From Petrimonas sp. IBARAKI (lineage in GTDB: Bacteria > Bacteroidota > Bacteroidia > Bacteroidales > Dysgonomonadaceae): a stretch of 64,000 nucleotides of DNA. The notes under the pieces are model-generated. The model did no database searches. It saw only the letters and a program-made list of their open reading frames with translations, and was not told the origin of the DNA. Positions 1-64,000 of the stretch are shown one piece after another. The position numbers and the translations under genes are program-made. The stretch spans positions 930,001-994,000 of the forward strand of contig AP018040.2 in the NCBI GenBank assembly GCA_002356435.2, read 5' to 3'. Each line of letters begins with the position of its first letter. Within the stretch, counting starts at the first letter, position 1.

Positions 1-79
1 ATGCCTGAGATATCCTTTCCAGGGAAGCAACGATCTTCCCTTCGGTAGTTTGGTCGGAATAAAACTGAAAATCCTCCAT
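1..79 (-). CDS. Probable MarR-family transcriptional regulator, N-terminus only
   Basis: An ATG at 79-77 on the minus strand opens a frame that reads MEDFQFYSDQTTEGK and on to KIVASLERISQA before leaving the window at position 1. Only 26 residues are visible. From memory, this opening resembles the N-terminal segment of a family of Bacteroidota MarR-type winged-helix regulators, which continue with a conserved stretch on to the DNA-binding domain. No DNA-binding residue is in view, so the family call is inference. It follows the DUF2024 gene on the same strand after 65 bp and may be co-transcribed with it. Confidence 0.45.
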   Translation of the reverse strand, partial: MEDFQFYSDQTTEGKIVASLERISQA

Positions 80-144
80 CTATTTATATTTTGTCAATCT
101 CAATTATATAGGATATCTTTTTTTATTCCCCGAGGATAAGGTGG

Positions 145-408
145 TTAATCACAATTCTCCATTTCGTAAATATAATATCCCTTTTCCCGGATATCGGCTA
201 TCCACTGGGGTTTTATTTTTTCCGTATGGCAATATTTGCTTTCTTTGGAAGTGAGTGGCTGTCCTTCCTGCCCCCTTGCTTTAAGGTATTCTCTCCCGTA
301 ATTGTGAATTACGTTTTCATCTTTTAAATCCGCCGGAACAATGATGTCAAAATGCATAACCTTTCCGTCTTTTTTTGTTACATAAGTATCCCAAACAGCT
401 GCTTCCAT
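145..408 (-). CDS. DUF2024 family protein
   Basis: This 87-residue protein starts MEAAVWDTYVTKKDGKVMHF and has the invariant look of DUF2024: an AVWDTYV strand, a KDGxVMHFDI strand, then a helix with YGREYL and a C-terminal CHTEK segment. Members are small single-domain cytoplasmic proteins of unknown function; their length of about 85-90 residues is matched here. There is no signal peptide or membrane segment. The only neighbour close by is the putative MarR regulator 65 bp downstream on the same strand. I have no basis for a biochemical role. Confidence 0.8.
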   Translation of the reverse strand: MEAAVWDTYVTKKDGKVMHFDIIVPADLKDENVIHNYGREYLKARGQEGQPLTSKESKYCHTEKIKPQWIADIREKGYYIYEMENCD

Positions 409-575
409 GATTTTTACGTTTTAAGCCGGTTGTCTTGGCACCATTGCCATCCGCAAATATAGTTAGGATAACTAACTAAAGCAAACGAAAGGTGATTTTT
501 TTCATAGAGCCCTTTATCAAAGTATAGCATTTCGATTAATTCAGCCGGTGATAGGTTTCGTAGCCCTTGTATGTG

Positions 576-1289
576 TTACCGTATCAGCTTCATCTTCTTT
601 ATTCGGATTGCCTTTATGGGACGGTCGTGTTTGTCTGTTTCTGCTTCCGATATTTTTTCCACGACCTCCATCCCTTTCAATATTTCGCCAAATACGGTAT
701 AATTGCCATCGAGGTGTGGTGTTCCGCCGACGTTTATGTAATCTTGTCGCGCTTGTGTGCTGAATTTGTAAGTAGAGTCGTTTGTATTTCCGTAACGGGC
801 TATTTTGCTTTCCTCCAGCTTATCCAGTTGTTCGTTTGTAAACTTTTTCCCCACTACAATGTAAAACTGGCAACCCGATGATGCTTTTTGCGGGTTGCTG
901 TCGTCTCCTTCACGCGCAGCGGCAATAGTGCCGTATTTGTGATAAATTTGGGGAGTCCTGAATTCTGAGGGAACGGTGTAGCCGACATCGCCGTCGCCCA
1001 GCATTGTATCTGGCCCTGCCGTTTTGGACTGGGGATCTCCTCCCTGAATCATGAATTCCTTGATTACACGATGGAAAAGTAATCCGTTATAGGTTTTTGC
1101 ATTCACCAGCTTGATAAAATTATTGCGATGCAACGGTGTTTCGTTGTATAGTTTTAGCGTAATATCGCCTTCAGTGGTCTGGATAAGGACTTTCTGTTCT
1201 TTTTCGTTGCTGTGCTTCAACGAGGAGCAAGCTTGCATTGTCAGCGCCAAGACTAAAATAAGGAAAACAAATGTTGCGTGAGATTTCAT
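576..1289 (-). CDS. Peptidyl-prolyl cis-trans isomerase, cyclophilin type, lipoprotein
   Basis: Cyclophilin-fold prolyl isomerase of 237 residues that would assist folding in the periplasm. The chosen start is the ATG at 1289, because it gives a clean lipoprotein signal (hydrophobic run ending LTMQACSS); the frame stays open upstream to 1403, but that part would overlap the MATE gene and has no signal. The diagnostic FHRVIKEFMIQGGDP block, the GCQFYIVVG strand and the late YTVFGEILKGMEVV strand are present. Between the last two lies an insertion rich in charged residues that is usual for Bacteroidota cyclophilins. It lies 29 bp downstream of the MATE gene on the same strand and may share its transcript. 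Confidence 0.9.
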   Translation of the reverse strand: MKSHATFVFLILVLALTMQACSSLKHSNEKEQKVLIQTTEGDITLKLYNETPLHRNNFIKLVNAKTYNGLLFHRVIKEFMIQGGDPQSKTAGPDTMLGDGDVGYTVPSEFRTPQIYHKYGTIAAAREGDDSNPQKASSGCQFYIVVGKKFTNEQLDKLEESKIARYGNTNDSTYKFSTQARQDYINVGGTPHLDGNYTVFGEILKGMEVVEKISEAETDKHDRPIKAIRIKKMKLIR

Positions 1290-1318
1290 ATTTGTCTGTT
1301 TTTTCTTGTTATCACTAA

Positions 1319-2677
1319 TTACCTGTATTTTCGCTGTGAAAAATAATACCACGTGGCCGAGCATATTCCTTTCACAACAGAAGTGATTGAAATGGCCCAC
1401 CAAACACCGTTGACGCCAATGGCAGAAGCCAGGAAAACGGCTAGCGGAACGCGCAGGGTGTTGAATACGATGCTTACAATGGCCGGAGGAGTGGTCTTTC
1501 CAATTCCGTTGAACATTCCCTGCGTGGTCAGCTCCAGCATCATGAACAATTGGGATATACCAATAATAAATAAATAATCGCCACCAGCAAGATAGGCCTC
1601 TTTTTCGGGAATGAAAACCGAAAAAATTTCACTGCCAAACAACATGAACGACGTTGTCACTACAAGCCCCAAAGCCATCATAGCCCTTAATGTATACCGA
1701 TAAGCATGGCGGGCTCTGTCCATCTTACCGGCAGCAAAGTTCTGTGCTACAAAGCTACCCAGAGCTGTTGCAAACCCCTGTGAGGTATTCCAGGTAACTC
1801 CCTCTATTTGCCCACCTGTGGTTTGGCTGGTAACTCCCAGGTGTCCTCCGTGAATGGAAGCTATACGGGTGAGGTTCATGTTGATGATAGAAAAATAGAC
1901 GTTCATGGCCGCTACGGGAACTCCCAGTTTCAGGATATTGAGTGTGTAGTTTTTTCGGAGTTTTATCCAGAAGGCGAACTGTCCCAAAACACCTTTTTTT
2001 CTTCGTAGGTGGCGAATAAAAAGCATAAATACCACTACCTGTGAAAGAGTGGTGGCCAGTGCAGCACCTTGAGATCCCATTTCAGGAATAAATCCGAAAC
2101 CGAAAATGAAAAGGGGATCGAGCACGATATTTAAAACCAATCCTACCGCATTAAAATAGAAGGGGATATCGCTTCTTCCGGTTCCAATGTAAATCCCCGA
2201 GAAATTCAGGATAAGAAACATGAAAGGCACACTGAAAGTAACAATGTTCAGGTAACGAATGGCTTCCTGCGTGATGTCTGCTTCCAGCCTGAAAAAAGAA
2301 AGGACGAGTTGGGGAAACAGGAAAAAGAAAGTGGCAAAGACCAGGCCCGAAATGATGGCGATGGTAGTAGTGTGCGAAGCATAGAGCATAGCCTTATCCA
2401 GCCTTTTAGCACCAATGGACTGCCCGATGGAGACTTCAGCGCTCACTTTGGATAGGAGTGCGAAGGAGTTCATCATCCACATCAGCATACCCACTGTTCC
2501 CACAGCTGCGACCGATTTGCTGCCCAAGCGGCCGATCCAGATAATGTCAACCATATTGTAGGTCATCTGGATAAAGCTGACAGCCATTAACGGCATCGCC
2601 AGGGTGATAAGTTGACGGAAAATACCTCCCTGTGTGAAATCGCGAATCGCAGGCATATGTTGTTTATCGGTTGTCAC
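1319..2677 (-). CDS. MATE family efflux transporter
   Basis: Integral membrane protein of 452 residues with about twelve hydrophobic segments, the size expected for a multidrug and toxin extrusion (MATE, NorM/DinF type) cation antiporter. The N-terminal half has the family pattern MPLMAVSFIQMTYNMVDIIWIGRLG followed by a second helix with AVGTVGMLMWM; the GTGRSDIPFYFNAVGLVLNI segment is also typical. It exports small cationic or xenobiotic compounds at the inner membrane; the substrate cannot be read from sequence. The gene starts just after a hairpin terminator at 2687-2723, so its promoter would have to lie within or across that hairpin, or the gene depends on read-through. Confidence 0.92.
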   Translation of the reverse strand: MTTDKQHMPAIRDFTQGGIFRQLITLAMPLMAVSFIQMTYNMVDIIWIGRLGSKSVAAVGTVGMLMWMMNSFALLSKVSAEVSIGQSIGAKRLDKAMLYASHTTTIAIISGLVFATFFFLFPQLVLSFFRLEADITQEAIRYLNIVTFSVPFMFLILNFSGIYIGTGRSDIPFYFNAVGLVLNIVLDPLFIFGFGFIPEMGSQGAALATTLSQVVVFMLFIRHLRRKKGVLGQFAFWIKLRKNYTLNILKLGVPVAAMNVYFSIINMNLTRIASIHGGHLGVTSQTTGGQIEGVTWNTSQGFATALGSFVAQNFAAGKMDRARHAYRYTLRAMMALGLVVTTSFMLFGSEIFSVFIPEKEAYLAGGDYLFIIGISQLFMMLELTTQGMFNGIGKTTPPAIVSIVFNTLRVPLAVFLASAIGVNGVWWAISITSVVKGICSATWYYFSQRKYR

Positions 2678-2686
2678 AGTTATCTT

Positions 2687-2723
2687 AAAAAAAGGAGTAA
2701 CTATTTTACAGCTACTCCTTTTT
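2687..2723. terminator. Rho-independent terminator hairpin, bidirectional
   Basis: An 11-bp perfect stem (AAAAAGGAGTA against TACTCCTTTTT) with a 13-base loop. Both arms end in A/T runs, so it can act on either strand. On the minus strand it directly follows the tRNA-Gly 3' fragment at 2718-2748, as the terminator of an intact tRNA gene would; this suggests the fragment sits next to the gene's original downstream flank. Confidence 0.75.
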
Positions 2724-2748
2724 AGAGCGGAAGACGGGATTCAAACCC
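2718..2748 (-). repeat. Left copy of a 31-bp att-like repeat: tRNA-Gly 3' end fragment
   Basis: These 31 bases are identical to 19475-19505, which covers the 3' end of the intact tRNA-Gly gene (acceptor strand and T-arm half) plus a short flank. The rest of a tRNA is not present at this position. A duplicated tRNA 3' end in the same orientation is the usual footprint of site-specific integration into a tRNA gene. The two copies enclose PUL1 and its regulator. Confidence 0.85.
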
Positions 2749-3012
2749 TTTTTTACCGCCTACGTTGAGTTGTTTATAGCCCTAATAGAAAGTCTATGCG
2801 TCTTTTGGCATGCAAAGGTACAACATTCTTTGAACCGACAATTTTTTAAGGATATTTTTTTACTTTCCTGCTAATAATAAAGGTGTTAATTTAGTTCTTG
2901 TTTTAATGTGTTGCTTCTAATATATAAGGATAAACAAATAACCCGATGAATAATGTCTTCAGGCTGGCCATTAAAGATACTGAGATGTTCTGTTTATTTA
3001 TTTATTTATTGT
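2749..3012. other. Intergenic region at the left edge of the PUL1 island
   Basis: AT-rich spacer between the tRNA-Gly fragment and the end of the downstream metallophosphatase gene. I see no coding sequence, no tRNA that could fold and no recombinase remnant. Confidence 0.5.
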
Positions 3013-4131
3013 TCAATTTATATAGAATATTTCTTTATCTGAGGGGTTGTTTCCGTAACCACGAAAGTAATTTAACTCTACTCTATTCCCATGTAAGGAA
3101 AATATTGCATATCCCGAGCTATTTTCGCTGTAATAACTTTTAATGTGGGGAACTTCATTTTTCAGTATCTTTAATCTCCTTTCCAGTGTATGAGGTTGCC
3201 AAGATTTGTCTATTGTCTGAGTACCCGGGAAAACGGTTGTGCCACTAACGACAGTAGCCTCTTTAAACCCTTGTATGACACTGTTAAACATAAATTGCCT
3301 GACTGTTCCCTTATTTGTCTTCCGTTCAATTTTTGAGTATTTATGAAGATGAGCACACAATACGGTAACCTGGTGTTCGGCCAATAATTCTAGAAACTCA
3401 GTGCGTAGATGCTCGTCTTTTAGCTCTCTTCTTATCTCGCTGAAAAGATGCCAACACCTTTCAGTGACTGGGATTACTGGCTGATGGGTAACCAGAAATT
3501 TGAATTTTGCTTTCGATTCAGGTAATTCCTGTTTGAGAAAGTTCAGAATTTCAGTTTCCGGTAAGTTCTGATCGGGACTGAAGAATTGTTCCAATATAAA
3601 AAAATGGACATCGTCCGAGAGTTGATACGTGTACATCCCATTTGTCAGCTCTTTACCCGTTTGCCTCTCAATAAAGGGTAAAACAACTTCTTTCCATGCC
3701 TCAGGCTGGCCTGGGCTGGTACTCACATCGTGGTTACCCTTGGCCAGTATCCAAGGTGTTCCCAGATCGGTATCATACAGATAATCAATACTAAAACGTG
3801 CCATATCTCTCGATAGTTTATCGTTACCGGCAACACCCTGCATCAGATCGCCCAACTGAACAACAGCTTTAACTGGGGGATTGAACGTTGCTACTTGCTG
3901 TTTTGCACGAGCAAACAAATGCGGTGTAAATGTGGCTGTAAAGAACGGGTACTCTTTGGATATCTGTGCAAAATCCTGCGGCCTAGTATTCACATAATCC
4001 ATATCGTGCAGTTCGAATTTATCCAAGTGAATATCTCCCATTACAAGAAAAGAGACGCCTTGTGCGCTTACTCTGTTGAAGTAAACACACAAGACAAGGA
4101 TAAATAAAATTTTCAGCTGTTTTTCTATCAT
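3013..4131 (-). CDS. Secreted calcineurin-like metallophosphatase (second of a tandem pair)
   Basis: Protein of 372 residues with an N-terminal signal peptide (hydrophobic run ending in VSAQG) and the metal-binding motifs of the calcineurin-like phosphoesterase fold in order: MGDIHLD, LGDLMQG, KGNHDVS, VTHQPVIP and CAHLHKY. These bind two metal ions and hydrolyse phosphate mono- or diesters. It follows a close paralogue after a 3-bp gap, so the two are a tandem duplication in one transcript at the distal end of the SusCD operon. Export and position suggest it removes phosphate from the glycan used by PUL1, but the substrate is inferred. The last gene before the island edge. Confidence 0.85.
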   Translation of the reverse strand: MIEKQLKILFILVLCVYFNRVSAQGVSFLVMGDIHLDKFELHDMDYVNTRPQDFAQISKEYPFFTATFTPHLFARAKQQVATFNPPVKAVVQLGDLMQGVAGNDKLSRDMARFSIDYLYDTDLGTPWILAKGNHDVSTSPGQPEAWKEVVLPFIERQTGKELTNGMYTYQLSDDVHFFILEQFFSPDQNLPETEILNFLKQELPESKAKFKFLVTHQPVIPVTERCWHLFSEIRRELKDEHLRTEFLELLAEHQVTVLCAHLHKYSKIERKTNKGTVRQFMFNSVIQGFKEATVVSGTTVFPGTQTIDKSWQPHTLERRLKILKNEVPHIKSYYSENSSGYAIFSLHGNRVELNYFRGYGNNPSDKEIFYIN

Positions 4132-4134
4132 CTC

Positions 4135-5241
4135 TTATTTGATCAGATCCGATATACAGATTCTTTCGTAGGGAGTTTTGTTTGTGGCAGAATAATATTC
4201 CAGAAAAACTTCCCCATTTTCAGAATTAGTCGATAGCAATCCGTATCCCGGCAATTCTTGTTGCTTGAAGAAAGAGACATGGCGGCTTTCTTCGTTTAGC
4301 CATTGTATCCTCTGAACGATAGTTGCCGGTTGCCACTCTGGACGGTCTGTTGCCAGATTCCAACCATACTTTGTGTATGCCTTGCCTGCAGAGGTGCGGT
4401 CAAGATCCCTTACCACGCTGTTAAACGAGAGCTGAACAATAGGTCCGAGAGGAGTTTCCCTTTTTACAACGGCATAGAGGTGGAGGTGTGCGGTGAGCAC
4501 AATAGCCTTGTTTCTGGCTATGATCTCAAGTAGCTTCTCCCTTTTCTCAGGTTCATTCCTGTATAAATGCCAGCAACGTTCATTGATGGGAATAATGGGT
4601 TCATGAACCAGTAAAAATTTAAATTTTGCATCCGAAGAGGAGAGATTCTTTTCCAAAACCTCCAGGAGATCTTCTCTTTTATCCCAAGGATCAAAGGCTA
4701 CGAACAAATTCTCACCTATCCGATGAGCGTAGTTTGCGGAAGTAATATCGTTTCTGTTCAACTGTTTCCGAAACATGGAAATATAGTGCTTGTCAAATGC
4801 TTCAACTGCTCCCGGTCCGGTAATGTCGTGATTGCCTTTGATGATAATCCAGGGAACGGGCATATTGACTGCTTCTACACCTTCTACTAACCCACGGGCC
4901 ATCTGGTCGGCTTTTTCAACACTGCCGGCAAGGCCTTCGGAAATATCCCCGAGTTGTACTACCGCTTTCACTTTTGAGTTACTGTTTACGGCTACCTGCC
5001 TGAGATGTTTACTGAAGACAGGCCATATCTCTTTCGTAATCCTTGTGTACTCTTTCACCTGCCTTACGTCATCGGGTTTGGTGTTTAACCACTTCATATC
5101 ATGATCTTGGATACGATCATAATGGATGTCGCCGAGCACGATGAAGCTTTGTTCCTGAGCCCGCATTGCGACACTCAGAAAAAATGCAAAAATCAGTATA
5201 TTGATAACTTTCAAATTCATATAATTAAAATATTTTTTCAT
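4135..5241 (-). CDS. Secreted calcineurin-like metallophosphatase (first of a tandem pair)
   Basis: Paralogue of the next gene, 368 residues, with a signal peptide ending near MRAQEQS. Metallophosphatase motifs are LGDIHYD, LGDISEG, KGNHDIT, LVHEPIIP and TAHLHLY, so all metal ligands seem intact. Compared with its partner the motif spacing is nearly the same, but the loop residues differ clearly, so the duplication is not recent and the two may differ in substrate. It follows the WbsX/GH99-like lipoprotein gene after 106 bp. Same strand as SusC and SusD, so probably part of the PUL1 transcript. Confidence 0.85.
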   Translation of the reverse strand: MKKYFNYMNLKVINILIFAFFLSVAMRAQEQSFIVLGDIHYDRIQDHDMKWLNTKPDDVRQVKEYTRITKEIWPVFSKHLRQVAVNSNSKVKAVVQLGDISEGLAGSVEKADQMARGLVEGVEAVNMPVPWIIIKGNHDITGPGAVEAFDKHYISMFRKQLNRNDITSANYAHRIGENLFVAFDPWDKREDLLEVLEKNLSSSDAKFKFLLVHEPIIPINERCWHLYRNEPEKREKLLEIIARNKAIVLTAHLHLYAVVKRETPLGPIVQLSFNSVVRDLDRTSAGKAYTKYGWNLATDRPEWQPATIVQRIQWLNEESRHVSFFKQQELPGYGLLSTNSENGEVFLEYYSATNKTPYERICISDLIK

Positions 5242-5347
5242 TAAAGTTCGATATTCGCTCGCTATGGCTTAGCTCAAGCAAGCTTGGCTTATTTAGCTTG
5301 ACGAAAACGCTCCTAAGCGTAACCGTTTAATCCTTGATTTATACCAT

Positions 5348-6412
5348 TTATTTCACGGTGAATTGATCTTTTAAAATCTCCAGGTACCTTGTTCCGTAAC
5401 CGGTGGCCGGTTCAATAGTATTACCCTTTTTGTAGTCATTCCATGAATTCACTATCACAAAACGTTGTTCCTTTCCCAGGTTTCTCTTGGCTACATTGCA
5501 ATAATCCACAAAAAACTTTTCGGTCCTTTCCATACCAAAATTTTTGGTCTTTGGAACAGAAATAGAATCGTTGTATGCAGGAAAAATACAAGGTACATAG
5601 TCTACATTCCAGGCAGAAGTCGAATCACACCAGTTTTTCCAACTGATGTCGTTAAACGACAGAAAGGCATAGCTCTTGTCGTAATCGGTTGGTGCCCAGT
5701 TGCTCAAGACAACAGCATCCATGGTGATAATATTATTTTTGTACGTCTGAGGGGCTCTCCAGCCTGTGGGTAATTCACCTATGAAATAGGGAACTACTCC
5801 CATCTTCCCGAACTCATCCCGCACAGTAGTCATTACCAAATCAAAATCAACTGCGTTTACTGCACCGGAAGAAGGTATTAAACTCGTGATCATGACAACC
5901 GGTTGATTTTCTACCTTGAAGTAATACTCTTTAGACATATGGGTTGTATAAAGATTTTTTAACTCTGAAATCATACCGTTCAACTTCCCTTCAGTCAGCG
6001 GGGACGTATTTGTTGCTTTCAGATGTGCAATAGAATAATTGATAACCATCTTGGGTGAGCCCGAAGTATGTGAAGATGCAAAGACAGACAACAATTCATC
6101 CTCTGTACTTTTCTTATCCCAATTGAAGATGAAGAAATCCAGACCACCTTTTGAAGCCCATTCAAATTGTTTGGCCAATAAATCCGGATTAGCCAATATA
6201 TCATATTTCCCAAGTTCCGGATTATCGATATAATCCTTACCCCAGTCTGCAGATGTATAACTGAAATAATAAGCTCCTACATTTACCTTTTCAGTTAGAT
6301 TAGTTTCAGGGATGGGATAGTAAAACTTGTTTGTATCGGGAAGATGCTCATCGGTTGAGCATGCCACAAAAATTCCTGCTGAAACTATAATTGCATAAAT
6401 TAATTTTCTCAT
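5348..6412 (-). CDS. WbsX/GH99-like glycosidase-type lipoprotein
   Basis: Lipoprotein of 354 residues (signal peptide, then FVACST). The mature part begins VGAYYFSYTSADWG and includes GGLDFFIFNWDKK and a C-terminal NSWNDYKKGNTIEPATGYG segment. This combination fits the WbsX / glycoside hydrolase 99-like group, (beta/alpha)8 proteins related to endo-alpha-mannosidases and endo-mannanases. Enzymes of this group in PULs are expected on the cell surface, where they cut internal bonds of alpha-mannan-like chains; for this protein that activity is inferred. It starts 12 bp after the SusD stop, clearly in the same operon. It could also be a binding protein if catalytic residues are not conserved, which I cannot settle by eye. 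Confidence 0.7.
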   Translation of the reverse strand: MRKLIYAIIVSAGIFVACSTDEHLPDTNKFYYPIPETNLTEKVNVGAYYFSYTSADWGKDYIDNPELGKYDILANPDLLAKQFEWASKGGLDFFIFNWDKKSTEDELLSVFASSHTSGSPKMVINYSIAHLKATNTSPLTEGKLNGMISELKNLYTTHMSKEYYFKVENQPVVMITSLIPSSGAVNAVDFDLVMTTVRDEFGKMGVVPYFIGELPTGWRAPQTYKNNIITMDAVVLSNWAPTDYDKSYAFLSFNDISWKNWCDSTSAWNVDYVPCIFPAYNDSISVPKTKNFGMERTEKFFVDYCNVAKRNLGKEQRFVIVNSWNDYKKGNTIEPATGYGTRYLEILKDQFTVK

Positions 6413-6424
6413 TGCATATACTTT

Positions 6425-8038
6425 TTATTCGTTCGGTAAATTTTTATTTTTCACGGGAGGTAAGCCCCAGGACAAAGTAGTAAACAAGTAATCACCTCCT
6501 TCTCCTAAAGTGGTAACAGCTTTCAAAACCTCCGTATTGTTTGCCTGATATTCATCACTGGGGTATGGTAAACGGGATGGCATATATAAAGTGGTTCCTT
6601 CATAAGATGCGAACATTGGCTGGAACTCCAAAACCTGGGTCCGTCTTAGCAATTCCCATGCATCTCCGCACTGCATCGGGATAGCTAACCAATGCTGCAT
6701 GACTATTTGTCTGAAGTAATCTCCTTCTTCAATAGCGCTTGTACAAATACGGGCAAAATCCTGAAATTCTTTTTCTCTTCCGGCAATATCGGAAGCGGTT
6801 CCCCATTTTACGCCGGGTGTATTCTTATACGTGCCGGCATAGCCAGAGAGATCATATTTTGCAAAAGAAGCGTCTATTCCCTCATAGTAGTATTGTTCGG
6901 CGCTTTTTGACGTCTTCCAGCCATACAGAGCTGCCTCAGATTTTAACAGGGCCACTTCTGCGTAAGAGATAAATACCCATTCGGCATCCGGTTGCAGGAA
7001 TCTTGATCCTATAGGTGAATAGTCCTTTTGAGTCAAACCCCTATGAGGATTCTCTTCAACAGGAAACCCATTTGGCTGCCCTCCATAAGAGATGTTCTGT
7101 CCGAAATATTCACCTTTGAAAGGCCCTTGGGTAGCAGGCTGTGCATAGACTGTCAGACGAGGATCATTATAAGGTTTGGTGTGATATACCATTGACTCGC
7201 ATAACACGGGAAGGGTAGCCAGATTGGCCTTTTCGTTATATACGACCCTGTCGTACAATGGACTCCATGTTGTACTGGTTGTTCCCCAGCGGGCGGTGGC
7301 TGATTCTGATTCCCTGTTTATGGTTGCATTTTCATCACTTAAAACAGCTTGTGCTTCCGCAGCTGCCTTGGCCGGATCAGCATTCTTTATGCGAAGGGCG
7401 AGACGTAATCTCAAAGAATTTGCGAATTTTTTCCATTTGTCAATATCTCCCTGATAAACAAAATCATATTCTTTTTGATATTTATCTCTTTTATTGTCAA
7501 GGTTTTCCGCACATTCTTTCAATTCCTGAAAAAGAAAATCATGAATGCCCTCTTCTGAATCATATGGAATATTAGGCTCTCCATTTAATGCTTTTGATAC
7601 CGGGATAGGACCATAAAAAGCTACTGTCTGGGAAATGATGTAAGCTTTCCATATTCGTGCTATAAGTACCCTGTTGTGATAAGCATTGTTATCTTTGAAA
7701 TTTTCAACTATCTTATTTACGGGTTGCATACAGTAAACATACGCACTCCTCCAATATGAATTATTCTCGCTGTCACTATAGTTGTAACGTTGCCAACTTC
7801 CCTGAAAACCAGAATATTGATGTGTATAGTTGAAGAAGATCACACGATTCATATGTCCACCGTACAGATTTAGCGATTCACTTATCGAGGTAGCAAAAAG
7901 AAAATCAGGCTCAACCTTTTCCGGGTTGTTCGGGTCGGTATTTATATCTCCGAAATCAGTAAATGCACATGAACTTAATCCTATTAATACGATCAGGATC
8001 AAGAATATTTTTTTATAAATTTTGTCACTATTGTTCAT
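6425..8038 (-). CDS. SusD/RagB-family outer-membrane lipoprotein (PUL1)
   Basis: Surface glycan-binding lipoprotein of 537 residues that works as the lid of the SusC transporter. It has a lipoprotein signal ending LSSCAFT, then the opening DFGDINTDPNNPEKV that marks the SusD-like_2 branch of the family. The helical TPR-like region with RIWKAYIISQTVAFYGPIPVSKAL and the C-terminal region with AEVALLKSEAALYGW are as in other SusD proteins. It starts 10 bp after the SusC stop codon. Substrate: by context an alpha-mannose-containing, perhaps phosphorylated, glycan. Confidence 0.92.
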   Translation of the reverse strand: MNNSDKIYKKIFLILIVLIGLSSCAFTDFGDINTDPNNPEKVEPDFLFATSISESLNLYGGHMNRVIFFNYTHQYSGFQGSWQRYNYSDSENNSYWRSAYVYCMQPVNKIVENFKDNNAYHNRVLIARIWKAYIISQTVAFYGPIPVSKALNGEPNIPYDSEEGIHDFLFQELKECAENLDNKRDKYQKEYDFVYQGDIDKWKKFANSLRLRLALRIKNADPAKAAAEAQAVLSDENATINRESESATARWGTTSTTWSPLYDRVVYNEKANLATLPVLCESMVYHTKPYNDPRLTVYAQPATQGPFKGEYFGQNISYGGQPNGFPVEENPHRGLTQKDYSPIGSRFLQPDAEWVFISYAEVALLKSEAALYGWKTSKSAEQYYYEGIDASFAKYDLSGYAGTYKNTPGVKWGTASDIAGREKEFQDFARICTSAIEEGDYFRQIVMQHWLAIPMQCGDAWELLRRTQVLEFQPMFASYEGTTLYMPSRLPYPSDEYQANNTEVLKAVTTLGEGGDYLFTTLSWGLPPVKNKNLPNE

Positions 8039-8048
8039 ATCCGTGTTT

Positions 8049-11000
8049 TTAGAAAGTTAATTTTATATCAAAGCCATAAACCGCAAATGGCGGAAGCGAT
8101 CCGTTTTCAATTCCCTGACCGTTTCCTGAAGTTTGTGAAGCTTCCGGATCAAAACCCTGGGGGGTATTTTTATGGATGGTCCACAAATTTCTACCGACCA
8201 ACGCAAGCCGCAGCCTTTGTATTTTCAACTTGTTCACAACCGATTTAGGGACGGTGTACCCCATAGCAAGTTCTCTCAGCTTGACGTAAGAGGCGTCAAA
8301 CATGGTGAATTCGGCATAATTTGGCCTTGTATATGCAAAATTCTGTGGACTCATGAATCTTTTCGCTGAGGTTCCGTCACTGTAAACGGCATCCCAATAG
8401 GCTCCCCCGGATAACTCAGAGTCGCTTTCTCCCCATATTACTTTTCGGATATAATAATCATCTCTGCCAAACAGAGTCTCCGCAATCATGCCATTCGTTA
8501 ACATTTTACTGTATGATGCAGAATACATGACGCCCCCTTTTTTCACATCTACCAGAAAGTTTAAATCAACATTTTTATATTTAAAAGTATTTGTTATACC
8601 GCCTATCCAGTCAGGAGTGGAGGTGCCGAAAGGTTTATCGGGGTCTTTCATCAATAATCCGCCTCCGTCTTCCATGATCATTTTACCGTTTACATCTCTT
8701 TTCACCCCCAACCCTCTCAGGTAACCATAGGGTTTGCCAACCTCAGCGTATACATAGATATAACTGGAGTAATTGCCGATTTGAAAACGATCGACTCCCT
8801 CAATCAGACTGTTTACCACAGAATTGTTCTTTGCCCAATTTACATTTACTTCCCAGGTAAAATTAGCCTTTTTAATAGGAGTCCCATACAACATCAGCTC
8901 AATGCCATCATTATGGATCTCTCCGGCATTGTAATACCTTCGTAGATATCCAGAGGAGGTTGGCAGCTGAGCATTAATAATTTGATTTTCAGTTCTCGTC
9001 TTATAGTAGGTGAAGTCCAATCCTAAACGATTATTGACAAACCTCAGGTCTGTACCTACTTCCCACGAATATGTTTTCTCAGGTTTTAAATCTCTGTTAT
9101 TCATTGTCCGTGACAGGGAGCCCAGTGTTGCACCGTTAAAGATGCCGTCGAAAGAATAAGTGTCCCAAACACGATAAGGTCCGGTGTCACTTCCTACGAT
9201 GGCATAAGATGCTCTGACCTTACCAAAAGAAAGAAACGACTTGTCGATGTTAAAAGCATCTGTAATGATAAAGCTAGATCCAACAGACGGATAAAAATAG
9301 GAGTTGTTTTGCGGAGGTAATGTGCTGGACCAGTCGTTACGTCCGGTAATATCTAAATATAGAAAATCATTGTAACCCAGGGATACTGCAGCCAGAACCG
9401 AGTTGATCTTTTTTCTGCTATAATCTTGTGTGTCTATGGGATATTCAGATGTGTTCGAAATGTTGATCAACCCGGCCTGAAGGATGGAGTTGATAGCCTG
9501 TGTATAAGACTTTTGGTTATTGCTGTACATCACTGCTCCGGCGTTCGCAAATAAGGATATCTTATTCCACCTTTTATTATACGTGAGGAGCGCTTGCAAA
9601 TCATAGTTCTCAAGTTCTCTCTGGAATGTACCCATATTACCGTCTTTTTGATTCATCCCGCCCTTGTTGACGAACGTGTAACCATTCCAATTGTATGTGT
9701 CTAAACCGGCCCTCAAACTCAAACTCAGCTCGTCTGTAAAGTCCATATTTAAATTAAAGGATGAGATTATCCTTTTTTTAGTATCTTCGTTCTTGTTCTC
9801 ATTGATGATCCAATAGGGATTACTGAAATTCCGGTGAGTGCCTGTTTCATATCCATTGGCATCTTTCCACTCGTACAATTCACTCAGGGATGTACTTCTT
9901 GCCATATGTACATAGGAGTTCATCGGATTCTTACTGTCGCTTTTAGAATATTGTCGGTTTGAGACCCTGTCATATATATAACTTATTTTTGAGTCTAATG
10001 ACATCCAATCAGTGAATTGATTATTTAATCGCAAATTAAAAGTAGACTTGTTTCCAATATTCACTTTTTCGACCACACTGGTTGAATAGTTATTCGTGTA
10101 TGATATTCTGTATCTGTTTTTTGCTCCTCCTCCTTCCACTGACAGTGAATTGGTCAAAGCCATGGCTGTCTGATAGAAATCTTTCACATTGTCAGGTTCT
10201 GGCAGATAGGCTTTCAGTTTGCCATCTAAGCCAATCACCGGCTGCCCGATCATGGGGCTTCCCCAGCTGCGATAGTTCTGGGCAGCCAAGGGAGGATTGT
10301 TTTTATTATCAATATAGGAGCTTGTTCCCACCCCGTATGCATTCTGATATTCGGGGAATTCAATCAAAGTCTGGAGCATCGTATTTGAATTAAAATCGAC
10401 GCTGAAGCCCTCTTTCCCAGTTTTTGTAGTGATAAGGACGACTCCGTTAGCAGCTCTGGAGCCATATAATGCTGAGGCATTTGCCCCTTTAAGAACCTCA
10501 ATACTCTCGATATTTTCAGGATTAATATCAGCTGCTCCGTTTCCGTAATCCAAATTTCCTCTTTCACTGCTCGTATTATCAATGGGCATTCCATCGACAA
10601 CAAAAAGCGGTTGATTATCCCCGGTAATGGAGTTATTCCCCCTAATGACAATTCGTGCCGATCCGTTATTCATCCCGGGTTGGGTTACCTGAACACCAGC
10701 AATTTTACCGGAAAGCGAAGAGATCAGATTTGAGCTCTTGGCATCATTCATGCTTTCCGTGTCTATTCCTTGGGTCGAATAACTCAAGGCCTTCGTAGAT
10801 CGTTTGATACCAAGTGCCGTGACAACAACTTCTTCGAGTAATTCGGCGTCTTCACTAAGACTGATATTCAATGGCGACCGGCCGTCCCAGGCAACCTCCT
10901 GTTCTGAAAAGCCTATGTAAGAAAAAACAATAGTAGCCCCTTCTGAAACAGATAATGAATAGTTTCCATTGATGTCGGTAACGGTGCCATTTGTAGTTGA

Positions 11001-11162
11001 TTTTTCTACAACGTTTACCCCTATAAGAGGTTGACCGTCGGCATCCTTTACACTTCCCCTTAGAGTTTTATTTTGTGCAATTACATTGTTTGAAAACAGA
11101 AGTAAAAGCACAATAAAACACACTGATAGTTGTTTTTTTATACAAATAAGATTCATTTTCAT
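8049..11162 (-). CDS. SusC/RagA-family TonB-dependent outer-membrane transporter (PUL1)
   Basis: TonB-dependent porin of 1037 residues that imports oligosaccharides across the outer membrane with its SusD partner. I start it at the ATG at 11162, which leads into a signal peptide (hydrophobic run ending NNVIAQN); the open frame extends upstream to 11264 but that part is not signal-like. Order: carboxypeptidase-regulatory-like domain (LRGSVKDADGQPLIGVNV), plug with the SusC hallmark PLFVVDGMPID and VLKGANASALYGSRAANGV, then the beta-barrel ending in a C-terminal phenylalanine. A 295-bp gap separates it from GH92, so it may have its own promoter. Confidence 0.95.
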   Translation of the reverse strand: MKMNLICIKKQLSVCFIVLLLLFSNNVIAQNKTLRGSVKDADGQPLIGVNVVEKSTTNGTVTDINGNYSLSVSEGATIVFSYIGFSEQEVAWDGRSPLNISLSEDAELLEEVVVTALGIKRSTKALSYSTQGIDTESMNDAKSSNLISSLSGKIAGVQVTQPGMNNGSARIVIRGNNSITGDNQPLFVVDGMPIDNTSSERGNLDYGNGAADINPENIESIEVLKGANASALYGSRAANGVVLITTKTGKEGFSVDFNSNTMLQTLIEFPEYQNAYGVGTSSYIDNKNNPPLAAQNYRSWGSPMIGQPVIGLDGKLKAYLPEPDNVKDFYQTAMALTNSLSVEGGGAKNRYRISYTNNYSTSVVEKVNIGNKSTFNLRLNNQFTDWMSLDSKISYIYDRVSNRQYSKSDSKNPMNSYVHMARSTSLSELYEWKDANGYETGTHRNFSNPYWIINENKNEDTKKRIISSFNLNMDFTDELSLSLRAGLDTYNWNGYTFVNKGGMNQKDGNMGTFQRELENYDLQALLTYNKRWNKISLFANAGAVMYSNNQKSYTQAINSILQAGLINISNTSEYPIDTQDYSRKKINSVLAAVSLGYNDFLYLDITGRNDWSSTLPPQNNSYFYPSVGSSFIITDAFNIDKSFLSFGKVRASYAIVGSDTGPYRVWDTYSFDGIFNGATLGSLSRTMNNRDLKPEKTYSWEVGTDLRFVNNRLGLDFTYYKTRTENQIINAQLPTSSGYLRRYYNAGEIHNDGIELMLYGTPIKKANFTWEVNVNWAKNNSVVNSLIEGVDRFQIGNYSSYIYVYAEVGKPYGYLRGLGVKRDVNGKMIMEDGGGLLMKDPDKPFGTSTPDWIGGITNTFKYKNVDLNFLVDVKKGGVMYSASYSKMLTNGMIAETLFGRDDYYIRKVIWGESDSELSGGAYWDAVYSDGTSAKRFMSPQNFAYTRPNYAEFTMFDASYVKLRELAMGYTVPKSVVNKLKIQRLRLALVGRNLWTIHKNTPQGFDPEASQTSGNGQGIENGSLPPFAVYGFDIKLTF

Positions 11163-11457
11163 GCGTTTTGTGAATTTAATAATACATTTTTTTAATTTTA
11201 TAAGAGTTATAATTGCTATCCATATTACTTTACAGAGATCCCGATCGGATGAATTTGGCTGCAAAAGACGAATATTTATGTTACAATTCTATTACTTTCC
11301 GGTTAAGATATTATTACGAAACGTAAGGCTGTCCACGTATGTCCTGTGTAATAATATCATCCTTTATTATCCATGATGTTCGTTTAAAACCATTGATATA
11401 GGGCAACTATCTAACATTATCTCGTTGATAAATAACACCTAGGTGCAATATTGTCAA
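11163..11457. other. Intergenic region upstream of SusC (PUL1)
   Basis: A 295-bp AT-rich spacer between the GH92 stop and the SusC start. It probably holds the SusC leader and promoter, but I did not find a convincing TTTG / TAnnTTTG pair on the minus strand. Confidence 0.4.
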
Positions 11458-13719
11458 TTATTTCAATACTCCTTCCGATGGCGGGGCATCTTCGGATGCT
11501 GTTCCCCACTTTTTGTTAGCTTTACTGTCCATCACGAGCTTAAGTATACCTCCCTCCTTGATATCATCGTGGCTAAACCAGGGCTTGTTCCACTCTTTAC
11601 CGTTGAGGCGTGCCGACTGGATATATTTGTTTTCCGGGCTGTTATTTTCGGCTATGATGCGGAAAATTTTCCCGTTATCCAGTTGTACGGTGATCTCTTT
11701 GAAGAAGGGACTGCCAATGTTGTAGGCAGGGCTACCGGGTGTGACGGGATAGAATCCCATCTGCGAGAAAACCACAAATGCCGACATGCCCCCTCCGTCT
11801 TCATCGCCGGGAATACCCATGAGATCGTTCCTGAACCATTCCGATACAAGCTTACGGATACGTTTTTGCGTTTTCCAGGGAGCTCCGGCATAGTTGTAGA
11901 GATAGGGAATGTGAAGGGAGGGTTCGTTGGCCATGGAAAATTGCCCCACGTTTCCTGTGTGATCGGGCAGCTGGCTATAGAACTCAAATTTGCTCTTTCC
12001 TAACGGTTCGCTGAACGTTTGATCCAGATAGCTCAGAAAGTTCTCCCGACCTCCCATAAGGTGAATTAGGTCGGCTACGTTATGGGGTACATCCCACCGG
12101 TATACCCATGCGTTGTTCTCTCCGTAGTATTCCCTGGCTCCCATCCCGCCGGAAAACTTATAATCGAACGGTTCAATAAAATTCCCTTCTTTATCCCTGG
12201 GGTGGAAAAAGTTTGTTTCAGGATTGAAGAGATGGCGATAATTATAGGATTTTTGCAGGAAATGCTTGTAATCGTCTGTTTTGCCTAATTCTTTGGCTAT
12301 CTGTGCCAGGCACCACTCATCGTAAGCAGTGCCCAACGTAACAGCTACGGGCTGACGTTTTTCCCATGAATGGACTTCGGGAATGGTTTCCTGTTCCCCA
12401 TCCCTGAGAGCGGGGATGTACCCATGCTCCTGATAGAACTGGTCCAGTTCGCCCGCCGGCTTTGCTGACCAGGGGGCCAGTGTCTTTTTTACCAGGGCAT
12501 TACGCATGGCTGGGTATTTTCTTTCCAGATCGAGTCCGACCAAGCCTTTCCGGTAAGCATCGAGCACCGTGGCAATGCCGTGATTGGAATTCATACGGCG
12601 ACTGTCTCCCGTTATCTCAGGGAAGGTAGGCCACCAGAATTCCGGCATCTGTTCCGACATCCTTAAAAAAGAGTGGAGAATGTTGACCTCCATTGCGGGT
12701 TCAGTCAGTACCCGGAGGGGGTGTGTGGCACGATAGGTATCCCATATCCAATCGTCCGTATAGAAAGGTGTCCCATTGTCATTGTGAACCATGCCGTCAA
12801 AAGCGCTGAAATAGCGTCCCCCTTCAGAGATACAGACAGGTCTTTCATAGGTGCGGTAGAGAGAGGTATAGAAAACCTTTCTGTCCTCATCCTTCCCTCC
12901 CTTCACGATGATCTTTCCCAACTTTTCGTTCCAGAGCTTACGCCCTTTTTCAGCGGTACGATCTACATCAAAGTCGCTGATCTCTCTTTGCAGATTCTGT
13001 TTTGCCTGCTCTTCATCGATAAACGAAATGCCGTAGCGAAGATTCAGCTGTTCCGTTTCATTTGAGAAATGGAAGACCAGATTGGCATTTCGTCCCGAAG
13101 CCTCGTGTTTGTCCAACTGACGGCCATCCTGAAGAGAACTTACCCTCTGTGGTTCTGTCTCAGTTTCCAGATAGAGGTAGACCTTGGTATTGTTGGCCAG
13201 CTGCTGGTAGCCCGACACGGCGGTGCCATCCCATCTCAGTGCGCCGTTACGGGAGTTTAACACCAGAAAAGTGTTCTCTTTTCCACTGAACCCTAAGGAG
13301 TAAACAGCCGACTGATGCGAAAGGGCAAATCTCACATCTATACCGTAGTCGTCGAGGTATACCGAGTAACTGTATGGGGTGATTTTTTCGTTGTCGTAAC
13401 TGTATTGTACGACAGGCTGCAGACCTTCCATATCTCCGCGATAAGGACTTAAATTGAAAGCAGAGCTGCCGCGGTGGCTGGTTACAACAATAGGGAGGCC
13501 AGACAAAACATCTTCGGTATAATCATTCCGTTCAGGATATACACGGAGCATGCTGTTGGGTAGATGAACAGTAGGATAGGCAGGCACCAGAAGATGGCTG
13601 ATATTACCCATATAGGGATTAACGTAGTCTACAGGGTCGCTCACGGTTACACTTAACTGTTGATTACATCCTGTAAGAAAAAAGAGGATTCCCAAAAATA
13701 AACTGATTGATTGTCTCAT
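11458..13719 (-). CDS. GH92 family alpha-mannosidase lipoprotein (PUL1)
   Basis: Exo-acting, calcium-dependent alpha-mannosidase of 753 residues. Start chosen at 13719, which gives a lipoprotein signal peptide ending LFFLTGCNQ; 13 extra in-frame residues upstream are not signal-like. The mature protein begins with the GH92 opening VDYVNPYMG and carries the family blocks GENNAWVYRWDVPHN (with the candidate catalytic acid Glu), MANEPSLHIPYLYNYAG, and GDEDGGGMSAFVVFSQMGFYP. GH92 enzymes remove mannose from alpha-1,2-, 1,3- and 1,4-linked mannosides; linkage specificity is not readable here. It lies 96 bp downstream of the GH71/99-like gene. Confidence 0.93.
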   Translation of the reverse strand: MRQSISLFLGILFFLTGCNQQLSVTVSDPVDYVNPYMGNISHLLVPAYPTVHLPNSMLRVYPERNDYTEDVLSGLPIVVTSHRGSSAFNLSPYRGDMEGLQPVVQYSYDNEKITPYSYSVYLDDYGIDVRFALSHQSAVYSLGFSGKENTFLVLNSRNGALRWDGTAVSGYQQLANNTKVYLYLETETEPQRVSSLQDGRQLDKHEASGRNANLVFHFSNETEQLNLRYGISFIDEEQAKQNLQREISDFDVDRTAEKGRKLWNEKLGKIIVKGGKDEDRKVFYTSLYRTYERPVCISEGGRYFSAFDGMVHNDNGTPFYTDDWIWDTYRATHPLRVLTEPAMEVNILHSFLRMSEQMPEFWWPTFPEITGDSRRMNSNHGIATVLDAYRKGLVGLDLERKYPAMRNALVKKTLAPWSAKPAGELDQFYQEHGYIPALRDGEQETIPEVHSWEKRQPVAVTLGTAYDEWCLAQIAKELGKTDDYKHFLQKSYNYRHLFNPETNFFHPRDKEGNFIEPFDYKFSGGMGAREYYGENNAWVYRWDVPHNVADLIHLMGGRENFLSYLDQTFSEPLGKSKFEFYSQLPDHTGNVGQFSMANEPSLHIPYLYNYAGAPWKTQKRIRKLVSEWFRNDLMGIPGDEDGGGMSAFVVFSQMGFYPVTPGSPAYNIGSPFFKEITVQLDNGKIFRIIAENNSPENKYIQSARLNGKEWNKPWFSHDDIKEGGILKLVMDSKANKKWGTASEDAPPSEGVLK

Positions 13720-13815
13720 ACAATGATTTAATAGTTTTGCAGCATAAATTGAATACAAATGAGGTCCTTCGTAATTTGTAATCTCCCCTTTGATTTTGAT
13801 ATGCCGTTTTGTTTT

Positions 13816-15144
13816 TTAATTATTATTTGACGTGGACCTCTCAGGTTTCACCTCTGTATAACTCTCCTTCCCTTTAATCCACCGTGCTGCCTGTCCCGAA
13901 AGCCATAGATAATAATCAGATTCTAAATCATCTTCTATTCCTACGAATTTACGGTTTCCGTTTAATGGCACCTCGCTTTCTCTCAGACACTTGAATAATG
14001 CAGTCCCTTCATCGATCTCGTCAAACATGGCAAGGTATAACGACTGTGCTCCAGATAGTTTAGCTCCAGCAACTTGTTTCCAGAAAAACTCTCCTTTCTC
14101 CCGGGGAATTGAGTTGTACTGGGCGGGATCGTTTTTTAAATTTCCCCAGCTGAATCCGGGAAAAACAAGCGGAACATAATCGATACTATGCTCTTTACAC
14201 CATCTTATATCTCCGGTAAGTACCGCATCGCTTTTCTCCCGATAGGTGTCGGAGTTATAACGACCTACAGCCCATGGCATTATAATGTCGGCTTCTTTAA
14301 TCAAGGTATGTAAAAAAGGATTATTTTCAGTATCGTTGTCCAACGTTCGCCAGTAATAGGGCACGCCAAGCATCAAAGAAAATTTATTTCTGTCTTGATT
14401 TAATGTTTCAATCAGTTGTTGAACATCAGAGAGCGAGTACTTCCGTCCATCATTGAACCCAACTCCCCAAATTGCAATCAATGGTCTCTTATGATGTCTT
14501 AGATAAGTGGGGTTACTTCTGCTATTAAATAAATTAAACTTTGCTTGGAGCTCTGCTAAATCATTCGCGATTACAGTAAGATCGCTTGATGCACAGCCGC
14601 TTAAATCATACATGATGCAGATGGCCCTTTCGTATTTGGCTGCTGCTTTCAAGGCGCTCTCCAACACTTTGTTGAAATGATTCTTTCCTGCCGGATTTTT
14701 TATCTCAACTATAAACCGTTGCATAAAGGCTCCATCAATTCCATACTCTTTCATCCACTTAAAATGCAGATCAACGCTCTCTTCATCGTATGGGCTATAA
14801 ACATATGCTGGCGTTCCATCCGAGTGTTTGAATTCTGTCTTATATACCCGGCTATAGTCATTTATATCAGGCCAAAAATCAACGGATGTGCTTTCGGGTT
14901 TAAAACGTCCTCCCTTCTGATAGTGACGCCAGCCTCTGTCTGCACCGTCCCCTTCGGCCGTAAACCAACCTTGATAACCGGTCATCACTAATCCATTATA
15001 AGAGGTGTAAATGGCTTCAATATCATCATAAGCATTTTTTTGTTTTTCCGGGCTGTTTGACTTATCTTCTTTTATCCTGAAAAATAAAATAAAGGCTGAT
15101 ATAAGTGCGAATAAAATAATGATTGGTTTCACTGTTTTTCTCAT
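13816..15144 (-). CDS. Glycoside hydrolase family 71/99-like protein
   Basis: Protein of 442 residues with an N-terminal hydrophobic segment (IIILFALISAFILFF) that acts as signal anchor or uncleaved signal; there is no lipobox cysteine. The body carries NGLVMTGYQGWFTAEGDG, GIDGAFMQRFI, RPLIAIWGVGFNDG, a YVPLVFPGFSWGNL strand, and a late AMFDEIDEGTALFK segment, which together fit the GH71/99-like group of Bacteroidota. Related GH99 enzymes are endo-alpha-mannosidases or mannanases. By position it should cut the same glycan that GH92 trims. It starts 6 bp after the alkaline phosphatase stop, so the two are co-transcribed. Confidence 0.75.
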   Translation of the reverse strand: MRKTVKPIIILFALISAFILFFRIKEDKSNSPEKQKNAYDDIEAIYTSYNGLVMTGYQGWFTAEGDGADRGWRHYQKGGRFKPESTSVDFWPDINDYSRVYKTEFKHSDGTPAYVYSPYDEESVDLHFKWMKEYGIDGAFMQRFIVEIKNPAGKNHFNKVLESALKAAAKYERAICIMYDLSGCASSDLTVIANDLAELQAKFNLFNSRSNPTYLRHHKRPLIAIWGVGFNDGRKYSLSDVQQLIETLNQDRNKFSLMLGVPYYWRTLDNDTENNPFLHTLIKEADIIMPWAVGRYNSDTYREKSDAVLTGDIRWCKEHSIDYVPLVFPGFSWGNLKNDPAQYNSIPREKGEFFWKQVAGAKLSGAQSLYLAMFDEIDEGTALFKCLRESEVPLNGNRKFVGIEDDLESDYYLWLSGQAARWIKGKESYTEVKPERSTSNNN

Positions 15145-15150
15145 TATATT

Positions 15151-16248
15151 TTATTTATTTCCCAAATTCAAAGAAAAAATAAATCGTCCCTTGAAATCAG
15201 TATTATTAAAAAATCCTGAGAAAACCTCACTCCCGGGGCCATAGGAATATACAGGCAGCATTACGCCTGTATGACCTTTAGTAGAAAAGTTTACCTTTAC
15301 CTCCCCTGTTTCATAATTCCCCTTTAACACGGTAACACCGCCCGTTTCATGATCTCCCGTAACAACGACTAACGTTTCACCATTCTCGCGTGCAAAGTCA
15401 AGAGCGACACCAATCGCTTTGTCAAAATCGAGCATTTCTGCTAAGAACTGTTCCTGGTTATTATTATGACACGCCGGATCAATCTGTGATCCTTCTACCA
15501 TCAGGAAAAAACCTTTGTCGTTATCTTTATCCAAACTCTGAAGTGCTTTCTCTACTGCTACTGGGAGAAAATCTCCTCTCCCATTGATTTTGAAGGGCAT
15601 GTGGGAGTTGGCAGTTAAGGCTAAAACTTTATCCTTGGAACTATCTATTTGCAAAACATCTTCAAAAAAATCATACCCTTCTTTTTTCATCTTTTCTACA
15701 AGGTTAAGCTTATCTGCTCTATCGGTAAAATGTTTCAATCCTCCACCAATAATAATATCAACTCCCGAAGTTGAAATATCCGAAGCTATTTCTTCATACA
15801 TATTACGATCGGGTTGGTGAGCTATAAAGGCTGCCGGCGTAGCATGAGTAATCGTATTTGTAGCTATAAGTCCTGTTTTAAAGCCTTGATTAATTAAAAT
15901 TTCCACAATAGATTCTGTAAAGTTACCCTCCGGATTTATTCCTATGACACCATTCTTGGCTTTTTCTCCGGAAGCTAAGGCTGTTGCAGAAGCGGCTGAG
16001 TCTGTAATATAATTATCGGATGATTCGGTTTTCTGTAAACCTATTACCGGAAATTGCTGAAGATTCAGTTTTTTCTGAGATACCGTCATTGCAGCATGGA
16101 CATGACTTAACCCCATTCCATCACCAATCATAAAGATTACATTTTTAGGAGAGGTTCTAATTCCTTCTTCTGTGTTTTGACAAAAAAAGGAGAGAGAAAA
16201 GCTCAAAAAAAACAAAAGAAAACCAGATCTATAGAAAAATGCGTTCAT
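15151..16248 (-). CDS. Secreted alkaline phosphatase
   Basis: Alkaline phosphatase superfamily enzyme of 365 residues with a signal peptide (run ending LSFFCQNT). Visible active-site parts are MIGDGMGLSHV (first metal aspartate), the nucleophile block TDSAASATALASGEKAKNG with the catalytic serine, VEGSQIDPACH, and VTGDHETGGV, all in the expected order. It would release inorganic phosphate from phosphomonoesters in the periplasm using zinc and magnesium. It is the promoter-proximal gene of the minus-strand half of PUL1, 380 bp from the divergent SARP-like regulator. A typical PHO-type role is possible, but the context points to a glycan-linked phosphate. Confidence 0.9.
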   Translation of the reverse strand: MNAFFYRSGFLLFFLSFSLSFFCQNTEEGIRTSPKNVIFMIGDGMGLSHVHAAMTVSQKKLNLQQFPVIGLQKTESSDNYITDSAASATALASGEKAKNGVIGINPEGNFTESIVEILINQGFKTGLIATNTITHATPAAFIAHQPDRNMYEEIASDISTSGVDIIIGGGLKHFTDRADKLNLVEKMKKEGYDFFEDVLQIDSSKDKVLALTANSHMPFKINGRGDFLPVAVEKALQSLDKDNDKGFFLMVEGSQIDPACHNNNQEQFLAEMLDFDKAIGVALDFARENGETLVVVTGDHETGGVTVLKGNYETGEVKVNFSTKGHTGVMLPVYSYGPGSEVFSGFFNNTDFKGRFIFSLNLGNK

Positions 16249-16628
16249 TGTGAAATTGAATATTGATTAGAATTAATAATGAGTCTAAAAATTTTAAAAC
16301 GAAATATCAGTAGCGTGAAAATTTCCAAATGACATTGCAATAATAGGAAGAGCAGGGTTATTTTAACCTTAAAAACACCTTAAAAAGCAAAGTTTCGGTC
16401 AAATATTTAATTATATTTGTGTTATTTTGTTTAATTTAACATTTTGGTTATTGACAAAAGAACAATCACGATTCTGTATTTTTGACCTGTTTGTGTATGA
16501 AGATAGGCATCATTTAAGAGACTATACGGTGTTATAGCCATCTCAAAAATTAGTTTTAATCAAAAAAAATTGTACCTTTATTTCTCGAATTTTACAAGAA
16601 ATTGTAATGCTCATTATTGCTTTGTACA
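16249..16628. other. Divergent regulatory region between alkaline phosphatase and regulator
   Basis: This 380-bp AT-rich spacer lies between two divergently transcribed genes and must contain both promoters; a self-regulating membrane regulator would bind here. A candidate plus-strand promoter is listed separately. I see no coding sequence. Confidence 0.5.
16451..16484 (+). promoter_or_regulatory. Candidate promoter of the SARP-like regulator gene
   Basis: TTGAC at 16451 and TATTTTTG at 16477-16484 fit the Bacteroidota TTTG / TAnnTTTG pattern. The spacing of 23 bases is slightly longer than usual. It would give a leader of about 140 bases before the ATG at 16629. A second TAnnTTTG match lies at 16412-16419. 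Confidence 0.3.
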
Positions 16629-19136
16629 ATGAGGTTTTTTTATCTGACAATATTTACATTGTTATCTTTAAGTACGTTTTCTGAAGGTGTAAACTATGGG
16701 ATTTTTATTAGATCATACCCGGCAAGCAATTCTTCCTGGTCTGAATTGGAGATTGAATATGGTAAGGCATTTCGTCTCAGAAAACATTTTTCACTGGAGT
16801 TTGAGATATACATAAGGGATGATTGTCCATTTGGCTATGTCTTTAGGTCTATCGGAGATGACAATAATAATATCGATCTGTTCTTTACAGTAGGAGAAGA
16901 AGACAAAAGATTTCCAGCAATCAGGGTCCTAGACTCAATTTATATTCTAACCCATGAACTGGAAAGAAATGCCTGGCTTCCTGTGAAAATGGTAATAAAT
17001 AAACCGGAACAGAATGTAATTCTGAAGTTCGGAGCAGAGACTAGGACTATCAATTATAAATCTAAAGCGAAAGAATTAAAATTTGTTTTCGGAAGATCAA
17101 CGGACAGTGGTATTGAAACAAAGGATATTGCTTCTGTTAATTTAAGGAATATTAAGGTCGAAAGTAACCACAGGCTGATTCGTCACTGGCCTTTGAAGAA
17201 ATATAACAATAATATAAGTTATGACGAACTTAAAAACGTTCCGGCTGTTTCAAAAAATGCTCAATGGCTTATCGAAGACCACTTGACTTTGAAGCTGATC
17301 TTAAAAAAGGAATTTGACCTGGCACCCTCAGTCGCATTTAATTCCCAAACGGGAGAATTTTACATTGTCAATGATTCCGAAAAAATCTTAATTTTTAACG
17401 CGACAGACTACTCTACAGATACGCTAAGAGTGAGTGGAGGCAATTTTGTAGCTCATTCACCCAATCAGTTAATGTATCTCGAAAATACCGGGGCGCTGCT
17501 CTCTTACAGAATTGAAGATAATGTTTTTTCTTTTTTTAATTTTAAAACCAATTCATGGAGCGACAATTCACATAGCTTTGAATATACTCATGAACATAAA
17601 TATTGGAATAATTCAACAACATTTCATGAACGCGATTCCGTTATCTACTCGTTCGGAGGTTATGGGTATTATCAGTTTAACAACGACCTGATAAGGTTGA
17701 CCCCGTTTAAGGGAGAAAGAAAAAACGACAGTAACATTACCCTGAAAGATGTTCCTCCGCGCTCAGCGGCAGCTACTGTTATCACTGGGGATACGTTGTA
17801 TATCTTCGGAGGCAGGGGGTCAATGAGCGGACATCAGGAAATCTCCCCTCAGAATTTTTACGACTTCTATGTTGTCAATTTAAAAAAATTCGAAATAGAC
17901 AAGAAATATGAATTCAGTAATATAGTTGGAGGTAACTTCTTGCCAAGTGAGAATATGATTTACGACAAAGAACAAGACTGCTTTTATACTTTTGTGAATC
18001 AGAATGGAGGCAAGATCATTCGCGTAGTACCCGACAAGAACTTGCTTAAAGATGTATCCCTATTACTGGATATAGATTTCACAACCCAGTATCAATACAC
18101 AAATTTGTACTATTCTGCTGAATTAAAAAAGTTTTTTGTGTTGATTAACAGAATAAACGTTGACGACACTTCCCAGATATCTATTTACAGCATTAACTCA
18201 CCTCTAATACCTGTTGAATCAATTTTAGCCTATTCACCCGCAAAAAGATCATCACTACTACCGCTAATAATCATCGTTTCATCTATAGCTCTGGGGTTGT
18301 TGGTCATTATTGCCCACAGATTAAGAATAAGAAGAAGACTCCAGCCGGTGGATATGATAACAGAAGAGATGGATCTAAAGGATGAAATACCTTCCGTCTG
18401 CTCTCCTAAAAACTGTTACTTCCTGGGCCCTTTTCAGGTAATCGATAAAAACGGAAACGATATCTCAACAGATTTTACGCCGACCTTAAGAAAATTGTTT
18501 GTCGTACTAATTTTGTATACTTATAATAATAAAGGTATCTCAGGAAAGGAAATGGTCAGCCTGATATGGCCGGATAAAGATATTGATTCTGCGAAAAACA
18601 GTAGAAACGTTTATATAAGCAAACTAAGAACGCTGATAGATAAGATTGGAGGTGCGCAAATAATCAACAAAAATAGAATATGGGCTCTCGAGATGGATGA
18701 TGATATAAAAGCAGATTACATAGAGGCTATACGAATGTTCAATAAAATAAATAGGGAACAATTGACCAATGAGGAGATAGCCGAACTGATCGGGATATTA
18801 TCCCGAGGCTCCCTTCTCCCGGGTTTTGAGTCCGATTGGCTGGATAACTACAAAAACGATTTCTCCAACCGAACTATTGATACCCTGTATACTCTGCTGG
18901 ATAATACCTCGATCGGTGATTCAATAAAGCTGAAAATATGTGACATCCTTTTTAAACATGACTTCCTGAATGAAAAGGCTCTTATTATCAAGTGTGAAAT
19001 CCTTAACAATCATGGGAAAAAGGGTATAGCCAAAAATGTATATGATATGTTTTGCGCCGATTATGAGAATTCATATGGTATTGAATACAATAAATCGCTT
19101 ACTGAAATACTTAAAACGGAAATCAACTTGAGGTAG
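16629..19136 (+). CDS. Membrane-spanning SARP-like transcriptional regulator with periplasmic kelch-like sensor
   Basis: Protein of 835 residues in three parts. A signal peptide (MRFFYLTIFTLLSLSTFSEG) leads into about 520 residues that are probably periplasmic: an N-terminal lectin-like beta region, then strands with kelch-type patterns such as VIYSFGGYGYYQFNNDLIRL and TLYIFGGRGSMSG. A single membrane helix follows at about residues 541-562 (LLPLIIIVSSIALGLLVII). The cytoplasmic end has an OmpR/SARP-type winged helix (about 595-690, with GKEMVSLIWPDKD and SRNVYISKLRTLID) and a BTAD-like helical tail. No kinase or receiver is present, so it would signal directly across the membrane. Divergent from PUL1, it is the likely PUL1 regulator. 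Start: the ATG at 16629 rather than the in-frame TTG at 16617. Confidence 0.8.
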   Translation: MRFFYLTIFTLLSLSTFSEGVNYGIFIRSYPASNSSWSELEIEYGKAFRLRKHFSLEFEIYIRDDCPFGYVFRSIGDDNNNIDLFFTVGEEDKRFPAIRVLDSIYILTHELERNAWLPVKMVINKPEQNVILKFGAETRTINYKSKAKELKFVFGRSTDSGIETKDIASVNLRNIKVESNHRLIRHWPLKKYNNNISYDELKNVPAVSKNAQWLIEDHLTLKLILKKEFDLAPSVAFNSQTGEFYIVNDSEKILIFNATDYSTDTLRVSGGNFVAHSPNQLMYLENTGALLSYRIEDNVFSFFNFKTNSWSDNSHSFEYTHEHKYWNNSTTFHERDSVIYSFGGYGYYQFNNDLIRLTPFKGERKNDSNITLKDVPPRSAAATVITGDTLYIFGGRGSMSGHQEISPQNFYDFYVVNLKKFEIDKKYEFSNIVGGNFLPSENMIYDKEQDCFYTFVNQNGGKIIRVVPDKNLLKDVSLLLDIDFTTQYQYTNLYYSAELKKFFVLINRINVDDTSQISIYSINSPLIPVESILAYSPAKRSSLLPLIIIVSSIALGLLVIIAHRLRIRRRLQPVDMITEEMDLKDEIPSVCSPKNCYFLGPFQVIDKNGNDISTDFTPTLRKLFVVLILYTYNNKGISGKEMVSLIWPDKDIDSAKNSRNVYISKLRTLIDKIGGAQIINKNRIWALEMDDDIKADYIEAIRMFNKINREQLTNEEIAELIGILSRGSLLPGFESDWLDNYKNDFSNRTIDTLYTLLDNTSIGDSIKLKICDILFKHDFLNEKALIIKCEILNNHGKKGIAKNVYDMFCADYENSYGIEYNKSLTEILKTEINLR

Positions 19137-19482
19137 GTTTTGAGATGTTATGGCACTATGTTGATAACGGTTAGATTTGAAAAACCCAAGACTTGATTTT
19201 ATACGCATCAAGATGGCTTTTACCCTTGTCAAAAGATTTGGAAGAAATTGTTCTGTTCGGTAAGTAATCAATTGTATAATGTATTTATTGGGGACTTTCC
19301 TAAGACTTAATTGCTACACAGTTTTGGAGAAGGTAAAGGCGGTGGGGTATTTGCATATTCCTTATTTGATCTTCATGATTTATTTCAAGGAAAAACGTCC
19401 TGAAATGTTAATTCCAGGACGTTTAAATATTCATAAAAGCATTTTTGGAATGCTTTTTGAAACCCAGATGGGCTCTTTTTAG
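19137..19482. other. Intergenic region at the right edge of the PUL1 island
   Basis: About 350 bp between the regulator gene and tRNA-Gly. It holds the terminator at 19391-19424 and most of the flank part of the right att-like repeat. An open frame at 19279-19482 reads through the terminator and matches nothing I know, so I do not call it a gene. Confidence 0.5.
19391..19424 (-). terminator. Rho-independent terminator downstream of tRNA-Gly
   Basis: A 10-bp perfect stem (AAACGTCCTG with CAGGACGTTT) with a 12-base loop. On the minus strand it ends in a T run, which suits termination of the tRNA-Tyr/tRNA-Gly transcript 59 bp upstream. If the island reading is right, this terminator belongs to the island and replaced the original one now near 2.7 kb. 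Confidence 0.7.
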
Positions 19483-19505
19483 AGCGGAAGACGGGATTCA
19501 AACCC
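19475..19505 (-). repeat. Right copy of the 31-bp att-like repeat, inside tRNA-Gly
   Basis: Identical to 2718-2748. It overlaps the last 23 bases of the intact tRNA-Gly gene and 8 bases downstream of it. With the left copy it brackets 16.7 kb. Confidence 0.85.
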
Positions 19506-19555
19506 GCGACCCTCAGCTTGGAAGGCTAATGCTCTATCGACTGAGCTACTTCCGC
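19483..19555 (-). tRNA. tRNA-Gly (anticodon TCC)
   Basis: Read on the minus strand, a 7-bp acceptor stem GCGGAAG/CTTCCGC, a D arm with GCTCAG...GAGC, an anticodon loop CTTCCAA giving anticodon TCC (glycine), and a T arm GCGGGTTTGAATCCCGT. Discriminator is T, usual for glycine. CCA is not encoded. It lies 69 bp downstream of tRNA-Tyr and serves as the integration target for the PUL1 island. Confidence 0.95.
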
Positions 19556-19624
19556 AACATTCAATTTACAATGTATGATCAAGAATGCATAATAAGTGTG
19601 CATTTTGCATTGTGAATTGTTTTG

Positions 19625-19707
19625 TGGGCAGTGATGGATTCGAACCACCGAAGGCGTAAGCCAGCTGAGTTACAGTCAGCCCCATTTGGCCACTCTGGTA
19701 ACTGCCC
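19625..19707 (-). tRNA. tRNA-Tyr (anticodon GTA)
   Basis: Minus strand, acceptor GGGCAGT/ACTGCCC, anticodon loop CTGTAAC with anticodon GTA, a long class II variable arm, and T arm with GGTTCGAATCC. The 83-base length suits a bacterial tRNA-Tyr. CCA not encoded. Confidence 0.95.
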
Positions 19708-19722
19708 AAAATTTTCGAGGGA

Positions 19723-19730
19723 CAAAGATA
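19723..19730 (-). promoter_or_regulatory. Candidate -7 element for the tRNA-Tyr/tRNA-Gly transcript
   Basis: TATCTTTG on the minus strand, 16 bases before tRNA-Tyr, matches the Bacteroidota TAnnTTTG -7 box. No clear TTTG partner is seen about 20 bases further upstream, where the end of ribH lies. Confidence 0.4.
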
Positions 19731-19736
19731 ATACAA

Positions 19737-20228
19737 TTATTTGTATTTTTCGTTGAGCGCAATCATTTTTAATGCAGTAATTGCAGCTTCATCACCTTTG
19801 TTCCCGTGCCTCCCGCCCGAACGTGCTTTCGCTTGTTCCAGCGTATTGGTTGTCAGTAATCCGAAAATTACCGGGATGTTGTGGAGAATATTCAGCTCAG
19901 TGATTCCTTGTGTAACGCTGTTACACACAAACGTGAAGTGTGGTGTTTCTCCCTGAATAACGCATCCGATTACGATAACACTGTCTGGGTCTATTTTCTC
20001 AATCAGTTTTTTAGCCCCGTAGGTGAGCTCAAAACTTCCAGGGACATATTCCACAACAATGTCGTTCTGTTGAACACCAAACTTAAGCAGTGTTTGAATG
20101 GCGCCGTTTAGCAAATTCCCTGTAACAGGTTTGTTCCATTCCGAAACAACAATACCAATTTTTTTTCCTTCACCCCGCGGTGTGGATCCGGGGTCGTATG
20201 ACGATAGATTCTGTAATTCAGTGGCCAT
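19737..20228 (-). CDS. ribH: 6,7-dimethyl-8-ribityllumazine synthase
   Basis: Penultimate enzyme of riboflavin synthesis: condenses 5-amino-6-ribitylaminouracil with dihydroxybutanone phosphate. The 163-residue protein has the RibH blocks [51 protein letters not shown] (with the catalytic histidine in PHF) and [20 protein letters not shown]. Length and motifs are typical of the icosahedral cytoplasmic enzyme. Its start overlaps the stop of the TPR gene upstream by one base, so translation is probably coupled. No other riboflavin gene is in view. Confidence 0.97.
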
Positions 20229-20929
20229 TAATTTCCTGCTTTTTGAAGCTTGGCGGCTTCAATGTATTTGTCTGCTTCCTGTCCCTGTGGTGAGTTGAGG
20301 TATTTGTCCTTGATCATCTGGAAGGTTTCAATGGCCTTATCGTAATTTTTAACGGATAAGTATGCAAGTCCCACTTTGTTGTAGTAGATGGGCGTCAGCA
20401 TTTCATCGTTGGCTTTTTGGGCTGCATTGTTGAAATGAGAAATGGCTTTTTCGGTATCCCCCATATTCATATAAACATCACCTATTGCTCCTGCTATAGC
20501 CGGGGTGATTAACAAATCGCCACCTTTGAATTTGTTCAGGTACTCCAGCGCTTTTTCATTGTTTCCCAATCTGCTGTAACTGATTCCGGCATAGGCACGG
20601 GCTAGGTCAGCAGTTTTGGTGCCGCTGAAATCTTTTATGATGTTTTCGAAGCCGATAAAATCGTTACCGTTACCGAAAAGGGCAAGGGAGTCTTCTTGAT
20701 TCTGAAAGAATCTTTCACCTTTGTAAATGGCTGCCTGTGCTTTTTCGTTTCGTGGGTTTTTATACAAATAGTTGTATGCAATGATCGCGCCGACAACCAA
20801 AACGACTGCTGCCAATGCGATTAAAATGTTTTTTTGATTCTTTTCAATAAAACGTTCCGATGAAGTCAACGCTTCTTCGATATTCTCAAAACCTTTCTCG
20901 GCTTTACTTTCCTGATGTTTATTGGACAT
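20228..20929 (-). CDS. Tetratricopeptide-repeat membrane-anchored protein
   Basis: Protein of 233 residues: a charged cytoplasmic N-terminus, one membrane helix ([22 protein letters not shown]), and a periplasmic region with four to five TPR units, for example [37 protein letters not shown] and [20 protein letters not shown]. The layout resembles the YfgM/tol-pal group of anchored TPR adaptors that bind envelope proteins. Start placed at the ATG at 20929; an in-frame TTG 9 bases upstream is less likely. A TACTTTTG -7 box lies at 20966-20973 on the minus strand. Shares a one-base overlap with ribH. Confidence 0.85.
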
Positions 20930-21024
20930 TTTGTTCAAAAAATAATGTTATCAAATTTCAAGTTGCAAAAGTAATGGTTTTTAAGCGATAAATAAAATAA
21001 ATTGGATAAATTTTCTCTAAACTG

Positions 21025-21056
21025 TTTGTCGCTGATTAATCTTTTCCGTAAGTTTG
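21025..21056 (+). promoter_or_regulatory. Promoter of the DUF4468 gene
   Basis: TTTG at 21025-21028, then 20 bases, then TAAGTTTG at 21049-21056: an exact match to the Bacteroidota housekeeping promoter (TTTG-N19/21-TAnnTTTG). The start codon is 53 bases further on. Confidence 0.7.
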
Positions 21057-21109
21057 TAGTCATATACATTGTATAAAGTAAATTTATGCAAGAAACTAAA
21101 ACTTAAGTT

Positions 21110-21679
21110 ATGAAGAAGATTATTTTCACTGCATTAATATTCGCTTCAGGACTGATTCAGGTAAATGCCCAGTCTGTTTTTACTGCTGTTCCGGTGGTAA
21201 ACGGGAAAGTGGTGTTTCAACAGTTTATTCATATTGATCGGGAACTTGCTGCTGATCAGCGATATGCATTGCTCTACAAGTGGGGGAAGGATAATTACGC
21301 CGGCAACCCTTTGTTATCGGGTATACGCTTTGACGATAAGGCAAGAAGCATAACCGTAGGTTCTAAAATAGAACTGTTGTTGCCGCAGAACAGCAACGGA
21401 GTGCGGGAAAAAGTGGTCATGAATTACCGGTTTGATGCTACCATAACCAATGCGGGCTGTATGTTGGTTGTGAGGGATGTTACTTATCAGAACAGCCAGT
21501 CTCCCAATTCCTCGTTCTTCCCTAAAACGTTTACCGCAGAAGAAACCATTACTTCCACTGCAATTTCTGCCGCATCAGGTCTAGACAAAGAATTTAAGAC
21601 GAACACCCAAAAGAGTACGTTGTTTTACCTGAACGGGTTGTACAATGAGTTGAGTAAAATTTTTAATCTCAGTAAATAA
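21110..21679 (+). CDS. Secreted DUF4468 domain protein
   Basis: Protein of 189 residues with a clear Sec signal peptide (IIFTALIFASGLIQVNAQS) and a body that fits DUF4468: KVVFQQFIHIDRELAADQRYA, then VMNYRFDATITNAGCMLVVRDVTY. The domain has a TBP-like fold and is common in exported Bacteroidota proteins of unknown function. It has its own consensus promoter and stands alone between a minus-strand operon and the ribosomal protein operon. No enzymatic motif is visible. Confidence 0.7.
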   Translation: MKKIIFTALIFASGLIQVNAQSVFTAVPVVNGKVVFQQFIHIDRELAADQRYALLYKWGKDNYAGNPLLSGIRFDDKARSITVGSKIELLLPQNSNGVREKVVMNYRFDATITNAGCMLVVRDVTYQNSQSPNSSFFPKTFTAEETITSTAISAASGLDKEFKTNTQKSTLFYLNGLYNELSKIFNLSK

Positions 21680-21719
21680 AGACGGATCCCGATCTTCTTG
21701 AAAATTTATTTGCCGTTTT

Positions 21720-21751
21720 TTTGGTAAATACATTTTTTATGGTTAATTTTG
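21720..21751 (+). promoter_or_regulatory. Promoter of the rpmB-rpmG-DUF4295 operon
   Basis: TTTG at 21720-21723, a 20-base spacer and TAATTTTG at 21744-21751, again the Bacteroidota consensus. The rpmB start codon follows after 61 bases. Confidence 0.75.
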
Positions 21752-21812
21752 CGCCCTGATTTGTCCGAAAACAGCTGAATATTTATAGAAATCAATAAAA
21801 TACAACATAGCA

Positions 21813-22052
21813 ATGTCTAAGATTTGTCAAATAACCGGAAAAAGAGCAATGGTTGGAAACAACGTTTCTCACTCCAACAGAAGAACAAAACGTAAATTTA
21901 ACGTTAATTTGTTCAAAAAGAAATTCTATTGGGTGGAAGAAGATTGCTGGATCAGCCTGAATATTTCTGCTTCAGGTTTACGCACCGTTAATAAAATAGG
22001 ATTGGATGCCGCTTTAAAGCAAGCTGCTGAAAAAGGGTATTTAAACGCTTAA
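21813..22052 (+). CDS. rpmB: 50S ribosomal protein L28
   Basis: Large-subunit ribosomal protein of 79 residues. It starts [20 protein letters not shown], the universal L28 opening, and continues with [19 protein letters not shown] and the C-terminal [18 protein letters not shown]. Full length for Bacteroidota. First gene of a three-gene operon with L33 (19 bp downstream) and DUF4295, an arrangement characteristic of the phylum. Confidence 0.98.
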
Positions 22053-22071
22053 TTATCAGGAGGAAAGAGCA

Positions 22072-22260
22072 ATGTCGAAAAAAGCAAAAGGAAACAGGGT
22101 TCAGGTAATTCTAGAATGTACCGAACATAAAGAAAGCGGAATGCCCGGGACTTCGAGATACATTACAACGAAGAACAGAAAAAACACAACCGAAAGATTG
22201 GAGTTGAAAAAATACAACCCCATCTTAAAGAAAATGACCGTTCATAAAGAAATTAAATAA
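22072..22260 (+). CDS. rpmG: 50S ribosomal protein L33
   Basis: Small large-subunit protein of 62 residues. It has the L33 core [13 protein letters not shown], then [22 protein letters not shown]. The cysteine pairs of zinc-binding L33 forms are absent (only one Cys), so this is the zinc-free type. An AGGAGG-like stretch lies before the start, unusual in this phylum but seen in this operon. Next gene starts 14 bp downstream. Confidence 0.97.
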
Positions 22261-22274
22261 TTAAGGAGTAAACT

Positions 22275-22436
22275 ATGGCAAAGAAAGCAGTCGCAGGATT
22301 CCGCGATAAAACTTCAACAACAGGACGCAGCCACACCAAGGTTATTAAAATGGTGAAGTCTGAAAAAACAGGAGCTTACAGTTTCAGAGAAGAGATGGTC
22401 CTTAACGATCGGGTACAAGATTTTTTTAAAAAATAA
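22275..22436 (+). CDS. DUF4295 small basic protein
   Basis: A 53-residue basic protein, MAKKAVAGFRDKTSTTG at the start and EEMVLNDRVQDFFKK at the end, which fits DUF4295. The family is restricted to Bacteroidota and nearly always follows rpmB and rpmG, which suggests a ribosome-associated role; the function is not known. It is easy to miss because of its length. Operon ends at the hairpin at 22456-22490. Confidence 0.9.
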   Translation: MAKKAVAGFRDKTSTTGRSHTKVIKMVKSEKTGAYSFREEMVLNDRVQDFFKK

Positions 22437-22455
22437 ATCCGTTAAAAATATGTAA

Positions 22456-22490
22456 AAACTTCCCTGCAAGAACTTGTGGGGAAGTTTTTT
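22456..22490 (+). terminator. Rho-independent terminator of the ribosomal protein operon
   Basis: Stem AAACTTCCC with GGGAAGTTT, loop of about 13 bases, then a T run. It closes the rpmB-rpmG-DUF4295 operon 20 bp after the last stop codon. Confidence 0.85.
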
Positions 22491-22578
22491 ATTGACTATT
22501 TTGTAGATTTGTACGATATTGCGGAAGCATCGCATAAGCCCTTGCATGGGAAATTGAAAAAGTAAAAATTACGCAACT

Positions 22579-23532
22579 ATGGGATTGTTCGAAATATTTT
22601 CGAAGAAAAAGAAAGAGACGCTTGATCAGGGACTGGAAAAAACCAAGGAAAATATTTTCTCCAGATTAACCCGTGCCGTTGCTGGAAAATCGAGAGTAGA
22701 CGATGATGTGCTCGATGAACTGGAAGAAATATTGGTAACTTCGGATGTAGGTGTTGATACGACATTAAAAATAATTGACCGGATAGAGGGACGTGTTGCC
22801 CGCGACAAATATGTGAGTACGGATGAACTTACAAAAATTCTCCGGGAGGAGATAGCCGAACTGCTCACTGAAAACAACTCGGGTGATACAGTTGAGTTTG
22901 CCGTCCCGGAAAATAAAAAGCCATACGTTATTATGGTAGTTGGGGTGAACGGAGTGGGGAAAACCACTACCATAGGGAAACTGGCGTATCAGTTTAAACA
23001 AAATGGGTTGTCCGTATATCTTGGCGCGGCCGATACTTTCCGTGCTGCGGCTGTGGAGCAGCTTGATATCTGGGGTAAACGTGTGGGGGTTCCCGTGGTG
23101 AAGCAAAAGATGGGTGCCGATCCCGCGTCGGTGGCTTTTGATACGTTGAGTTCGGCAAAAGCAAATGATGCCGATGTGGTAATCATTGATACTGCAGGGC
23201 GTTTGCACAACAAGATTAACCTGATGAACGAGCTTACCAAAATTAAAAACGTGATGAGTAAAGTAGTTCCGGGCACTCCGGACGAAGTCCTTCTGGTATT
23301 GGACGGTTCCACCGGGCAAAACGCGTTTGAACAGGCTAAACAATTTACCGCTGCCACCGAAGTCTCGGCTCTGGCTATCACTAAACTAGATGGAACAGCA
23401 AAAGGTGGAGTCGTTATTGGTATCTCGGATCAATTTAAAATTCCGGTAAAATATATAGGGCTGGGTGAAGGGATGGAAGACCTGCAAGTTTTCCGAAGGA
23501 AAGAATTTGTGGATTCGTTGTTTGGAGAATGA
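22579..23532 (+). CDS. ftsY: Signal recognition particle receptor FtsY
   Basis: GTPase of 317 residues that docks SRP-ribosome complexes at the inner membrane. NG domain with G1 loop GVNGVGKTTTIGKLA (about residues 119-133), GADTFRAAAVEQL, DTAGRLHNK, TKLDGTAKGG and the closing GLGEGMEDLQVF. The acidic A domain of Escherichia coli FtsY is reduced to a short basic-acidic N-terminus beginning MGLFEIFSKKKKETLDQG, as in most of this phylum. The stop overlaps the rimO start by four bases (ATGA). Candidate -7 box TAGATTTG at 22504-22511. Confidence 0.97.
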   Translation: MGLFEIFSKKKKETLDQGLEKTKENIFSRLTRAVAGKSRVDDDVLDELEEILVTSDVGVDTTLKIIDRIEGRVARDKYVSTDELTKILREEIAELLTENNSGDTVEFAVPENKKPYVIMVVGVNGVGKTTTIGKLAYQFKQNGLSVYLGAADTFRAAAVEQLDIWGKRVGVPVVKQKMGADPASVAFDTLSSAKANDADVVIIDTAGRLHNKINLMNELTKIKNVMSKVVPGTPDEVLLVLDGSTGQNAFEQAKQFTAATEVSALAITKLDGTAKGGVVIGISDQFKIPVKYIGLGEGMEDLQVFRRKEFVDSLFGE

Positions 23533-24824
23533 AGAACAGAATAGACGTCATAACCCTGGGTTGTTCTAAAAACCTGGTAGATTCCGAATTACTAATGCGA
23601 CAACTTGTTGCTAACGGTTACACGGTGGAGCATGATCCTGCAGATCCCAAAGGTGACATAGCTGTGATAAATACGTGCGGTTTCATTGGCGATGCCAAGG
23701 AGGAATCCGTCAATATGATCCTGGAATTTGCGGAAGCCAAAAAGACAAACAGGCTGAAAAAACTTTTCGTAATGGGATGTTTATCGGAGCGGTACATGAA
23801 TGAACTGCAGAACGAAATTCCCGAAGTAGACAAATTTTACGGCAAATTCGCCTGGAAAAACCTGATTTCTGACTTAGGTAAATCGTACTATAAAGACCTT
23901 GAGTTCGACCGTTCCCTGTCAACTCCGCCGCATTACGCTTATGTGAAAATATCCGAAGGATGCGACCGCACCTGTTCCTATTGCTCCATCCCCATCATGA
24001 CGGGTAAGTACAAATCACGGCCACTGGAAGAGATTGAAGAAGAAGTTCGACGTTTGGTTTCGCAAGGCGTACGGGAGTTTCAGCTTATCGCGCAAGACCT
24101 TACCTATTATGGACTGGACAGGTATAAACAGATGAGGTTGCCCGAACTGGTTGAACGGGTTGCGGACATCAAAGGTGCCGATTGGATTCGTCTTCATTAC
24201 GCTTATCCGGCACATTTCCCTATCGAATTACTCCGCGTAATACGCGAGCGAGAAAACGTTTGTAACTATCTCGATATTGCCTTGCAACACATCAGCGACA
24301 ATATGCTGGGGAGAATGAGACGAAACATTACGAAGCAACAAACGATTGATCTGATTGCCCGTTTTCGGGAGGAAGTTCCTGGAATTCACCTGCGCACAAC
24401 GATGATGGTAGGACATCCGGGTGAGACTGAACAGGATTTTGAAGAACTTCTTGAATTTGTAAGAGAGACCCGTTTCGAGCGTTTAGGAGCTTTCCCTTAC
24501 TCGCACGAAGAGGATACCTATTGCGATAATAATTATACGGACGACGTGCCTCCCGGTTTAAAACAGGAAAGGATGAATGTGTTGATGGACGTGCAGGAAT
24601 CTATTGCTGTAACCATTAACGAATCGAAAGTGGGGAAAACCCTGAAGGTAATTATCGACCGGGAAGATCCCGATTATTACGTGGGTCGTACCGAGTTCGA
24701 TTCTCCTGAAGTTGATGGGGAAGTGTTGATTGAAAAACAATCTCCATTGAGAACGGGTGAATTTTATGAGGTGAAGATTACATCGGCTATGCCGTTTGAT
24801 TTAATAGGAAATGTTTCATTATGA
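23529..24824 (+). CDS. rimO: Ribosomal protein S12 methylthiotransferase RimO
   Basis: Radical-SAM enzyme of 431 residues that adds a methylthio group to the conserved aspartate of ribosomal protein S12. N-terminal UPF0004 domain with TLGCSKNLVDSE and further cluster cysteines (NTCGF, MGCLSERY); central CDRTCSYCSIP (CxxxCxxC) binding the SAM cluster; C-terminal TRAM domain from about residue 370. The sequence matches RimO rather than MiaB in the SEGCDRTCSYCSIP block. Overlaps ftsY upstream and the HU gene downstream by four bases each, so translation of the cluster is probably coupled. Confidence 0.96.
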   Translation: MKNRIDVITLGCSKNLVDSELLMRQLVANGYTVEHDPADPKGDIAVINTCGFIGDAKEESVNMILEFAEAKKTNRLKKLFVMGCLSERYMNELQNEIPEVDKFYGKFAWKNLISDLGKSYYKDLEFDRSLSTPPHYAYVKISEGCDRTCSYCSIPIMTGKYKSRPLEEIEEEVRRLVSQGVREFQLIAQDLTYYGLDRYKQMRLPELVERVADIKGADWIRLHYAYPAHFPIELLRVIRERENVCNYLDIALQHISDNMLGRMRRNITKQQTIDLIARFREEVPGIHLRTTMMVGHPGETEQDFEELLEFVRETRFERLGAFPYSHEEDTYCDNNYTDDVPPGLKQERMNVLMDVQESIAVTINESKVGKTLKVIIDREDPDYYVGRTEFDSPEVDGEVLIEKQSPLRTGEFYEVKITSAMPFDLIGNVSL

Positions 24825-25114
24825 CACACAAGGAACTTATTTCAGAGATGGCGCAACGGCTGGGTCTTTCTCAATCGAAGGTGTCTGATTTGCTGGATGC
24901 GACGGTATGTGAACTAAATGAAAAACTTTCGGAGAATACACAAATTTTCATTCCGCATTTTGGAGTTTTCGAAACCAGAAAGAGATCTGAGCGTATCTCC
25001 GTGAATCCTCAGACCCAACAGCGGTACCTGGTTCCTCCATCTATTGTGGCCACATTTAAACCGGCATCAGGCATTAAAGAGCAACTGAAAACCATGGAAG
25101 AAGATGGAAAATAG
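24821..25114 (+). CDS. HU-family DNA-binding protein
   Basis: Protein of 97 residues of the HU/IHF fold: helical N-terminus MTHKELISEMAQRLGLSQSKVSDLLDA and the arm-bearing part with FIPHFGVFETRKRSERISVNPQ. HU and IHF proteins bend DNA and organise the nucleoid. The typical GRNP of the arm tip is replaced by VNPQTQQ, so DNA contacts may differ from canonical HU. It overlaps rimO upstream by 4 bp and the HU-LysM gene downstream by 11 bp; the two HU proteins may form a heterodimer. Confidence 0.9.
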   Translation: MTHKELISEMAQRLGLSQSKVSDLLDATVCELNEKLSENTQIFIPHFGVFETRKRSERISVNPQTQQRYLVPPSIVATFKPASGIKEQLKTMEEDGK

Positions 25115-25997
25115 AATTACCCTTGCCAACCTGGCAGATTTGCTGGCTAAGCGAACCAATGTTTCCGGTACAGAGTCAGAGGCATTTTTAAAATCGTTGT
25201 TCGAACTCATCTCGGAAACTCTTTCCGGAGACGAAGTGGTTAAAATCAAAGATTTCGGAACATTTAAGCTCGTTCCGATTCAAGCCCGTGAAAGCGTTGA
25301 TGTGAATTCCGGCGAAAAGATAGAAATCCCCGCACATAACCGGTTGAGTTTTTTCCCGGCAACAGCATTAAAAGAGCTTGTAAACAAACCGTTTTCTCAT
25401 TTTGAGTCTATTCTGTTGAATGAAGGTATCGCATTCGAAGGAGTGGAAGAGGTGATTGAAGAGGAAGAGGGAAAGACGGAGTTGACCGAAGAAAAGCCGA
25501 TAGTAAAAAGGGAAGCTTATCAGGAAGTTTTTCGCTCGGATAGAATGGCTTCCGCCAATGTCCAAAAACGTTCTAAAATTCCTCCTGTCTGGATACCCAT
25601 TTTGGGAGGCGTTGCCATTGCGTTGGCAAGTCTTTTTTTTTTCATTCAGCGGCAAGCCGGGACACAGCCGGCAACAATAACTGAAAACCCTTCGGTAAAA
25701 GACAGTTTGCATCCTTTCAAGGCTCCTGTTGCTGAAAAAACTCAGGAGCTGCCGGAAAGGTTGGAAAAAGTGGTGGTGCAAAAGGGTAAAACCCTCAGAC
25801 TGATTGCCGAAGAGAAGTTCGGGAACCGGGAGTTTTGGGTGTATATCTACCTGAAAAACAAAGATAAAATAGAAAATCCCAACGTTGTTACCGTTGGGAC
25901 TGAACTGATTATTCCTGATTCTTCTGAATATGACATTGATGCCTCGAACACACAATCTGTAGCCAAAGCCAAAGTGCTAGGCGACGATTTTTTATAA
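25104..25997 (+). CDS. HU domain - transmembrane - LysM fusion protein
   Basis: Protein of 297 residues with an unusual layout. Residues 1-92 form an HU/IHF-type domain ([46 protein letters not shown]). An acidic linker follows at about 112-131, then a basic patch (KRSKIPPVW) and one membrane helix at about 160-181 ([20 protein letters not shown]). A LysM-like domain covers about 222-272 ([30 protein letters not shown]). If the positive-inside rule holds, HU lies in the cytoplasm and LysM in the periplasm, linking DNA to peptidoglycan. It is the last gene of the ftsY-rimO-HU cluster and ends convergently with sucD, overlapping by 6 bp. Confidence 0.85.
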
Positions 25998-26858
25998 CCT
26001 GCTCTTCAATAATTCCGGTATTTGACTCGGTTCTTTGGCTACCGGAACTCCCACGGCTTCGAAAGCAGCAATTTTTTCAGCGGCACTACCCGAACCGCTG
26101 GAGATGATTGCTCCTGCGTGTCCCATCTGTTTTCCGGGAGGAGCCTGTTGTCCTGCAATGAACGCGGCTACCGGTTTTGTAACGTGCTTTTTGATGTATT
26201 CAGCAGCGCGTTCTTCAGCATCGCCCCCAATTTCGCCGATAAGGGCTATAGAGTCGGTTTCAGGATCGTTTTGAAACATTTCCAACAGTTCCTGATAATA
26301 GAGCCCCACAATGGGATCTCCGCCTACACCTACGGCAGTGGATTGTCCCAGCCCTTTGGAGGTGAGGTTGTAAACGACTTCGTAAGTGAGTGTTCCACTC
26401 CGGCTGATTACTCCGGTTGCCCCCCGTTTGAAAATCATGGTAGGCATTATGCCCACTGAACTTTTATCGGGAGATATTAAACCCGGACAATTGGGACCGA
26501 TTAGTTTGGCACCCTTTAGGTTGATGTAGCGGTAAGCTTCAACTACATCGAGGGTAGGGACACCTTCGGTAATACAGATAATAAGTTTTACTCCTGCATC
26601 GGCAGCCTCCAACATGGCATCTTTGGCAAACGGAGCCGGAACGAAGATTACCGATGTGTTGGCTTCTGTCTCTTTTACAGCTTCACGAACGGTATTAAAA
26701 ACAGGGATTCCTTCCACATTTTCTCCGCCCTTTCCGGGCGATGTCCCTCCAACAATATTGGTGCCGTATGCTTTCATCTTTGCAGTGTGAAATCCTCCGT
26801 CGCGTCCGGTAATTCCCTGAACGATTAATCGTGTATTTTTATCGATTAGAATACTCAT
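25992..26858 (-). CDS. sucD: Succinyl-CoA ligase (ADP/GDP-forming) alpha subunit
   Basis: Alpha subunit of 288 residues; with SucC it converts succinyl-CoA, ADP or GDP and phosphate to succinate, ATP or GTP and CoA. CoA-binding N-domain with [39 protein letters not shown], and the phosphohistidine site [17 protein letters not shown]. Full length. It follows sucC after 32 bp on the minus strand. Its stop overlaps the end of the convergent HU-LysM gene. Confidence 0.97.
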
Positions 26859-26890
26859 ATTTTTTAGACGTTAAAAGTTTAAAGCTGAAC

Positions 26891-28024
26891 TTAATTTGCC
26901 AACTCAACGGCTTTTTTCCCTGCTTCACCCATGGTTTCCGCCAAGTGGAATTCGGTGCCTTCCAATAAGGCGCGGCCTTCTTTTTCATTGGTTCCGGTTA
27001 AACGGATAACAATAGGAATATCGGTTTTTATCTGGCTGAAGGCTTCCAGTAATCCTCTGGCTACATCGTCGCAACGGGTAATCCCTCCAAAGATGTTGAT
27101 CAGTACCACCTTTACATTCTTGTCACTTAGTAAAAGCTTCATGGCTTCAATGACTTTTGTAGGATTTGAGCTTCCACCGATATCCAGGAAGTTAGCTGGT
27201 TCTCCGCCATACAGTTTTATCATGTCCATCGTCGCCATGGCCAGTCCGGCACCGTTAACCATACAACCTATTTCACCGCCTAAATGCACATAGCTGAAAC
27301 CTTTGCTTTTAGCGTTTTGCTCCTTCTTTTCTTCTTCTGTCGGTTCAAAAAGAGCCGCAATTTTAGGATGACGGTAAAGGGCATTGTCGTCGAAAGTCAT
27401 TTTTGCGTCGATGGCTTTAATCAGGCCTTCTTCGGTGAGCACCAAAGGGTTGATCTCTGCCAGCGATGCGTCGGTATCCACGAACAACCTGTATAGCTTT
27501 TGGAAAATTGTTGCTGCTTCACGGACTAGCTTGATATCGTCAAACAGTTTGAAAGCAGCTTCTCGTGCCAAGTAGTCTGGTATACCGATAAGCGGGTCGA
27601 TAACTATTTTATGGATTTTTTCGGGAGTGTTACGTGCCACTTCTTCAATATCCATTCCCCCTTCGCGACTCAACATCAGGATAGTAGATTTAGATTTCCT
27701 GTCGATGACATAGCTTGCATAATATTCCGAAGCAATATTCACCGCTTTACCGATAAGCACCCTGTCAACGATAAAGCCTTTGATATCCATCCACAAGATG
27801 TTGGCTACATGTTGGCGGAGTTCTATTTCATTTTTGGCGAGTTTCACCCCTCCAGCTTTCCCCCTACCTCCGGTATGGACCTGCGCTTTTACAACCACTA
27901 ACGGAGTATCCAGTTCCTGGTATGCGCGCACTGCGTCATCAACGTTACGACAGATATATGCTTTGTCTACCGGCAATCCGTAAGATGCTAATAATTCTCT
28001 TGCCTGATACTCATGAATTTTCAT
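26891..28024 (-). CDS. sucC: Succinyl-CoA ligase (ADP/GDP-forming) beta subunit
   Basis: Beta subunit of 377 residues with the ATP-grasp domain: MKIHEYQARELLASYGLPV at the start, VVVKAQVHTGGRGKAGGVKLA (nucleotide binding), EINPLVLTEEG (metal binding) and the C-terminal ligase block NIFGGITRCDDVARGLLEA. Catalyses the succinyl-CoA step of the citric acid cycle. The 403-bp region upstream separates it from the divergent siderophore receptor gene. Confidence 0.97.
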   Translation of the reverse strand: MKIHEYQARELLASYGLPVDKAYICRNVDDAVRAYQELDTPLVVVKAQVHTGGRGKAGGVKLAKNEIELRQHVANILWMDIKGFIVDRVLIGKAVNIASEYYASYVIDRKSKSTILMLSREGGMDIEEVARNTPEKIHKIVIDPLIGIPDYLAREAAFKLFDDIKLVREAATIFQKLYRLFVDTDASLAEINPLVLTEEGLIKAIDAKMTFDDNALYRHPKIAALFEPTEEEKKEQNAKSKGFSYVHLGGEIGCMVNGAGLAMATMDMIKLYGGEPANFLDIGGSSNPTKVIEAMKLLLSDKNVKVVLINIFGGITRCDDVARGLLEAFSQIKTDIPIVIRLTGTNEKEGRALLEGTEFHLAETMGEAGKKAVELAN

Positions 28025-28427
28025 GGGCTTTTATTTTATACTAATATTTAATGAATGATTGATTTTTGATGTAGCTGTATGATTTTTCTGACAATATGTG
28101 GCACTTTAATTATGTTGTTTAACATGAGAGAGCGGTAAAATGTTTGCTCAAATAGAGAAAAATAATTTCCGTACCCGGCAAAAAGTGTAAAAAAATAGAA
28201 TAACAAAATGTTTATCAGTATATTATTGTATTGTTGGAAAGCTTTTTTGAATTTCATTAGATTCAATTTTTTCTGATAGAACTTTGATACAGAAGTACTG
28301 TGATAGCTCGCGTGAGATAATCACTTTTTTTAGGTATTCTGTTTATCGAAATATCCCTGATTTATGGGATTGTGCGAAGCGTGATTTTGCTCTTCCTTTG
28401 TGCTCTGAAAAATCAAGAAGAAAAAAG
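28025..28427. other. Divergent intergenic region between sucC and the siderophore receptor
   Basis: Holds the promoters of two divergent genes. I found no convincing TTTG / TAnnTTTG pair and no Fur-box-like palindrome by eye. The in-frame extension of the receptor upstream to 28284 is not signal-like and is not taken as coding. Confidence 0.4.
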
Positions 28428-30839
28428 ATGAATAAAAAAATAATATACTCAATAATTGCCGGAATGCTGATAAGCACGATGGTTGTTTTTTCCCAACGCG
28501 GTCACCATGTGTTGACGGGGAAAATAACGGATGAAAACAACAATGAGTTAGTGGGGGCAACCGTTTATATTGAAGAATTGGGCGTCGGAGACGATACTAA
28601 CGCGTCGGGGGATTACCGTATCGAGCATATTTCCGGCGGACGACACCGGATTATGGTGAGTTATATGGGTTATAAACCGCTTACGAAAGAAATAGATTTT
28701 AAACGGGGAGAGCAAACCCGAAGAGAAAATTTCAACCTGAAACCCGATGAACGGATGTTGGTGGAAGTGGAAGTGTTTGGGGGGCGGCGTGAACGTCCCG
28801 AAAAAATGGAAGCGCTCACGCGTATACCGCTTAGGTTGGACGAGCAGGTGCAAAGTGTATCTGTGATATCGCAAAAAATGATTGCCGAACAAGGCGCGAT
28901 GACGCTCAACGATGCCGTGCGAAATGCGCCCGGACTAGGGACTTTTGCCACTTACGGCAATACATCGGAAAGCATTACTTCGCGTGGTTATCGCGGGATC
29001 CCCGTGGTGAAAAACGGGGTGCGCATCCATTCCGATTTTCGTGGGCAGGGTTTTCTTTCGGACATGCAGGGGGTTGAAACCGTGCAGGTGTTGCGCGGTT
29101 CTGCCGCCATTGCGCAAGGCATCGGGAACGATATTGGTTCGGCAGGGGGGGTAGTGAACGTTGCTACCAAAACACCCCGTTTTGTCAATTCCGGGAACCT
29201 GGGCTTGCGTATCGGCAGTTGGGGACAGGTTCGCCCCACGTTTGATATCCAGCGTGTGTTGGATGTGCACGGACATGCCGCTTTCCGCATCAACGGAGCG
29301 TATGAACGGGCGGATAATTACCGTGTACATGTCTCGAAAGACCGCTTTTACGTGAATCCGTCATTTGCGTGGAGACCCGATGAAAAAACCAACATTGTGC
29401 TTGAAATGGATTACCTGCACGATTCGCGTACCCCGGACCAGGGAACCGTGAACCTGAGTGCCGACAGTGTGAACAATATCTACAAAATGCCGGCCGATAA
29501 GTTCCTGGGTTTTTCAAGCGACCGTCAGTTTACCAACACCCTGACATACATGGCGCACCTCACGCGCGAACTTGGAAACGGTTTCAGCGTGCGCGTGGCG
29601 TATGCCGGCGCCGACCTGAACTCGCGTTCCGTCCGGGGCCATGTTTCGGCATTGCGATCTGCGGGCACAACAGGTAAGTACAACCTGCGATCGAGAAATT
29701 ACAGCGGCGGACAGCGAAGCGACAAGAACGGAGTCTTTCAGGCAGACCTCATTGGTAAAGATATTCAAACCGGCTCTGTGAAGCATACCTTTAATGTGGG
29801 GTTCGATTATCGCTGGTCGGATGTTTCCACTGTCAGCACCAATTCCGTTACCGTAGACACGATCGACGTGCTGCAAGCTATTCCCAATGTCATGCCCAAT
29901 GTCGTGCTTAAGGATAGCGATCCGTCCACGTCGCAATCCTACTCCTACGGTTTACTGTTGCAGGAAGTAATGACGTTTAACCGTTATCTGAAAGTGTCGC
30001 TAGGATTACGATATAGCCAGGTGAACGGATTGAGCGACAACGTTGTCTCGTCTACTGGCGGTGATGTGTGGGATCCGCTGTTTGGCATCATCGTTACACC
30101 GTACGAAAATTTCAACCTTTTTGCATCGTATACGACAACTACATCGTTGCGTGGCGCCGCAAACCTTCTCGAGGACCGTGTTACGCCCGTCGGCCCCACG
30201 CGTGAAAAGCAGGTTGAAGTGGGGCTGAAAACGGAGTGGCTTGACAACCGCCTTCGTTTCAATGCGACCTATTTCCACATCCAGAACAACAACCTGACCT
30301 ATTCGTTGCTTAACGATGCCGGACAGAACACGGGTTACTACATGAAAGCCGGAAATCTGAAGAGGAAAGGTGTGGAGCTGGAACTTACAGGGCGTTTGCT
30401 GAAAAACCTGGATGTCGTGGCGGGCTATTCCTACCTGGACGCCGCTTATCACGACAGCCCCTATTATCACGCAGGGTCTGCTCCGATGAACACCGCCAAG
30501 AATACTGCCAACGGATGGGTAAATTATAGTATTTTTGATGGCGTCTTATGCAATCTTTCCTTTGGCTTGGGCATGTATTACGTGGGCCAACGCCCGCTGG
30601 CCGAATATACCTATCGCGTTGTGCCTGGACACGCTGTGCAGGCAAACACGCGTCCATTTCTCGCAGATGCATATACTACCGTGAATGCGCAGGTAGGTTA
30701 CCGGTTTAGAAATTACCGCATCCGGGTGTTTATGAACAATCTGTTCGATTCCACGGGCTACACAGCATATTATCGCGGTGGCTACCTCAATCCGACAGAT
30801 CCTAGGAATGTTGCGGTGGCGCTGAATTATCAGTTTTAA
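28428..30839 (+). CDS. TonB-dependent siderophore receptor
   Basis: Outer-membrane receptor of 803 residues. Signal peptide (IIYSIIAGMLISTMVVFSQ), carboxypeptidase-regulatory-like domain (LTGKITDENNNELVGATVYI), plug domain with the siderophore-receptor signatures DEQVQSVSVISQKMI, RNAPGLGTFATYG, SITSRGYRG and VETVQVLRGSAAIAQG, then a beta-barrel ending YQF. It would take up a ferric siderophore with energy from TonB-ExbBD. The siderophore is unknown. The middle part is visibly richer in G and C than its neighbours, which may mean acquisition by transfer. Followed after 18 bp by a PepSY-type membrane protein. Confidence 0.9.
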   Translation: MNKKIIYSIIAGMLISTMVVFSQRGHHVLTGKITDENNNELVGATVYIEELGVGDDTNASGDYRIEHISGGRHRIMVSYMGYKPLTKEIDFKRGEQTRRENFNLKPDERMLVEVEVFGGRRERPEKMEALTRIPLRLDEQVQSVSVISQKMIAEQGAMTLNDAVRNAPGLGTFATYGNTSESITSRGYRGIPVVKNGVRIHSDFRGQGFLSDMQGVETVQVLRGSAAIAQGIGNDIGSAGGVVNVATKTPRFVNSGNLGLRIGSWGQVRPTFDIQRVLDVHGHAAFRINGAYERADNYRVHVSKDRFYVNPSFAWRPDEKTNIVLEMDYLHDSRTPDQGTVNLSADSVNNIYKMPADKFLGFSSDRQFTNTLTYMAHLTRELGNGFSVRVAYAGADLNSRSVRGHVSALRSAGTTGKYNLRSRNYSGGQRSDKNGVFQADLIGKDIQTGSVKHTFNVGFDYRWSDVSTVSTNSVTVDTIDVLQAIPNVMPNVVLKDSDPSTSQSYSYGLLLQEVMTFNRYLKVSLGLRYSQVNGLSDNVVSSTGGDVWDPLFGIIVTPYENFNLFASYTTTTSLRGAANLLEDRVTPVGPTREKQVEVGLKTEWLDNRLRFNATYFHIQNNNLTYSLLNDAGQNTGYYMKAGNLKRKGVELELTGRLLKNLDVVAGYSYLDAAYHDSPYYHAGSAPMNTAKNTANGWVNYSIFDGVLCNLSFGLGMYYVGQRPLAEYTYRVVPGHAVQANTRPFLADAYTTVNAQVGYRFRNYRIRVFMNNLFDSTGYTAYYRGGYLNPTDPRNVAVALNYQF

Positions 30840-30857
30840 CAGCTAAGGTAGAAAAAA

Positions 30858-31385
30858 ATGGAACCTCAAAAGAAAAAGCAGAACATTTATCACATCATGC
30901 GGGTATTACATCGCGATATCGGATTTCTAACCATCGGGTTGACCCTTGTTTATGCGCTTTCGGGAATTTTGCTTATTTATCGGAATACCGACTTGCTGAA
31001 GACGGAGAAAGTAGAGGAAAAGCAACTGGCAACGAATCTTTCGGGGAATGATTTGGGACAACAGCTCCGTATTCGGAATTTTAAAGTGGAAAGGGAAGAA
31101 GGGGAAACAATTTATTTCAAGGAAGGTTTTTACCATGCTGCTACCGGAAAATCAGTCGTAACGCGCAAAGTGTATATCTCTCCGTTTGACAAGTTGGTGG
31201 ATTTGCACAAGATTACCGGAACGCATAGAGTGTCCGTGCTGTCTCTTGTTTACGGATTTATGCTTTGTTTCCTTGCGGTTTCCTCGTTGTTTATGTTTAA
31301 GTTCGGAAGCCGGAAAAGCCGGAGGGGAATAGCGATGATTGCATTAAGCATTGTTATTACGGTGGCGATTGTGGCGTTGGTGTGA
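30858..31385 (+). CDS. PepSY-associated membrane protein
   Basis: Protein of 175 residues with an N-terminal helix (IGFLTIGLTLVYALSGILLIY), a periplasmic part of about 85 residues, and two helices at the C-terminus (VSLVYGFMLCFLAVSSLFMFK; AMIALSIVITVAIVALV). The layout and the RVLHRDIGFLT opening, histidine included, fit the short PepSY-TM proteins found next to siderophore receptors, some of which act as ferric reductases. It is co-transcribed with the receptor, so a part in iron release from the siderophore is plausible but not shown. Confidence 0.75.
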   Translation: MEPQKKKQNIYHIMRVLHRDIGFLTIGLTLVYALSGILLIYRNTDLLKTEKVEEKQLATNLSGNDLGQQLRIRNFKVEREEGETIYFKEGFYHAATGKSVVTRKVYISPFDKLVDLHKITGTHRVSVLSLVYGFMLCFLAVSSLFMFKFGSRKSRRGIAMIALSIVITVAIVALV

Positions 31386-31389
31386 CGAC

Positions 31390-31998
31390 TCAATGGCTTT
31401 GCAGGTCAACATCCTCGATTTGAATAATTTTTTTGGAGATAGCGTATATGGTTAATCCCGACTGGCTCCGTATGCCGGTTTTGGCTGTTATGTTTTTCCG
31501 GTGGGTAACTACCGTATGGATACTGATGTTGAGCGAGTCGGCAATTTCCTTGTTGGAGTAACCGTGAACCAATTGGGTAAGTACATCAAGTTCTCTTTCA
31601 GTCAGGTTATCATCGTTTGACGGGAATTTCAATTCACTGTTGGTTCCCGTTTTTTGTAACCTGGACAAAACCTGCTCCAATGTGTCGAAAATGGTAAAAG
31701 ACGAATCGAGCAGCGCCAGTGAATGGTTATCGACAATGCCTAAGTGAATTCCAACGATGGAGAAATTGGGGTGATTTTTCCGGATCCTTCTTACGTCCTT
31801 CTCCCTGTTCACCAATAGTAGAGGGTTGATAATCAATAAATCTACCTTTTTTGAAGGGAGAATATTTTCCAAATCGTCCAGTGAATCCACTTTACAGATT
31901 ACGCAGTCAATATCCGATTGAGAAAGTACCGCGTGTAATCCTTCGTAAATAATCTGCGAATGCACCATGATGGCGATATGTAACCGGTGTCTGTTCAT
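31390..31998 (-). CDS. LuxR-type regulator with degenerate receiver domain
   Basis: Protein of 202 residues. The C-terminus (about 130-195) is a LuxR/NarL helix-turn-helix, LTERELDVLTQLVHGYSNKEI then ISIHTVVTHRKNI. The first 115 residues look like a response regulator receiver, but the strand that should carry the phosphorylated aspartate reads VDLLIINPLLL, with Asn where Asp is expected. It is therefore probably not controlled by phosphorylation. Its start overlaps the stop of the hemerythrin gene (ATGA), so the pair is one unit; the metal-binding partner may supply the signal. Confidence 0.8.
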   Translation of the reverse strand: MNRHRLHIAIMVHSQIIYEGLHAVLSQSDIDCVICKVDSLDDLENILPSKKVDLLIINPLLLVNREKDVRRIRKNHPNFSIVGIHLGIVDNHSLALLDSSFTIFDTLEQVLSRLQKTGTNSELKFPSNDDNLTERELDVLTQLVHGYSNKEIADSLNISIHTVVTHRKNITAKTGIRSQSGLTIYAISKKIIQIEDVDLQSH

Positions 31999-32696
31999 GC
32001 TTTCTCCATATTGTATCCGAAAGGAATTAAAATGGTTTCCTCAATCAATGAGTGGATATAGAGGTCGTACTCCAATTCACACAAAGAGAAAAGCAGTTTA
32101 CGGCGTAAGTTCAGGTCGTCGTTGATTACTACGTATTTCAACAATAAGTTTTTTATGTCTTTTATTTTCAGCTCTATATCGGTGTGGTGTTCGCTGTATT
32201 CCTGGGCCGAGTATGCATTGCTCTCCAGATTATCCCTGTTGCCCAGGAACTCGATAAAATACGGAAAAGCCACATTGTCCTCGTAGTCCAGGTGGTCGAT
32301 AACCTCAGCAAAGTATTCGTTAAAAAACTGCTCCAGCAACTTTAATTCCTTTTCAGGATGGTTTTTCTGCAGCTGCATTATGTAGGCACTTATTTGCGGA
32401 TATTTATCGTTGCGGTAATAGTCGTGACTGTTTTTCAAAAAGCGTACAATCTGCTTTACATCGTCAACGGAATCAATGGGATTTTCTTTGGGTTTGAAGC
32501 CGTTGTACAGGTTGGCAATCGATATAAACAGTTTCTCACTGATTCCTTTCTCTTTGCATAATTGGCTGATGGTGAAATCGCCTACCCGAAAATCGAAATT
32601 GAAATGCTGCATTACCAGCAAAAGCGAAGGGTTTTCCTCGATTAAGTCAAACAATTTCATCCCCGGTTTTATATATGTTCGGCAAACGTGATACAT
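31995..32696 (-). CDS. Hemerythrin-domain protein
   Basis: Protein of 233 residues. The C-terminal half has a hemerythrin-like four-helix pattern with metal-ligand candidates HPEKE, EVIDHLDYEDNVAFPY, EHHTDIELK and HSLIEETILIP; the N-terminal part resembles the ScdA/YtfE-type iron-sulfur repair proteins (CRTYIKPGMKLFDLIEENPSLLLVMQHFNFDFRVG). Such proteins bind a di-iron centre and sense or counter oxygen or nitric oxide. Start set at the ATG at 32696: a -7 box TATCTTTG at 32715-32722 on the minus strand would put the transcript start after the alternative TTG at 32717. Confidence 0.82.
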   Translation of the reverse strand: MYHVCRTYIKPGMKLFDLIEENPSLLLVMQHFNFDFRVGDFTISQLCKEKGISEKLFISIANLYNGFKPKENPIDSVDDVKQIVRFLKNSHDYYRNDKYPQISAYIMQLQKNHPEKELKLLEQFFNEYFAEVIDHLDYEDNVAFPYFIEFLGNRDNLESNAYSAQEYSEHHTDIELKIKDIKNLLLKYVVINDDLNLRRKLLFSLCELEYDLYIHSLIEETILIPFGYNMEKA

Positions 32697-32895
32697 AGAA
32701 AGTAGTTTTGGATACAAAGATAACTGTTTTTGTTTAGATTGATTCTAATTAAAAATGATTAACGCATGAGAATTTTCACCACCCTTGATTTCAGGAGCTT
32801 TCTTGCTTTTTTTACAACCGAAACATTTTTCCTGTTTGCGGCTGTGTTGTCTTAATTTTTATGGCTATTTTTGTGTGTCGAAAGAAATAGGAACT

Positions 32896-33429
32896 ATGCA
32901 AGACTTTAACACACTTCTGATCAATCGGAGAAGTTACCGGAAATATGCGGATGGACCCTTGGCGGGAGATGCTGTTCAACTTATCCTGGAAGCAGCGTTG
33001 CTTTCACCCACCTCCAAAAACAAACATTCCTGGGAGTTTGTGGTCGTGGAAGACCGGGAGATGCTTGCAAAACTTTCCAGGTGCAAGGCTCAGAGCGCTG
33101 CTTTTATTGCAGATGCGGCACTGGCGGTTGTGGTTCTTGGAAATCCGCTTGAAACCGATGCTTGGATTGAAGATGCCTCTATCGCTGCCATCAATATGCA
33201 GTTACAGGCCGAAGAACTGGGGATCGGCAGTTGCTGGGTACAGGTCAGGAACCGTGACTTTTCTGAAACAATCACTTCCGGAGAATACATTAACGGGATA
33301 CTCGATGTCCCTATGCCGCTGGAAGTGCTCTGTGTCATTTCTTTCGGGAAAAAAGAAAAACCCCGTTCTCCCAACAATGGCGATCAGTTGTTGTGGGAAA
33401 AGGTGCATCTGGGAAAGTATACGTTTTGA
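32896..33429 (+). CDS. Nitroreductase-family FMN oxidoreductase
   Basis: Protein of 177 residues of the nitroreductase fold: NTLLINRRSYRKYADGPL (FMN contact with RRSxRxY), LEAALLSPTSKNKHSWEFVVV, and the C-terminal EELGIGSCWVQVR and PLEVLCVISFG. These use NAD(P)H to reduce nitro compounds, quinones or similar; the substrate cannot be told. Start chosen at 32896 since the preceding in-frame residues are not protein-like and a TATTTTTG -7 box lies at 32866-32873. Followed after 49 bp by the KdsC-type gene. Confidence 0.88.
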   Translation: MQDFNTLLINRRSYRKYADGPLAGDAVQLILEAALLSPTSKNKHSWEFVVVEDREMLAKLSRCKAQSAAFIADAALAVVVLGNPLETDAWIEDASIAAINMQLQAEELGIGSCWVQVRNRDFSETITSGEYINGILDVPMPLEVLCVISFGKKEKPRSPNNGDQLLWEKVHLGKYTF

Positions 33430-33478
33430 CAGTGCACCGAATCTATAAATCTAAATGTCTAAAAATTTATAAATTTGC

Positions 33479-34000
33479 ATGAGCGCAATTAATTACGATC
33501 TTACCAAAATTAAGTCGTTTATCTTCGATGTGGACGGAGTCTTGTCCTGTCAAACCGTAACGCTTGCCGAAGACGGCCAGCCGATGCGGTCAACCAACGT
33601 GCGGGACGGTTATGCCATTCATCATGCGATACGTTCTGGACTGGATGTAGCAGTGATAACCGGAGGACGTTCGGAAATTGTCCGCCACCGCCTGGAGTCA
33701 CTCGGTGTAAGGCACATCTACCTGAAATCGTACGATAAAACCGAACAGTTGAAGGAATATATGGATAAAACCGGCTTCGACCCGGAAGAGATCATCTATG
33801 TGGGCGACGACATTATCGATTATTTGGTCATGAAAAAAGTGGGTTTACCGGTGGCTCCTGCAGATGCTTGTCCTGAAATTAAGGATATTTCCATTTACGT
33901 TTCACCCGTCAAGGGTGGTGAAGGAGTTGCCCGTGATGTCATTGAACAAGTGATGAAAGTCCAGGGCAAATGGATGGTGAACGACGCGTTCTTTTGGTGA
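33479..34000 (+). CDS. KdsC-type HAD phosphatase (3-deoxy-D-manno-octulosonate 8-phosphate phosphatase)
   Basis: Protein of 173 residues in the KdsC branch of the HAD superfamily: FIFDVDGVLSCQTVTL with the nucleophile DxD, DGYAIHHAIRSGLDVAVITGG, the later lysine KSYDKTEQL, and YVGDDIIDYLVMKKVGLPVAPADA. KdsC releases phosphate from KDO-8-phosphate, a step to lipopolysaccharide inner core. The length and the lack of a cap domain match. A role in another nonulosonic acid pathway is possible. Confidence 0.88.
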   Translation: MSAINYDLTKIKSFIFDVDGVLSCQTVTLAEDGQPMRSTNVRDGYAIHHAIRSGLDVAVITGGRSEIVRHRLESLGVRHIYLKSYDKTEQLKEYMDKTGFDPEEIIYVGDDIIDYLVMKKVGLPVAPADACPEIKDISIYVSPVKGGEGVARDVIEQVMKVQGKWMVNDAFFW

Positions 34001-34240
34001 AAAATTAAATATTTACCCAAGTTATATTTCGAACTTTTTTATGTTGGTTCGGTTCTTGTTTCCAGTTTTTTGATAAAATTTATACTTTTTTGTCGCGAAT
34101 AGATGAGGTTTAATTATAATCCGGCTCTTTACCAGGATAGTATTAAAATACTTAAAGGAAATATTTAACACAGAAAAGTTGAAAACATTTGAAACATCGA
34201 CTAATTTTGCAAAAACCAACAAAAACCACAAATAAATAAA
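34001..34240. other. Intergenic leader upstream of the Vor/Kor operon
   Basis: AT-rich, 240 bp, with the promoter noted at 34178-34209. No other feature seen. Confidence 0.5.
34178..34209 (+). promoter_or_regulatory. Promoter of the 2-oxoacid:ferredoxin oxidoreductase operon
   Basis: GTTG at 34178-34181 (one base off TTTG), a 20-base spacer and TAATTTTG at 34202-34209 fit the Bacteroidota promoter. The first start codon is 31 bases downstream. Confidence 0.55.
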
Positions 34241-34474
34241 ATGGCAAAAGTACAAGGTTATGTAGTTGTTAATACGCAACGTTGCAAGGGTTGCAATCTT
34301 TGCGTTGTGTCATGTCCTACGGACGTGTTGGAATTACAACCGCGGGAAGTGAATGATCGCGGCTATCATTACGTTTACATGAAAAACCCGGAAGAGTGCA
34401 TCGGTTGCTTTAACTGCGGAACCGTTTGTCCCGAAGGATGTTTAACCGTTTATCGTAAACGATTGGATAAATAA
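34241..34474 (+). CDS. Ferredoxin-type 4Fe-4S subunit of 2-oxoacid:acceptor oxidoreductase (delta)
   Basis: Protein of 77 residues with two CxxCxxCxxxC clusters: CKGCNLCVVSCP and CIGCFNCGTVCP. It passes electrons from the catalytic subunits to ferredoxin. First gene of an operon with alpha, a small membrane protein, beta and gamma. Full length for the KorD/VorD type. Confidence 0.92.
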   Translation: MAKVQGYVVVNTQRCKGCNLCVVSCPTDVLELQPREVNDRGYHYVYMKNPEECIGCFNCGTVCPEGCLTVYRKRLDK

Positions 34475-34536
34475 GTGAACGTTTTGTTTTTTAAGTCTAA
34501 TACTCATTAGGAGATCAAAAAAACTGAATTTAAATT

Positions 34537-35619
34537 ATGACAGAAGATGTAACATTAATGAAGGGAAACGAAGCTGTTGCTTATGCGGCAATCCGCTACG
34601 GTGTAGACGGATACTTCGGTTATCCCATTACCCCACAATCCGAAATTATAGAAACACTTATGGAGGCCGCTCCATGGAAAACTACAGGGATGGTTGTCCT
34701 ACAAGCTGAAAGTGAAGTAGCGGCCATCAACATGGTATACGGTGGTGCCGCTTGCGGAAAATATTCCATGACCTCTTCCTCGAGTCCGGGAATCAGCCTT
34801 AAGCAGGAAGGAATTTCCTACCTTGCCGGCGCGGAGTTGCCCTGTCTTATCGTAAATGTACAGCGTGGCGGACCGGGATTAGGCACAATTCAACCTTCAC
34901 AGTCTGATTATTTTCAAACCGTAAAGGGCGGGGGGCACGGTGACTACAGGCTAATCACGCTGGCTCCCAATTCCGTTCAGGAAATGGCAGACTTTGTATC
35001 GTTGGGTTTTGATCTGGCGTTCAAATACCGTAATCCGGCCATGATACTGACCGACGGTGTTATCGGGCAAATGATGGAGAAAGTGAAACTTCCGGAGTAC
35101 CGGCGTCGCCGTACCGAACAGGAAATTCGCGAACAGTGTCCGTGGGCAACACTTGGAAAAACAAAAGACAGAGGCCCCAATATCATAACTTCACTGGAGT
35201 TGGATGCAGCTCTCATGGAAAAAAACAACGAGCGTTTTCAGGCAAAATATAGGGTAATTGAACAGGAAGAGGTTCGTTATCAGGAGACTGCATGCGAGGA
35301 TGCCGACTATTTGCTGGTTGCCTTCGGTTCGGCAGCCCGTATCTGTCTTAAAACCATAGATATGGCTAGGAAGGAGGGCATAAAGATTGGGCTTCTCCGC
35401 CCCATAACGTTGTGGCCTTTCCCAAGCAACATACTCAATACATATGCCGATAAGGTGAAAGGTATGCTGACTGTGGAACTCAATGCCGGACAAATGGTGG
35501 AAGATGTGCGATTGGCCGTAAACGGGAAAGTACCCGTTGAGCATTACGGACGTCTGGGTGGAATCGTTCCTACTCCCGACGGAGTATTGGATGCATTAAA
35601 GGAAAAAATAGTAAAATAA
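34537..35619 (+). CDS. vorB: 2-oxoacid:ferredoxin oxidoreductase alpha subunit (VorB/KorA type)
   Basis: Protein of 360 residues. It carries the pyrimidine-binding N-domain of the pyruvate:ferredoxin oxidoreductase superfamily: MKGNEAVAYAAIRYGVDGYFGYPITPQSEI, AINMVYGGAACGKYSMTSSSSPG, GGPGLGTIQPSQSDYF, and domain II with LRPITLWPFP. With beta and gamma it oxidatively decarboxylates a 2-oxoacid (2-oxoisovalerate or 2-oxoglutarate) to the acyl-CoA and reduces ferredoxin. Proteins this close in Bacteroidales are usually named VorB; the true substrate cannot be decided by eye. Confidence 0.9.
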   Translation: MTEDVTLMKGNEAVAYAAIRYGVDGYFGYPITPQSEIIETLMEAAPWKTTGMVVLQAESEVAAINMVYGGAACGKYSMTSSSSPGISLKQEGISYLAGAELPCLIVNVQRGGPGLGTIQPSQSDYFQTVKGGGHGDYRLITLAPNSVQEMADFVSLGFDLAFKYRNPAMILTDGVIGQMMEKVKLPEYRRRRTEQEIREQCPWATLGKTKDRGPNIITSLELDAALMEKNNERFQAKYRVIEQEEVRYQETACEDADYLLVAFGSAARICLKTIDMARKEGIKIGLLRPITLWPFPSNILNTYADKVKGMLTVELNAGQMVEDVRLAVNGKVPVEHYGRLGGIVPTPDGVLDALKEKIVK

Positions 35620-35633
35620 AAAAACGTACAGCC

Positions 35634-35795
35634 GTGAGCCCAAAATTACAACAATTATTTTCGATGCTGTTTTTGCTTTTCTTCTTAGCAACAATAGTCG
35701 TTTATTTCGTTTCTGGCCAAAACATGAAACTTACGTGGATTACAGGGGCTTGCGCCGTTGTTTGTTATTTTTTATACAGATTTTCAAAAAGATAA
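35634..35795 (+). CDS. Small two-helix membrane protein in the Vor/Kor operon
   Basis: A GTG-started frame of 53 residues ending 4 bp before the beta-subunit ATG. It begins with GTG and reads SPKLQQLFSMLFLLFFLA, then two hydrophobic stretches (SMLFLLFFLATIVVYFVSG and WITGACAVVCYFLY) on either side of a short polar turn, and a basic C-terminus FSKR. No family known to me. The tight spacing (14 bp after alpha, 4 bp before beta) and protein-like composition argue that it is a real gene. It could tether the soluble oxidoreductase to the membrane; that is speculation. Confidence 0.6.
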   Translation: MSPKLQQLFSMLFLLFFLATIVVYFVSGQNMKLTWITGACAVVCYFLYRFSKR

Positions 35796-35799
35796 AATT

Positions 35800-36561
35800 A
35801 TGGATATAAACAGTATAGTTAGCCCCGAAAACTTGGTTTACGCCAAACCGGAAATCATGAACGACAACCATATGCACTATTGCCCCGGCTGTTCGCACGG
35901 TGTTGTTCACAAAACCATTGCCGAAGTTATTAAAGAACTCGACCTACAGGAAAAGACGATCGGAATTGCCCCGGTTGGATGTGCGGTTTTCGCATACAAA
36001 TACCTGGATATCGACTGGCAGGAAGCCGCTCACGGACGTGCGCCCGCTTTAGCAACTGCAGCAAAACGGCTGAATCCCGACAAAATGGTGTTTACCTATC
36101 AGGGGGACGGCGACCTGGCAGCTATAGGTACTGCAGAAACCATCCACGCTGCCAACCGTGGGGAGAATATCGCTATTATTTTCATCAATAACGGAATATA
36201 TGGGATGACTGGCGGACAAATGGCGCCGACAACACTCAGTAAGATGGTAACCTCCACCAGCCCGGACGGACGTGATGTGCAAACCATGGGTAGCCCACTT
36301 AAAATACTCAATTTGCTGGCATTGCTCGATGGTGTCTGTTTGGCCACCCGCGTAAGCGTTCATACCGCAGCAGCGGTCAAGAAAGCCAAGAGGATGATAA
36401 AGCTGGCTTTCGAAAATGCTATGGCCGGTAAGGGAACCTCCATCGTTGAGGTTGTATCAACCTGTAGCTCCGGATGGAAAATGACGCCTGCCGAAGCCAA
36501 CGACTGGATGGCCGAGAATATGTTTCCGGTGTTTCCAATAGGAGATTTAAAGAATATTTAA
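35800..36561 (+). CDS. 2-oxoacid:ferredoxin oxidoreductase beta subunit (thiamine diphosphate binding)
   Basis: Protein of 253 residues with the thiamine diphosphate fold: YCPGCSHGVVHKTIAEV (cluster/cofactor loop), IAPVGCAVFAYKYLDIDW, then GDGDLAAIGTAETIHAANRGENIAIIFINNGIYGMTGGQ, which is the GDG...NN metal-ThDP motif. Start at the ATG at 35800; an upstream in-frame start at 35758 would overlap the small membrane protein gene. The gamma gene follows 10 bp later. Confidence 0.92.
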   Translation: MDINSIVSPENLVYAKPEIMNDNHMHYCPGCSHGVVHKTIAEVIKELDLQEKTIGIAPVGCAVFAYKYLDIDWQEAAHGRAPALATAAKRLNPDKMVFTYQGDGDLAAIGTAETIHAANRGENIAIIFINNGIYGMTGGQMAPTTLSKMVTSTSPDGRDVQTMGSPLKILNLLALLDGVCLATRVSVHTAAAVKKAKRMIKLAFENAMAGKGTSIVEVVSTCSSGWKMTPAEANDWMAENMFPVFPIGDLKNI

Positions 36562-36571
36562 CTTGAAAAAT

Positions 36572-37132
36572 ATGTTGCAAGAAATTGTTATTTCGGGATT
36601 TGGCGGCCAGGGAGTTTTATCGATGGGTAAAATTCTTGCTTTTTCCGGTATTATGGAAGACAAAGAGGTGTCCTGGTTCCCGGCTTACGGGCCCGAACAA
36701 CGTGGAGGAACGGCCAATGTAACCGTTATTATCAGTGATAAACCCATCAGTTCACCGGTCGTTAACCAGTACGACGTGGCCATCGTGTTGAATCAGCCTT
36801 CGCTGGATAAGTTTGAAGAAAAGATAAAACCGGGCGGAGCACTTATATACGACGATTACGGAATTCGCCATAAAGCCAGGCGTAAGGATATCAACGTTTA
36901 CCGGATTAAGGCTATGGACGAATCCATGAAAATGAACAACACAAAGGTGTTCAATATGATTGTATTGGGCGGATTACTTAAGATATCACCCATGGTTCAG
37001 TTGGCAAACGTTATGGAAGGGTTAAAGAAAACGTTGCCTGAACGTCATCATAAGCTTTTGCCAATGAATGAAGAAGCCATTATGAAAGGAATGGATATCA
37101 TTGAGTTGGAGCAGGAAGCAGATTGCCTGTAA
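36572..37132 (+). CDS. 2-oxoacid:ferredoxin oxidoreductase gamma subunit
   Basis: Protein of 186 residues of the POR/KOR gamma type: EIVISGFGGQGVLSMGKILA, then WFPAYGPEQRGGTANVTVIIS and PGGALIYDDYGI. Completes the four-subunit enzyme. Start at ATG 36572 rather than the in-frame TTG at 36563, since homologues begin at the QEIVISGFGGQG strand. Confidence 0.92.
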   Translation: MLQEIVISGFGGQGVLSMGKILAFSGIMEDKEVSWFPAYGPEQRGGTANVTVIISDKPISSPVVNQYDVAIVLNQPSLDKFEEKIKPGGALIYDDYGIRHKARRKDINVYRIKAMDESMKMNNTKVFNMIVLGGLLKISPMVQLANVMEGLKKTLPERHHKLLPMNEEAIMKGMDIIELEQEADCL

Positions 37133-37148
37133 TCCTGTAATATCGAAA

Positions 37149-38456
37149 TCAGGAGCCGGTTTGATTATTTTTGTCAGGCCGGCTTTGTGTTTTTTTAGAA
37201 GTCTTTTTTTGTGCCTTTTTCTCCGTTGATTCCTGGGTGCGTTTTTTCCCTATGCCTCTTTGAGGTTTATCAGAATGTTTTCTGCCCTCTTTTCGCCGTT
37301 TTTCGGGATTGTATTCGGGAACGTCACCCAACTCCGGGGGAACGGGTATTTTGTAGATGTTTTTTTGTAGAAACTTCTCGATCCTTGAAAAACGAAGTTG
37401 TTCGTCGGGCGAGACAAACGTTATGGCCATTCCCGAATCTCCTGCGCGTGCCGTACGTCCGATGCGATGAACATAATCCTCTGCATCGTAGGGTACATCA
37501 AAGTTTATGATAAGTGATATGTCATCGATATCGATACCCCGTGAAACGATGTCGGTAGCAACCAGAATATCCACTCTTTCGTTGCGGAATTCGTGCATGA
37601 CTGAATTGCGTTCTGTCTGTTCCAGATCAGAATGCATGGCGTCAGCAGACAGTCCCATTTTACGAAGCGTTTTGGCAATTTCCTTGACTTTTTGTTTCTT
37701 TCCTGAAAAAAGGATTACTTTGTTGGGCTTTTTGTCGGAGAACAACTGTTTAACGATCTCAATTTTCTGCGATTCATAGCAAATATAGGCTGTTTGCAAA
37801 ATGGTTTCGGGCGGACGCGCCACAGCGATGGTAATCTCCTCGGGGTCGTGTAAAATAGTTTTTGCCAGTTGTTGGATCTTTGGGGGCATTGTTGCTGAAA
37901 ACATGATCGTTTGGCGATCTTTCGGTAACAATTTTTCAATCTTCATAATGTCGTCGAAGAAACCCATATCGAGCATCCGGTCAGCTTCATCCAGAATAAA
38001 ATACTTTACGCCTGAAAAGTCAATGTTATACAGGTTGATGTGCGACAGCAATCTGCCCGGCGTGGCAATCACCACATCGGCACCACTAAGCAGCCCTTTT
38101 TTCTGTACCTCCCAGGCATCCCCATCGTTGCCACCGTAAACGGCTACCGATGAGAACGGTGTGAAGTACGAAAATCCTTCCATCTGCTGATCGATTTGTT
38201 GCGCCAACTCACGGGTAGGTGCCATGATAATGGCGTTTACCTTATGATGTTCGTGCGGCTCGGTCTGCAGGTTGTTCAGCAACGGAAGCAGAAAGGCAGC
38301 TGTTTTACCTGTTCCCGTCTGTGCACAGGCGATAACATCTTTTTTCCGGAGAATAACGGGTATGGCTTGCTCCTGGACAGGTGTAGTTTCTTTGAAGTTC
38401 ATTGCCTGTAACCCGTCTTGAAGGGCATCGCACAGTGGAAGTTCGGTAAATAACAT
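37149..38456 (-). CDS. DEAD-box ATP-dependent RNA helicase (RhlE-like)
   Basis: RNA helicase of 435 residues. The motifs appear in order: FKETTPVQEQAIPVIL (Q motif), AQTGTGKTAAF (I), APTRELAQQ (Ia), ATPGRLL (Ib), LDEADRMLDMGF (II), SATMP (III), VATDIVSRGIDID (V) and HRIGRTAR (VI). The last 55 residues are a Lys/Arg-rich tail (KKAQKKTSKKTQSRPDK) that would bind RNA, as in RhlE. Single-gene unit on the minus strand; candidate -7 box TATCTTTG at 38478-38485. Involved in ribosome assembly or RNA decay at low temperature in related species. Confidence 0.94.
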   Translation of the reverse strand: MLFTELPLCDALQDGLQAMNFKETTPVQEQAIPVILRKKDVIACAQTGTGKTAAFLLPLLNNLQTEPHEHHKVNAIIMAPTRELAQQIDQQMEGFSYFTPFSSVAVYGGNDGDAWEVQKKGLLSGADVVIATPGRLLSHINLYNIDFSGVKYFILDEADRMLDMGFFDDIMKIEKLLPKDRQTIMFSATMPPKIQQLAKTILHDPEEITIAVARPPETILQTAYICYESQKIEIVKQLFSDKKPNKVILFSGKKQKVKEIAKTLRKMGLSADAMHSDLEQTERNSVMHEFRNERVDILVATDIVSRGIDIDDISLIINFDVPYDAEDYVHRIGRTARAGDSGMAITFVSPDEQLRFSRIEKFLQKNIYKIPVPPELGDVPEYNPEKRRKEGRKHSDKPQRGIGKKRTQESTEKKAQKKTSKKTQSRPDKNNQTGS

Positions 38457-38550
38457 TTCTAATTTCTAAAATTTCAGCAAAGATAGTGTTTATTTTCCTT
38501 TTTTATACGAGAGACCGCCGTTCTGTGAAATAAATTTTGATGTAACCTTT

Positions 38551-38578
38551 TTTGTTTTCGAAAATAATTATACCTTTG
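38551..38578 (+). promoter_or_regulatory. Candidate promoter of tRNA-Ser
   Basis: TTTG at 38551-38554 and TACCTTTG at 38571-38578, 25 bases before the tRNA. The -7 box is a good match; the spacing of 16 bases is short. Confidence 0.4.
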
Positions 38579-38603
38579 CACTCGCTTTTTGAACAAAAAG
38601 CAA

Positions 38604-38688
38604 GGAGAGATGGCAGAGTGGTCGATCGCGGCGGTCTTGAAAACCGTTGAAGTGAGAGCTTCCGGGGGTTCGAATCCCTCTCTCTCCG
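38604..38688 (+). tRNA. tRNA-Ser (anticodon TGA)
   Basis: Acceptor GGAGAGA/TCTCTCC with discriminator G, anticodon loop CTTGAAA giving TGA, a long variable arm typical for serine, and T arm GGGGGTTCGAATCCCT. The 85-base length is right; CCA not encoded. Decayed copies of its 3' end recur near 43.1 and 45.3 kb, so it is an integration target. Confidence 0.95.
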
Positions 38689-38689
38689 C

Positions 38690-38868
38690 TGAAAGGTCTG
38701 AACAAAAACAGACAATAAACGGACAAAAACCTACAAGTCAATGATTTGTAGGTTTTTTTGTATCCAATATGTCTATCACAAAAGACACGAAAAAGCCCCC
38801 AAAAGACACAAATTTGTGCCTAAATCGTTACCGATTCCGTTCCGGACAGAAACGGTAACGATTTGTCC
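38690..38868 (+). repeat. Left-end element repeat, copy A (adjacent to tRNA-Ser)
   Basis: Begins one base after tRNA-Ser with GAAAGGTCTG and contains AAAAGACAC repeats and GTGCCTAAATCGTTACCGA. A diverged copy occurs at 42293-42474 (copy B). It includes a perfect 11-bp inverted repeat, AATCGTTACCG at 38823 against CGGTAACGATT at 38853. It has the position expected for the left end of an integrated element, with the recombinase gene following. Confidence 0.7.
38727..38759 (+). terminator. Rho-independent terminator after tRNA-Ser
   Basis: Stem AAACCTACAA with TTGTAGGTTT, 9-base loop, then a T run. It lies 39 bp after the tRNA and within copy A. Confidence 0.75.
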
Positions 38869-38962
38869 AAAATTGACCTCTCGCTGTCCCAATTTGTACA
38901 GCCTGTATATATCTCACAATTAACAGAGTAAACGTATTTTTGTAACATTGAAAAGTGAGATT

Positions 38963-40090
38963 ATGAAGAGTACATTTAAAGTCCTTTTTTACCTGAAAAA
39001 AGGCTCGGAAAAGCGTAATGGAGAGGTCGCAATTATGGCAAGAATTACCGTTGACGGAAAAATCTGCCAGTTTAGTACCAAACAAAACATCCTTCCTGAG
39101 AACTGGAATGTAAAAGCAGGAAAAGCAACAGGCAAGGCTGCCGGACAGATCAACAAAATGCTGGATGATGTTAAAGCATCTCTGAATCACATTTACCATG
39201 AACAGCAACGGCGTGACAACTACGTTACCGCCGAAAAGGTAAAGAATGAGTTCCTTGGCCATTCAGAGAATCATGCAACATTACTGGACCTGTTCGTGAA
39301 GCACAACAACGATGTGAAACAGCTTATTGGCATATCCAAATCCGCATCTACCTACCAAAAGTATGAAGTAACACGGAAACATCTTGAGAAATTCCTGATG
39401 TATAAGTACAAGCTCTCTGATATTGCTTTGCAAGAGATAAACTTAATGTTTATCACCGACTTTGAAGTTTATCTTAAGACTATCGGTAAATGCAACTCCA
39501 ATACTACAGCTAAATTTATGCAGTTTTTTAAACGCATAATCCTGATAGCCCGCAATAATGGCATAATAACAGGAGATCCATTTGCAAATTATAAAATTCG
39601 CATTCAAAAGGTTGATATAGGCTATCTTACAGAAGAAGAAATTGAGAAAATACTTAAACTTAATCTTGTTTCCGAACGGTTGGAACATGTTCGTGATCTA
39701 TTTATCTTTTCCTGTTTTTGCGGTTTGGCATACATAGATGTGGCTGGACTTAGAAAAGAACATATCCGTAAATCGTTCGATGGTAATCTTTGGATTATGA
39801 CCAAACGGGTGAAGACCGGAACAAATGTCAATGTTCCCTTATTGGATATTCCCAAAATGATCCTGAACAAGTACAAAAACAAGCTCCCAAATGGGAAAAT
39901 TCTCCCAATAATCAGCAACCAGAAGCTAAATTCGTACCTGAAGGAGATTGCCGATCTGTCCGGAATCAGAAAGAACCTTACTTTCCATCAAGCACGCCAT
40001 ACGTTTGCCACCACTACCACATTAAGTAAAGGTGTCCCTATCGAAACTGTGTCAAAAATGTTAGGTCATACAAATATTGAAAGGTCTTGA
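38963..40090 (+). pseudogene. IntDOT-type tyrosine recombinase, C-terminally truncated
   Basis: Remaining 375 residues of a recombinase that normally has about 400. An arm-binding N-domain (STFKVLFYLKKGSEKRNGEV), SAM-like core-binding domain and most of the catalytic domain are present. FCGLAYIDV has Ala where most recombinases have the first catalytic Arg, as in the IntDOT group. HQARHTFA (HxxR) and MLGHTNI follow, but the protein ends three residues later, before the region with the catalytic tyrosine. Homology stops near 40078, where the ATPase cassette begins. The enzyme should be inactive. Start at ATG 38963, not the TTG at 38948. A -7 box TATTTTTG lies at 38935. Confidence 0.85.
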
Positions 40091-40280
40091 AGCGTTCCAA
40101 TTTGGTTTGCATCGTCAAATCAATCAACATCGCTTCAAACGATTGGATATTATTGAATTGAGTGTAAAAATCAGCAACGAATTGTTGTTGAGAAAACTCA
40201 ATCGAACGCCTGTTCGAAACTTCGGCAATTATCGTGTTGAATTGTGTGTATCGGGGAAGGATGTCGGCGATTTTGGTCAT
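40038..40280 (-). CDS. Unknown small protein, probably a 5' gene fragment downstream of the ATPase
   Basis: A frame of 80 residues starting 1 base after the ATPase stop (MTKIADILPRYTQFN...). It is mostly helical with FVADFYTQFNNIQSFEAML and ends by running antisense into the truncated recombinase. The last 16 or so residues are therefore encoded by recombinase DNA, so this is probably the first part of a longer gene that was cut at the junction. I do not recognise the family. The tight spacing to the ATPase suggests they were once one operon. Confidence 0.35.
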   Translation of the reverse strand: MTKIADILPRYTQFNTIIAEVSNRRSIEFSQQQFVADFYTQFNNIQSFEAMLIDLTMQTKLERFKTFQYLYDLTFLTQFR

Positions 40281-40281
40281 A

Positions 40282-41559
40282 TTATAGGCTATTCAGAAAA
40301 TCTTCTAATTCCCACGCAGATATATGTTCAATCCCTTCATTGGTGGGTATCTTGTAATCGTCCATACTTACTACATACTTATCGAAATTGTCATCAATGA
40401 GCTTTAAAGAACGGTATTCTCTTTCTATTGTGATTTCTTCTGTAAGGCTAAGAGTTACTTGTAAATAAAGCCTTTTATCGCCTTTTATTGCCACAAAATC
40501 GACTTCCGTATCTTTTATTGTTCCTACATAAACTTGGTAGCCTGCACGTCGTAAACTCAAATAAACTGCATTTTCCAAAAGATATCCAACTCCGTATCCG
40601 TACCCGGCGTAAAGATAGTTTCGATAAGCCAAATCGTTCAGATAATACTTGCTGTTGCCCGAAATCGTGTCTTTGCCTTTTATGTTGTAGCGTTCGGCAC
40701 GATGAACGAGAAATGAATTTTCCAAATAATTGGCGTAAGATGAAAGCGTTTCGTAGTTTGTTTTACGCTTTTTCGATGCAAAAAAGTTAATGATGTTGGT
40801 TATCGAAATCAAATTGGATGCAGTATTGACTAAATAAACAAACAAATCGTCTAACAACTTTACATCCTTGATATTATAGCGTGCCACAATGTCGCGCAAC
40901 ATCACCGTATCTTTTATGGACGACACGTAATTCTGCTTCATTTCATCGTTGGGCAAGTTGAAAAGTTCGGGCAAGGCACCGCTTTGGAGGAATTTTCTGT
41001 AATTTCCACTATTGATTTCCAATCCTGAAATTCCACAAAATTCGGGAAAACTAAACGGGAAAATCTCAAATTCTACGTATCGACCCGACAAAAGCGTTGC
41101 CAATTCACCGGATAAAAGATTAGAGTTTGAACCGCTGATAAATAGTTCGCTCGGCTCTGCAAAATCTTGTGAATGTGAGTTTACAAACCGTTCCCACTCA
41201 TCGATATACTGTATTTCGTCAATAAAAACATACACTTTTCCGCTGGGTTTTAAAGCTTCTCGATAGGTTTTGTAAAGCTGTTCCAACTCAACAGCGGTTC
41301 GCAAAGTCGCCAGTTCCATATATTCTTTGTTGATGTAAAGAATATTTTGGCTCTTTACACCTTCGGAAATCAATTTGGATGCGATTTGGCGTAAGATGTA
41401 ACTTTTACCTGCACGACGCTGACCGACAAGTACTTTTACCAATTTATTGCCAAGATATTGACCAATTTTGTCCGTGTAGAATGTACGAGAATATCCCAAA
41501 TCTATCGGGTTATTATCCCAAAAATTGTACTTTCGAATGGAACTAATTATTTCAATCAT
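40282..41559 (-). CDS. AAA ATPase with DUF4143 domain
   Basis: Protein of 425 residues: N-terminal AAA_14 domain with Walker A GQRRAGKS, Walker B YVFIDEIQYIDEW, and SGSNSNLLSGELATLLSGR (sensor region), then the C-terminal DUF4143 region with ENAVYLSLRRAGYQVYVGT and EVDFVAIKGDKRLYLQV, which has the layout of a PD-(D/E)xK nuclease core. Such proteins are common and mobile in Bacteroidota; their function is not settled. It interrupts or separates two broken recombinase genes, so it is probably cargo. Confidence 0.85.
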   Translation of the reverse strand: MIEIISSIRKYNFWDNNPIDLGYSRTFYTDKIGQYLGNKLVKVLVGQRRAGKSYILRQIASKLISEGVKSQNILYINKEYMELATLRTAVELEQLYKTYREALKPSGKVYVFIDEIQYIDEWERFVNSHSQDFAEPSELFISGSNSNLLSGELATLLSGRYVEFEIFPFSFPEFCGISGLEINSGNYRKFLQSGALPELFNLPNDEMKQNYVSSIKDTVMLRDIVARYNIKDVKLLDDLFVYLVNTASNLISITNIINFFASKKRKTNYETLSSYANYLENSFLVHRAERYNIKGKDTISGNSKYYLNDLAYRNYLYAGYGYGVGYLLENAVYLSLRRAGYQVYVGTIKDTEVDFVAIKGDKRLYLQVTLSLTEEITIEREYRSLKLIDDNFDKYVVSMDDYKIPTNEGIEHISAWELEDFLNSL

Positions 41560-42292
41560 AATTGAATATTTTTCGCAAATATAATTATATTCAAATACAC
41601 TTGAAAATATTCTTGGTTTTTATTCGAATAATTATGCTGTAACTGATTGAATTTGCTCATCGCATTGGCTTCTATATCGTCGGCAATGTCGATATAAGGT
41701 TTCATTGCTTTGTAATCGCTGTGTCCTGTCCATTTCATAACCACATTTGCCGGAATGCCAAGTGAAAGGGCGTTGCAGATGAAAGTGCGACGAGCGGCGT
41801 GCGTGCTTAAAAGAGCATATTTTGGCGTAACCACATCAATGCGCTCATTTCCATTATAGTAGGTTTCAGGCGCAGGCTCATTTATTTCTGCGAATTCCGC
41901 CAATTCTTTCAAGTAGGTATTCATACGTTGGTTGCTGATAACAGGCAGTACTTTTCGTTCTTGAAATGCGATGTTTTTGTATTTTTCGAGAATGGTTTTG
42001 CTGTGATTGTTCAACTCAATAATTAGACTATCGGCTGTTTTAACGGTAGTAACTTCAATGTGGCCTTCTTTTATGTCACTTCGGTGAAGATTGAAAACAT
42101 CAGAATATCTTAATCCGGTAAAGCAACAAAATAAAAACCCATCACGGACACGCTACAAGTATTTTTTTTGTTCCGGTATTTGGAATTCCCTAAATTTTGT
42201 CAGTTCATCCCAAGTAAGAGAAATTACTTTTTTGAGTGAGTTTTTTAGTTTTGGTTTAGAACTATCATAGGCAGAAAGAGCCTCCGATGGAA
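41556..42292 (-). pseudogene. Tyrosine recombinase pseudogene (N-terminal truncation and nonsense codon)
   Basis: Minus-strand reading from about 42292 gives SEALSAYDSSKPKLKN, VISLTWDELTKFREF and EQKKYL, then a TAG at about 42155 where homologues have Glu, then RVRDGFLFCCFTGLRYSDVF (with the first catalytic Arg), RRTFICNALSLGI, WTGHSDYKAMKPYIDI. The catalytic domain, tyrosine included (KPY), is complete but the N-terminal half is missing and the frame is broken by the stop. The 5' break coincides with the left end of repeat copy B. The C-terminus may be extended by foreign sequence up to the ATPase start. Runs opposite to the recombinase at 39-40 kb. Confidence 0.8.
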
Positions 42293-42474
42293 GGTCTGGA
42301 CAAAACCAGATAATAACAAGATGGAAGCCTGCAAGTCATTGATTTATATGACTTTGTGTCTTTTATGTCCGATTAAAAGAACACTAAAAAGACCCCAAAA
42401 GATACAATTTCGTGCCTAAATCGTTACCGACTACCGATTCCGTTTTGGACAAAACGATAACAATTTGTCCAAAT
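42293..42474 (+). repeat. Left-end element repeat, copy B (diverged)
   Basis: Starts GGTCTGGACAAAACCAG, has AAAAGATAC and CGTGCCTAAATCGTTACCGA at 42411-42430, in the same order as copy A. The inverted repeat is partly decayed (CGATAACAATTT). It cuts the 5' part of the second recombinase, as the left end of another element would. Confidence 0.65.
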
Positions 42475-42740
42475 TTCACCGTTTTTTTCCAGTTAATTAT
42501 AAAATAAGTTACTTTGCAAATAGTAATGAATTGCCGGCATGGAAGTGCCTGAATTAATTTCTGACCACAGCTTGTTACTTCGAATATCCAGCAACCATTA
42601 TCCTCCAGCATTTGCCATTTTATATAAACGGCTATGTATCGCTATAACGAGAACGGCACGTTGCAAAATACACAAGTGTTCTTGCTACTACTTTCTCTGT
42701 CATTGGATATTCATTTGGTGAAATTTCCTTCAACTTTATT
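42475..42740. other. Intergenic remnant region between repeat copy B and the excisionase fragment
   Basis: No recognisable coding sequence, RNA or repeat. Probably the decayed centre of a small nested element. Confidence 0.35.
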
Positions 42741-42767
42741 CCATAATTATTTAATATAGAGATATAA

Positions 42768-42971
42768 GCAACTGTGTATGTACTTGTCAGGAAGCGAGAG
42801 GTTCCTTGTTATAAGAATGGGAAAAAACTATACTTTTTTAAAGATAAATTGCTTGTTTGGATAGAGAAAGGGAGAAAGAGAACTAAACTTGAAATTCAAG
42901 AGGAAGCAGATACTTGGCTCAATAGTAGAAAAAACATCTATGAGAAAGCACAAAATAATAAAAGAAAATGA
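42768..42971 (+). pseudogene. Excisionase-like helix-turn-helix protein, N-terminally truncated
   Basis: The frame reads VLVRKREVPCYKNGKKLYFF then KDKLLVWIEKGRKRTKLEIQEEA to a stop at 42971. This is the C-terminal half of the HTH_17 excisionase-type proteins that accompany Bacteroidota integrases (recognition helix and wing YKNGKKLYFFK). The first helices are missing: a stop lies three codons ahead of the homology. It sits between left-end copy B and right-end copy C, as the leftover of a nested element. Confidence 0.6.
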
Positions 42972-42997
42972 ATTTCACTTTAGCAGAAGAGCATAGC

Positions 42998-43121
42998 TCA
43001 AAAGTGGATAAATAAGGTGCTTTAAAGTTTTGTATAAATCGTTGCCGATTCTAGGTTTTAATGATTAAATTGTTGATATCTATCGGAACAAGAGGTTGGT
43101 TTATAACTCTCCCTTTCTGCA
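42998..43121 (+). repeat. Right-end element repeat, copy C, ending in a decayed tRNA-Ser 3' end
   Basis: 124 bp that align along their full length with 45200-45322. It contains AAATCGTTGCCGATT and ends with GGTTTATAACTCTCCCTTTC, which matches the 3' end of tRNA-Ser at about two-thirds of positions. Looks like the right end of the inner element. Confidence 0.6.
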
Positions 43122-43125
43122 CGAC

Positions 43126-43806
43126 TTAAATCACCTTACTTTTCTGCAAGTAATCAGGCTGATCGGCATAAATGAATAGGAGGGAGCCTCCCTTGATGGC
43201 GTCGATGATAGGCTTTGTCAGCTCTCTGGGAAGTGCGGGACATCCGAAGCTGCGTCCCAGTCGCCCGGAAGAGTGAATTACTGTCTCACTACAGTAGTCG
43301 GCTCCGTGAATCACAATGGCCCGTGATCGGGCCATATCGTTGATCCCTTTTTCCAAACCGTCAAGCAGAAGTGAGTAACCATTTCCTCCTTCATAGGTGC
43401 TGCCTGTACGATAAAATCCCAAAGAGCTTTGGTATGATCCGTTTCGGTTTGAAAACTTAGTGGCGTAGTTCTCTCCACTGTTCCGTCCGTGTGAAACATA
43501 GGAGACAAATAACACCTCTTTGTACTCAAGATCCAGAACATACATTCTTTTCTCAGTGGAAGGAAGACTGAAATCAATTACCGTAAGGATTGAATTATTA
43601 TTATTTAACTTTTTATAACCCGTGAAAGCTGCTTCAAAGGCATTAAATTGAATCAATCCGTTGAGGTTCATCTCTTCATAGAGAAGCTCACAATCCCGAT
43701 CGAAGAGTTTAGGTTTTACTATATCCCCATGCGAGGAATCCCCACCAATAGGGAAAGAGAGGTTCCAGAAGAGGACCAAAAACAGAGTAATAGTGAATGT
43801 ACGCAT
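43126..43806 (-). CDS. Murein L,D-transpeptidase catalytic domain protein (YkuD_2 type)
   Basis: Exported protein of 226 residues. Signal peptide (TITLFLVLFWNLSFPIGGDS), then the catalytic domain with YVSHGRNSGENYATKFSN, the histidine block VIHGADYCSE and the cysteine block GRLGRSFGCPALP. These are the HG and SxGC motifs of L,D-transpeptidase-like enzymes, which act on peptidoglycan peptides. Start set at ATG 43806, where the signal peptide begins; an in-frame start at 43866 would overlap the gene upstream. Follows the other L,D-transpeptidase gene directly and probably shares its transcript. Lies between right-end copies C and D. Confidence 0.85.
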   Translation of the reverse strand: MRTFTITLFLVLFWNLSFPIGGDSSHGDIVKPKLFDRDCELLYEEMNLNGLIQFNAFEAAFTGYKKLNNNNSILTVIDFSLPSTEKRMYVLDLEYKEVLFVSYVSHGRNSGENYATKFSNRNGSYQSSLGFYRTGSTYEGGNGYSLLLDGLEKGINDMARSRAIVIHGADYCSETVIHSSGRLGRSFGCPALPRELTKPIIDAIKGGSLLFIYADQPDYLQKSKVI

Positions 43807-43858
43807 AGATAAATTCAGAAAGTGATTTTCAAATATACCTTTTTTCTGAATATTTCCA

Positions 43859-44893
43859 TCAGTCAATTACCAATACGACAGATTCTTTAACAGTTGCCCG
43901 TTCGAAAACGAGTTTCGCATGTGAGGATGCGTTTCTTACGCACATGTGCGATCGGGGTGTGGTGCCCAATGATGCACTGTATTCAATAATATTCTTTCTG
44001 GGTAGCTGTACCGGTACTCCATGGATGTATGCCCCATTGGTGAAGCGGGACGCATAAGGGGCGTAACCAGCAATTTGGGAGCTGCCATCTTGCTGGTAAT
44101 ACATTTTTTCCTTCTTTTGCTGAATAGCAAAGAGACCGGTGGGTGTTTCCTGGGCATAGGGAGGTTTGTGTACACCGGTGGTGGCGGGGTTCTTGCTAAG
44201 GATATTCCACGTGTTGCCTTGCTTTTCGAGAAGAGCAACATGCTGGTTGGTGACGTCAACTACTACCACCTTGGTAAAGCGGATGGTGTTGCCCCAGGGT
44301 TTCAGGTAACGGTTGGGCACGAGGTACTCTCCCTCAAAGGATACACCCTGCACACGTACTAACTCTGTGGTATCGCTATCGGGAATTTTTACGAGCCATC
44401 CATCTCTGCCGTAGCGTAGCATCTTGTCGGTTTGCGTTACGTCATAAAGCGGCACCGATTGGTATCGCTCCACGCCATACTCGTCGGACACGCGTTTATA
44501 TTCGTTGCGTACAAAGCCTTCTATGGTGGGAGCTTCGCCATTCATATTTTTATAGTTACTGAATACTCCCCAGTTGCCGCCATTTTCCATTGCATTTTCA
44601 AGGTGTGCAATCTTCTCTTTTACTTTCTCCCATTGAAAGCGACGTACAGTGTCCTTATATGGATACTCATCTTCCAGTGTATATTGATCGTATTCGAGGT
44701 TTTCTGTCAACTGTATATCGGCGGCTGTCCATTCTTTTTTTACTTCCGTTATGGGGATTGTGTCGATGTCTTCTGTAGTGACTTCGGGTGTGAGGTTGTC
44801 GCTGCTGTCCCCGGGCTTACAGCCTGTTTGAATTACCAATGTGAGGAATAAAAGAAGGAGAATATGAATAGGTTGAATATTTTTGAACTCCAT
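43859..44893 (-). CDS. L,D-transpeptidase (YkuD domain) lipoprotein
   Basis: Lipoprotein of 344 residues: signal ending VIQTGCKPG, then a Ser/Thr/Asp-rich linker and a long N-terminal region of unknown fold (residues 60-220). The C-terminal YkuD domain has VALLEKQGNTWNILSKNPATTG, PTGLFAIQQ, the histidine YIHGVPV and the cysteine in RSHMCVRNASSHAK. These enzymes make 3-3 crosslinks or attach proteins to peptidoglycan from the periplasm. Paired with the smaller transpeptidase downstream. Confidence 0.88.
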   Translation of the reverse strand: MEFKNIQPIHILLLLFLTLVIQTGCKPGDSSDNLTPEVTTEDIDTIPITEVKKEWTAADIQLTENLEYDQYTLEDEYPYKDTVRRFQWEKVKEKIAHLENAMENGGNWGVFSNYKNMNGEAPTIEGFVRNEYKRVSDEYGVERYQSVPLYDVTQTDKMLRYGRDGWLVKIPDSDTTELVRVQGVSFEGEYLVPNRYLKPWGNTIRFTKVVVVDVTNQHVALLEKQGNTWNILSKNPATTGVHKPPYAQETPTGLFAIQQKKEKMYYQQDGSSQIAGYAPYASRFTNGAYIHGVPVQLPRKNIIEYSASLGTTPRSHMCVRNASSHAKLVFERATVKESVVLVID

Positions 44894-45199
44894 GGGTTTA
44901 TTCTGTTATATGTGTGGTTTTTTTCAATTTGAATTGTTTTATGTAACTGATTACTTCATGTAACAACCAAACTGTACAAAATGATCATTCATTTAATAAC
45001 TATTTCATAATTTGTTTGGTAGCTCAGAGCTTTTCTCGCTTGCCCAGAAGATCGGGTAGTCGCTCTGTAGTAGAACCAGTAGAATAAAGCATTCGCATTT
45101 CCTTGCGCTAAATTAAATATACTTAATTGATGTTATGAAAGTTATTTATTACAAAAATAATTGTATCTTTAAACCTAAGATATATGCAGAGAATATAGG
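44894..45199. other. Intergenic region upstream of the L,D-transpeptidase gene
   Basis: AT-rich with no gene seen. It probably contains the minus-strand promoter of the transpeptidase pair. Confidence 0.4.
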
Positions 45200-45322
45200 T
45201 CAAAAGTGGACAAATAAGGTGCTGTAAAATTGTGCCTAATTCGTTGCCGACTGTAGGTTTTAAAAATTAAATCATTGATAATGATAAAGGAAAGGAGAAG
45301 GTTCATAATCCCTCTCTCCGCA
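45200..45322 (+). repeat. Right-end element repeat, copy D, ending in a tRNA-Ser 3' end remnant
   Basis: Homologous to copy C. Contains GTGCCTAATTCGTTGCCGA and ends GGTTCATAATCCCTCTCTCC followed by GCA, differing from the tRNA-Ser 3' end (38667-38689) by only a few changes. A terminator follows at 45341-45377. This is probably the right end of the outer element, joined to the original flank of tRNA-Ser. Confidence 0.7.
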
Positions 45323-45340
45323 ATAAATGAGATATGAATA

Positions 45341-45377
45341 AGTCCAATTAGCTTGTAATTAGCGGTTGGACTTTTTT
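45341..45377 (+). terminator. Rho-independent terminator, probably the original one of tRNA-Ser
   Basis: Stem AGTCCAA with TTGGACT and a T run after it. It lies 19 bp after the tRNA-Ser 3' remnant, as expected of the tRNA's native terminator before integration. Confidence 0.65.
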
Positions 45378-46274
45378 GTTTTGTTGTTATACAACATCTG
45401 TACAACATGGATTAACGGATCAATCCGACTCCTGGTAGACTATGCATAAATATTCGTTAGCCTGAAAAAATAATAAGGAATTAACTCAATTCCTCTTAGT
45501 GTAGCCTGAAAGCCTTAATCCTGGCATTGAGATTCTATTGAAGCATTTGTGGCGCGTCTGTCAAAATATTTGATAGTTTTTGTATACTATGCTGTTATAC
45601 TTTTTTTGCAGTATTGAAGGTCTATTCTACTATTTTCACCAGGTTTATCACATGTTTTTTAGGTTGGAGTGTATCAGTTCTTTTTTCCGGGTCTTTACAA
45701 ATATTTGGTATAAGAACTTCTTACCCTTACAGGGGCTGACGGATATGGCCTGCCCTTACTTGTTGTATTAAACATAGTCTTTCAAATTTCTTTTAGTTTA
45801 TTTCTTTCAGACTGTTTTACCAAAGTATCCATTGTGGTTTCGGTTAATTGTTTTATAAACAGAGTGTTATGGTCTTTATTTTTTATAGATTGTTTACTTT
45901 TAAGTCTACTTCACAATTGAAAGGGAATTTTTTACTTTTATATTTGCAGCACCATATTTTATATATTTCATAATTGTCTGCTATGGAAATCGTGTAAATT
46001 ATTTAAATGTCTATATGCACATTTAATTCTAAGAGATGAAAAAAGTATCATTCTATTAGTCCTTTGTTATGTATCACCAGATATTCACGCACTGGAAAAT
46101 CTGGTAGAATATGTGAATACACCTTAAGGTACCGACTCTCGTTTTTAAATGGGAGATAAGCCCAATAAAACAAGAGGTATCACTAAAGATGCTGCACCGT
46201 TTTCGTTATCAGAAGCTGAAAGCAGGTAAAATATTCATTATTTCATCTTTTTTTAAAATTTTAAAATTCAAATT
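45378..46274. other. Long intergenic region upstream of PUL2
   Basis: About 900 bp of AT-rich sequence between the tRNA-Ser scar and the SGNH hydrolase gene. I see no confident gene; short frames exist at 45580-45771 and 46149-46229, but neither matches a family. It should contain the PUL2 promoter. No regulator gene is found here, unlike PUL1. Confidence 0.45.
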
Positions 46275-47660
46275 ATGAGCAAGAAAATCATACTATTTTT
46301 CATCTGTTCTACAATTGCTTCCGGGCTGTTTTCTCAACCGGTTAGTCAGTTCGGAGAGGGGGAAAGGGTTGTCTTCCTGGGAAACAGTATTACGGATGGA
46401 GGGCGCTATCACTCATTCATTTGGCTCTACTATATGACAAGGTTCCCAAACATGAATCTGCATATACTGAATGCAGGGATCGGTGGTGATACGGCTTTCG
46501 ATATGTACGAACGTTTGGATGATGATGTATTCAGTAAGAATCCCACTACACTGATCGTTACATTTGGAATGAATGATTCGGGATATCAGGAGTATAACGG
46601 AGATGACGGAGCTAGGTTCGGTGAGGAAAAATACAGGGAGACCCATAAAAATTTTAAACTGTTGGAAGGACGGTTGAAAAAACTCTCCGGTACGAAGATA
46701 GTGATGATGGGAGGATCCCCGTATGATGGAGTTGCTAAGATTGATGGTAATACAGCCCTGAGGGGGAAAAATGACGTGATACAGCGTATTGTGGCATTCC
46801 AGAAGAAATCAGCAGAAGAAAACAACTGGCAATTTCTGGATCTGAATGCCCCTATGACAACAATTAACCAAAAATTTCAGGCGAACGATCCGGGATTCAC
46901 CATTTGTGGCCTTGACCGGATTCATCCCGAAAATGACGGACACATGGTGATGGCTTACCTCTTTCTCAAGGAACAGGGATTGGATACCAATGTAGTGGCT
47001 GACTTTGAGGTGAATGCGTCCGATAAATCGGTAGTCCGGTCGGCAAACTGCGAAATCTCCAATATAAGAGGAAACAAAGGAACACTCTCTTTTGATTACC
47101 TGGCTTATTCGTTACCCTATCCGTTAGATACGATTCCACGAGGATGGAACGCAAGGAAATCACAAGCTGACGCAATGAAATATATACCGTTTATGGAGGA
47201 AATGAATCAGGAGGTAATTAAAGTCTCCGGTTTACAGAAAGGGGCTTACAAAATATTCATTGATAATGAAGAGATCGGGAAATGGTCATCTACTGATTTG
47301 AACAAAGGGGTGAATCTGGCGGCAGAAACAAAAACACCACAATACCAGCAGGCTTTGTCTATTATGCATTTGAATGAAGTGCGGTGGGAGATTGAGAGAA
47401 ATTTCCGGGACTACGCCTGGATACAATTCGGCTTTTTTCAGGAAAGGGGATTGCTGTTTGCTAATAACGGTGCATCACTTGAAGCATTGGATAAGGAAAC
47501 GGGTAACAACGGATGGCTGAGAATGCACAGGGATAATTATGCCCGGATGATGCATCAGTCATTTCGTGAAACACGTCAGGCGGAAATGGACATGATCGTT
47601 TCGAAGATCTATGAGATAAATCAACCTGTAAAGAGAAAGATCACTTTGGTGAAAATTTGA
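46275..47660 (+). CDS. SGNH/GDSL hydrolase (PUL2)
   Basis: Exported hydrolase of 461 residues. Signal peptide (IILFFICSTIASGLFSQP), block I VVFLGNSITDGGRYH with the nucleophile Ser, block II NAGIGGDTAFD, block III VTFGMNDSGYQ, and block V DRIHPENDGH with the catalytic Asp-His pair. About 220 extra C-terminal residues follow the catalytic domain and have beta-sandwich-like and helical parts. SGNH enzymes in PULs usually remove acetyl or other acyl groups from glycans. First gene of the plus-strand PUL2. Confidence 0.85.
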   Translation: MSKKIILFFICSTIASGLFSQPVSQFGEGERVVFLGNSITDGGRYHSFIWLYYMTRFPNMNLHILNAGIGGDTAFDMYERLDDDVFSKNPTTLIVTFGMNDSGYQEYNGDDGARFGEEKYRETHKNFKLLEGRLKKLSGTKIVMMGGSPYDGVAKIDGNTALRGKNDVIQRIVAFQKKSAEENNWQFLDLNAPMTTINQKFQANDPGFTICGLDRIHPENDGHMVMAYLFLKEQGLDTNVVADFEVNASDKSVVRSANCEISNIRGNKGTLSFDYLAYSLPYPLDTIPRGWNARKSQADAMKYIPFMEEMNQEVIKVSGLQKGAYKIFIDNEEIGKWSSTDLNKGVNLAAETKTPQYQQALSIMHLNEVRWEIERNFRDYAWIQFGFFQERGLLFANNGASLEALDKETGNNGWLRMHRDNYARMMHQSFRETRQAEMDMIVSKIYEINQPVKRKITLVKI

Positions 47661-47709
47661 TTTTGTAGCCACTATTAAAAGGAAAGGAACTATTTCATTA
47701 AGCAAGAGC

Positions 47710-47735
47710 ATAACCAAAGCTAGCTTTGGTTATGT
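47710..47735. repeat. Perfect 26-bp palindrome
   Basis: CATAACCAAAGCT followed directly by its reverse complement AGCTTTGGTTATG, 49 bp after the SGNH hydrolase stop and 28 bp before the GH38-like start. It could be a regulator site, a hairpin in the mRNA between the genes, or a repeat sequence. Confidence 0.8.
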
Positions 47736-47763
47736 CAAGCATAGTCTAAATTTATTGAACAAT

Positions 47764-50325
47764 ATGATTTTTGGAAGTTTAAACAGGAAGTTCAGTTTAT
47801 GTGTCTTTATTTTAATTTGTTTCTTATCGGTGAAGTTGCCTGTTATGTCACAAACGACTTGGTTTACCGATGGTTATCATGGCGGTGTCTACGGTCATTA
47901 CCCACAATGGCAGGCGCAGTTCATGGTAGAACAACTTAAGAAAGATCCCGGTTGGGCCATCAACTTGGAAATTGAACCTGAGACTTGGGATACGATCAGC
48001 GTGACAGATGCTGAAAACTTTAAAGTGTTCCAGGCATATTTTGAGAAAGAGAGCCCGTCAGGACGTGTAGAGTTTGTAAACCCAACCTGGTCACAACCAT
48101 ACTGTTATAATATATCGGGCGAGAGTATCATCCGGCAATTCCATTATGGGATGGCAAAGACCCGGGAGTATTTCCCGAGTGCCTCTTTCCTGACTTACGC
48201 CGTGGAAGAACCCTGTTTCACCAGCAGTTTGCCGCAGATTCTGCAAGGTTTCGGTTTTAAGTATGCGGTACTTAGAAATCCCAATACGTGCTGGGGAGGC
48301 TATACCAGCGCTTTTGGAAAGGACCTGGTCAACTGGATCGGCCCGGACGGTACTTCTATGCTGGCTGTACCGAGATATGCTGTGGAAGAATTGTCCACAG
48401 AATCGACCTGGCAGACCGAGTCGTGGACCAACTCCAACAGTTTCATTGAGAAATGTTTTGCCAACGGTATAAAATACCCGGTAGGGATGTGTTTTCAGGA
48501 TGCGGGATGGGACGGAGGTCCGTGGAAAAGTGTATACAAACCTACACTGTATACCACCTGGACCAATTATTTTGAAATGACAAAAAGAAAGGTAGAGCCG
48601 GAAGACTGGCATTTCACTCAGGAAGATATCAAGCCGGGATTGGTTTGGGGATCACAGGTACTGCAGGAAATAGCCCGGCGGGTACGGGTGAGTGAAAATC
48701 TACTCGTCACTGCGGAAAAAATGGCTGCAATGGATTATCTTTTCAACGGTGAAAGTTGGCCGGAAAAAGATTTTGCTGAAGCATGGAGAACAGTAATGCT
48801 TGCCCAGCACCACGACTGTTGGATTGTTCCCTATAATGGCAGGCCGGGAGATACCTGGGTCGACAAGGTAGTTCGATGGACTGATGCGACAAATCAAATT
48901 GCATCCGAGAAGATATTGAGTCTTTTTGACAGTACGGATAAGTTTGAATATATCCGTGTATATAATACGTTGGGATCGACACGTAAAGAAGAGGTAGCCT
49001 TAATTCTGCCGGAACATCTTCGAGGCCGGAAGATAGTAGTCGTTGACGCTAAGGGTGAGCCTGTACCCCATCAATTATCAAAAGATGCTAAGGGAGAATT
49101 AAAACTGCTCTTTGAAGCATCGGTGCCGGGAATGGGATATGCTACTTACAGGGTGAAGCAGAGTGACAAAGAGCTGCCTCCCGAAAAAAAGGTAAATCTT
49201 TCATCAGAGAGACTCACCATAGAAACAGATTATTATTTAGTAATTGTTGATCCGGCACAGGGTGGTACGATTACAAGCCTGATCGATAAAAAGAACGGGA
49301 ACAGACAATTGATCCAAAACGGGGAATACCTGAACGACCTGAGAGGCTTTTTTTATAAGGAAAACAGATTTTATGAGGGATCAGAAAGCCGGGCTACGGC
49401 CTCAGTGATAGAAGAGGGAGAGTTATTCACTCGTGTGAAAGTCGAAAACCAAATTGCCGGACATAATTATTATCAGTGGATCACTTTTTACAAAAATAAT
49501 CCCCGTATTGATTTTACCCTGCATATCGATTGGGACGGACAGCCACGGATTGGTGCATATGACCAGGACGATAACTATGAGGCCACTGACCGGAATAAGG
49601 CATTTTATAATGATGACTATAAGCTTCATGTGAGGTTCCCATTTAATGGTATAGATAGGAAGATATATAAGAACGCACCGTTCGATGTTACCGAAAGTCA
49701 GCTTGACAATACGCTTTATTCAAGTTGGGATAGTATCAAACACAATGTGATCCTGAATTGGGTGGATATTATCGGGCAGGAACAGGATTATGGAGTTGCA
49801 CTCTTTTCAGACCATACGACGAGTTATCTGCAATCGGACAGTTTACCGTTGGGATTAACAGTACAATATGCTGGCCGGGCTTTATGGGGAAGAGATTACG
49901 GGGTTCATGGCCCCACCGAAATCCGGTATGCACTTTTGCCTCATTCCGGCGATTGGGAAAAGGGAGAGGTTGAAAAAGCAAGCAGTCAATGGAATGAACC
50001 CATGGTTGCACAATTCACAGCACGTTCTTCTGAACTACAAGAAAGATCAATACTCGAAACAACCGGCGACAATCTGGAAATAACCTCTATGGTAGTGGAG
50101 GATGATAATCTATTTATACGTATCTATAATACATCCTCCCGCGAAATTTCCCGCGAAGTGATCTGGAACTGCAGTGTAGACAAAATAGAACAGGTAGATT
50201 TAAAAGGAGATCCTATCCGTGAATTATCGTTCGTCAATAAAGGTGACGGACGATTGCTGACAACCATATCAATCCCTCAATTCGGCTTTGTGACGTTGCG
50301 GTTAATCGCAACAGCTACAACATGA
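47764..50325 (+). CDS. GH38-like alpha-mannosidase with atypical active-site motifs (PUL2)
   Basis: Exported protein of 853 residues. Signal peptide (LCVFILICFLSVKLPVMS). The N-terminal (beta/alpha)7-type region, the middle helical bundle with AQHHDCWIVPYNGRPGD (compare QHHDA of GH38) and the large C-terminal beta-sandwich match GH38. Two motifs differ: the zinc-ligand HxD near the N-terminus is replaced by TDGYHGGVYGHYP, and the nucleophile block (D-FGH in GH38, before PQIL) reads YAVEEPCFTSSLPQIL. So either the catalytic Asp is replaced by Glu or the enzyme uses another residue. By context it acts on alpha-mannosides. Start at ATG 47764, not the TTG at 47755. Confidence 0.75.
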   Translation: MIFGSLNRKFSLCVFILICFLSVKLPVMSQTTWFTDGYHGGVYGHYPQWQAQFMVEQLKKDPGWAINLEIEPETWDTISVTDAENFKVFQAYFEKESPSGRVEFVNPTWSQPYCYNISGESIIRQFHYGMAKTREYFPSASFLTYAVEEPCFTSSLPQILQGFGFKYAVLRNPNTCWGGYTSAFGKDLVNWIGPDGTSMLAVPRYAVEELSTESTWQTESWTNSNSFIEKCFANGIKYPVGMCFQDAGWDGGPWKSVYKPTLYTTWTNYFEMTKRKVEPEDWHFTQEDIKPGLVWGSQVLQEIARRVRVSENLLVTAEKMAAMDYLFNGESWPEKDFAEAWRTVMLAQHHDCWIVPYNGRPGDTWVDKVVRWTDATNQIASEKILSLFDSTDKFEYIRVYNTLGSTRKEEVALILPEHLRGRKIVVVDAKGEPVPHQLSKDAKGELKLLFEASVPGMGYATYRVKQSDKELPPEKKVNLSSERLTIETDYYLVIVDPAQGGTITSLIDKKNGNRQLIQNGEYLNDLRGFFYKENRFYEGSESRATASVIEEGELFTRVKVENQIAGHNYYQWITFYKNNPRIDFTLHIDWDGQPRIGAYDQDDNYEATDRNKAFYNDDYKLHVRFPFNGIDRKIYKNAPFDVTESQLDNTLYSSWDSIKHNVILNWVDIIGQEQDYGVALFSDHTTSYLQSDSLPLGLTVQYAGRALWGRDYGVHGPTEIRYALLPHSGDWEKGEVEKASSQWNEPMVAQFTARSSELQERSILETTGDNLEITSMVVEDDNLFIRIYNTSSREISREVIWNCSVDKIEQVDLKGDPIRELSFVNKGDGRLLTTISIPQFGFVTLRLIATATT

Positions 50326-50361
50326 CTATACGTCTGATTTAGATTCTTTAAAACAATTAAT

Positions 50362-52719
50362 ATGATATCCAATCGAAACAGGCAAACACCTGTTATTCTT
50401 TTACTCGTTTTCTGTGTAATAACTGGAGTCTCTTCTTGTTCAAATGCCCAGAAAGACATAACAACAAAATTCTCACCATCGGATTATGTAAACCCCTTTA
50501 TAGGGGCAAGCACCAGTACTTCGGCAGCCGGAGTTTACCACGGATTAGGTAAAACATTTCCGGGTGCAACCACTCCATATGGTATGGTACAGGTAAGCCC
50601 AAATACCATTACCGGTGGAGATAACAGTCCGGGATACAGCTATGAACACAAAACGATAGAAGGTTTTGCTTTTACACAAATGAGTGGTGTAGGCTGGTTT
50701 GGAGATCTGGGTAATTTTCTGGTGATGCCCACAACCGGCGAATTGAAAAAGATTGCAGGAAAGGAAGACGGTAGTATCTCGGGCTACAGATCGTATTACG
50801 ATAAGAAATCCGAGATCGCTGAAGCCGGATTTTATTCGGTCGATCTTACCGATTACGGAATCACTGTACAGAGCAGTGCTACACCACGTTGCGGCATATT
50901 GAAGTTTACCTTTCCCGAAAATAAAGAATCACGCATTCAGATTGACCTTGCCCGCAGAGTGGGTGGAACATCTGTAGAACAATATCTGAAAGTGGTAGAC
51001 AGATATACCATTAAGGGATGGATGAAATGCACACCCGATGGTGGTGGTTGGGGTGATGGAGAGGGTAATGCAAACTATACCGTACATTTTTTCGCCCGCT
51101 TTAGCAAGCCGTTGGAAAACTATGGATTTTGGAGTGCCAATATTCCAGAGGGTTGGAATCGTAAGAAAGATGATGTGGTGAGTGTTCCTTACCTTGCCAG
51201 AGTATCCGAAGCTCCCGTCATTACGGGAAAGGACGAAATTAATGGAAAACATCTTGGCTTTTATACTGAATTTGCTACTCAGAAAGAAGAGCAAGTTACA
51301 TTGAAAGTTGGGATTTCATTTGTAGATATGGAAGGGGCAGAAAATAATTTCAACGCGGAAATAGCCTCACTAGATTTCAAAGAAGTGAAAGCTCAGGCAC
51401 GTCAACTATGGGATAAAGAGTTAAGCCGGATTAAAATATCCGGAGGTAGCGACGACGAGAAAACCATATTCTATACTGCATTATATCATACTATGATTGA
51501 TCCCAGAATATTTACCGATGCCGACGGTCGTTATAAGGGCGGAGACAATAAAATTTATTCAACAAACGAAGCCTTTACCAAACGAACCATATTCAGCGGA
51601 TGGGATGTATTTCGTAGTCAGTTCCCGTTGCAAACGATTATAAATCCTTCTTTGGTAAGTGATCAGATAAATTCACTTGTTACGTTGGCCGAACAAAGTG
51701 GCAAGGATTATTATGAACGTTGGGAAATTGTGAATGCTTATTCCGGATGCATGCTCGGTAACCCGGCACTTTCGGTGCTTACAGATGCCTATGTAAAAGG
51801 AATACGCACTTTTGATGTAGAAAAAGCCTACGAATATGCGAAGAATACTTCCCGTTTGTTTGGTAATGATGCGTTGGGTTATACCCCGTCCGAACTCAGT
51901 ATTTCGCATACGTTGGAATATGCCTATACAGACTGGTGTATTTCACAGTTAGCCACTGCAATGGGTAAGGACGAAGATGCAAAGGTATACGCTCAGAAAT
52001 CTCAGGTTTACCGAAATATTTTTGATAAGGAAAAAGGATGGTTCCGTCCTCGTAAAGCAGACGGCTCATGGCAGGACTGGCCGGAAAACGCCCGTACAAC
52101 TGAATGGTACGGGTGTGTGGAGTCAAACCCTTATCAGCAAGGTTGGTTTGTACCACATGATATAGAGGGTATGGTGGAACTTATGGGTGGTAGAAAAGCA
52201 GTGTTGGCAGACCTGTACAACTTCTTTGATAAAACCCCGGATGATTTATTGTGGAATGACTATTATAATCACGCCAATGAGCCGGTGCATTTTGTGCCTT
52301 TCCTATTCAATAAACTGAATGAACCCTGGAATACACAGAAATGGAGCCGGTATATTTGTAAGAATGCATATCGTAACGAAGTGGAAGGAATTGTAGGTAA
52401 CGAAGACGCCGGACAGATGTCCGCATGGTATGTGTTAACCGCATCGGGGATTCATCCTTCTTGCCCCGGGGACACAAGATTAGAGATTACCAGTCCGGTA
52501 TTCGACAGGGTAGACTTCAAGCTCGACCGTGATTACGCCCGGGGAGAGAAGTTTACAATCATAGCCCATGACAATAGTCCGGCAAATATATATATCCAGA
52601 AGGCAGTGCTGAACGGAGAAGAATATAGCGAATGCTATCTTGATTTTTCTGATATCGCTCAGGGAGGTGTTTTGGAATTATATATGGGGAGTACTCCTAA
52701 TAAAAAATGGGGTAAGTAA
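50362..52719 (+). CDS. GH92 family alpha-mannosidase lipoprotein (PUL2)
   Basis: Calcium-dependent exo-alpha-mannosidase of 785 residues. Lipoprotein signal (FCVITGVSSCSNA), then SDYVNPFIGASTSTSAAG, GKTFPGATTPYGMVQVSPN, VESNPYQQGWFVPHDIEG (candidate catalytic Glu), HANEPVHFVPFLFN and VGNEDAGQMSAWYVLTASGIHP. Second GH92 of the window; it differs from the PUL1 enzyme in the VESNPYQQGWF and loop blocks, so linkage preference may differ. Follows the GH38-like gene by 36 bp and precedes SusC. Confidence 0.94.
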   Translation: MISNRNRQTPVILLLVFCVITGVSSCSNAQKDITTKFSPSDYVNPFIGASTSTSAAGVYHGLGKTFPGATTPYGMVQVSPNTITGGDNSPGYSYEHKTIEGFAFTQMSGVGWFGDLGNFLVMPTTGELKKIAGKEDGSISGYRSYYDKKSEIAEAGFYSVDLTDYGITVQSSATPRCGILKFTFPENKESRIQIDLARRVGGTSVEQYLKVVDRYTIKGWMKCTPDGGGWGDGEGNANYTVHFFARFSKPLENYGFWSANIPEGWNRKKDDVVSVPYLARVSEAPVITGKDEINGKHLGFYTEFATQKEEQVTLKVGISFVDMEGAENNFNAEIASLDFKEVKAQARQLWDKELSRIKISGGSDDEKTIFYTALYHTMIDPRIFTDADGRYKGGDNKIYSTNEAFTKRTIFSGWDVFRSQFPLQTIINPSLVSDQINSLVTLAEQSGKDYYERWEIVNAYSGCMLGNPALSVLTDAYVKGIRTFDVEKAYEYAKNTSRLFGNDALGYTPSELSISHTLEYAYTDWCISQLATAMGKDEDAKVYAQKSQVYRNIFDKEKGWFRPRKADGSWQDWPENARTTEWYGCVESNPYQQGWFVPHDIEGMVELMGGRKAVLADLYNFFDKTPDDLLWNDYYNHANEPVHFVPFLFNKLNEPWNTQKWSRYICKNAYRNEVEGIVGNEDAGQMSAWYVLTASGIHPSCPGDTRLEITSPVFDRVDFKLDRDYARGEKFTIIAHDNSPANIYIQKAVLNGEEYSECYLDFSDIAQGGVLELYMGSTPNKKWGK

Positions 52720-52784
52720 TTATTTTATATATACTTAATCATAAATAAATGCAACTTTTTATTAATCAAAAATTGTTTACAAAC

Positions 52785-55700
52785 ATGAAAAGAAAACAGA
52801 GAGCGGATGCACCTGGTGTGTTTTCCAAAATTGTAAAACGGCTGTTGATCCTGATGCTGCTATTAAATAGCGGATTACAAGCAAAAGCCTCTTCAGATCT
52901 CGTTTCTCAACAACCTGAAAGAACTGTTTCTGGTGTGGTGACGGATGAGAACGGTGATTCTGTAATTGGTGCAACTGTTGTTGTAAAAGGTACAACAATA
53001 GGTACTACTACGAATGTTGACGGAATTTTTACTTTAAGAATACCTTCAGATGCTCAAACGCTGCAGGTTTCGTATGTGGGTATGATAACTGTAGATATAA
53101 CCATCGGCGATAATTCACAGTACAATGTGGTTATGAAGCCGGATGCTGTTCTGATGGAAGATCTAGTAGTTATCGGATACGGAACCCGCTCGAAAAAAGA
53201 TATGTCCATAGCTGTGAGTTCTGTAAAAAGTGATGAATTGAATGAACGCCCGTCTGCCTTTAATATCATGCAGGGTATAGCCGGAAAAGTGGCTGGGGTC
53301 ACAAACGTATCAATGTCTGGGAGGCCAGGCGGTTCATCTTCCCTCCGCGTTCGTGGTATGGGTTCCATCAATGCAGGTAAAGACCCTATCTATGTACTCG
53401 ATGGTGTAATTGGGGTTGATCCCAATATTATCAACTCTGCAAATATTGAATCTATAGACATTCTTAAGGATGCTGCTGCAACAGCTATGTATGGCGCTCA
53501 AGGATCAAACGGAGTTGTGCTTATTACCACCAAGAAAGGTAAAAAAGGAAAAGGCTCCATTACCTACGATGGAAAGATGGGATTTGGTTTTATGAATCGA
53601 AAACTAGACATGCTTAATTCCGATGAATATATGGAAGTTCAGCGGCGCAGCTACGCTTACAGTGGACAAACCATGCCTCACCTTACTACGGCGGACGAAA
53701 AACTCTTCTACTATTCTAAAGATGCTTCCGGTAACTACCAATACGATGAGAACGGTCTGCTGATTGCTTCGCCCAAGTACAATACAGACTGGCAGAAGGA
53801 AATGACTCGCACGGCTATTACTAATGACCACATTGTATCTTTTTCATCGGGCAACGAGGATACCAGTGTTTATTCGAGTGTTGCTTACCAAAATTATGAA
53901 GGAGTGATGAAAAGTTCCGAATACGAACGTTTCTCGGGTACTGTTAATGTAAACAGCAGGATAAAGGACTGGCTTCGCGTGCAGGTTGTAGGAACCGTAG
54001 GTAGTCAGAAAGGCAACAATAACGATATGGAGAGTTCTTTCGGTCAGGGAGCGATCCGTAATATGATAGAAATGCCGCCCATTGTACCCGTTAAGTACGA
54101 AGACGGCACCTGGGGGCGCAAGGGGGATTATAAATTTTCCGAAGAAGGAGAGAATCCATTGTTGCTGTTACGAGACAGGAGAGATGAGTGGAAATCCAAC
54201 TTCTCCGTATTCAGCCTCAATTCCATTCTCGACCTAACCAGAAAGCTAACGTTGACTGTCCAGGGAGACTATCAGCAGAGCAATAGAAAGGGGATGAGTT
54301 ATGCCAAAGCCGGACTTCTGGATGTAAGTGAAAACAATGGTGGGTACGCGGATGTCAACAACTCCGATAATCAGAAGCTTACCAGTGAAAACTACTTTAC
54401 CTATACCGACGAGTATTTTAACGGACAACTCAGCTCTAACTTTGTATTGGGTGCCAGTTGGTATTATAATCGCAATGAAAGTTCATCCTCGGGTTCCGAA
54501 CAATACTTCGATGATTCGTTTGATTATCACAACCTTTCGGCAGGAACAACATGGCACGAACCCAGATCAGGAATGAATCAGAATACGATGAACTCATACT
54601 ATTTCCGGATGAATCACAGTCTCCGGGACAGGTATCTGCTGGGTGTTACATTCCGTGCGGATGGTGCCTCAAACTTTGGTATGAACAACAAGTACGGATA
54701 TTTCCCATCAGTATCTGCCGGATGGCGTATTTCGGAAGAGAGTTTTTTCCAACCCCTCACCAATGTAGTAAGCCAGGCCAAGCTGAGAACAAGTTACGGC
54801 GTAGTTGGCAATGCTTCCATCCCCAATTACAGAACCATTTCACAATACGGGAACGGATCTACCATCTTCAACAAGGAGCTCACGTCGTATGTAACTTTGG
54901 CCAATTTGGGTAATAAAGACCTCAAGTGGGAATCATCACGCCAGTTTAATATTGGATTAGACCTAAGCTTCTTAAAAAACCGTTTGGAGGTAATCATGGA
55001 CTATTACACCAAATCAACCCGAGACTTGTTATTCGAGAAACAGATACCTATCACCACCGGATATGCTACTACATGGTCTAACCTTGGCGAGATACGAAAT
55101 GACGGCTTCGAGGCTACCATTACATCACGCAACATTCATACAAAAGATTTCATGTGGGCGACAGATCTTGTGTACTCCACTAACAAAGTGAAGACAATAG
55201 ATATAAACGGAGAAACCATTGAGACAGGGAATAATACCATAGCCCGGGAAGGCATAGACTGGGCATCGTATTACGTGTATAAAAGACTGGGAACATGGAG
55301 TCTTGCCGAGGTAGAGGAAGCTGCCAGGTATGGTAAAAGACCCGGTGATATCAAGTACGAAGATGTGAACGGTGACTATAAGATCGACGAGGAAGATCGT
55401 CAGTTAATGGGTACAGGCAGGCCGAAAGGAAACCTCACCATGGTGAATACTTTTACCTACAAGGGTTTATCACTGATGGTTGACCTTAATTATGTATATG
55501 GCTTCAAGATCATGAGTATTACCCATTCCATGGGTGAAAACAGACCGTTGTACAGCAACAGTGTGAAAGATATACTTAAAGCATGGACACCCGAGAATCA
55601 AAATACGATGGTTGCCGCACTACGTTTACCGTCTGACCCATTCTTCGGCGAAAACGAAAAAGACTCCTATATGCTTCATAAAGGGGACTTCCTGCGAATC

Positions 55701-55928
55701 CGAAACATTGTCCTCTCGTATTCTTTCAGTCCTAAAGTACTTAACTGGCTTAGGGAAGTAAACAACCTCTCTTTGGGAGTATCTGTTGAGAACCTTGCGT
55801 TGTTCACCAAGTACCCCGGATATGACACAGAAATGGGCGCATTTAATACAGACAACGGACAGAGCATTGACTTTTACTCATACCCTCGTCCAACAACAGT
55901 TACTGCTAACATAAAGATTACATTTTAA
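52785..55928 (+). CDS. SusC/RagA-family TonB-dependent outer-membrane transporter (PUL2)
   Basis: Transporter of 1047 residues. Signal region (LLILMLLLNSGLQAKASS), carboxypeptidase-regulatory-like domain (VSGVVTDENGDSVIGATVVV), plug with IYVLDGVIGVDPNIIN and ILKDAAATAMYGAQGSNGV, and a barrel ending in VTANIKITF. The usual VDG(V/I) box is present. Start given at ATG 52785, which precedes the signal region; an alternative ATG at 52749 would add 12 residues. Works with the SusD 28 bp downstream to import mannose-rich oligosaccharides (inferred). Confidence 0.95.
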   Translation: MKRKQRADAPGVFSKIVKRLLILMLLLNSGLQAKASSDLVSQQPERTVSGVVTDENGDSVIGATVVVKGTTIGTTTNVDGIFTLRIPSDAQTLQVSYVGMITVDITIGDNSQYNVVMKPDAVLMEDLVVIGYGTRSKKDMSIAVSSVKSDELNERPSAFNIMQGIAGKVAGVTNVSMSGRPGGSSSLRVRGMGSINAGKDPIYVLDGVIGVDPNIINSANIESIDILKDAAATAMYGAQGSNGVVLITTKKGKKGKGSITYDGKMGFGFMNRKLDMLNSDEYMEVQRRSYAYSGQTMPHLTTADEKLFYYSKDASGNYQYDENGLLIASPKYNTDWQKEMTRTAITNDHIVSFSSGNEDTSVYSSVAYQNYEGVMKSSEYERFSGTVNVNSRIKDWLRVQVVGTVGSQKGNNNDMESSFGQGAIRNMIEMPPIVPVKYEDGTWGRKGDYKFSEEGENPLLLLRDRRDEWKSNFSVFSLNSILDLTRKLTLTVQGDYQQSNRKGMSYAKAGLLDVSENNGGYADVNNSDNQKLTSENYFTYTDEYFNGQLSSNFVLGASWYYNRNESSSSGSEQYFDDSFDYHNLSAGTTWHEPRSGMNQNTMNSYYFRMNHSLRDRYLLGVTFRADGASNFGMNNKYGYFPSVSAGWRISEESFFQPLTNVVSQAKLRTSYGVVGNASIPNYRTISQYGNGSTIFNKELTSYVTLANLGNKDLKWESSRQFNIGLDLSFLKNRLEVIMDYYTKSTRDLLFEKQIPITTGYATTWSNLGEIRNDGFEATITSRNIHTKDFMWATDLVYSTNKVKTIDINGETIETGNNTIAREGIDWASYYVYKRLGTWSLAEVEEAARYGKRPGDIKYEDVNGDYKIDEEDRQLMGTGRPKGNLTMVNTFTYKGLSLMVDLNYVYGFKIMSITHSMGENRPLYSNSVKDILKAWTPENQNTMVAALRLPSDPFFGENEKDSYMLHKGDFLRIRNIVLSYSFSPKVLNWLREVNNLSLGVSVENLALFTKYPGYDTEMGAFNTDNGQSIDFYSYPRPTTVTANIKITF

Positions 55929-55956
55929 GTGATTAGAAAATAAATATTTAAATCAA

Positions 55957-57468
55957 ATGAAAAAGATATATTCAAATATAAGCTGGCTCATTGTCCTGGC
56001 GGTAATTATTACGTCCTGTGACTCTTTTCTTGAAGAAAAACCAAAGACATTTCTGAATCCCGATTCGTATTACCAGAACGAAAAACAGGCTTTGGCTGCC
56101 GTGAACGGCATATACACCTTTGTTGACAATATTATGGACTCGGATATTGAGCCCGGCTCACAGAGTTTCATCTTTATGGAATTCATGCACGGATACGGTG
56201 AACGTATGCGCGGATCAGGTACACAAGACCTTGCTCAAGCCAACAGTTTGCTTATTGCGGACAATAACAGCTATGTGCAGAGATTCTGGGAAACAGCATA
56301 TCGGGCTATTGAGAATTGCAACGGCATTATCGAAGGTATAGAAAGTATGGCAGAAGGGACGATAAGTGAAACCAAAAAGAACCAGTATCTCGGCGAAGCT
56401 TATTTCCTCCGCGGTTACTTCTACTTCAACCTGGTAAGACTCTATGGACCTGTGCCATTGAAACTCACGCCCACCAAAGATGTAACGAATACTGAAATTG
56501 AGTTGTCATCCATGGAAGTTGTCTACACACAGATAGATGCGGATATGACAAAAGCCGGGGAGCTGATGGAGAGTCTGGACTGGACAAATACCAGTGGGCG
56601 TGTGACCAAGGGAACCGTGAAATCTATGCATGCCAAGGTTTTGCTCACCATGGCCGGATATCCCCTACAAAAGGGAACAGAATACTATACCAAAGCCTAT
56701 AACATGGCAAAGCAGGTATATGCCAGTGGAAAATTTCACCTATTCGACACCTATGAAAAGTTGAGAACTGTGGAAAATTCAGGAGAGATTATCTGGTCCA
56801 TTCAAAGAGAGGCCGACAATGCAGGAAATCCCCTCCATAGTGCTCTGTTAGCTTACCCTGCGCCAGTAAAAGCTGTCTCAGCCAGTGCCGCTTACGGTGG
56901 AGCAATCACTGTTACCCAGATGTTCTTCGATACTTATCCCGAAGGGGATAAGCGCAAAGATGAAAGAAAATTCTATTATACCCAGCAGGAGGCACTTGAT
57001 AAATCGGGCATGGTAGATCTCGGCAGGCTCTATATTTATAAGTACTGGGACCAGAATGCTGCTGAAGTTGGAAAATCCGGAGCCAACTTTACACTCTTAA
57101 GATATGCTGACGTGCTGTTGATGATGGCAGAAGCAAAAGCACAGGCTGATGGAGGGACCACCACCGATGCTGATGCCATTGAGGCATATTACTCCGTCAG
57201 AAAACGTGCATTACCTCAGGAAGCGAAACCCACATCCATCACCGCTGATAAGGTATTACAGGAACGTTTCTGGGAGCTTGCTTTTGAGAATCAGACCTGG
57301 TATGATATGGTGAGAACACGAAAAGCTTTACATGCTGTCACCGGCCAAATGGTAAACATGATCGGGTATCAGACCCCGAGTCATACAGCCCCATTTACAG
57401 AAGCAAGCTTGTTACTGCCATACCCGATCAGGGAAAAGAGATTAAATCCTAATTTAAAGAGGGATTGA
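55957..57468 (+). CDS. SusD/RagB-family outer-membrane lipoprotein (PUL2)
   Basis: Lipoprotein of 503 residues (VIITSCDSFLEEKPKTFLNP). It has the RagB/SusD signature blocks YYQNEKQALAAVNGIY, EAYFLRGYFYFNLVRLYGPVPL, LLRYADVLLMMAEAKAQ and ERFWELAFENQTWYDMVRT. This is the common RagB branch, unlike the SusD-like_2 type in PUL1. It binds the incoming glycan at the cell surface as lid of SusC. Confidence 0.94.
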   Translation: MKKIYSNISWLIVLAVIITSCDSFLEEKPKTFLNPDSYYQNEKQALAAVNGIYTFVDNIMDSDIEPGSQSFIFMEFMHGYGERMRGSGTQDLAQANSLLIADNNSYVQRFWETAYRAIENCNGIIEGIESMAEGTISETKKNQYLGEAYFLRGYFYFNLVRLYGPVPLKLTPTKDVTNTEIELSSMEVVYTQIDADMTKAGELMESLDWTNTSGRVTKGTVKSMHAKVLLTMAGYPLQKGTEYYTKAYNMAKQVYASGKFHLFDTYEKLRTVENSGEIIWSIQREADNAGNPLHSALLAYPAPVKAVSASAAYGGAITVTQMFFDTYPEGDKRKDERKFYYTQQEALDKSGMVDLGRLYIYKYWDQNAAEVGKSGANFTLLRYADVLLMMAEAKAQADGGTTTDADAIEAYYSVRKRALPQEAKPTSITADKVLQERFWELAFENQTWYDMVRTRKALHAVTGQMVNMIGYQTPSHTAPFTEASLLLPYPIREKRLNPNLKRD

Positions 57469-57494
57469 TCATTTAATCACAACGAATTGTTAGT

Positions 57495-58871
57495 ATGAAG
57501 TACAATTATAAACATATGATATTATTGTCGTTCTTACTTTGTCTTCTTGTTTCTTGTTCCGATAAAGATGACAGCATAAGGAAGAATCCCTTTGAACCTG
57601 ATAGTGGTCATACCTATATCAAAATTGCCACTACATTCAATGCGGATACGCTATACCTGTCGTGGGAACTTACCCATCCGGAAGTCAGTTTCGATAATTA
57701 TCGTATTGAGTTGAGTAAACCTGCCACTGTGAAAACGGTTGAAAAAGGTGAAACAACAAGCTACTTCACCCGTGTGCCTTATAATGAACCTGTATCGGTA
57801 ACTCTCTCATTGGTGAAGGGTAGCGAAGTTGTAAACGCCAACACTATCCAGGCAAAAATTGATGGTCTTGACAAGGTCATTGCCGGCATCATCATTCCCG
57901 ATCAGGGAAGTGTAACTGCAGGTGATGGTATGTATTCCATTCCTTTACCCGATGGCAGGAGCATCTTCCTGATGGGTGACTCTTATATAGGAACAGTTAC
58001 TAATGGACAACGACCGACTTCCGACCGTATGTATCGCAATACCTATATTGTGTATGACAACGGCAAGGTGAGCGCTATTTACGGGTATGGAGGCAACAAG
58101 AATGCTTCAGCAGCGGTACCTCCCGGTTATTCCGACGAGCAAAAATGGTACTGGCCCGGACACGGATTTGTGAATGGTGATAAGTTGTATATCTTTCAAA
58201 CCCTGATGTATCAGGGAGGTGAGGGTATGTGGGGATTTATGTATGAAACCACTCATATACTGGAATATAACCTTCCCGGCTTAGAATTGAATAAGGTAAC
58301 CCCTATACCGTTTAAAGGATCAACAGATGTTCATTACGGAATGGCTGCACTCAAGGATGACAATTATAACTATATCTACGCACAAGTAGATGTACGAAAC
58401 GATATGGATCCCATCACAGAAGTACTGGTTGCACGGACCGCTGTAGGTAATCCATACGACAACTGGCAATATTACAACGGTTCGGGTTGGAGCGCAAATT
58501 CATCGGATGCCGTTAAGTTGGAAGGCTTATCCTCTGTACCCGTTTCGTCACAGTTCAATGTGTTTAAACTACGAGGTAAGTATGTATTGCTTACTCAGAA
58601 GAAGACTTTTAACTCCGGCGAAATATACACTTTCATTGCCGATAGCCCCACCGGACCGTGGAGGAACAAGCAACTTATATTTAAAACCTACGAACAGAAT
58701 ACGCCGCATTTATTGACTTACAATGCTATGGCGCATCCGCAGTTTGAGAAAGACGGGATGATACTTGTCAGCTACAACGTGAATACCGAAGTTTTTGCAG
58801 AGCAGTTCAGCGACGTGAGTACTTACCGCCCCCGTTTCTTCTGGGTTGATATAGATAAGATTATGAATTAA
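57495..58871 (+). CDS. Lipoprotein with putative beta-propeller (DUF5005/DUF4185-like)
   Basis: Lipoprotein of 458 residues (LLCLLVSCSDKDD). An N-terminal fibronectin-III-like region of about 110 residues precedes a domain with repeated strand patterns such as RSIFLMGDSYIGTV, NTYIVYDNGKVSAIYGYGG, WYWPGHGFVNGDKLYIFQT and TEVLVARTAVGNPYDNWQYY. This resembles five-bladed propeller glycosidase-like proteins grouped as DUF5005 or DUF4185. It could bind or cut the PUL2 glycan at the surface. No catalytic residue assignment is possible by eye. 26 bp after SusD. Confidence 0.6.
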   Translation: MKYNYKHMILLSFLLCLLVSCSDKDDSIRKNPFEPDSGHTYIKIATTFNADTLYLSWELTHPEVSFDNYRIELSKPATVKTVEKGETTSYFTRVPYNEPVSVTLSLVKGSEVVNANTIQAKIDGLDKVIAGIIIPDQGSVTAGDGMYSIPLPDGRSIFLMGDSYIGTVTNGQRPTSDRMYRNTYIVYDNGKVSAIYGYGGNKNASAAVPPGYSDEQKWYWPGHGFVNGDKLYIFQTLMYQGGEGMWGFMYETTHILEYNLPGLELNKVTPIPFKGSTDVHYGMAALKDDNYNYIYAQVDVRNDMDPITEVLVARTAVGNPYDNWQYYNGSGWSANSSDAVKLEGLSSVPVSSQFNVFKLRGKYVLLTQKKTFNSGEIYTFIADSPTGPWRNKQLIFKTYEQNTPHLLTYNAMAHPQFEKDGMILVSYNVNTEVFAEQFSDVSTYRPRFFWVDIDKIMN

Positions 58872-58910
58872 AAGATTGAAAACGAATATTTTATAAACTA
58901 AAAAAATAAA

Positions 58911-59381
58911 ATGATGAGAAAATGTGCATTAACAGTTACAGTAGTTTCGGTTTTACTTGCCCTCGCAAGCTGCGAAGACGATAGCCGGACAAAAATGTTG
59001 TCAGATTATCACTCTGACTTCGATATAAATTATGGGCTTTTCCACGTTTATCAGTACGATGAGGTAAACATTAATGGAATTGATCTTGCTTCAAAGTTCG
59101 ACTTCTTCAATACTTTCAGGCTGACACTGCACTATACTGATAACGAGATTAGCGCGGTGACTTTCGATAACGGCGATGTGCCTTTTTCACCTTATAGCTA
59201 TGAGATCCCATCCGGAAAGGTGAATGCATATCTGAATACGAACGTACTTCCCAATGAATTGCGCCTGACCGATTCGGAAAAAGTTATCGCCTACTATGTA
59301 AATGGTGAGTTTAGCATTCCTTTCAAACTGGACTGCCCGTCACTGGATTATAAATATACTTTTAAAAGCATTCAACAATAA
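58911..59381 (+). CDS. Small PUL2 lipoprotein of unknown function
   Basis: Lipoprotein of 156 residues (VLLALASCEDDSR) with a beta-rich body (FRLTLHYTDNEISAVTFDNG, YTFKSIQQ at the end). I do not recognise the family. Its place after SusCD suggests a surface glycan-binding or accessory protein. ATG codons at 58911 and 58914 are equally possible. Confidence 0.65.
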   Translation: MMRKCALTVTVVSVLLALASCEDDSRTKMLSDYHSDFDINYGLFHVYQYDEVNINGIDLASKFDFFNTFRLTLHYTDNEISAVTFDNGDVPFSPYSYEIPSGKVNAYLNTNVLPNELRLTDSEKVIAYYVNGEFSIPFKLDCPSLDYKYTFKSIQQ

Positions 59382-59393
59382 AATTGAAATCAT

Positions 59394-60410
59394 ATGAAAT
59401 TCATAAGAAAATATAAATACTATTTATCATTGGTGGCAGTCTTATTCCTTGTTGTCACCTGCATGACTATTGAAGAAATCATTCACCCCGACAATGCTCA
59501 GGTTGACAGTGATATCAACATAACAGTAAAGATAAAAATCGTTGCTGAAACTGATGGTAACAGTAAGTTGACATTTGGTATATTAATGCCTAAAGCCTGG
59601 AATGTGAAAGACAACGCTTTATTAACTCTTACCACTGATGCGGCATTTGCCGGGAACAAGGTTACCAATGAACCCATGGTATTGATGAGTGCTGCAGACA
59701 AAAATCCAACGGATGGAATGCCATGGTCTGCTTCATTCCAGAGTCGGATGGGCGTACTTGGCAATACAGGACCAATGGAGTGGGTTGTATTTAAATCGGT
59801 TACTACCTTCCAAATAAATGATAATATCCCAGATCAAAAAACCGTAGTGGGTACTGTGAATATTAAACTTCATACAGGTTCGCGTGCCGTGAAATTCTAT
59901 GCGGGATACACATTCTGTGGTGAGGCATTTGGATTCAATGGTGAAAAATATCCTGATGAGGATGTGGTAGAAGCCAAACTTTTGGAGGTTACCGGTGGTG
60001 ATGATCCTCAAATGGACTTCACTGCTGATCCGGCATTATCTTTTGTTCCTGCCACTTTTGGTTTCGGAGATATATTCTCAATTCGTTATAATGAGCCAAA
60101 CTATATTGCCGAAGGAGGTTTGAAAGGTGGTGAGGTTCATCTGTATGCGAAAGTACAATACAGGGAAGGAGGAGTAGAGAAAGAGAAGATTGTGGACGAG
60201 ATTTCCGACAAAACTCTTATGGAATCACTGGGTAATCTGGGAGCAGTGACTTCTTTCCAGAAATATATTTACCCAAGAGAGTTCTTTGATTTATCAAAGG
60301 ATGCCGATATATTAGGTATTCAGGTTCATTTCACAAATAAGGATAAAAGTGTTGTTATATTGGATAACGAAACAGAAGATAACATCTTAGTGTTTTATTC
60401 GCCGTTATAG
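59394..60410 (+). CDS. Exported PUL2 protein, DUF4961-like
   Basis: Protein of 338 residues with a signal (YLSLVAVLFLVVTCMT, lipobox-like) followed by the run TIEEIIHPDNAQVDSDINIT. The body has a beta-sandwich pattern, KLTFGILMPKAWNVKDNALL, KFYAGYTFCGEAFGFNGE, and a C-terminal second domain from about residue 205. The opening and the PKAWN block resemble what I recall as DUF4961, found in Bacteroidota PULs. Probably a surface accessory or binding protein. Last gene of PUL2, 12 bp after the previous one. Confidence 0.6.
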   Translation: MKFIRKYKYYLSLVAVLFLVVTCMTIEEIIHPDNAQVDSDINITVKIKIVAETDGNSKLTFGILMPKAWNVKDNALLTLTTDAAFAGNKVTNEPMVLMSAADKNPTDGMPWSASFQSRMGVLGNTGPMEWVVFKSVTTFQINDNIPDQKTVVGTVNIKLHTGSRAVKFYAGYTFCGEAFGFNGEKYPDEDVVEAKLLEVTGGDDPQMDFTADPALSFVPATFGFGDIFSIRYNEPNYIAEGGLKGGEVHLYAKVQYREGGVEKEKIVDEISDKTLMESLGNLGAVTSFQKYIYPREFFDLSKDADILGIQVHFTNKDKSVVILDNETEDNILVFYSPL

Positions 60411-60718
60411 CCCACCAAAGTTATTGAAAAGAAGTTGATTCACAAATTTTCACAAAGATTAATTTAATATGATATCAATAATGGCAAATAAAACTAGTTG
60501 AACGGAACCTATTGCTATGGGAAAAGTATTTATGGGAGGTTGGCGTTTTTGCTTGATTTGGGTTAATAAGTTCCTATAAAAGCTCTTTTTCAAGTACATG
60601 ATTGTTTTTTAATCTTAGATCGTCCACGTAAATGCATAATTCTCCCTGTATGATTTTGCTCATCATCTATACGGGTTTTGTCATTAAATGGAAAGAACGC
60701 TTTTGTTAATTATCAGAA
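60411..60718. other. Intergenic region between PUL2 and the IS91 transposase
   Basis: About 310 bp with no gene seen. It must include the terminator of PUL2 and one end of the IS91-like element, but IS91 elements lack inverted repeats, so the border cannot be placed by eye. Confidence 0.4.
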
Positions 60719-61879
60719 TTATCCTGGTTCCATGTGTAAAACATTGCATGCCGGGCTTACCATTAATTTCCCTTTTTTGCACTTTGCGCAAATAATCGGG
60801 TCCTTACCGGATATTATTTGTAAAACTTCCATTGCAAGCAGTCCTGTAAGTCTTGAAAAATAGGTTGGGGTGGGCAACAGTGAATAGCATAAATTGAGCT
60901 TTGTTTTCCTTTTGCAGATAGCCATGAATCCGAAGTAACGTATTTTGCTAAATCCACATGGAAGGACATGCTGCATGAATCGCCGTATAAACTCCATAGT
61001 TTCCAGGGTCATTGTTTTTCTTGCACCTCCTGCCTTGTTATCCCTATAGCTGAAAGTAACCTTATCATCTTTGTAACCTACCATACGGTGGTTGCTAATT
61101 GCCACACGGTGTGTGTAGTTGCCCAGATAACGGACCAGGTTATCGGGTGAAGCAAACGGTTTTTCTGCATAAACCACCCATTTTTTAGCGTAGCATTTTG
61201 CTTTTATGGTCTGAAAATCGGGTGTATCATCCGGAAGTTTGATCTCCTTCCTGAATACTGACTCCTGCAGTAGCCGACATAAAATACCCCTGAAAACGGT
61301 GCTGAGCACTTTTACCGGGACAAAAAACTTTTTAGCACTTGGTACCCATTCCATTCCATCATCGGATACTCCTCCGGCAGGAACAATGGTATGAATATGC
61401 GGGTGATAGGTCATTGTTTGACCCCAGGTGTGTAACAGGGCAACAGCTCCGGCCTCTGCGCCTAAATAATGCGTGTTTCTGGCACATTGCATCAGTGTTT
61501 GTCCGGCTGCTTTGAAGAGCAAGGAATAAGCAATCCTCTGATTGATATAAAACAGTTTGTGCAGACACGCGGGTATTGTGAAAACAATGTGAAAATGTTT
61601 TACCGGGGGGAGATCAGCCGCAAGTTTATCCACCCATTGCATCCGTTTTATGTACTGGCATTTGGGACAATTGCGATTACGACACGAGTTATAGGATTGA
61701 ACCTTGTGACCGCAATGATTGCAACTCAATGTATGCCCGCCAAGTTCTGAAGTACGACAGGCAATAATATCTTCCATTGCTTTTTGCTGTACGGCACAAA
61801 GTGTGTTCTCGGTCAGGAAATCGTGTCTCTTATCCCGGAAAATGTCAGCAATCTCTATGATTTGCTTTTTATTCTCCAT
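60719..61879 (-). CDS. IS91-family transposase
   Basis: HUH-type transposase of 386 residues. The N-terminal zinc-binding domain has CNHCGHKVQSYNSCRNRNC then CPKCQY; the histidine motif appears as TMTYHPHIHTIVPAGGV. The Y2-type catalytic core and C-terminal part GFMAICKRKTKLNLCYSLL look complete. IS91 elements move by rolling-circle transposition. It follows a tyrosine recombinase fragment after 9 bp, the two-gene layout frequent for such elements in Bacteroidota. Confidence 0.93.
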   Translation of the reverse strand: MENKKQIIEIADIFRDKRHDFLTENTLCAVQQKAMEDIIACRTSELGGHTLSCNHCGHKVQSYNSCRNRNCPKCQYIKRMQWVDKLAADLPPVKHFHIVFTIPACLHKLFYINQRIAYSLLFKAAGQTLMQCARNTHYLGAEAGAVALLHTWGQTMTYHPHIHTIVPAGGVSDDGMEWVPSAKKFFVPVKVLSTVFRGILCRLLQESVFRKEIKLPDDTPDFQTIKAKCYAKKWVVYAEKPFASPDNLVRYLGNYTHRVAISNHRMVGYKDDKVTFSYRDNKAGGARKTMTLETMEFIRRFMQHVLPCGFSKIRYFGFMAICKRKTKLNLCYSLLPTPTYFSRLTGLLAMEVLQIISGKDPIICAKCKKGKLMVSPACNVLHMEPG

Positions 61880-61888
61880 AATGATAGA

Positions 61889-62266
61889 TCAGAAAAGTGT
61901 TATATCATCCAATGGAGAAGTAAACTCGCTGGTTTTGATATGGGCTACATGCAGGTAAACAGCTGTGGTCTTCAATGAAGTATGACCCATGAACTGCTGT
62001 ATCTGTCTCAGGTTTACACCGGCTTCCAATAAATGGGTGGCAAAACAATGACGCAATGTATGAAACGATACCTCTTTTTTTATTCCGGCATTTTTAGCAC
62101 TGTTTTTCACAATATACTCTACAGTTCTTTCCGACAAGGGTTGTCCTTTACGCCCCATCGGTTCGAATAGATAAGTGCTTGGTCGTTCCAATTTATAATA
62201 CATTCGCAGCACTTCGAGTGTTTTCCACGAAAGAATGGTATATCTGTCCTTCTTCCCCTTTCCTTG
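61889..62266 (-). pseudogene. Tyrosine recombinase, 5' part lost by IS21 insertion
   Basis: Minus strand, 125 residues in frame, beginning QGKGKKDRYTILSWKTLEVL and continuing to FHTLRHCFATHLLEAG (HxxR), MGHTSLKTTAVYLHV (GH and the catalytic Tyr). The C-terminal half of the catalytic domain is intact. Upstream of CAA at 62266 the frame meets a TAA in foreign sequence at once, so the N-terminal two-thirds have been removed. Confidence 0.8.
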
Positions 62267-62279
62267 TGTAAACAGGAAT

Positions 62280-62362
62280 TAAAAATACAGTGAAAATGGG
62301 AAAATCCTGTACAGTGTTTTTGGGAACATTACCTACAGTATTTTCGGGAACAGGAATACAGT
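62280..62362. repeat. IS21 terminal direct repeats
   Basis: Four TACAGT units spaced 22-25 bases apart, three of them in TACAGTnnTTTTnGGAACA-like or related context. They are the probable IstA binding sites at the element end. Confidence 0.6.
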
Positions 62363-62392
62363 AAATTCTGAGCAAAAATAAAGATATTTTCG

Positions 62393-63154
62393 TTAGTTTT
62401 TTTCATTTTCAAAAATTGTTTTTCTGTTTTGCATACGATAGCTTTTTCCTTTTAGTTGTATTAGTTGACATTTATACAGGAAACGGTCTAATAATGCGGT
62501 AGCCAGAGTTTCATCATCAAGCGATCTGGCCCACTCGGCGGGTGATTTGTTGGTTGTGATAATAAACGAGGTGGTTTCATATACCTGATTGATAAATACA
62601 AAGAACCGGTTACCATCTTCGCGGTTTACCGGAAGTGTCATCACGTCATCAATAATGATCAACTGGGCCTCCGCTAATCGTTTGAACTCTTTGGCTGCAT
62701 TTTGAGATACATCCTTTAAGCGTAAGGTTGACAGAATATCACTGATATTTCTAAAATATGCCTTGTAACCACGCTGTACGGCATCAAAGCCCAAGCCCGC
62801 CGAGATATAGGTCTTTCCTGTTCCCGAAGGTCCGGTTAGCATGATGTTGTAACATTGATCCAACCAGTTCAATTCACGCAACTGATTGAGCTGAGTGGGA
62901 TTCAGGCCACTGGTAAAAGAGTGGTCGTACTGTTCCAGATCGTGGTTGACGGGCAGTCTGGCTAATTTCATTCGTAGCAGCTGCTGTTTGGCTTCGCGCT
63001 CCTTGACTTCGTGGGAAAACAGCTTGAACACAAACTCGTCGTAGCTGGGGGCGTCGTTCTGTGCCTCAAGTAGCAAGTTGGTGATATTACTACCGATACC
63101 CGACAGGCGCAGACGTGTGGCATGCTTCTTAATTTGTGGTATGTACTGGCTCAT
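62393..63154 (-). CDS. istB: IS21-family helper ATPase IstB
   Basis: AAA+ ATPase of 253 residues: Walker A GPSGTGKTYISAGLG, Walker B LIIIDDVMTLP, sensor 1 FIITTNKSPAEWA, and arginine-finger region LLDRFLYKC. IstB recruits and stimulates the IstA transposase. Starts within the last 26 bp of istA, as in many IS21 elements. Looks intact. Confidence 0.95.
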   Translation of the reverse strand: MSQYIPQIKKHATRLRLSGIGSNITNLLLEAQNDAPSYDEFVFKLFSHEVKEREAKQQLLRMKLARLPVNHDLEQYDHSFTSGLNPTQLNQLRELNWLDQCYNIMLTGPSGTGKTYISAGLGFDAVQRGYKAYFRNISDILSTLRLKDVSQNAAKEFKRLAEAQLIIIDDVMTLPVNREDGNRFFVFINQVYETTSFIITTNKSPAEWARSLDDETLATALLDRFLYKCQLIQLKGKSYRMQNRKTIFENEKN

Positions 63155-64000
63155 GGCTGCTGATGTTCTGGTTAAAGATTAATTCATATTCGCTGATCCT
63201 TGACTTGTCAGGCTCCATGTTTGCCAGTAGTTGAGTTTGCGTCCCTCCAAGTGGTTTAAAGGTGGCCTTTTCAGGTGTCTTTTTTACTTTATTGGTACTT
63301 TCTAACAGAGATTTGAAATCATTGGCACTAAACAATTCGTTGCGAACACAAAAGTCCAGGGCTTTTTCGGATGCTGCGGCTCCATAACTTTCAGCCAATG
63401 CCAACAAGGTGCAGAGTTGATCCCGCACATAACGGGGATAACGTTGATCAATACGATCTACAAAACAAAGAATGGCCGAACTGTGCATAAAAAAGTCCTT
63501 TACCCTGGAACGTAACTGGTCCAGCTTGATAGATGTGTCCCGGCGATGATTGCTGTTGATGACATTGTTTCCAACCCCGGCTGGCACCTGATGCCTGGCA
63601 ATGGTTTGTCCGCCTTGGTCCGAGATGATTAACAGGGAACCATCTTCCTTGAGATGTACACGGGTTTCATCGTTCCTGTAGGTTCCAAAGGGTACGGAAT
63701 AGCTGTTGCCACGATATTTAACCGTATTGGTCTTTAAAACCCGGTGGCCTTCTTCTCTTGTCTGTGGAAATAACGGATACCATGTCATAAGGTAGGGTTG
63801 TTCCCTTGTCCATAGCTCCCGGGGAATCCGTCTGGTAGTGTTATGTACCATTGCATTGCCGGTACGCTCCAGCCAGTTCAGAACCTCGGTATTCAGGTGA
63901 TTAACGTCAACAAAGGTGCGATGGAACAAAAAATTATTCTTTACATACCTTACCGTATTCTCGACTTTACCTTTACTCTGGGGATCTGCCGCACGACAGA
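63129..64000 (-). CDS. istA: IS21-family transposase IstA, partial
   Basis: The C-terminal 290 residues are visible; the gene enters from beyond 64000 (start not seen). The first visible part has AADPQSKGKVENTVRYV, in which the Glu is the last residue of the DDE catalytic triad; then TTRRIPRELWTREQPYL and the C-terminal beta-barrel domain with YRGNSYSVPFGTYRN. Overlaps istB. The DD residues and the N-terminal helix-turn-helix lie outside. Confidence 0.93.
   Translation of the reverse strand, partial: CRAADPQSKGKVENTVRYVKNNFLFHRTFVDVNHLNTEVLNWLERTGNAMVHNTTRRIPRELWTREQPYLMTWYPLFPQTREEGHRVLKTNTVKYRGNSYSVPFGTYRNDETRVHLKEDGSLLIISDQGGQTIARHQVPAGVGNNVINSNHRRDTSIKLDQLRSRVKDFFMHSSAILCFVDRIDQRYPRYVRDQLCTLLALAESYGAAASEKALDFCVRNELFSANDFKSLLESTNKVKKTPEKATFKPLGGTQTQLLANMEPDKSRISEYELIFNQNISSHEPVHTTN

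Follow-up and report, generated by a model that had tools for sequence, protein, structure and literature searches.

How did a whole PUL come to lie between two copies of a tRNA-Gly 3' end in the anaerobe Petrimonas sp. IBARAKI, and what could have moved it there? PULs, sets of genes that serve the use of a sugar polymer, are a main route by which Bacteroidota acquire new diets; the best-known mobile PULs ride on larger conjugative elements. Here we analyse the segment 2718-19505 within a stretch of 64,000 nucleotides (the window). On balance, this segment appears to be a recently acquired, integrase-less, CIME-like island whose entire cargo is one PUL with its regulator, with the recombinase supplied from another element.

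The two 31-bp copies are identical and lie in the same orientation (Table 1), as an earlier note on this DNA had stated, and the right copy forms the 3' end of an intact tRNA-Gly(TCC); most of it falls inside the gene called by ARAGORN, which calls no tRNA at the left copy. With up to three mismatches, a 25-base core of the repeat occurs at only two places in the window and in none of 100 shuffles. A 20-base core with up to two mismatches has only two further matches in the 3.69-Mb genome, both within tRNA genes (Gly and His), and since near matches elsewhere are confined to tRNA genes, the 31-bp sequence is not a dispersed repeat. A search of 101 genomes of the family for the exact tRNA-Gly 3'-end pattern with any following base except G gave two matches, the left copy and a site in genome G005 that was considered as a second displaced fragment and rejected as an intact variant tRNA; in 393 genomes sampled from the order, the same pattern matches the left copy only.

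Read along the tRNA strand, the left copy leads into a strong hairpin (fold of 2680-2748, minus strand, z -5.3), which bears out the further claim that it represents the tRNA 3' end only, backed by such a structure. Because the same hairpin stands directly behind tRNA-Gly at the empty site of another genome of the species (G009), it is, judged from these sequences, most likely the original terminator of tRNA-Gly(TCC), although a simple consensus scan of 2600-3020 returned no terminator-like and no sigma-70-like sites, which counts against a terminator reading.

Relatives with tRNA-Gly followed directly by the MATE gene and no PUL, which the earlier note had proposed to look for, do exist. In G009 the tRNA gene is followed at once by the hairpin and MATE, and the flanks of the island, joined through one 31-mer, differ from this site by 3 mismatches over 2031 bp. 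Four congeners (G001, G002, G003 and G007) likewise carry MATE beside tRNA-Gly and lack the PUL at the site, which is clean and empty in five of the nine other genomes of the genus. Occupation of this place by the PUL in all relatives, or a dispersed 31-bp repeat, had been named as grounds for abandoning the idea of integration; the five empty sites and the restriction of the repeat to tRNA genes speak against both. Together, the sequences support an insertion at the tRNA-Gly 3' end, with the two 31-bp copies presumably acting as att sites.

Table 1 Features of the island and its borders in the window.
Feature	Position	Strand	Basis
Terminator-like hairpin, most likely originally of tRNA-Gly(TCC), now behind displaced 3' fragment	2678..2717	-	fold, G009 empty site
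Left putative att copy, displaced 31-bp tRNA-Gly(TCC) 3' end	2718..2748	-	exact repeat
Island left end, non-coding, 30% GC	2749..3012	.	GC count
Calcineurin-like phosphoesterase mpp1	3013..4131	-	PF00149 2.2e-11
Calcineurin-like phosphoesterase mpp2	4135..5241	-	PF00149 3.3e-09
WbsX-like protein, lipoprotein by eye	5348..6412	-	PF14307 2.4e-08
SusD-like protein	6425..8038	-	PF12741 1.5e-66
SusC/RagA TonB-linked outer membrane protein	8049..11264	-	TIGR04056 3.1e-213
GH92 family glycoside hydrolase	11458..13758	-	PF07971 2.3e-157; TIGR01180
GH71/99-like glycoside hydrolase	13816..15144	-	43.9% identity to protein annotated 'glycoside hydrolase family 71/99-like'
Alkaline phosphatase	15151..16248	-	PF00245 3.6e-75
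Divergent regulator-like membrane protein, kelch stretch	16617..19136	+	sequence; kelch profiles below cut-offs
Right arm, three hairpins, last terminator-like	19391..19474	-	consensus fold
Right putative att copy, overlaps tRNA-Gly(TCC) 3' end	19475..19505	-	exact repeat
Intact tRNA-Gly(TCC)	19482..19555	-	ARAGORN

The island encloses nine intact, closely packed ORFs, namely eight PUL genes, encoding GH92, GH99-like, SusC/D and three phosphatase proteins among them, and one divergent regulator-like gene. A SusC/SusD pair accompanied by glycoside hydrolases, identified with Pfam and NCBIfam profiles, marks the cargo as a PUL, and the description of the enclosed 16.7 kb as one PUL plus its regulator holds, with the last gene classed as regulator-like only. 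By eye, its product has a single membrane helix and, at the C terminus, a DNA-binding-like domain, neither with a profile match; it has no NCBIfam matches, and used as a query against the genome contigs it found no relative. The GH71/99-like protein has no Pfam matches above the cut-off and no NCBIfam matches.

No integrase and no relaxase turned up among the nine island proteins (Pfam, NCBIfam) or nine further small overlapping ORFs (Pfam), and no primase was found in the 16.7 kb. A tblastn search of the island used 17 query frames, of which 16 were open frames from 14 integrase loci of this genome (two of them extra frames) and one was the integrase of genome G057. It revealed no integrase remnant, the best match having an E value of 0.006 over 21 residues, a result compatible both with derivation from an ICE or IME by loss and with an origin of another kind. 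With no integrase from profiles, small-ORF scan or tblastn, a hidden integrase was rejected, in keeping with the earlier statement that no recombinase is left inside. A plasmid origin was also considered; evidence against it comes from 72,556 plasmid records, which contain no near matches and in which the GH99-like protein reaches at most 43.9%.

Integrases elsewhere do target tRNA-Gly 3' ends. In G057, an IME encoding an integrase, primase-type proteins, MobC/NikA and a relaxase is bordered by an intact tRNA-Gly(CCC) on one side and by a perfect 46-bp copy on the other, and the viral (prophage-like) contig IMGVR_UViG_2808606708_000003 carries a 47-bp tRNA-Gly(TCC) fragment with one mismatch beside genes for a phage-type repressor and for recombination. 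A recombinase acting on tRNA-Gly(TCC) was identified neither in this genome nor in 11.9 of the 49 kb of the viral contig, relatives of the G057 integrase were absent from viral contigs, and the window has no match, within four substitutions, to arm-type repeats of the sort that lie close to either end of the G057 IME.

The tRNA-proximal right arm of the island recurs. It is about 80% identical to the DNA directly behind tRNA-Gly in G004 and G080, and to that following the tRNA-Gly(CCC) fragment in G057, so that in three other genomes of the family this arm of about 90 bp follows tRNA-Gly ends with other anticodons; in a consensus fold of the four sequences, 3 of 29 pairs are changed on both sides. 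In G004 it opens a 6.7-kb stretch, absent from the present genome, that lies directly between tRNA-Gly(GCC) and its terminator. Given that the arm is missing from both tRNA-Gly(GCC) loci here and present in few of the 101 genomes, these comparisons disfavour its being simply the native tRNA-Gly(GCC) terminator. Since no second tRNA fragment was found at the far ends of the G004 and G080 insertions (shuffle fractions 0.33 and 0.29), the shared arm falls short of a proven element end. In a distant search of plasmids and phages with the right end and tRNA, it is mainly the tRNA part that matches among the matches listed.

The left ends are less alike. Those of the G004 and G080 insertions are similar (score 51 against a shuffle maximum of 37), that of the island resembles G004 weakly (score 26, reached in 5% of shuffles), and it shows no likeness to G080 (score 20, 59% of shuffles). 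The island's left end has no further copy in the genome, the tRNA part excepted, and contains, by eye, what we take to be a promoter-like motif of the Bacteroidota type, directed towards the att copy.

These features are best accounted for if a circle that bore, beside its own terminator arm, a copy of the tRNA-Gly 3' end had recombined with the matching end of tRNA-Gly(TCC). The copy on the island would have rebuilt the tRNA and its arm would have supplied a new terminator, while the old 3' end and old terminator would have been displaced by 16.76 kb. We infer that a tyrosine recombinase was supplied in trans, most likely by a further element, present either in the donor or in this cell, with tRNA-Gly 3' ends as its target. 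The nearest PUL is that of G002, in the same genus but at a different genomic place; its regulator, in a gene order that joins two contigs through an IS, is at the opposite end, an arrangement open to a circular intermediate, but this argument is weakened by the regulator's side varying among distant relatives too.

Alternatively, the island may be a decayed IME, ICE or prophage that once had its own integrase and transfer genes beside an att site, lost them by deletion after integration and kept only the PUL as cargo. Loss of this kind is the usual origin given for CIMEs in PMC5704250, and the G057 IME has its integrase adjoining the displaced tRNA fragment, a place taken in the island by 264 bp of AT-rich non-coding sequence; however, the intact, closely packed ORFs and the missing backbone genes fit poorly, and a difference between two genomes of one species would leave little time for so clean a loss. 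We regard decay as possible but not probable. Homologous recombination through the common tRNA 3' sequence, which would have brought in PUL DNA lying beside a tRNA-Gly end and terminator without any site-specific recombinase, would agree with a right arm that resembles a tRNA-Gly terminator carried along. A congeneric donor is plausible, since the divergence from G002 is similar for five PUL genes (82.5-89.7%) and four core genes (81.5-86.3%). The common stretch is just 31 bp, short for RecA, and sharp at both edges, and a single clean insertion would still need a circle, making this route unlikely.

That the island is old and was precisely lost from G009 and other congeners, rather than gained here, is very unlikely: precise excision does leave an identical empty site, and G002 retains a related PUL elsewhere, but with five genomes clean and empty, precise loss would be needed along several lines, and would itself mean mobility. 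Assembly from a culture's metagenome data (PMC5940944) could in principle have created the junctions, but the locus lies on a single contig, with PacBio reported in the same source, its nine ORFs are intact and the closest homologous PUL comes from the same genus; an artefact is hardly credible.

Beyond the preferred reading of an island moved in trans, it is conceivable, if rather doubtful, that the family harbours a set of integrase-less islands that share the structured terminator arm of about 90 bp, occupy tRNA-Gly 3' ends with various anticodons, carry metabolic cargo only and are moved by integrases that belong to unrelated IMEs or phages with the same target ends. Candidate cargoes would be the PUL described here (16.7 kb), an AraC regulator together with a TonB-receptor-like protein in G004 (6.7 kb) and an acetylxylan-esterase-like and NagB-like pair in G080 (3.8 kb). 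If real, such islands would escape surveys that demand an integrase.

Among known systems, the island comes closest to the cis-mobilizable elements (CIMEs) defined in PMC5704250, with a repeat copy at either end, a site at a tRNA 3' end and no genes for integration or transfer found; it differs in that its cargo is one whole PUL, no ICE or IME adjoins the site and there is no trace of a decayed backbone. Bacteroidota IMEs such as NBU1 and MTnPi4 at tRNA-Leu and NBU2 at tRNA-Ser (PMC5704250), like the G057 IME, also target a tRNA 3' end and leave the tRNA intact, but these bring an integrase of their own and can be mobilized. According to PMC10872708, tycheposons are tRNA-anchored elements of 4-200 kb with nutrient-related cargo and share the border tRNA, but carry a tyrosine recombinase. 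Horizontal movement of PULs is likewise reported in PMC6907783, with 47 SusC/SusD loci on MGEs of gut Bacteroidetes; as described there, genomic islands were counted only with an integrase or transposase or a prophage or ICE relation, a requirement that would drop an island of the present type, and integrase-filtered surveys can miss such units. The kind of element is already known, and the present island is an unusually clean example that carries a whole PUL. With its two repeats, an exactly matching empty site within the species and no integrase detected on it, it represents a minimal unit whose movement is directly testable.

The 31-bp direct repeats that the earlier note placed at the two ends of the island proved to be exact. 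The right copy belongs to an intact tRNA-Gly(TCC) adjoined by tRNA-Tyr, and the left copy is the tRNA-Gly 3' end alone, followed by a strong hairpin (z -5.3) that a simple terminator scan left unflagged. The 25-base core of the repeat, with up to three mismatches allowed, occurs at only two places in the whole window.

Coordinates of the island boundaries and of related features in the window and in other genomes
Feature	Sequence	Position	Strand	Remark
Left 31-bp copy	window	2718-2748
Right 31-bp copy	window	19475-19505
Intact tRNA-Gly(TCC)	window	19482-19555	-	3' end overlapped by right copy
Arm	window	19391-19474
Region of the second tRNA-anchored island	window	38604-64000		collinearity with G009 ends at 38689
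Tyrosine integrase	window	38948-40090		arm-binding domain
Truncated tRNA-Gly(TCC)	G006, L106	9707-9772
Truncated tRNA-Gly(GCC) units	G000, L243	1150-1576		genome 446982-447408
Truncated tRNA-Gly(GCC) units	G080, L239	9847-10232
IS-like ends in mpp2	G002, L102 and L103	1-90; 1-194
289-residue recombinase frames	G000	1481090, 1497600, 1503739, 1629970, 1646273

Relatives with the MATE gene beside tRNA-Gly and no PUL, which the earlier note had proposed to look for, do exist. Across ten genomes of the genus, including G000, which holds the window, five of the nine others have a clean empty site (G009, of the same species, G001, G002, G003 and G007), one (G006) is empty with a damaged tRNA and three are uninformative; an occupied site was seen in none of the nine. 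MATE, the same hairpin, a single 31-mer, tRNA-Gly and tRNA-Tyr run uninterrupted in G009, and over 2031 bp the fused window flanks (1000 + 31 + 1000 bases) show 3 mismatches to it, each lying to the left of the 31-mer. G006 has no PUL at the site, but its tRNA-Gly(TCC) lacks both its 5' end and the DNA that separates it from tRNA-Tyr, and ARAGORN does not call it. The G004 contig stops within the tRNA, while G005 and G008 have no tRNA-Gly within ~1.5 kb of MATE; the G005 tRNA-Gly lies on a separate contig, with no PUL in the 1.5 kb shown there. Site-specific entry at tRNA-Gly(TCC), as originally proposed, is the favoured reading, and we regard it as quite probable when its two leading explanations, an island moved by a recombinase supplied from another element and a decayed IME, ICE or prophage, are taken jointly.

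The enclosed DNA is, much as had been claimed, one PUL with a regulator-like gene. Its nine intact ORFs encode two calcineurin-like phosphoesterases (mpp1 and mpp2), a WbsX-like protein, SusD, SusC, GH92, a GH71/99-like hydrolase, an alkaline phosphatase and, divergently, a regulator-like 839-residue protein with a kelch stretch, which by eye appears to have a membrane helix and a DNA-binding-like C-terminus. The presence of GH92, a GH99-like enzyme and three phosphatases suggests, from gene content, a substrate of alpha-mannan or phosphomannan type. GC content is 40.2% on the island versus 43.7% and 44.0% in the flanks. Neither integrase nor relaxase was found on the island, in keeping with the claim that no recombinase is left inside, and nine small overlapping ORFs there have no Pfam match.

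Used as a query, island DNA matches 85 of 101 family genomes at E <= 0.001, and the long matches among those listed are mostly GH92 and mpp2 pieces at about 65-75%. Among the matches listed, only G002, of the same genus, extends over the regulator and the greater part of the enzyme block (82-90%; 77% at the mpp1 end). The tRNA-Gly site of G002 is empty. The G002 PUL is split over two contigs, both ending in IS-like sequence within mpp2 with 7 bases in common, from which we infer their junction. So joined, the order is regulator, mpp3, mpp1 remnant, mpp2, GH92, GH99-like, alkaline phosphatase and distant WbsX/SusD/SusC relatives (26/31/39%). The regulator thus stands at the other end from where the window has it, as a circular intermediate cut at a different point would yield. 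This argument has moderate weight only, as weak regulator relatives (22-29%) stand on either side in 49 loci (46 out of a set of 79, G002's own included, plus three more). Identity to G002 is 82.5-89.7% for five PUL genes and 81.5-86.3% for four core genes, and this similar divergence suggests that the donor was probably congeneric. The G002 PUL itself seems to be decaying, since an IS-like element (similar ends, 7 common bases) appears to interrupt mpp2, and of mpp1 only the two ends are left.

The arm, the ~90-bp island end on the tRNA side, is ~80% identical to DNA directly behind tRNA-Gly(GCC) in G004 and in G080, another genome of the family, and to DNA behind a tRNA-Gly(CCC) fragment in a further family genome, G057. 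A search of 101 family genomes at E <= 0.001, scoring at most seven candidates per genome, gave matches in G000, in these three genomes and, weakly over 56 bp, in G002, so that further copies may exist; a profile of four arm sequences added none among 250 sequences except the weak G002 one. The arm consensus folds into three hairpins, the last terminator-like. In G004 the arm opens 6.7 kb absent from G000, directly between tRNA-Gly(GCC) and its terminator. In G080 it opens 3.8 kb that separate tRNA-Gly(GCC) from tRNA-Leu, two genes that are neighbours in G000. No recombinase was found among the five ORFs scanned of the G004 stretch and two of the G080 stretch, and no second tRNA fragment was seen in either. 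One possibility is that these stretches are old relatives of the island; another is that the arm is a terminator travelling with tRNA-Gly genes. Separately, three tandem truncated tRNA-Gly(GCC) units, each a 5' half followed by a hairpin ending GGCAAGG, precede the intact gene in two genera, spaced by 117 bp in G000 and ~103 bp in G080.

Candidate movers were found elsewhere. In G057 an intact tRNA-Gly(CCC) and, at 15.8 kb from it, an exact 46-bp copy with the arm behind it enclose an IME; this IME encodes an HTH_17 protein, two primase-type proteins, MobC/NikA, a relaxase and a tyrosine integrase slightly below the Pfam cut-off (phrog_1 match, 9.9e-22). A 47-bp tRNA-Gly(TCC) fragment also occurs on an IMG/VR contig, near genes for a phage-type repressor and for RecT-like and exonuclease VIII-like proteins, with no tRNA gene or integrase in the 11.9 kb read. 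G000, a single contig of 3,693,233 bases, gave 14 tyrosine-recombinase matches, none tied by evidence to tRNA-Gly(TCC); the one near the second tRNA-Gly cluster is, we presume from gene order, an Xer protein. Five frames of 289 residues, four equal in score and the fifth close, probably represent a multicopy element.

Further along the window, collinearity with G009 holds up to the final base of tRNA-Ser(TGA), and a tyrosine integrase lies behind that tRNA: this is a second tRNA-anchored island. Different DNA lies behind the same tRNA-Ser in G009, so the site may be an insertion hotspot. A search of the remaining window and of the 80 kb beyond it turned up no further copy of the tRNA-Ser 3' end.

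By titles and abstract openings, we found no report of an integrase-less whole-PUL tRNA island in the open-licence literature. PULs on mobile elements are already known (PMC6907783), and the filter of that survey, as given in its available text, would drop an island like that of G000. In structure, the island, which may descend from an ICE or IME, matches the cis-mobilizable element (CIME) as defined in the available text of PMC5704250.
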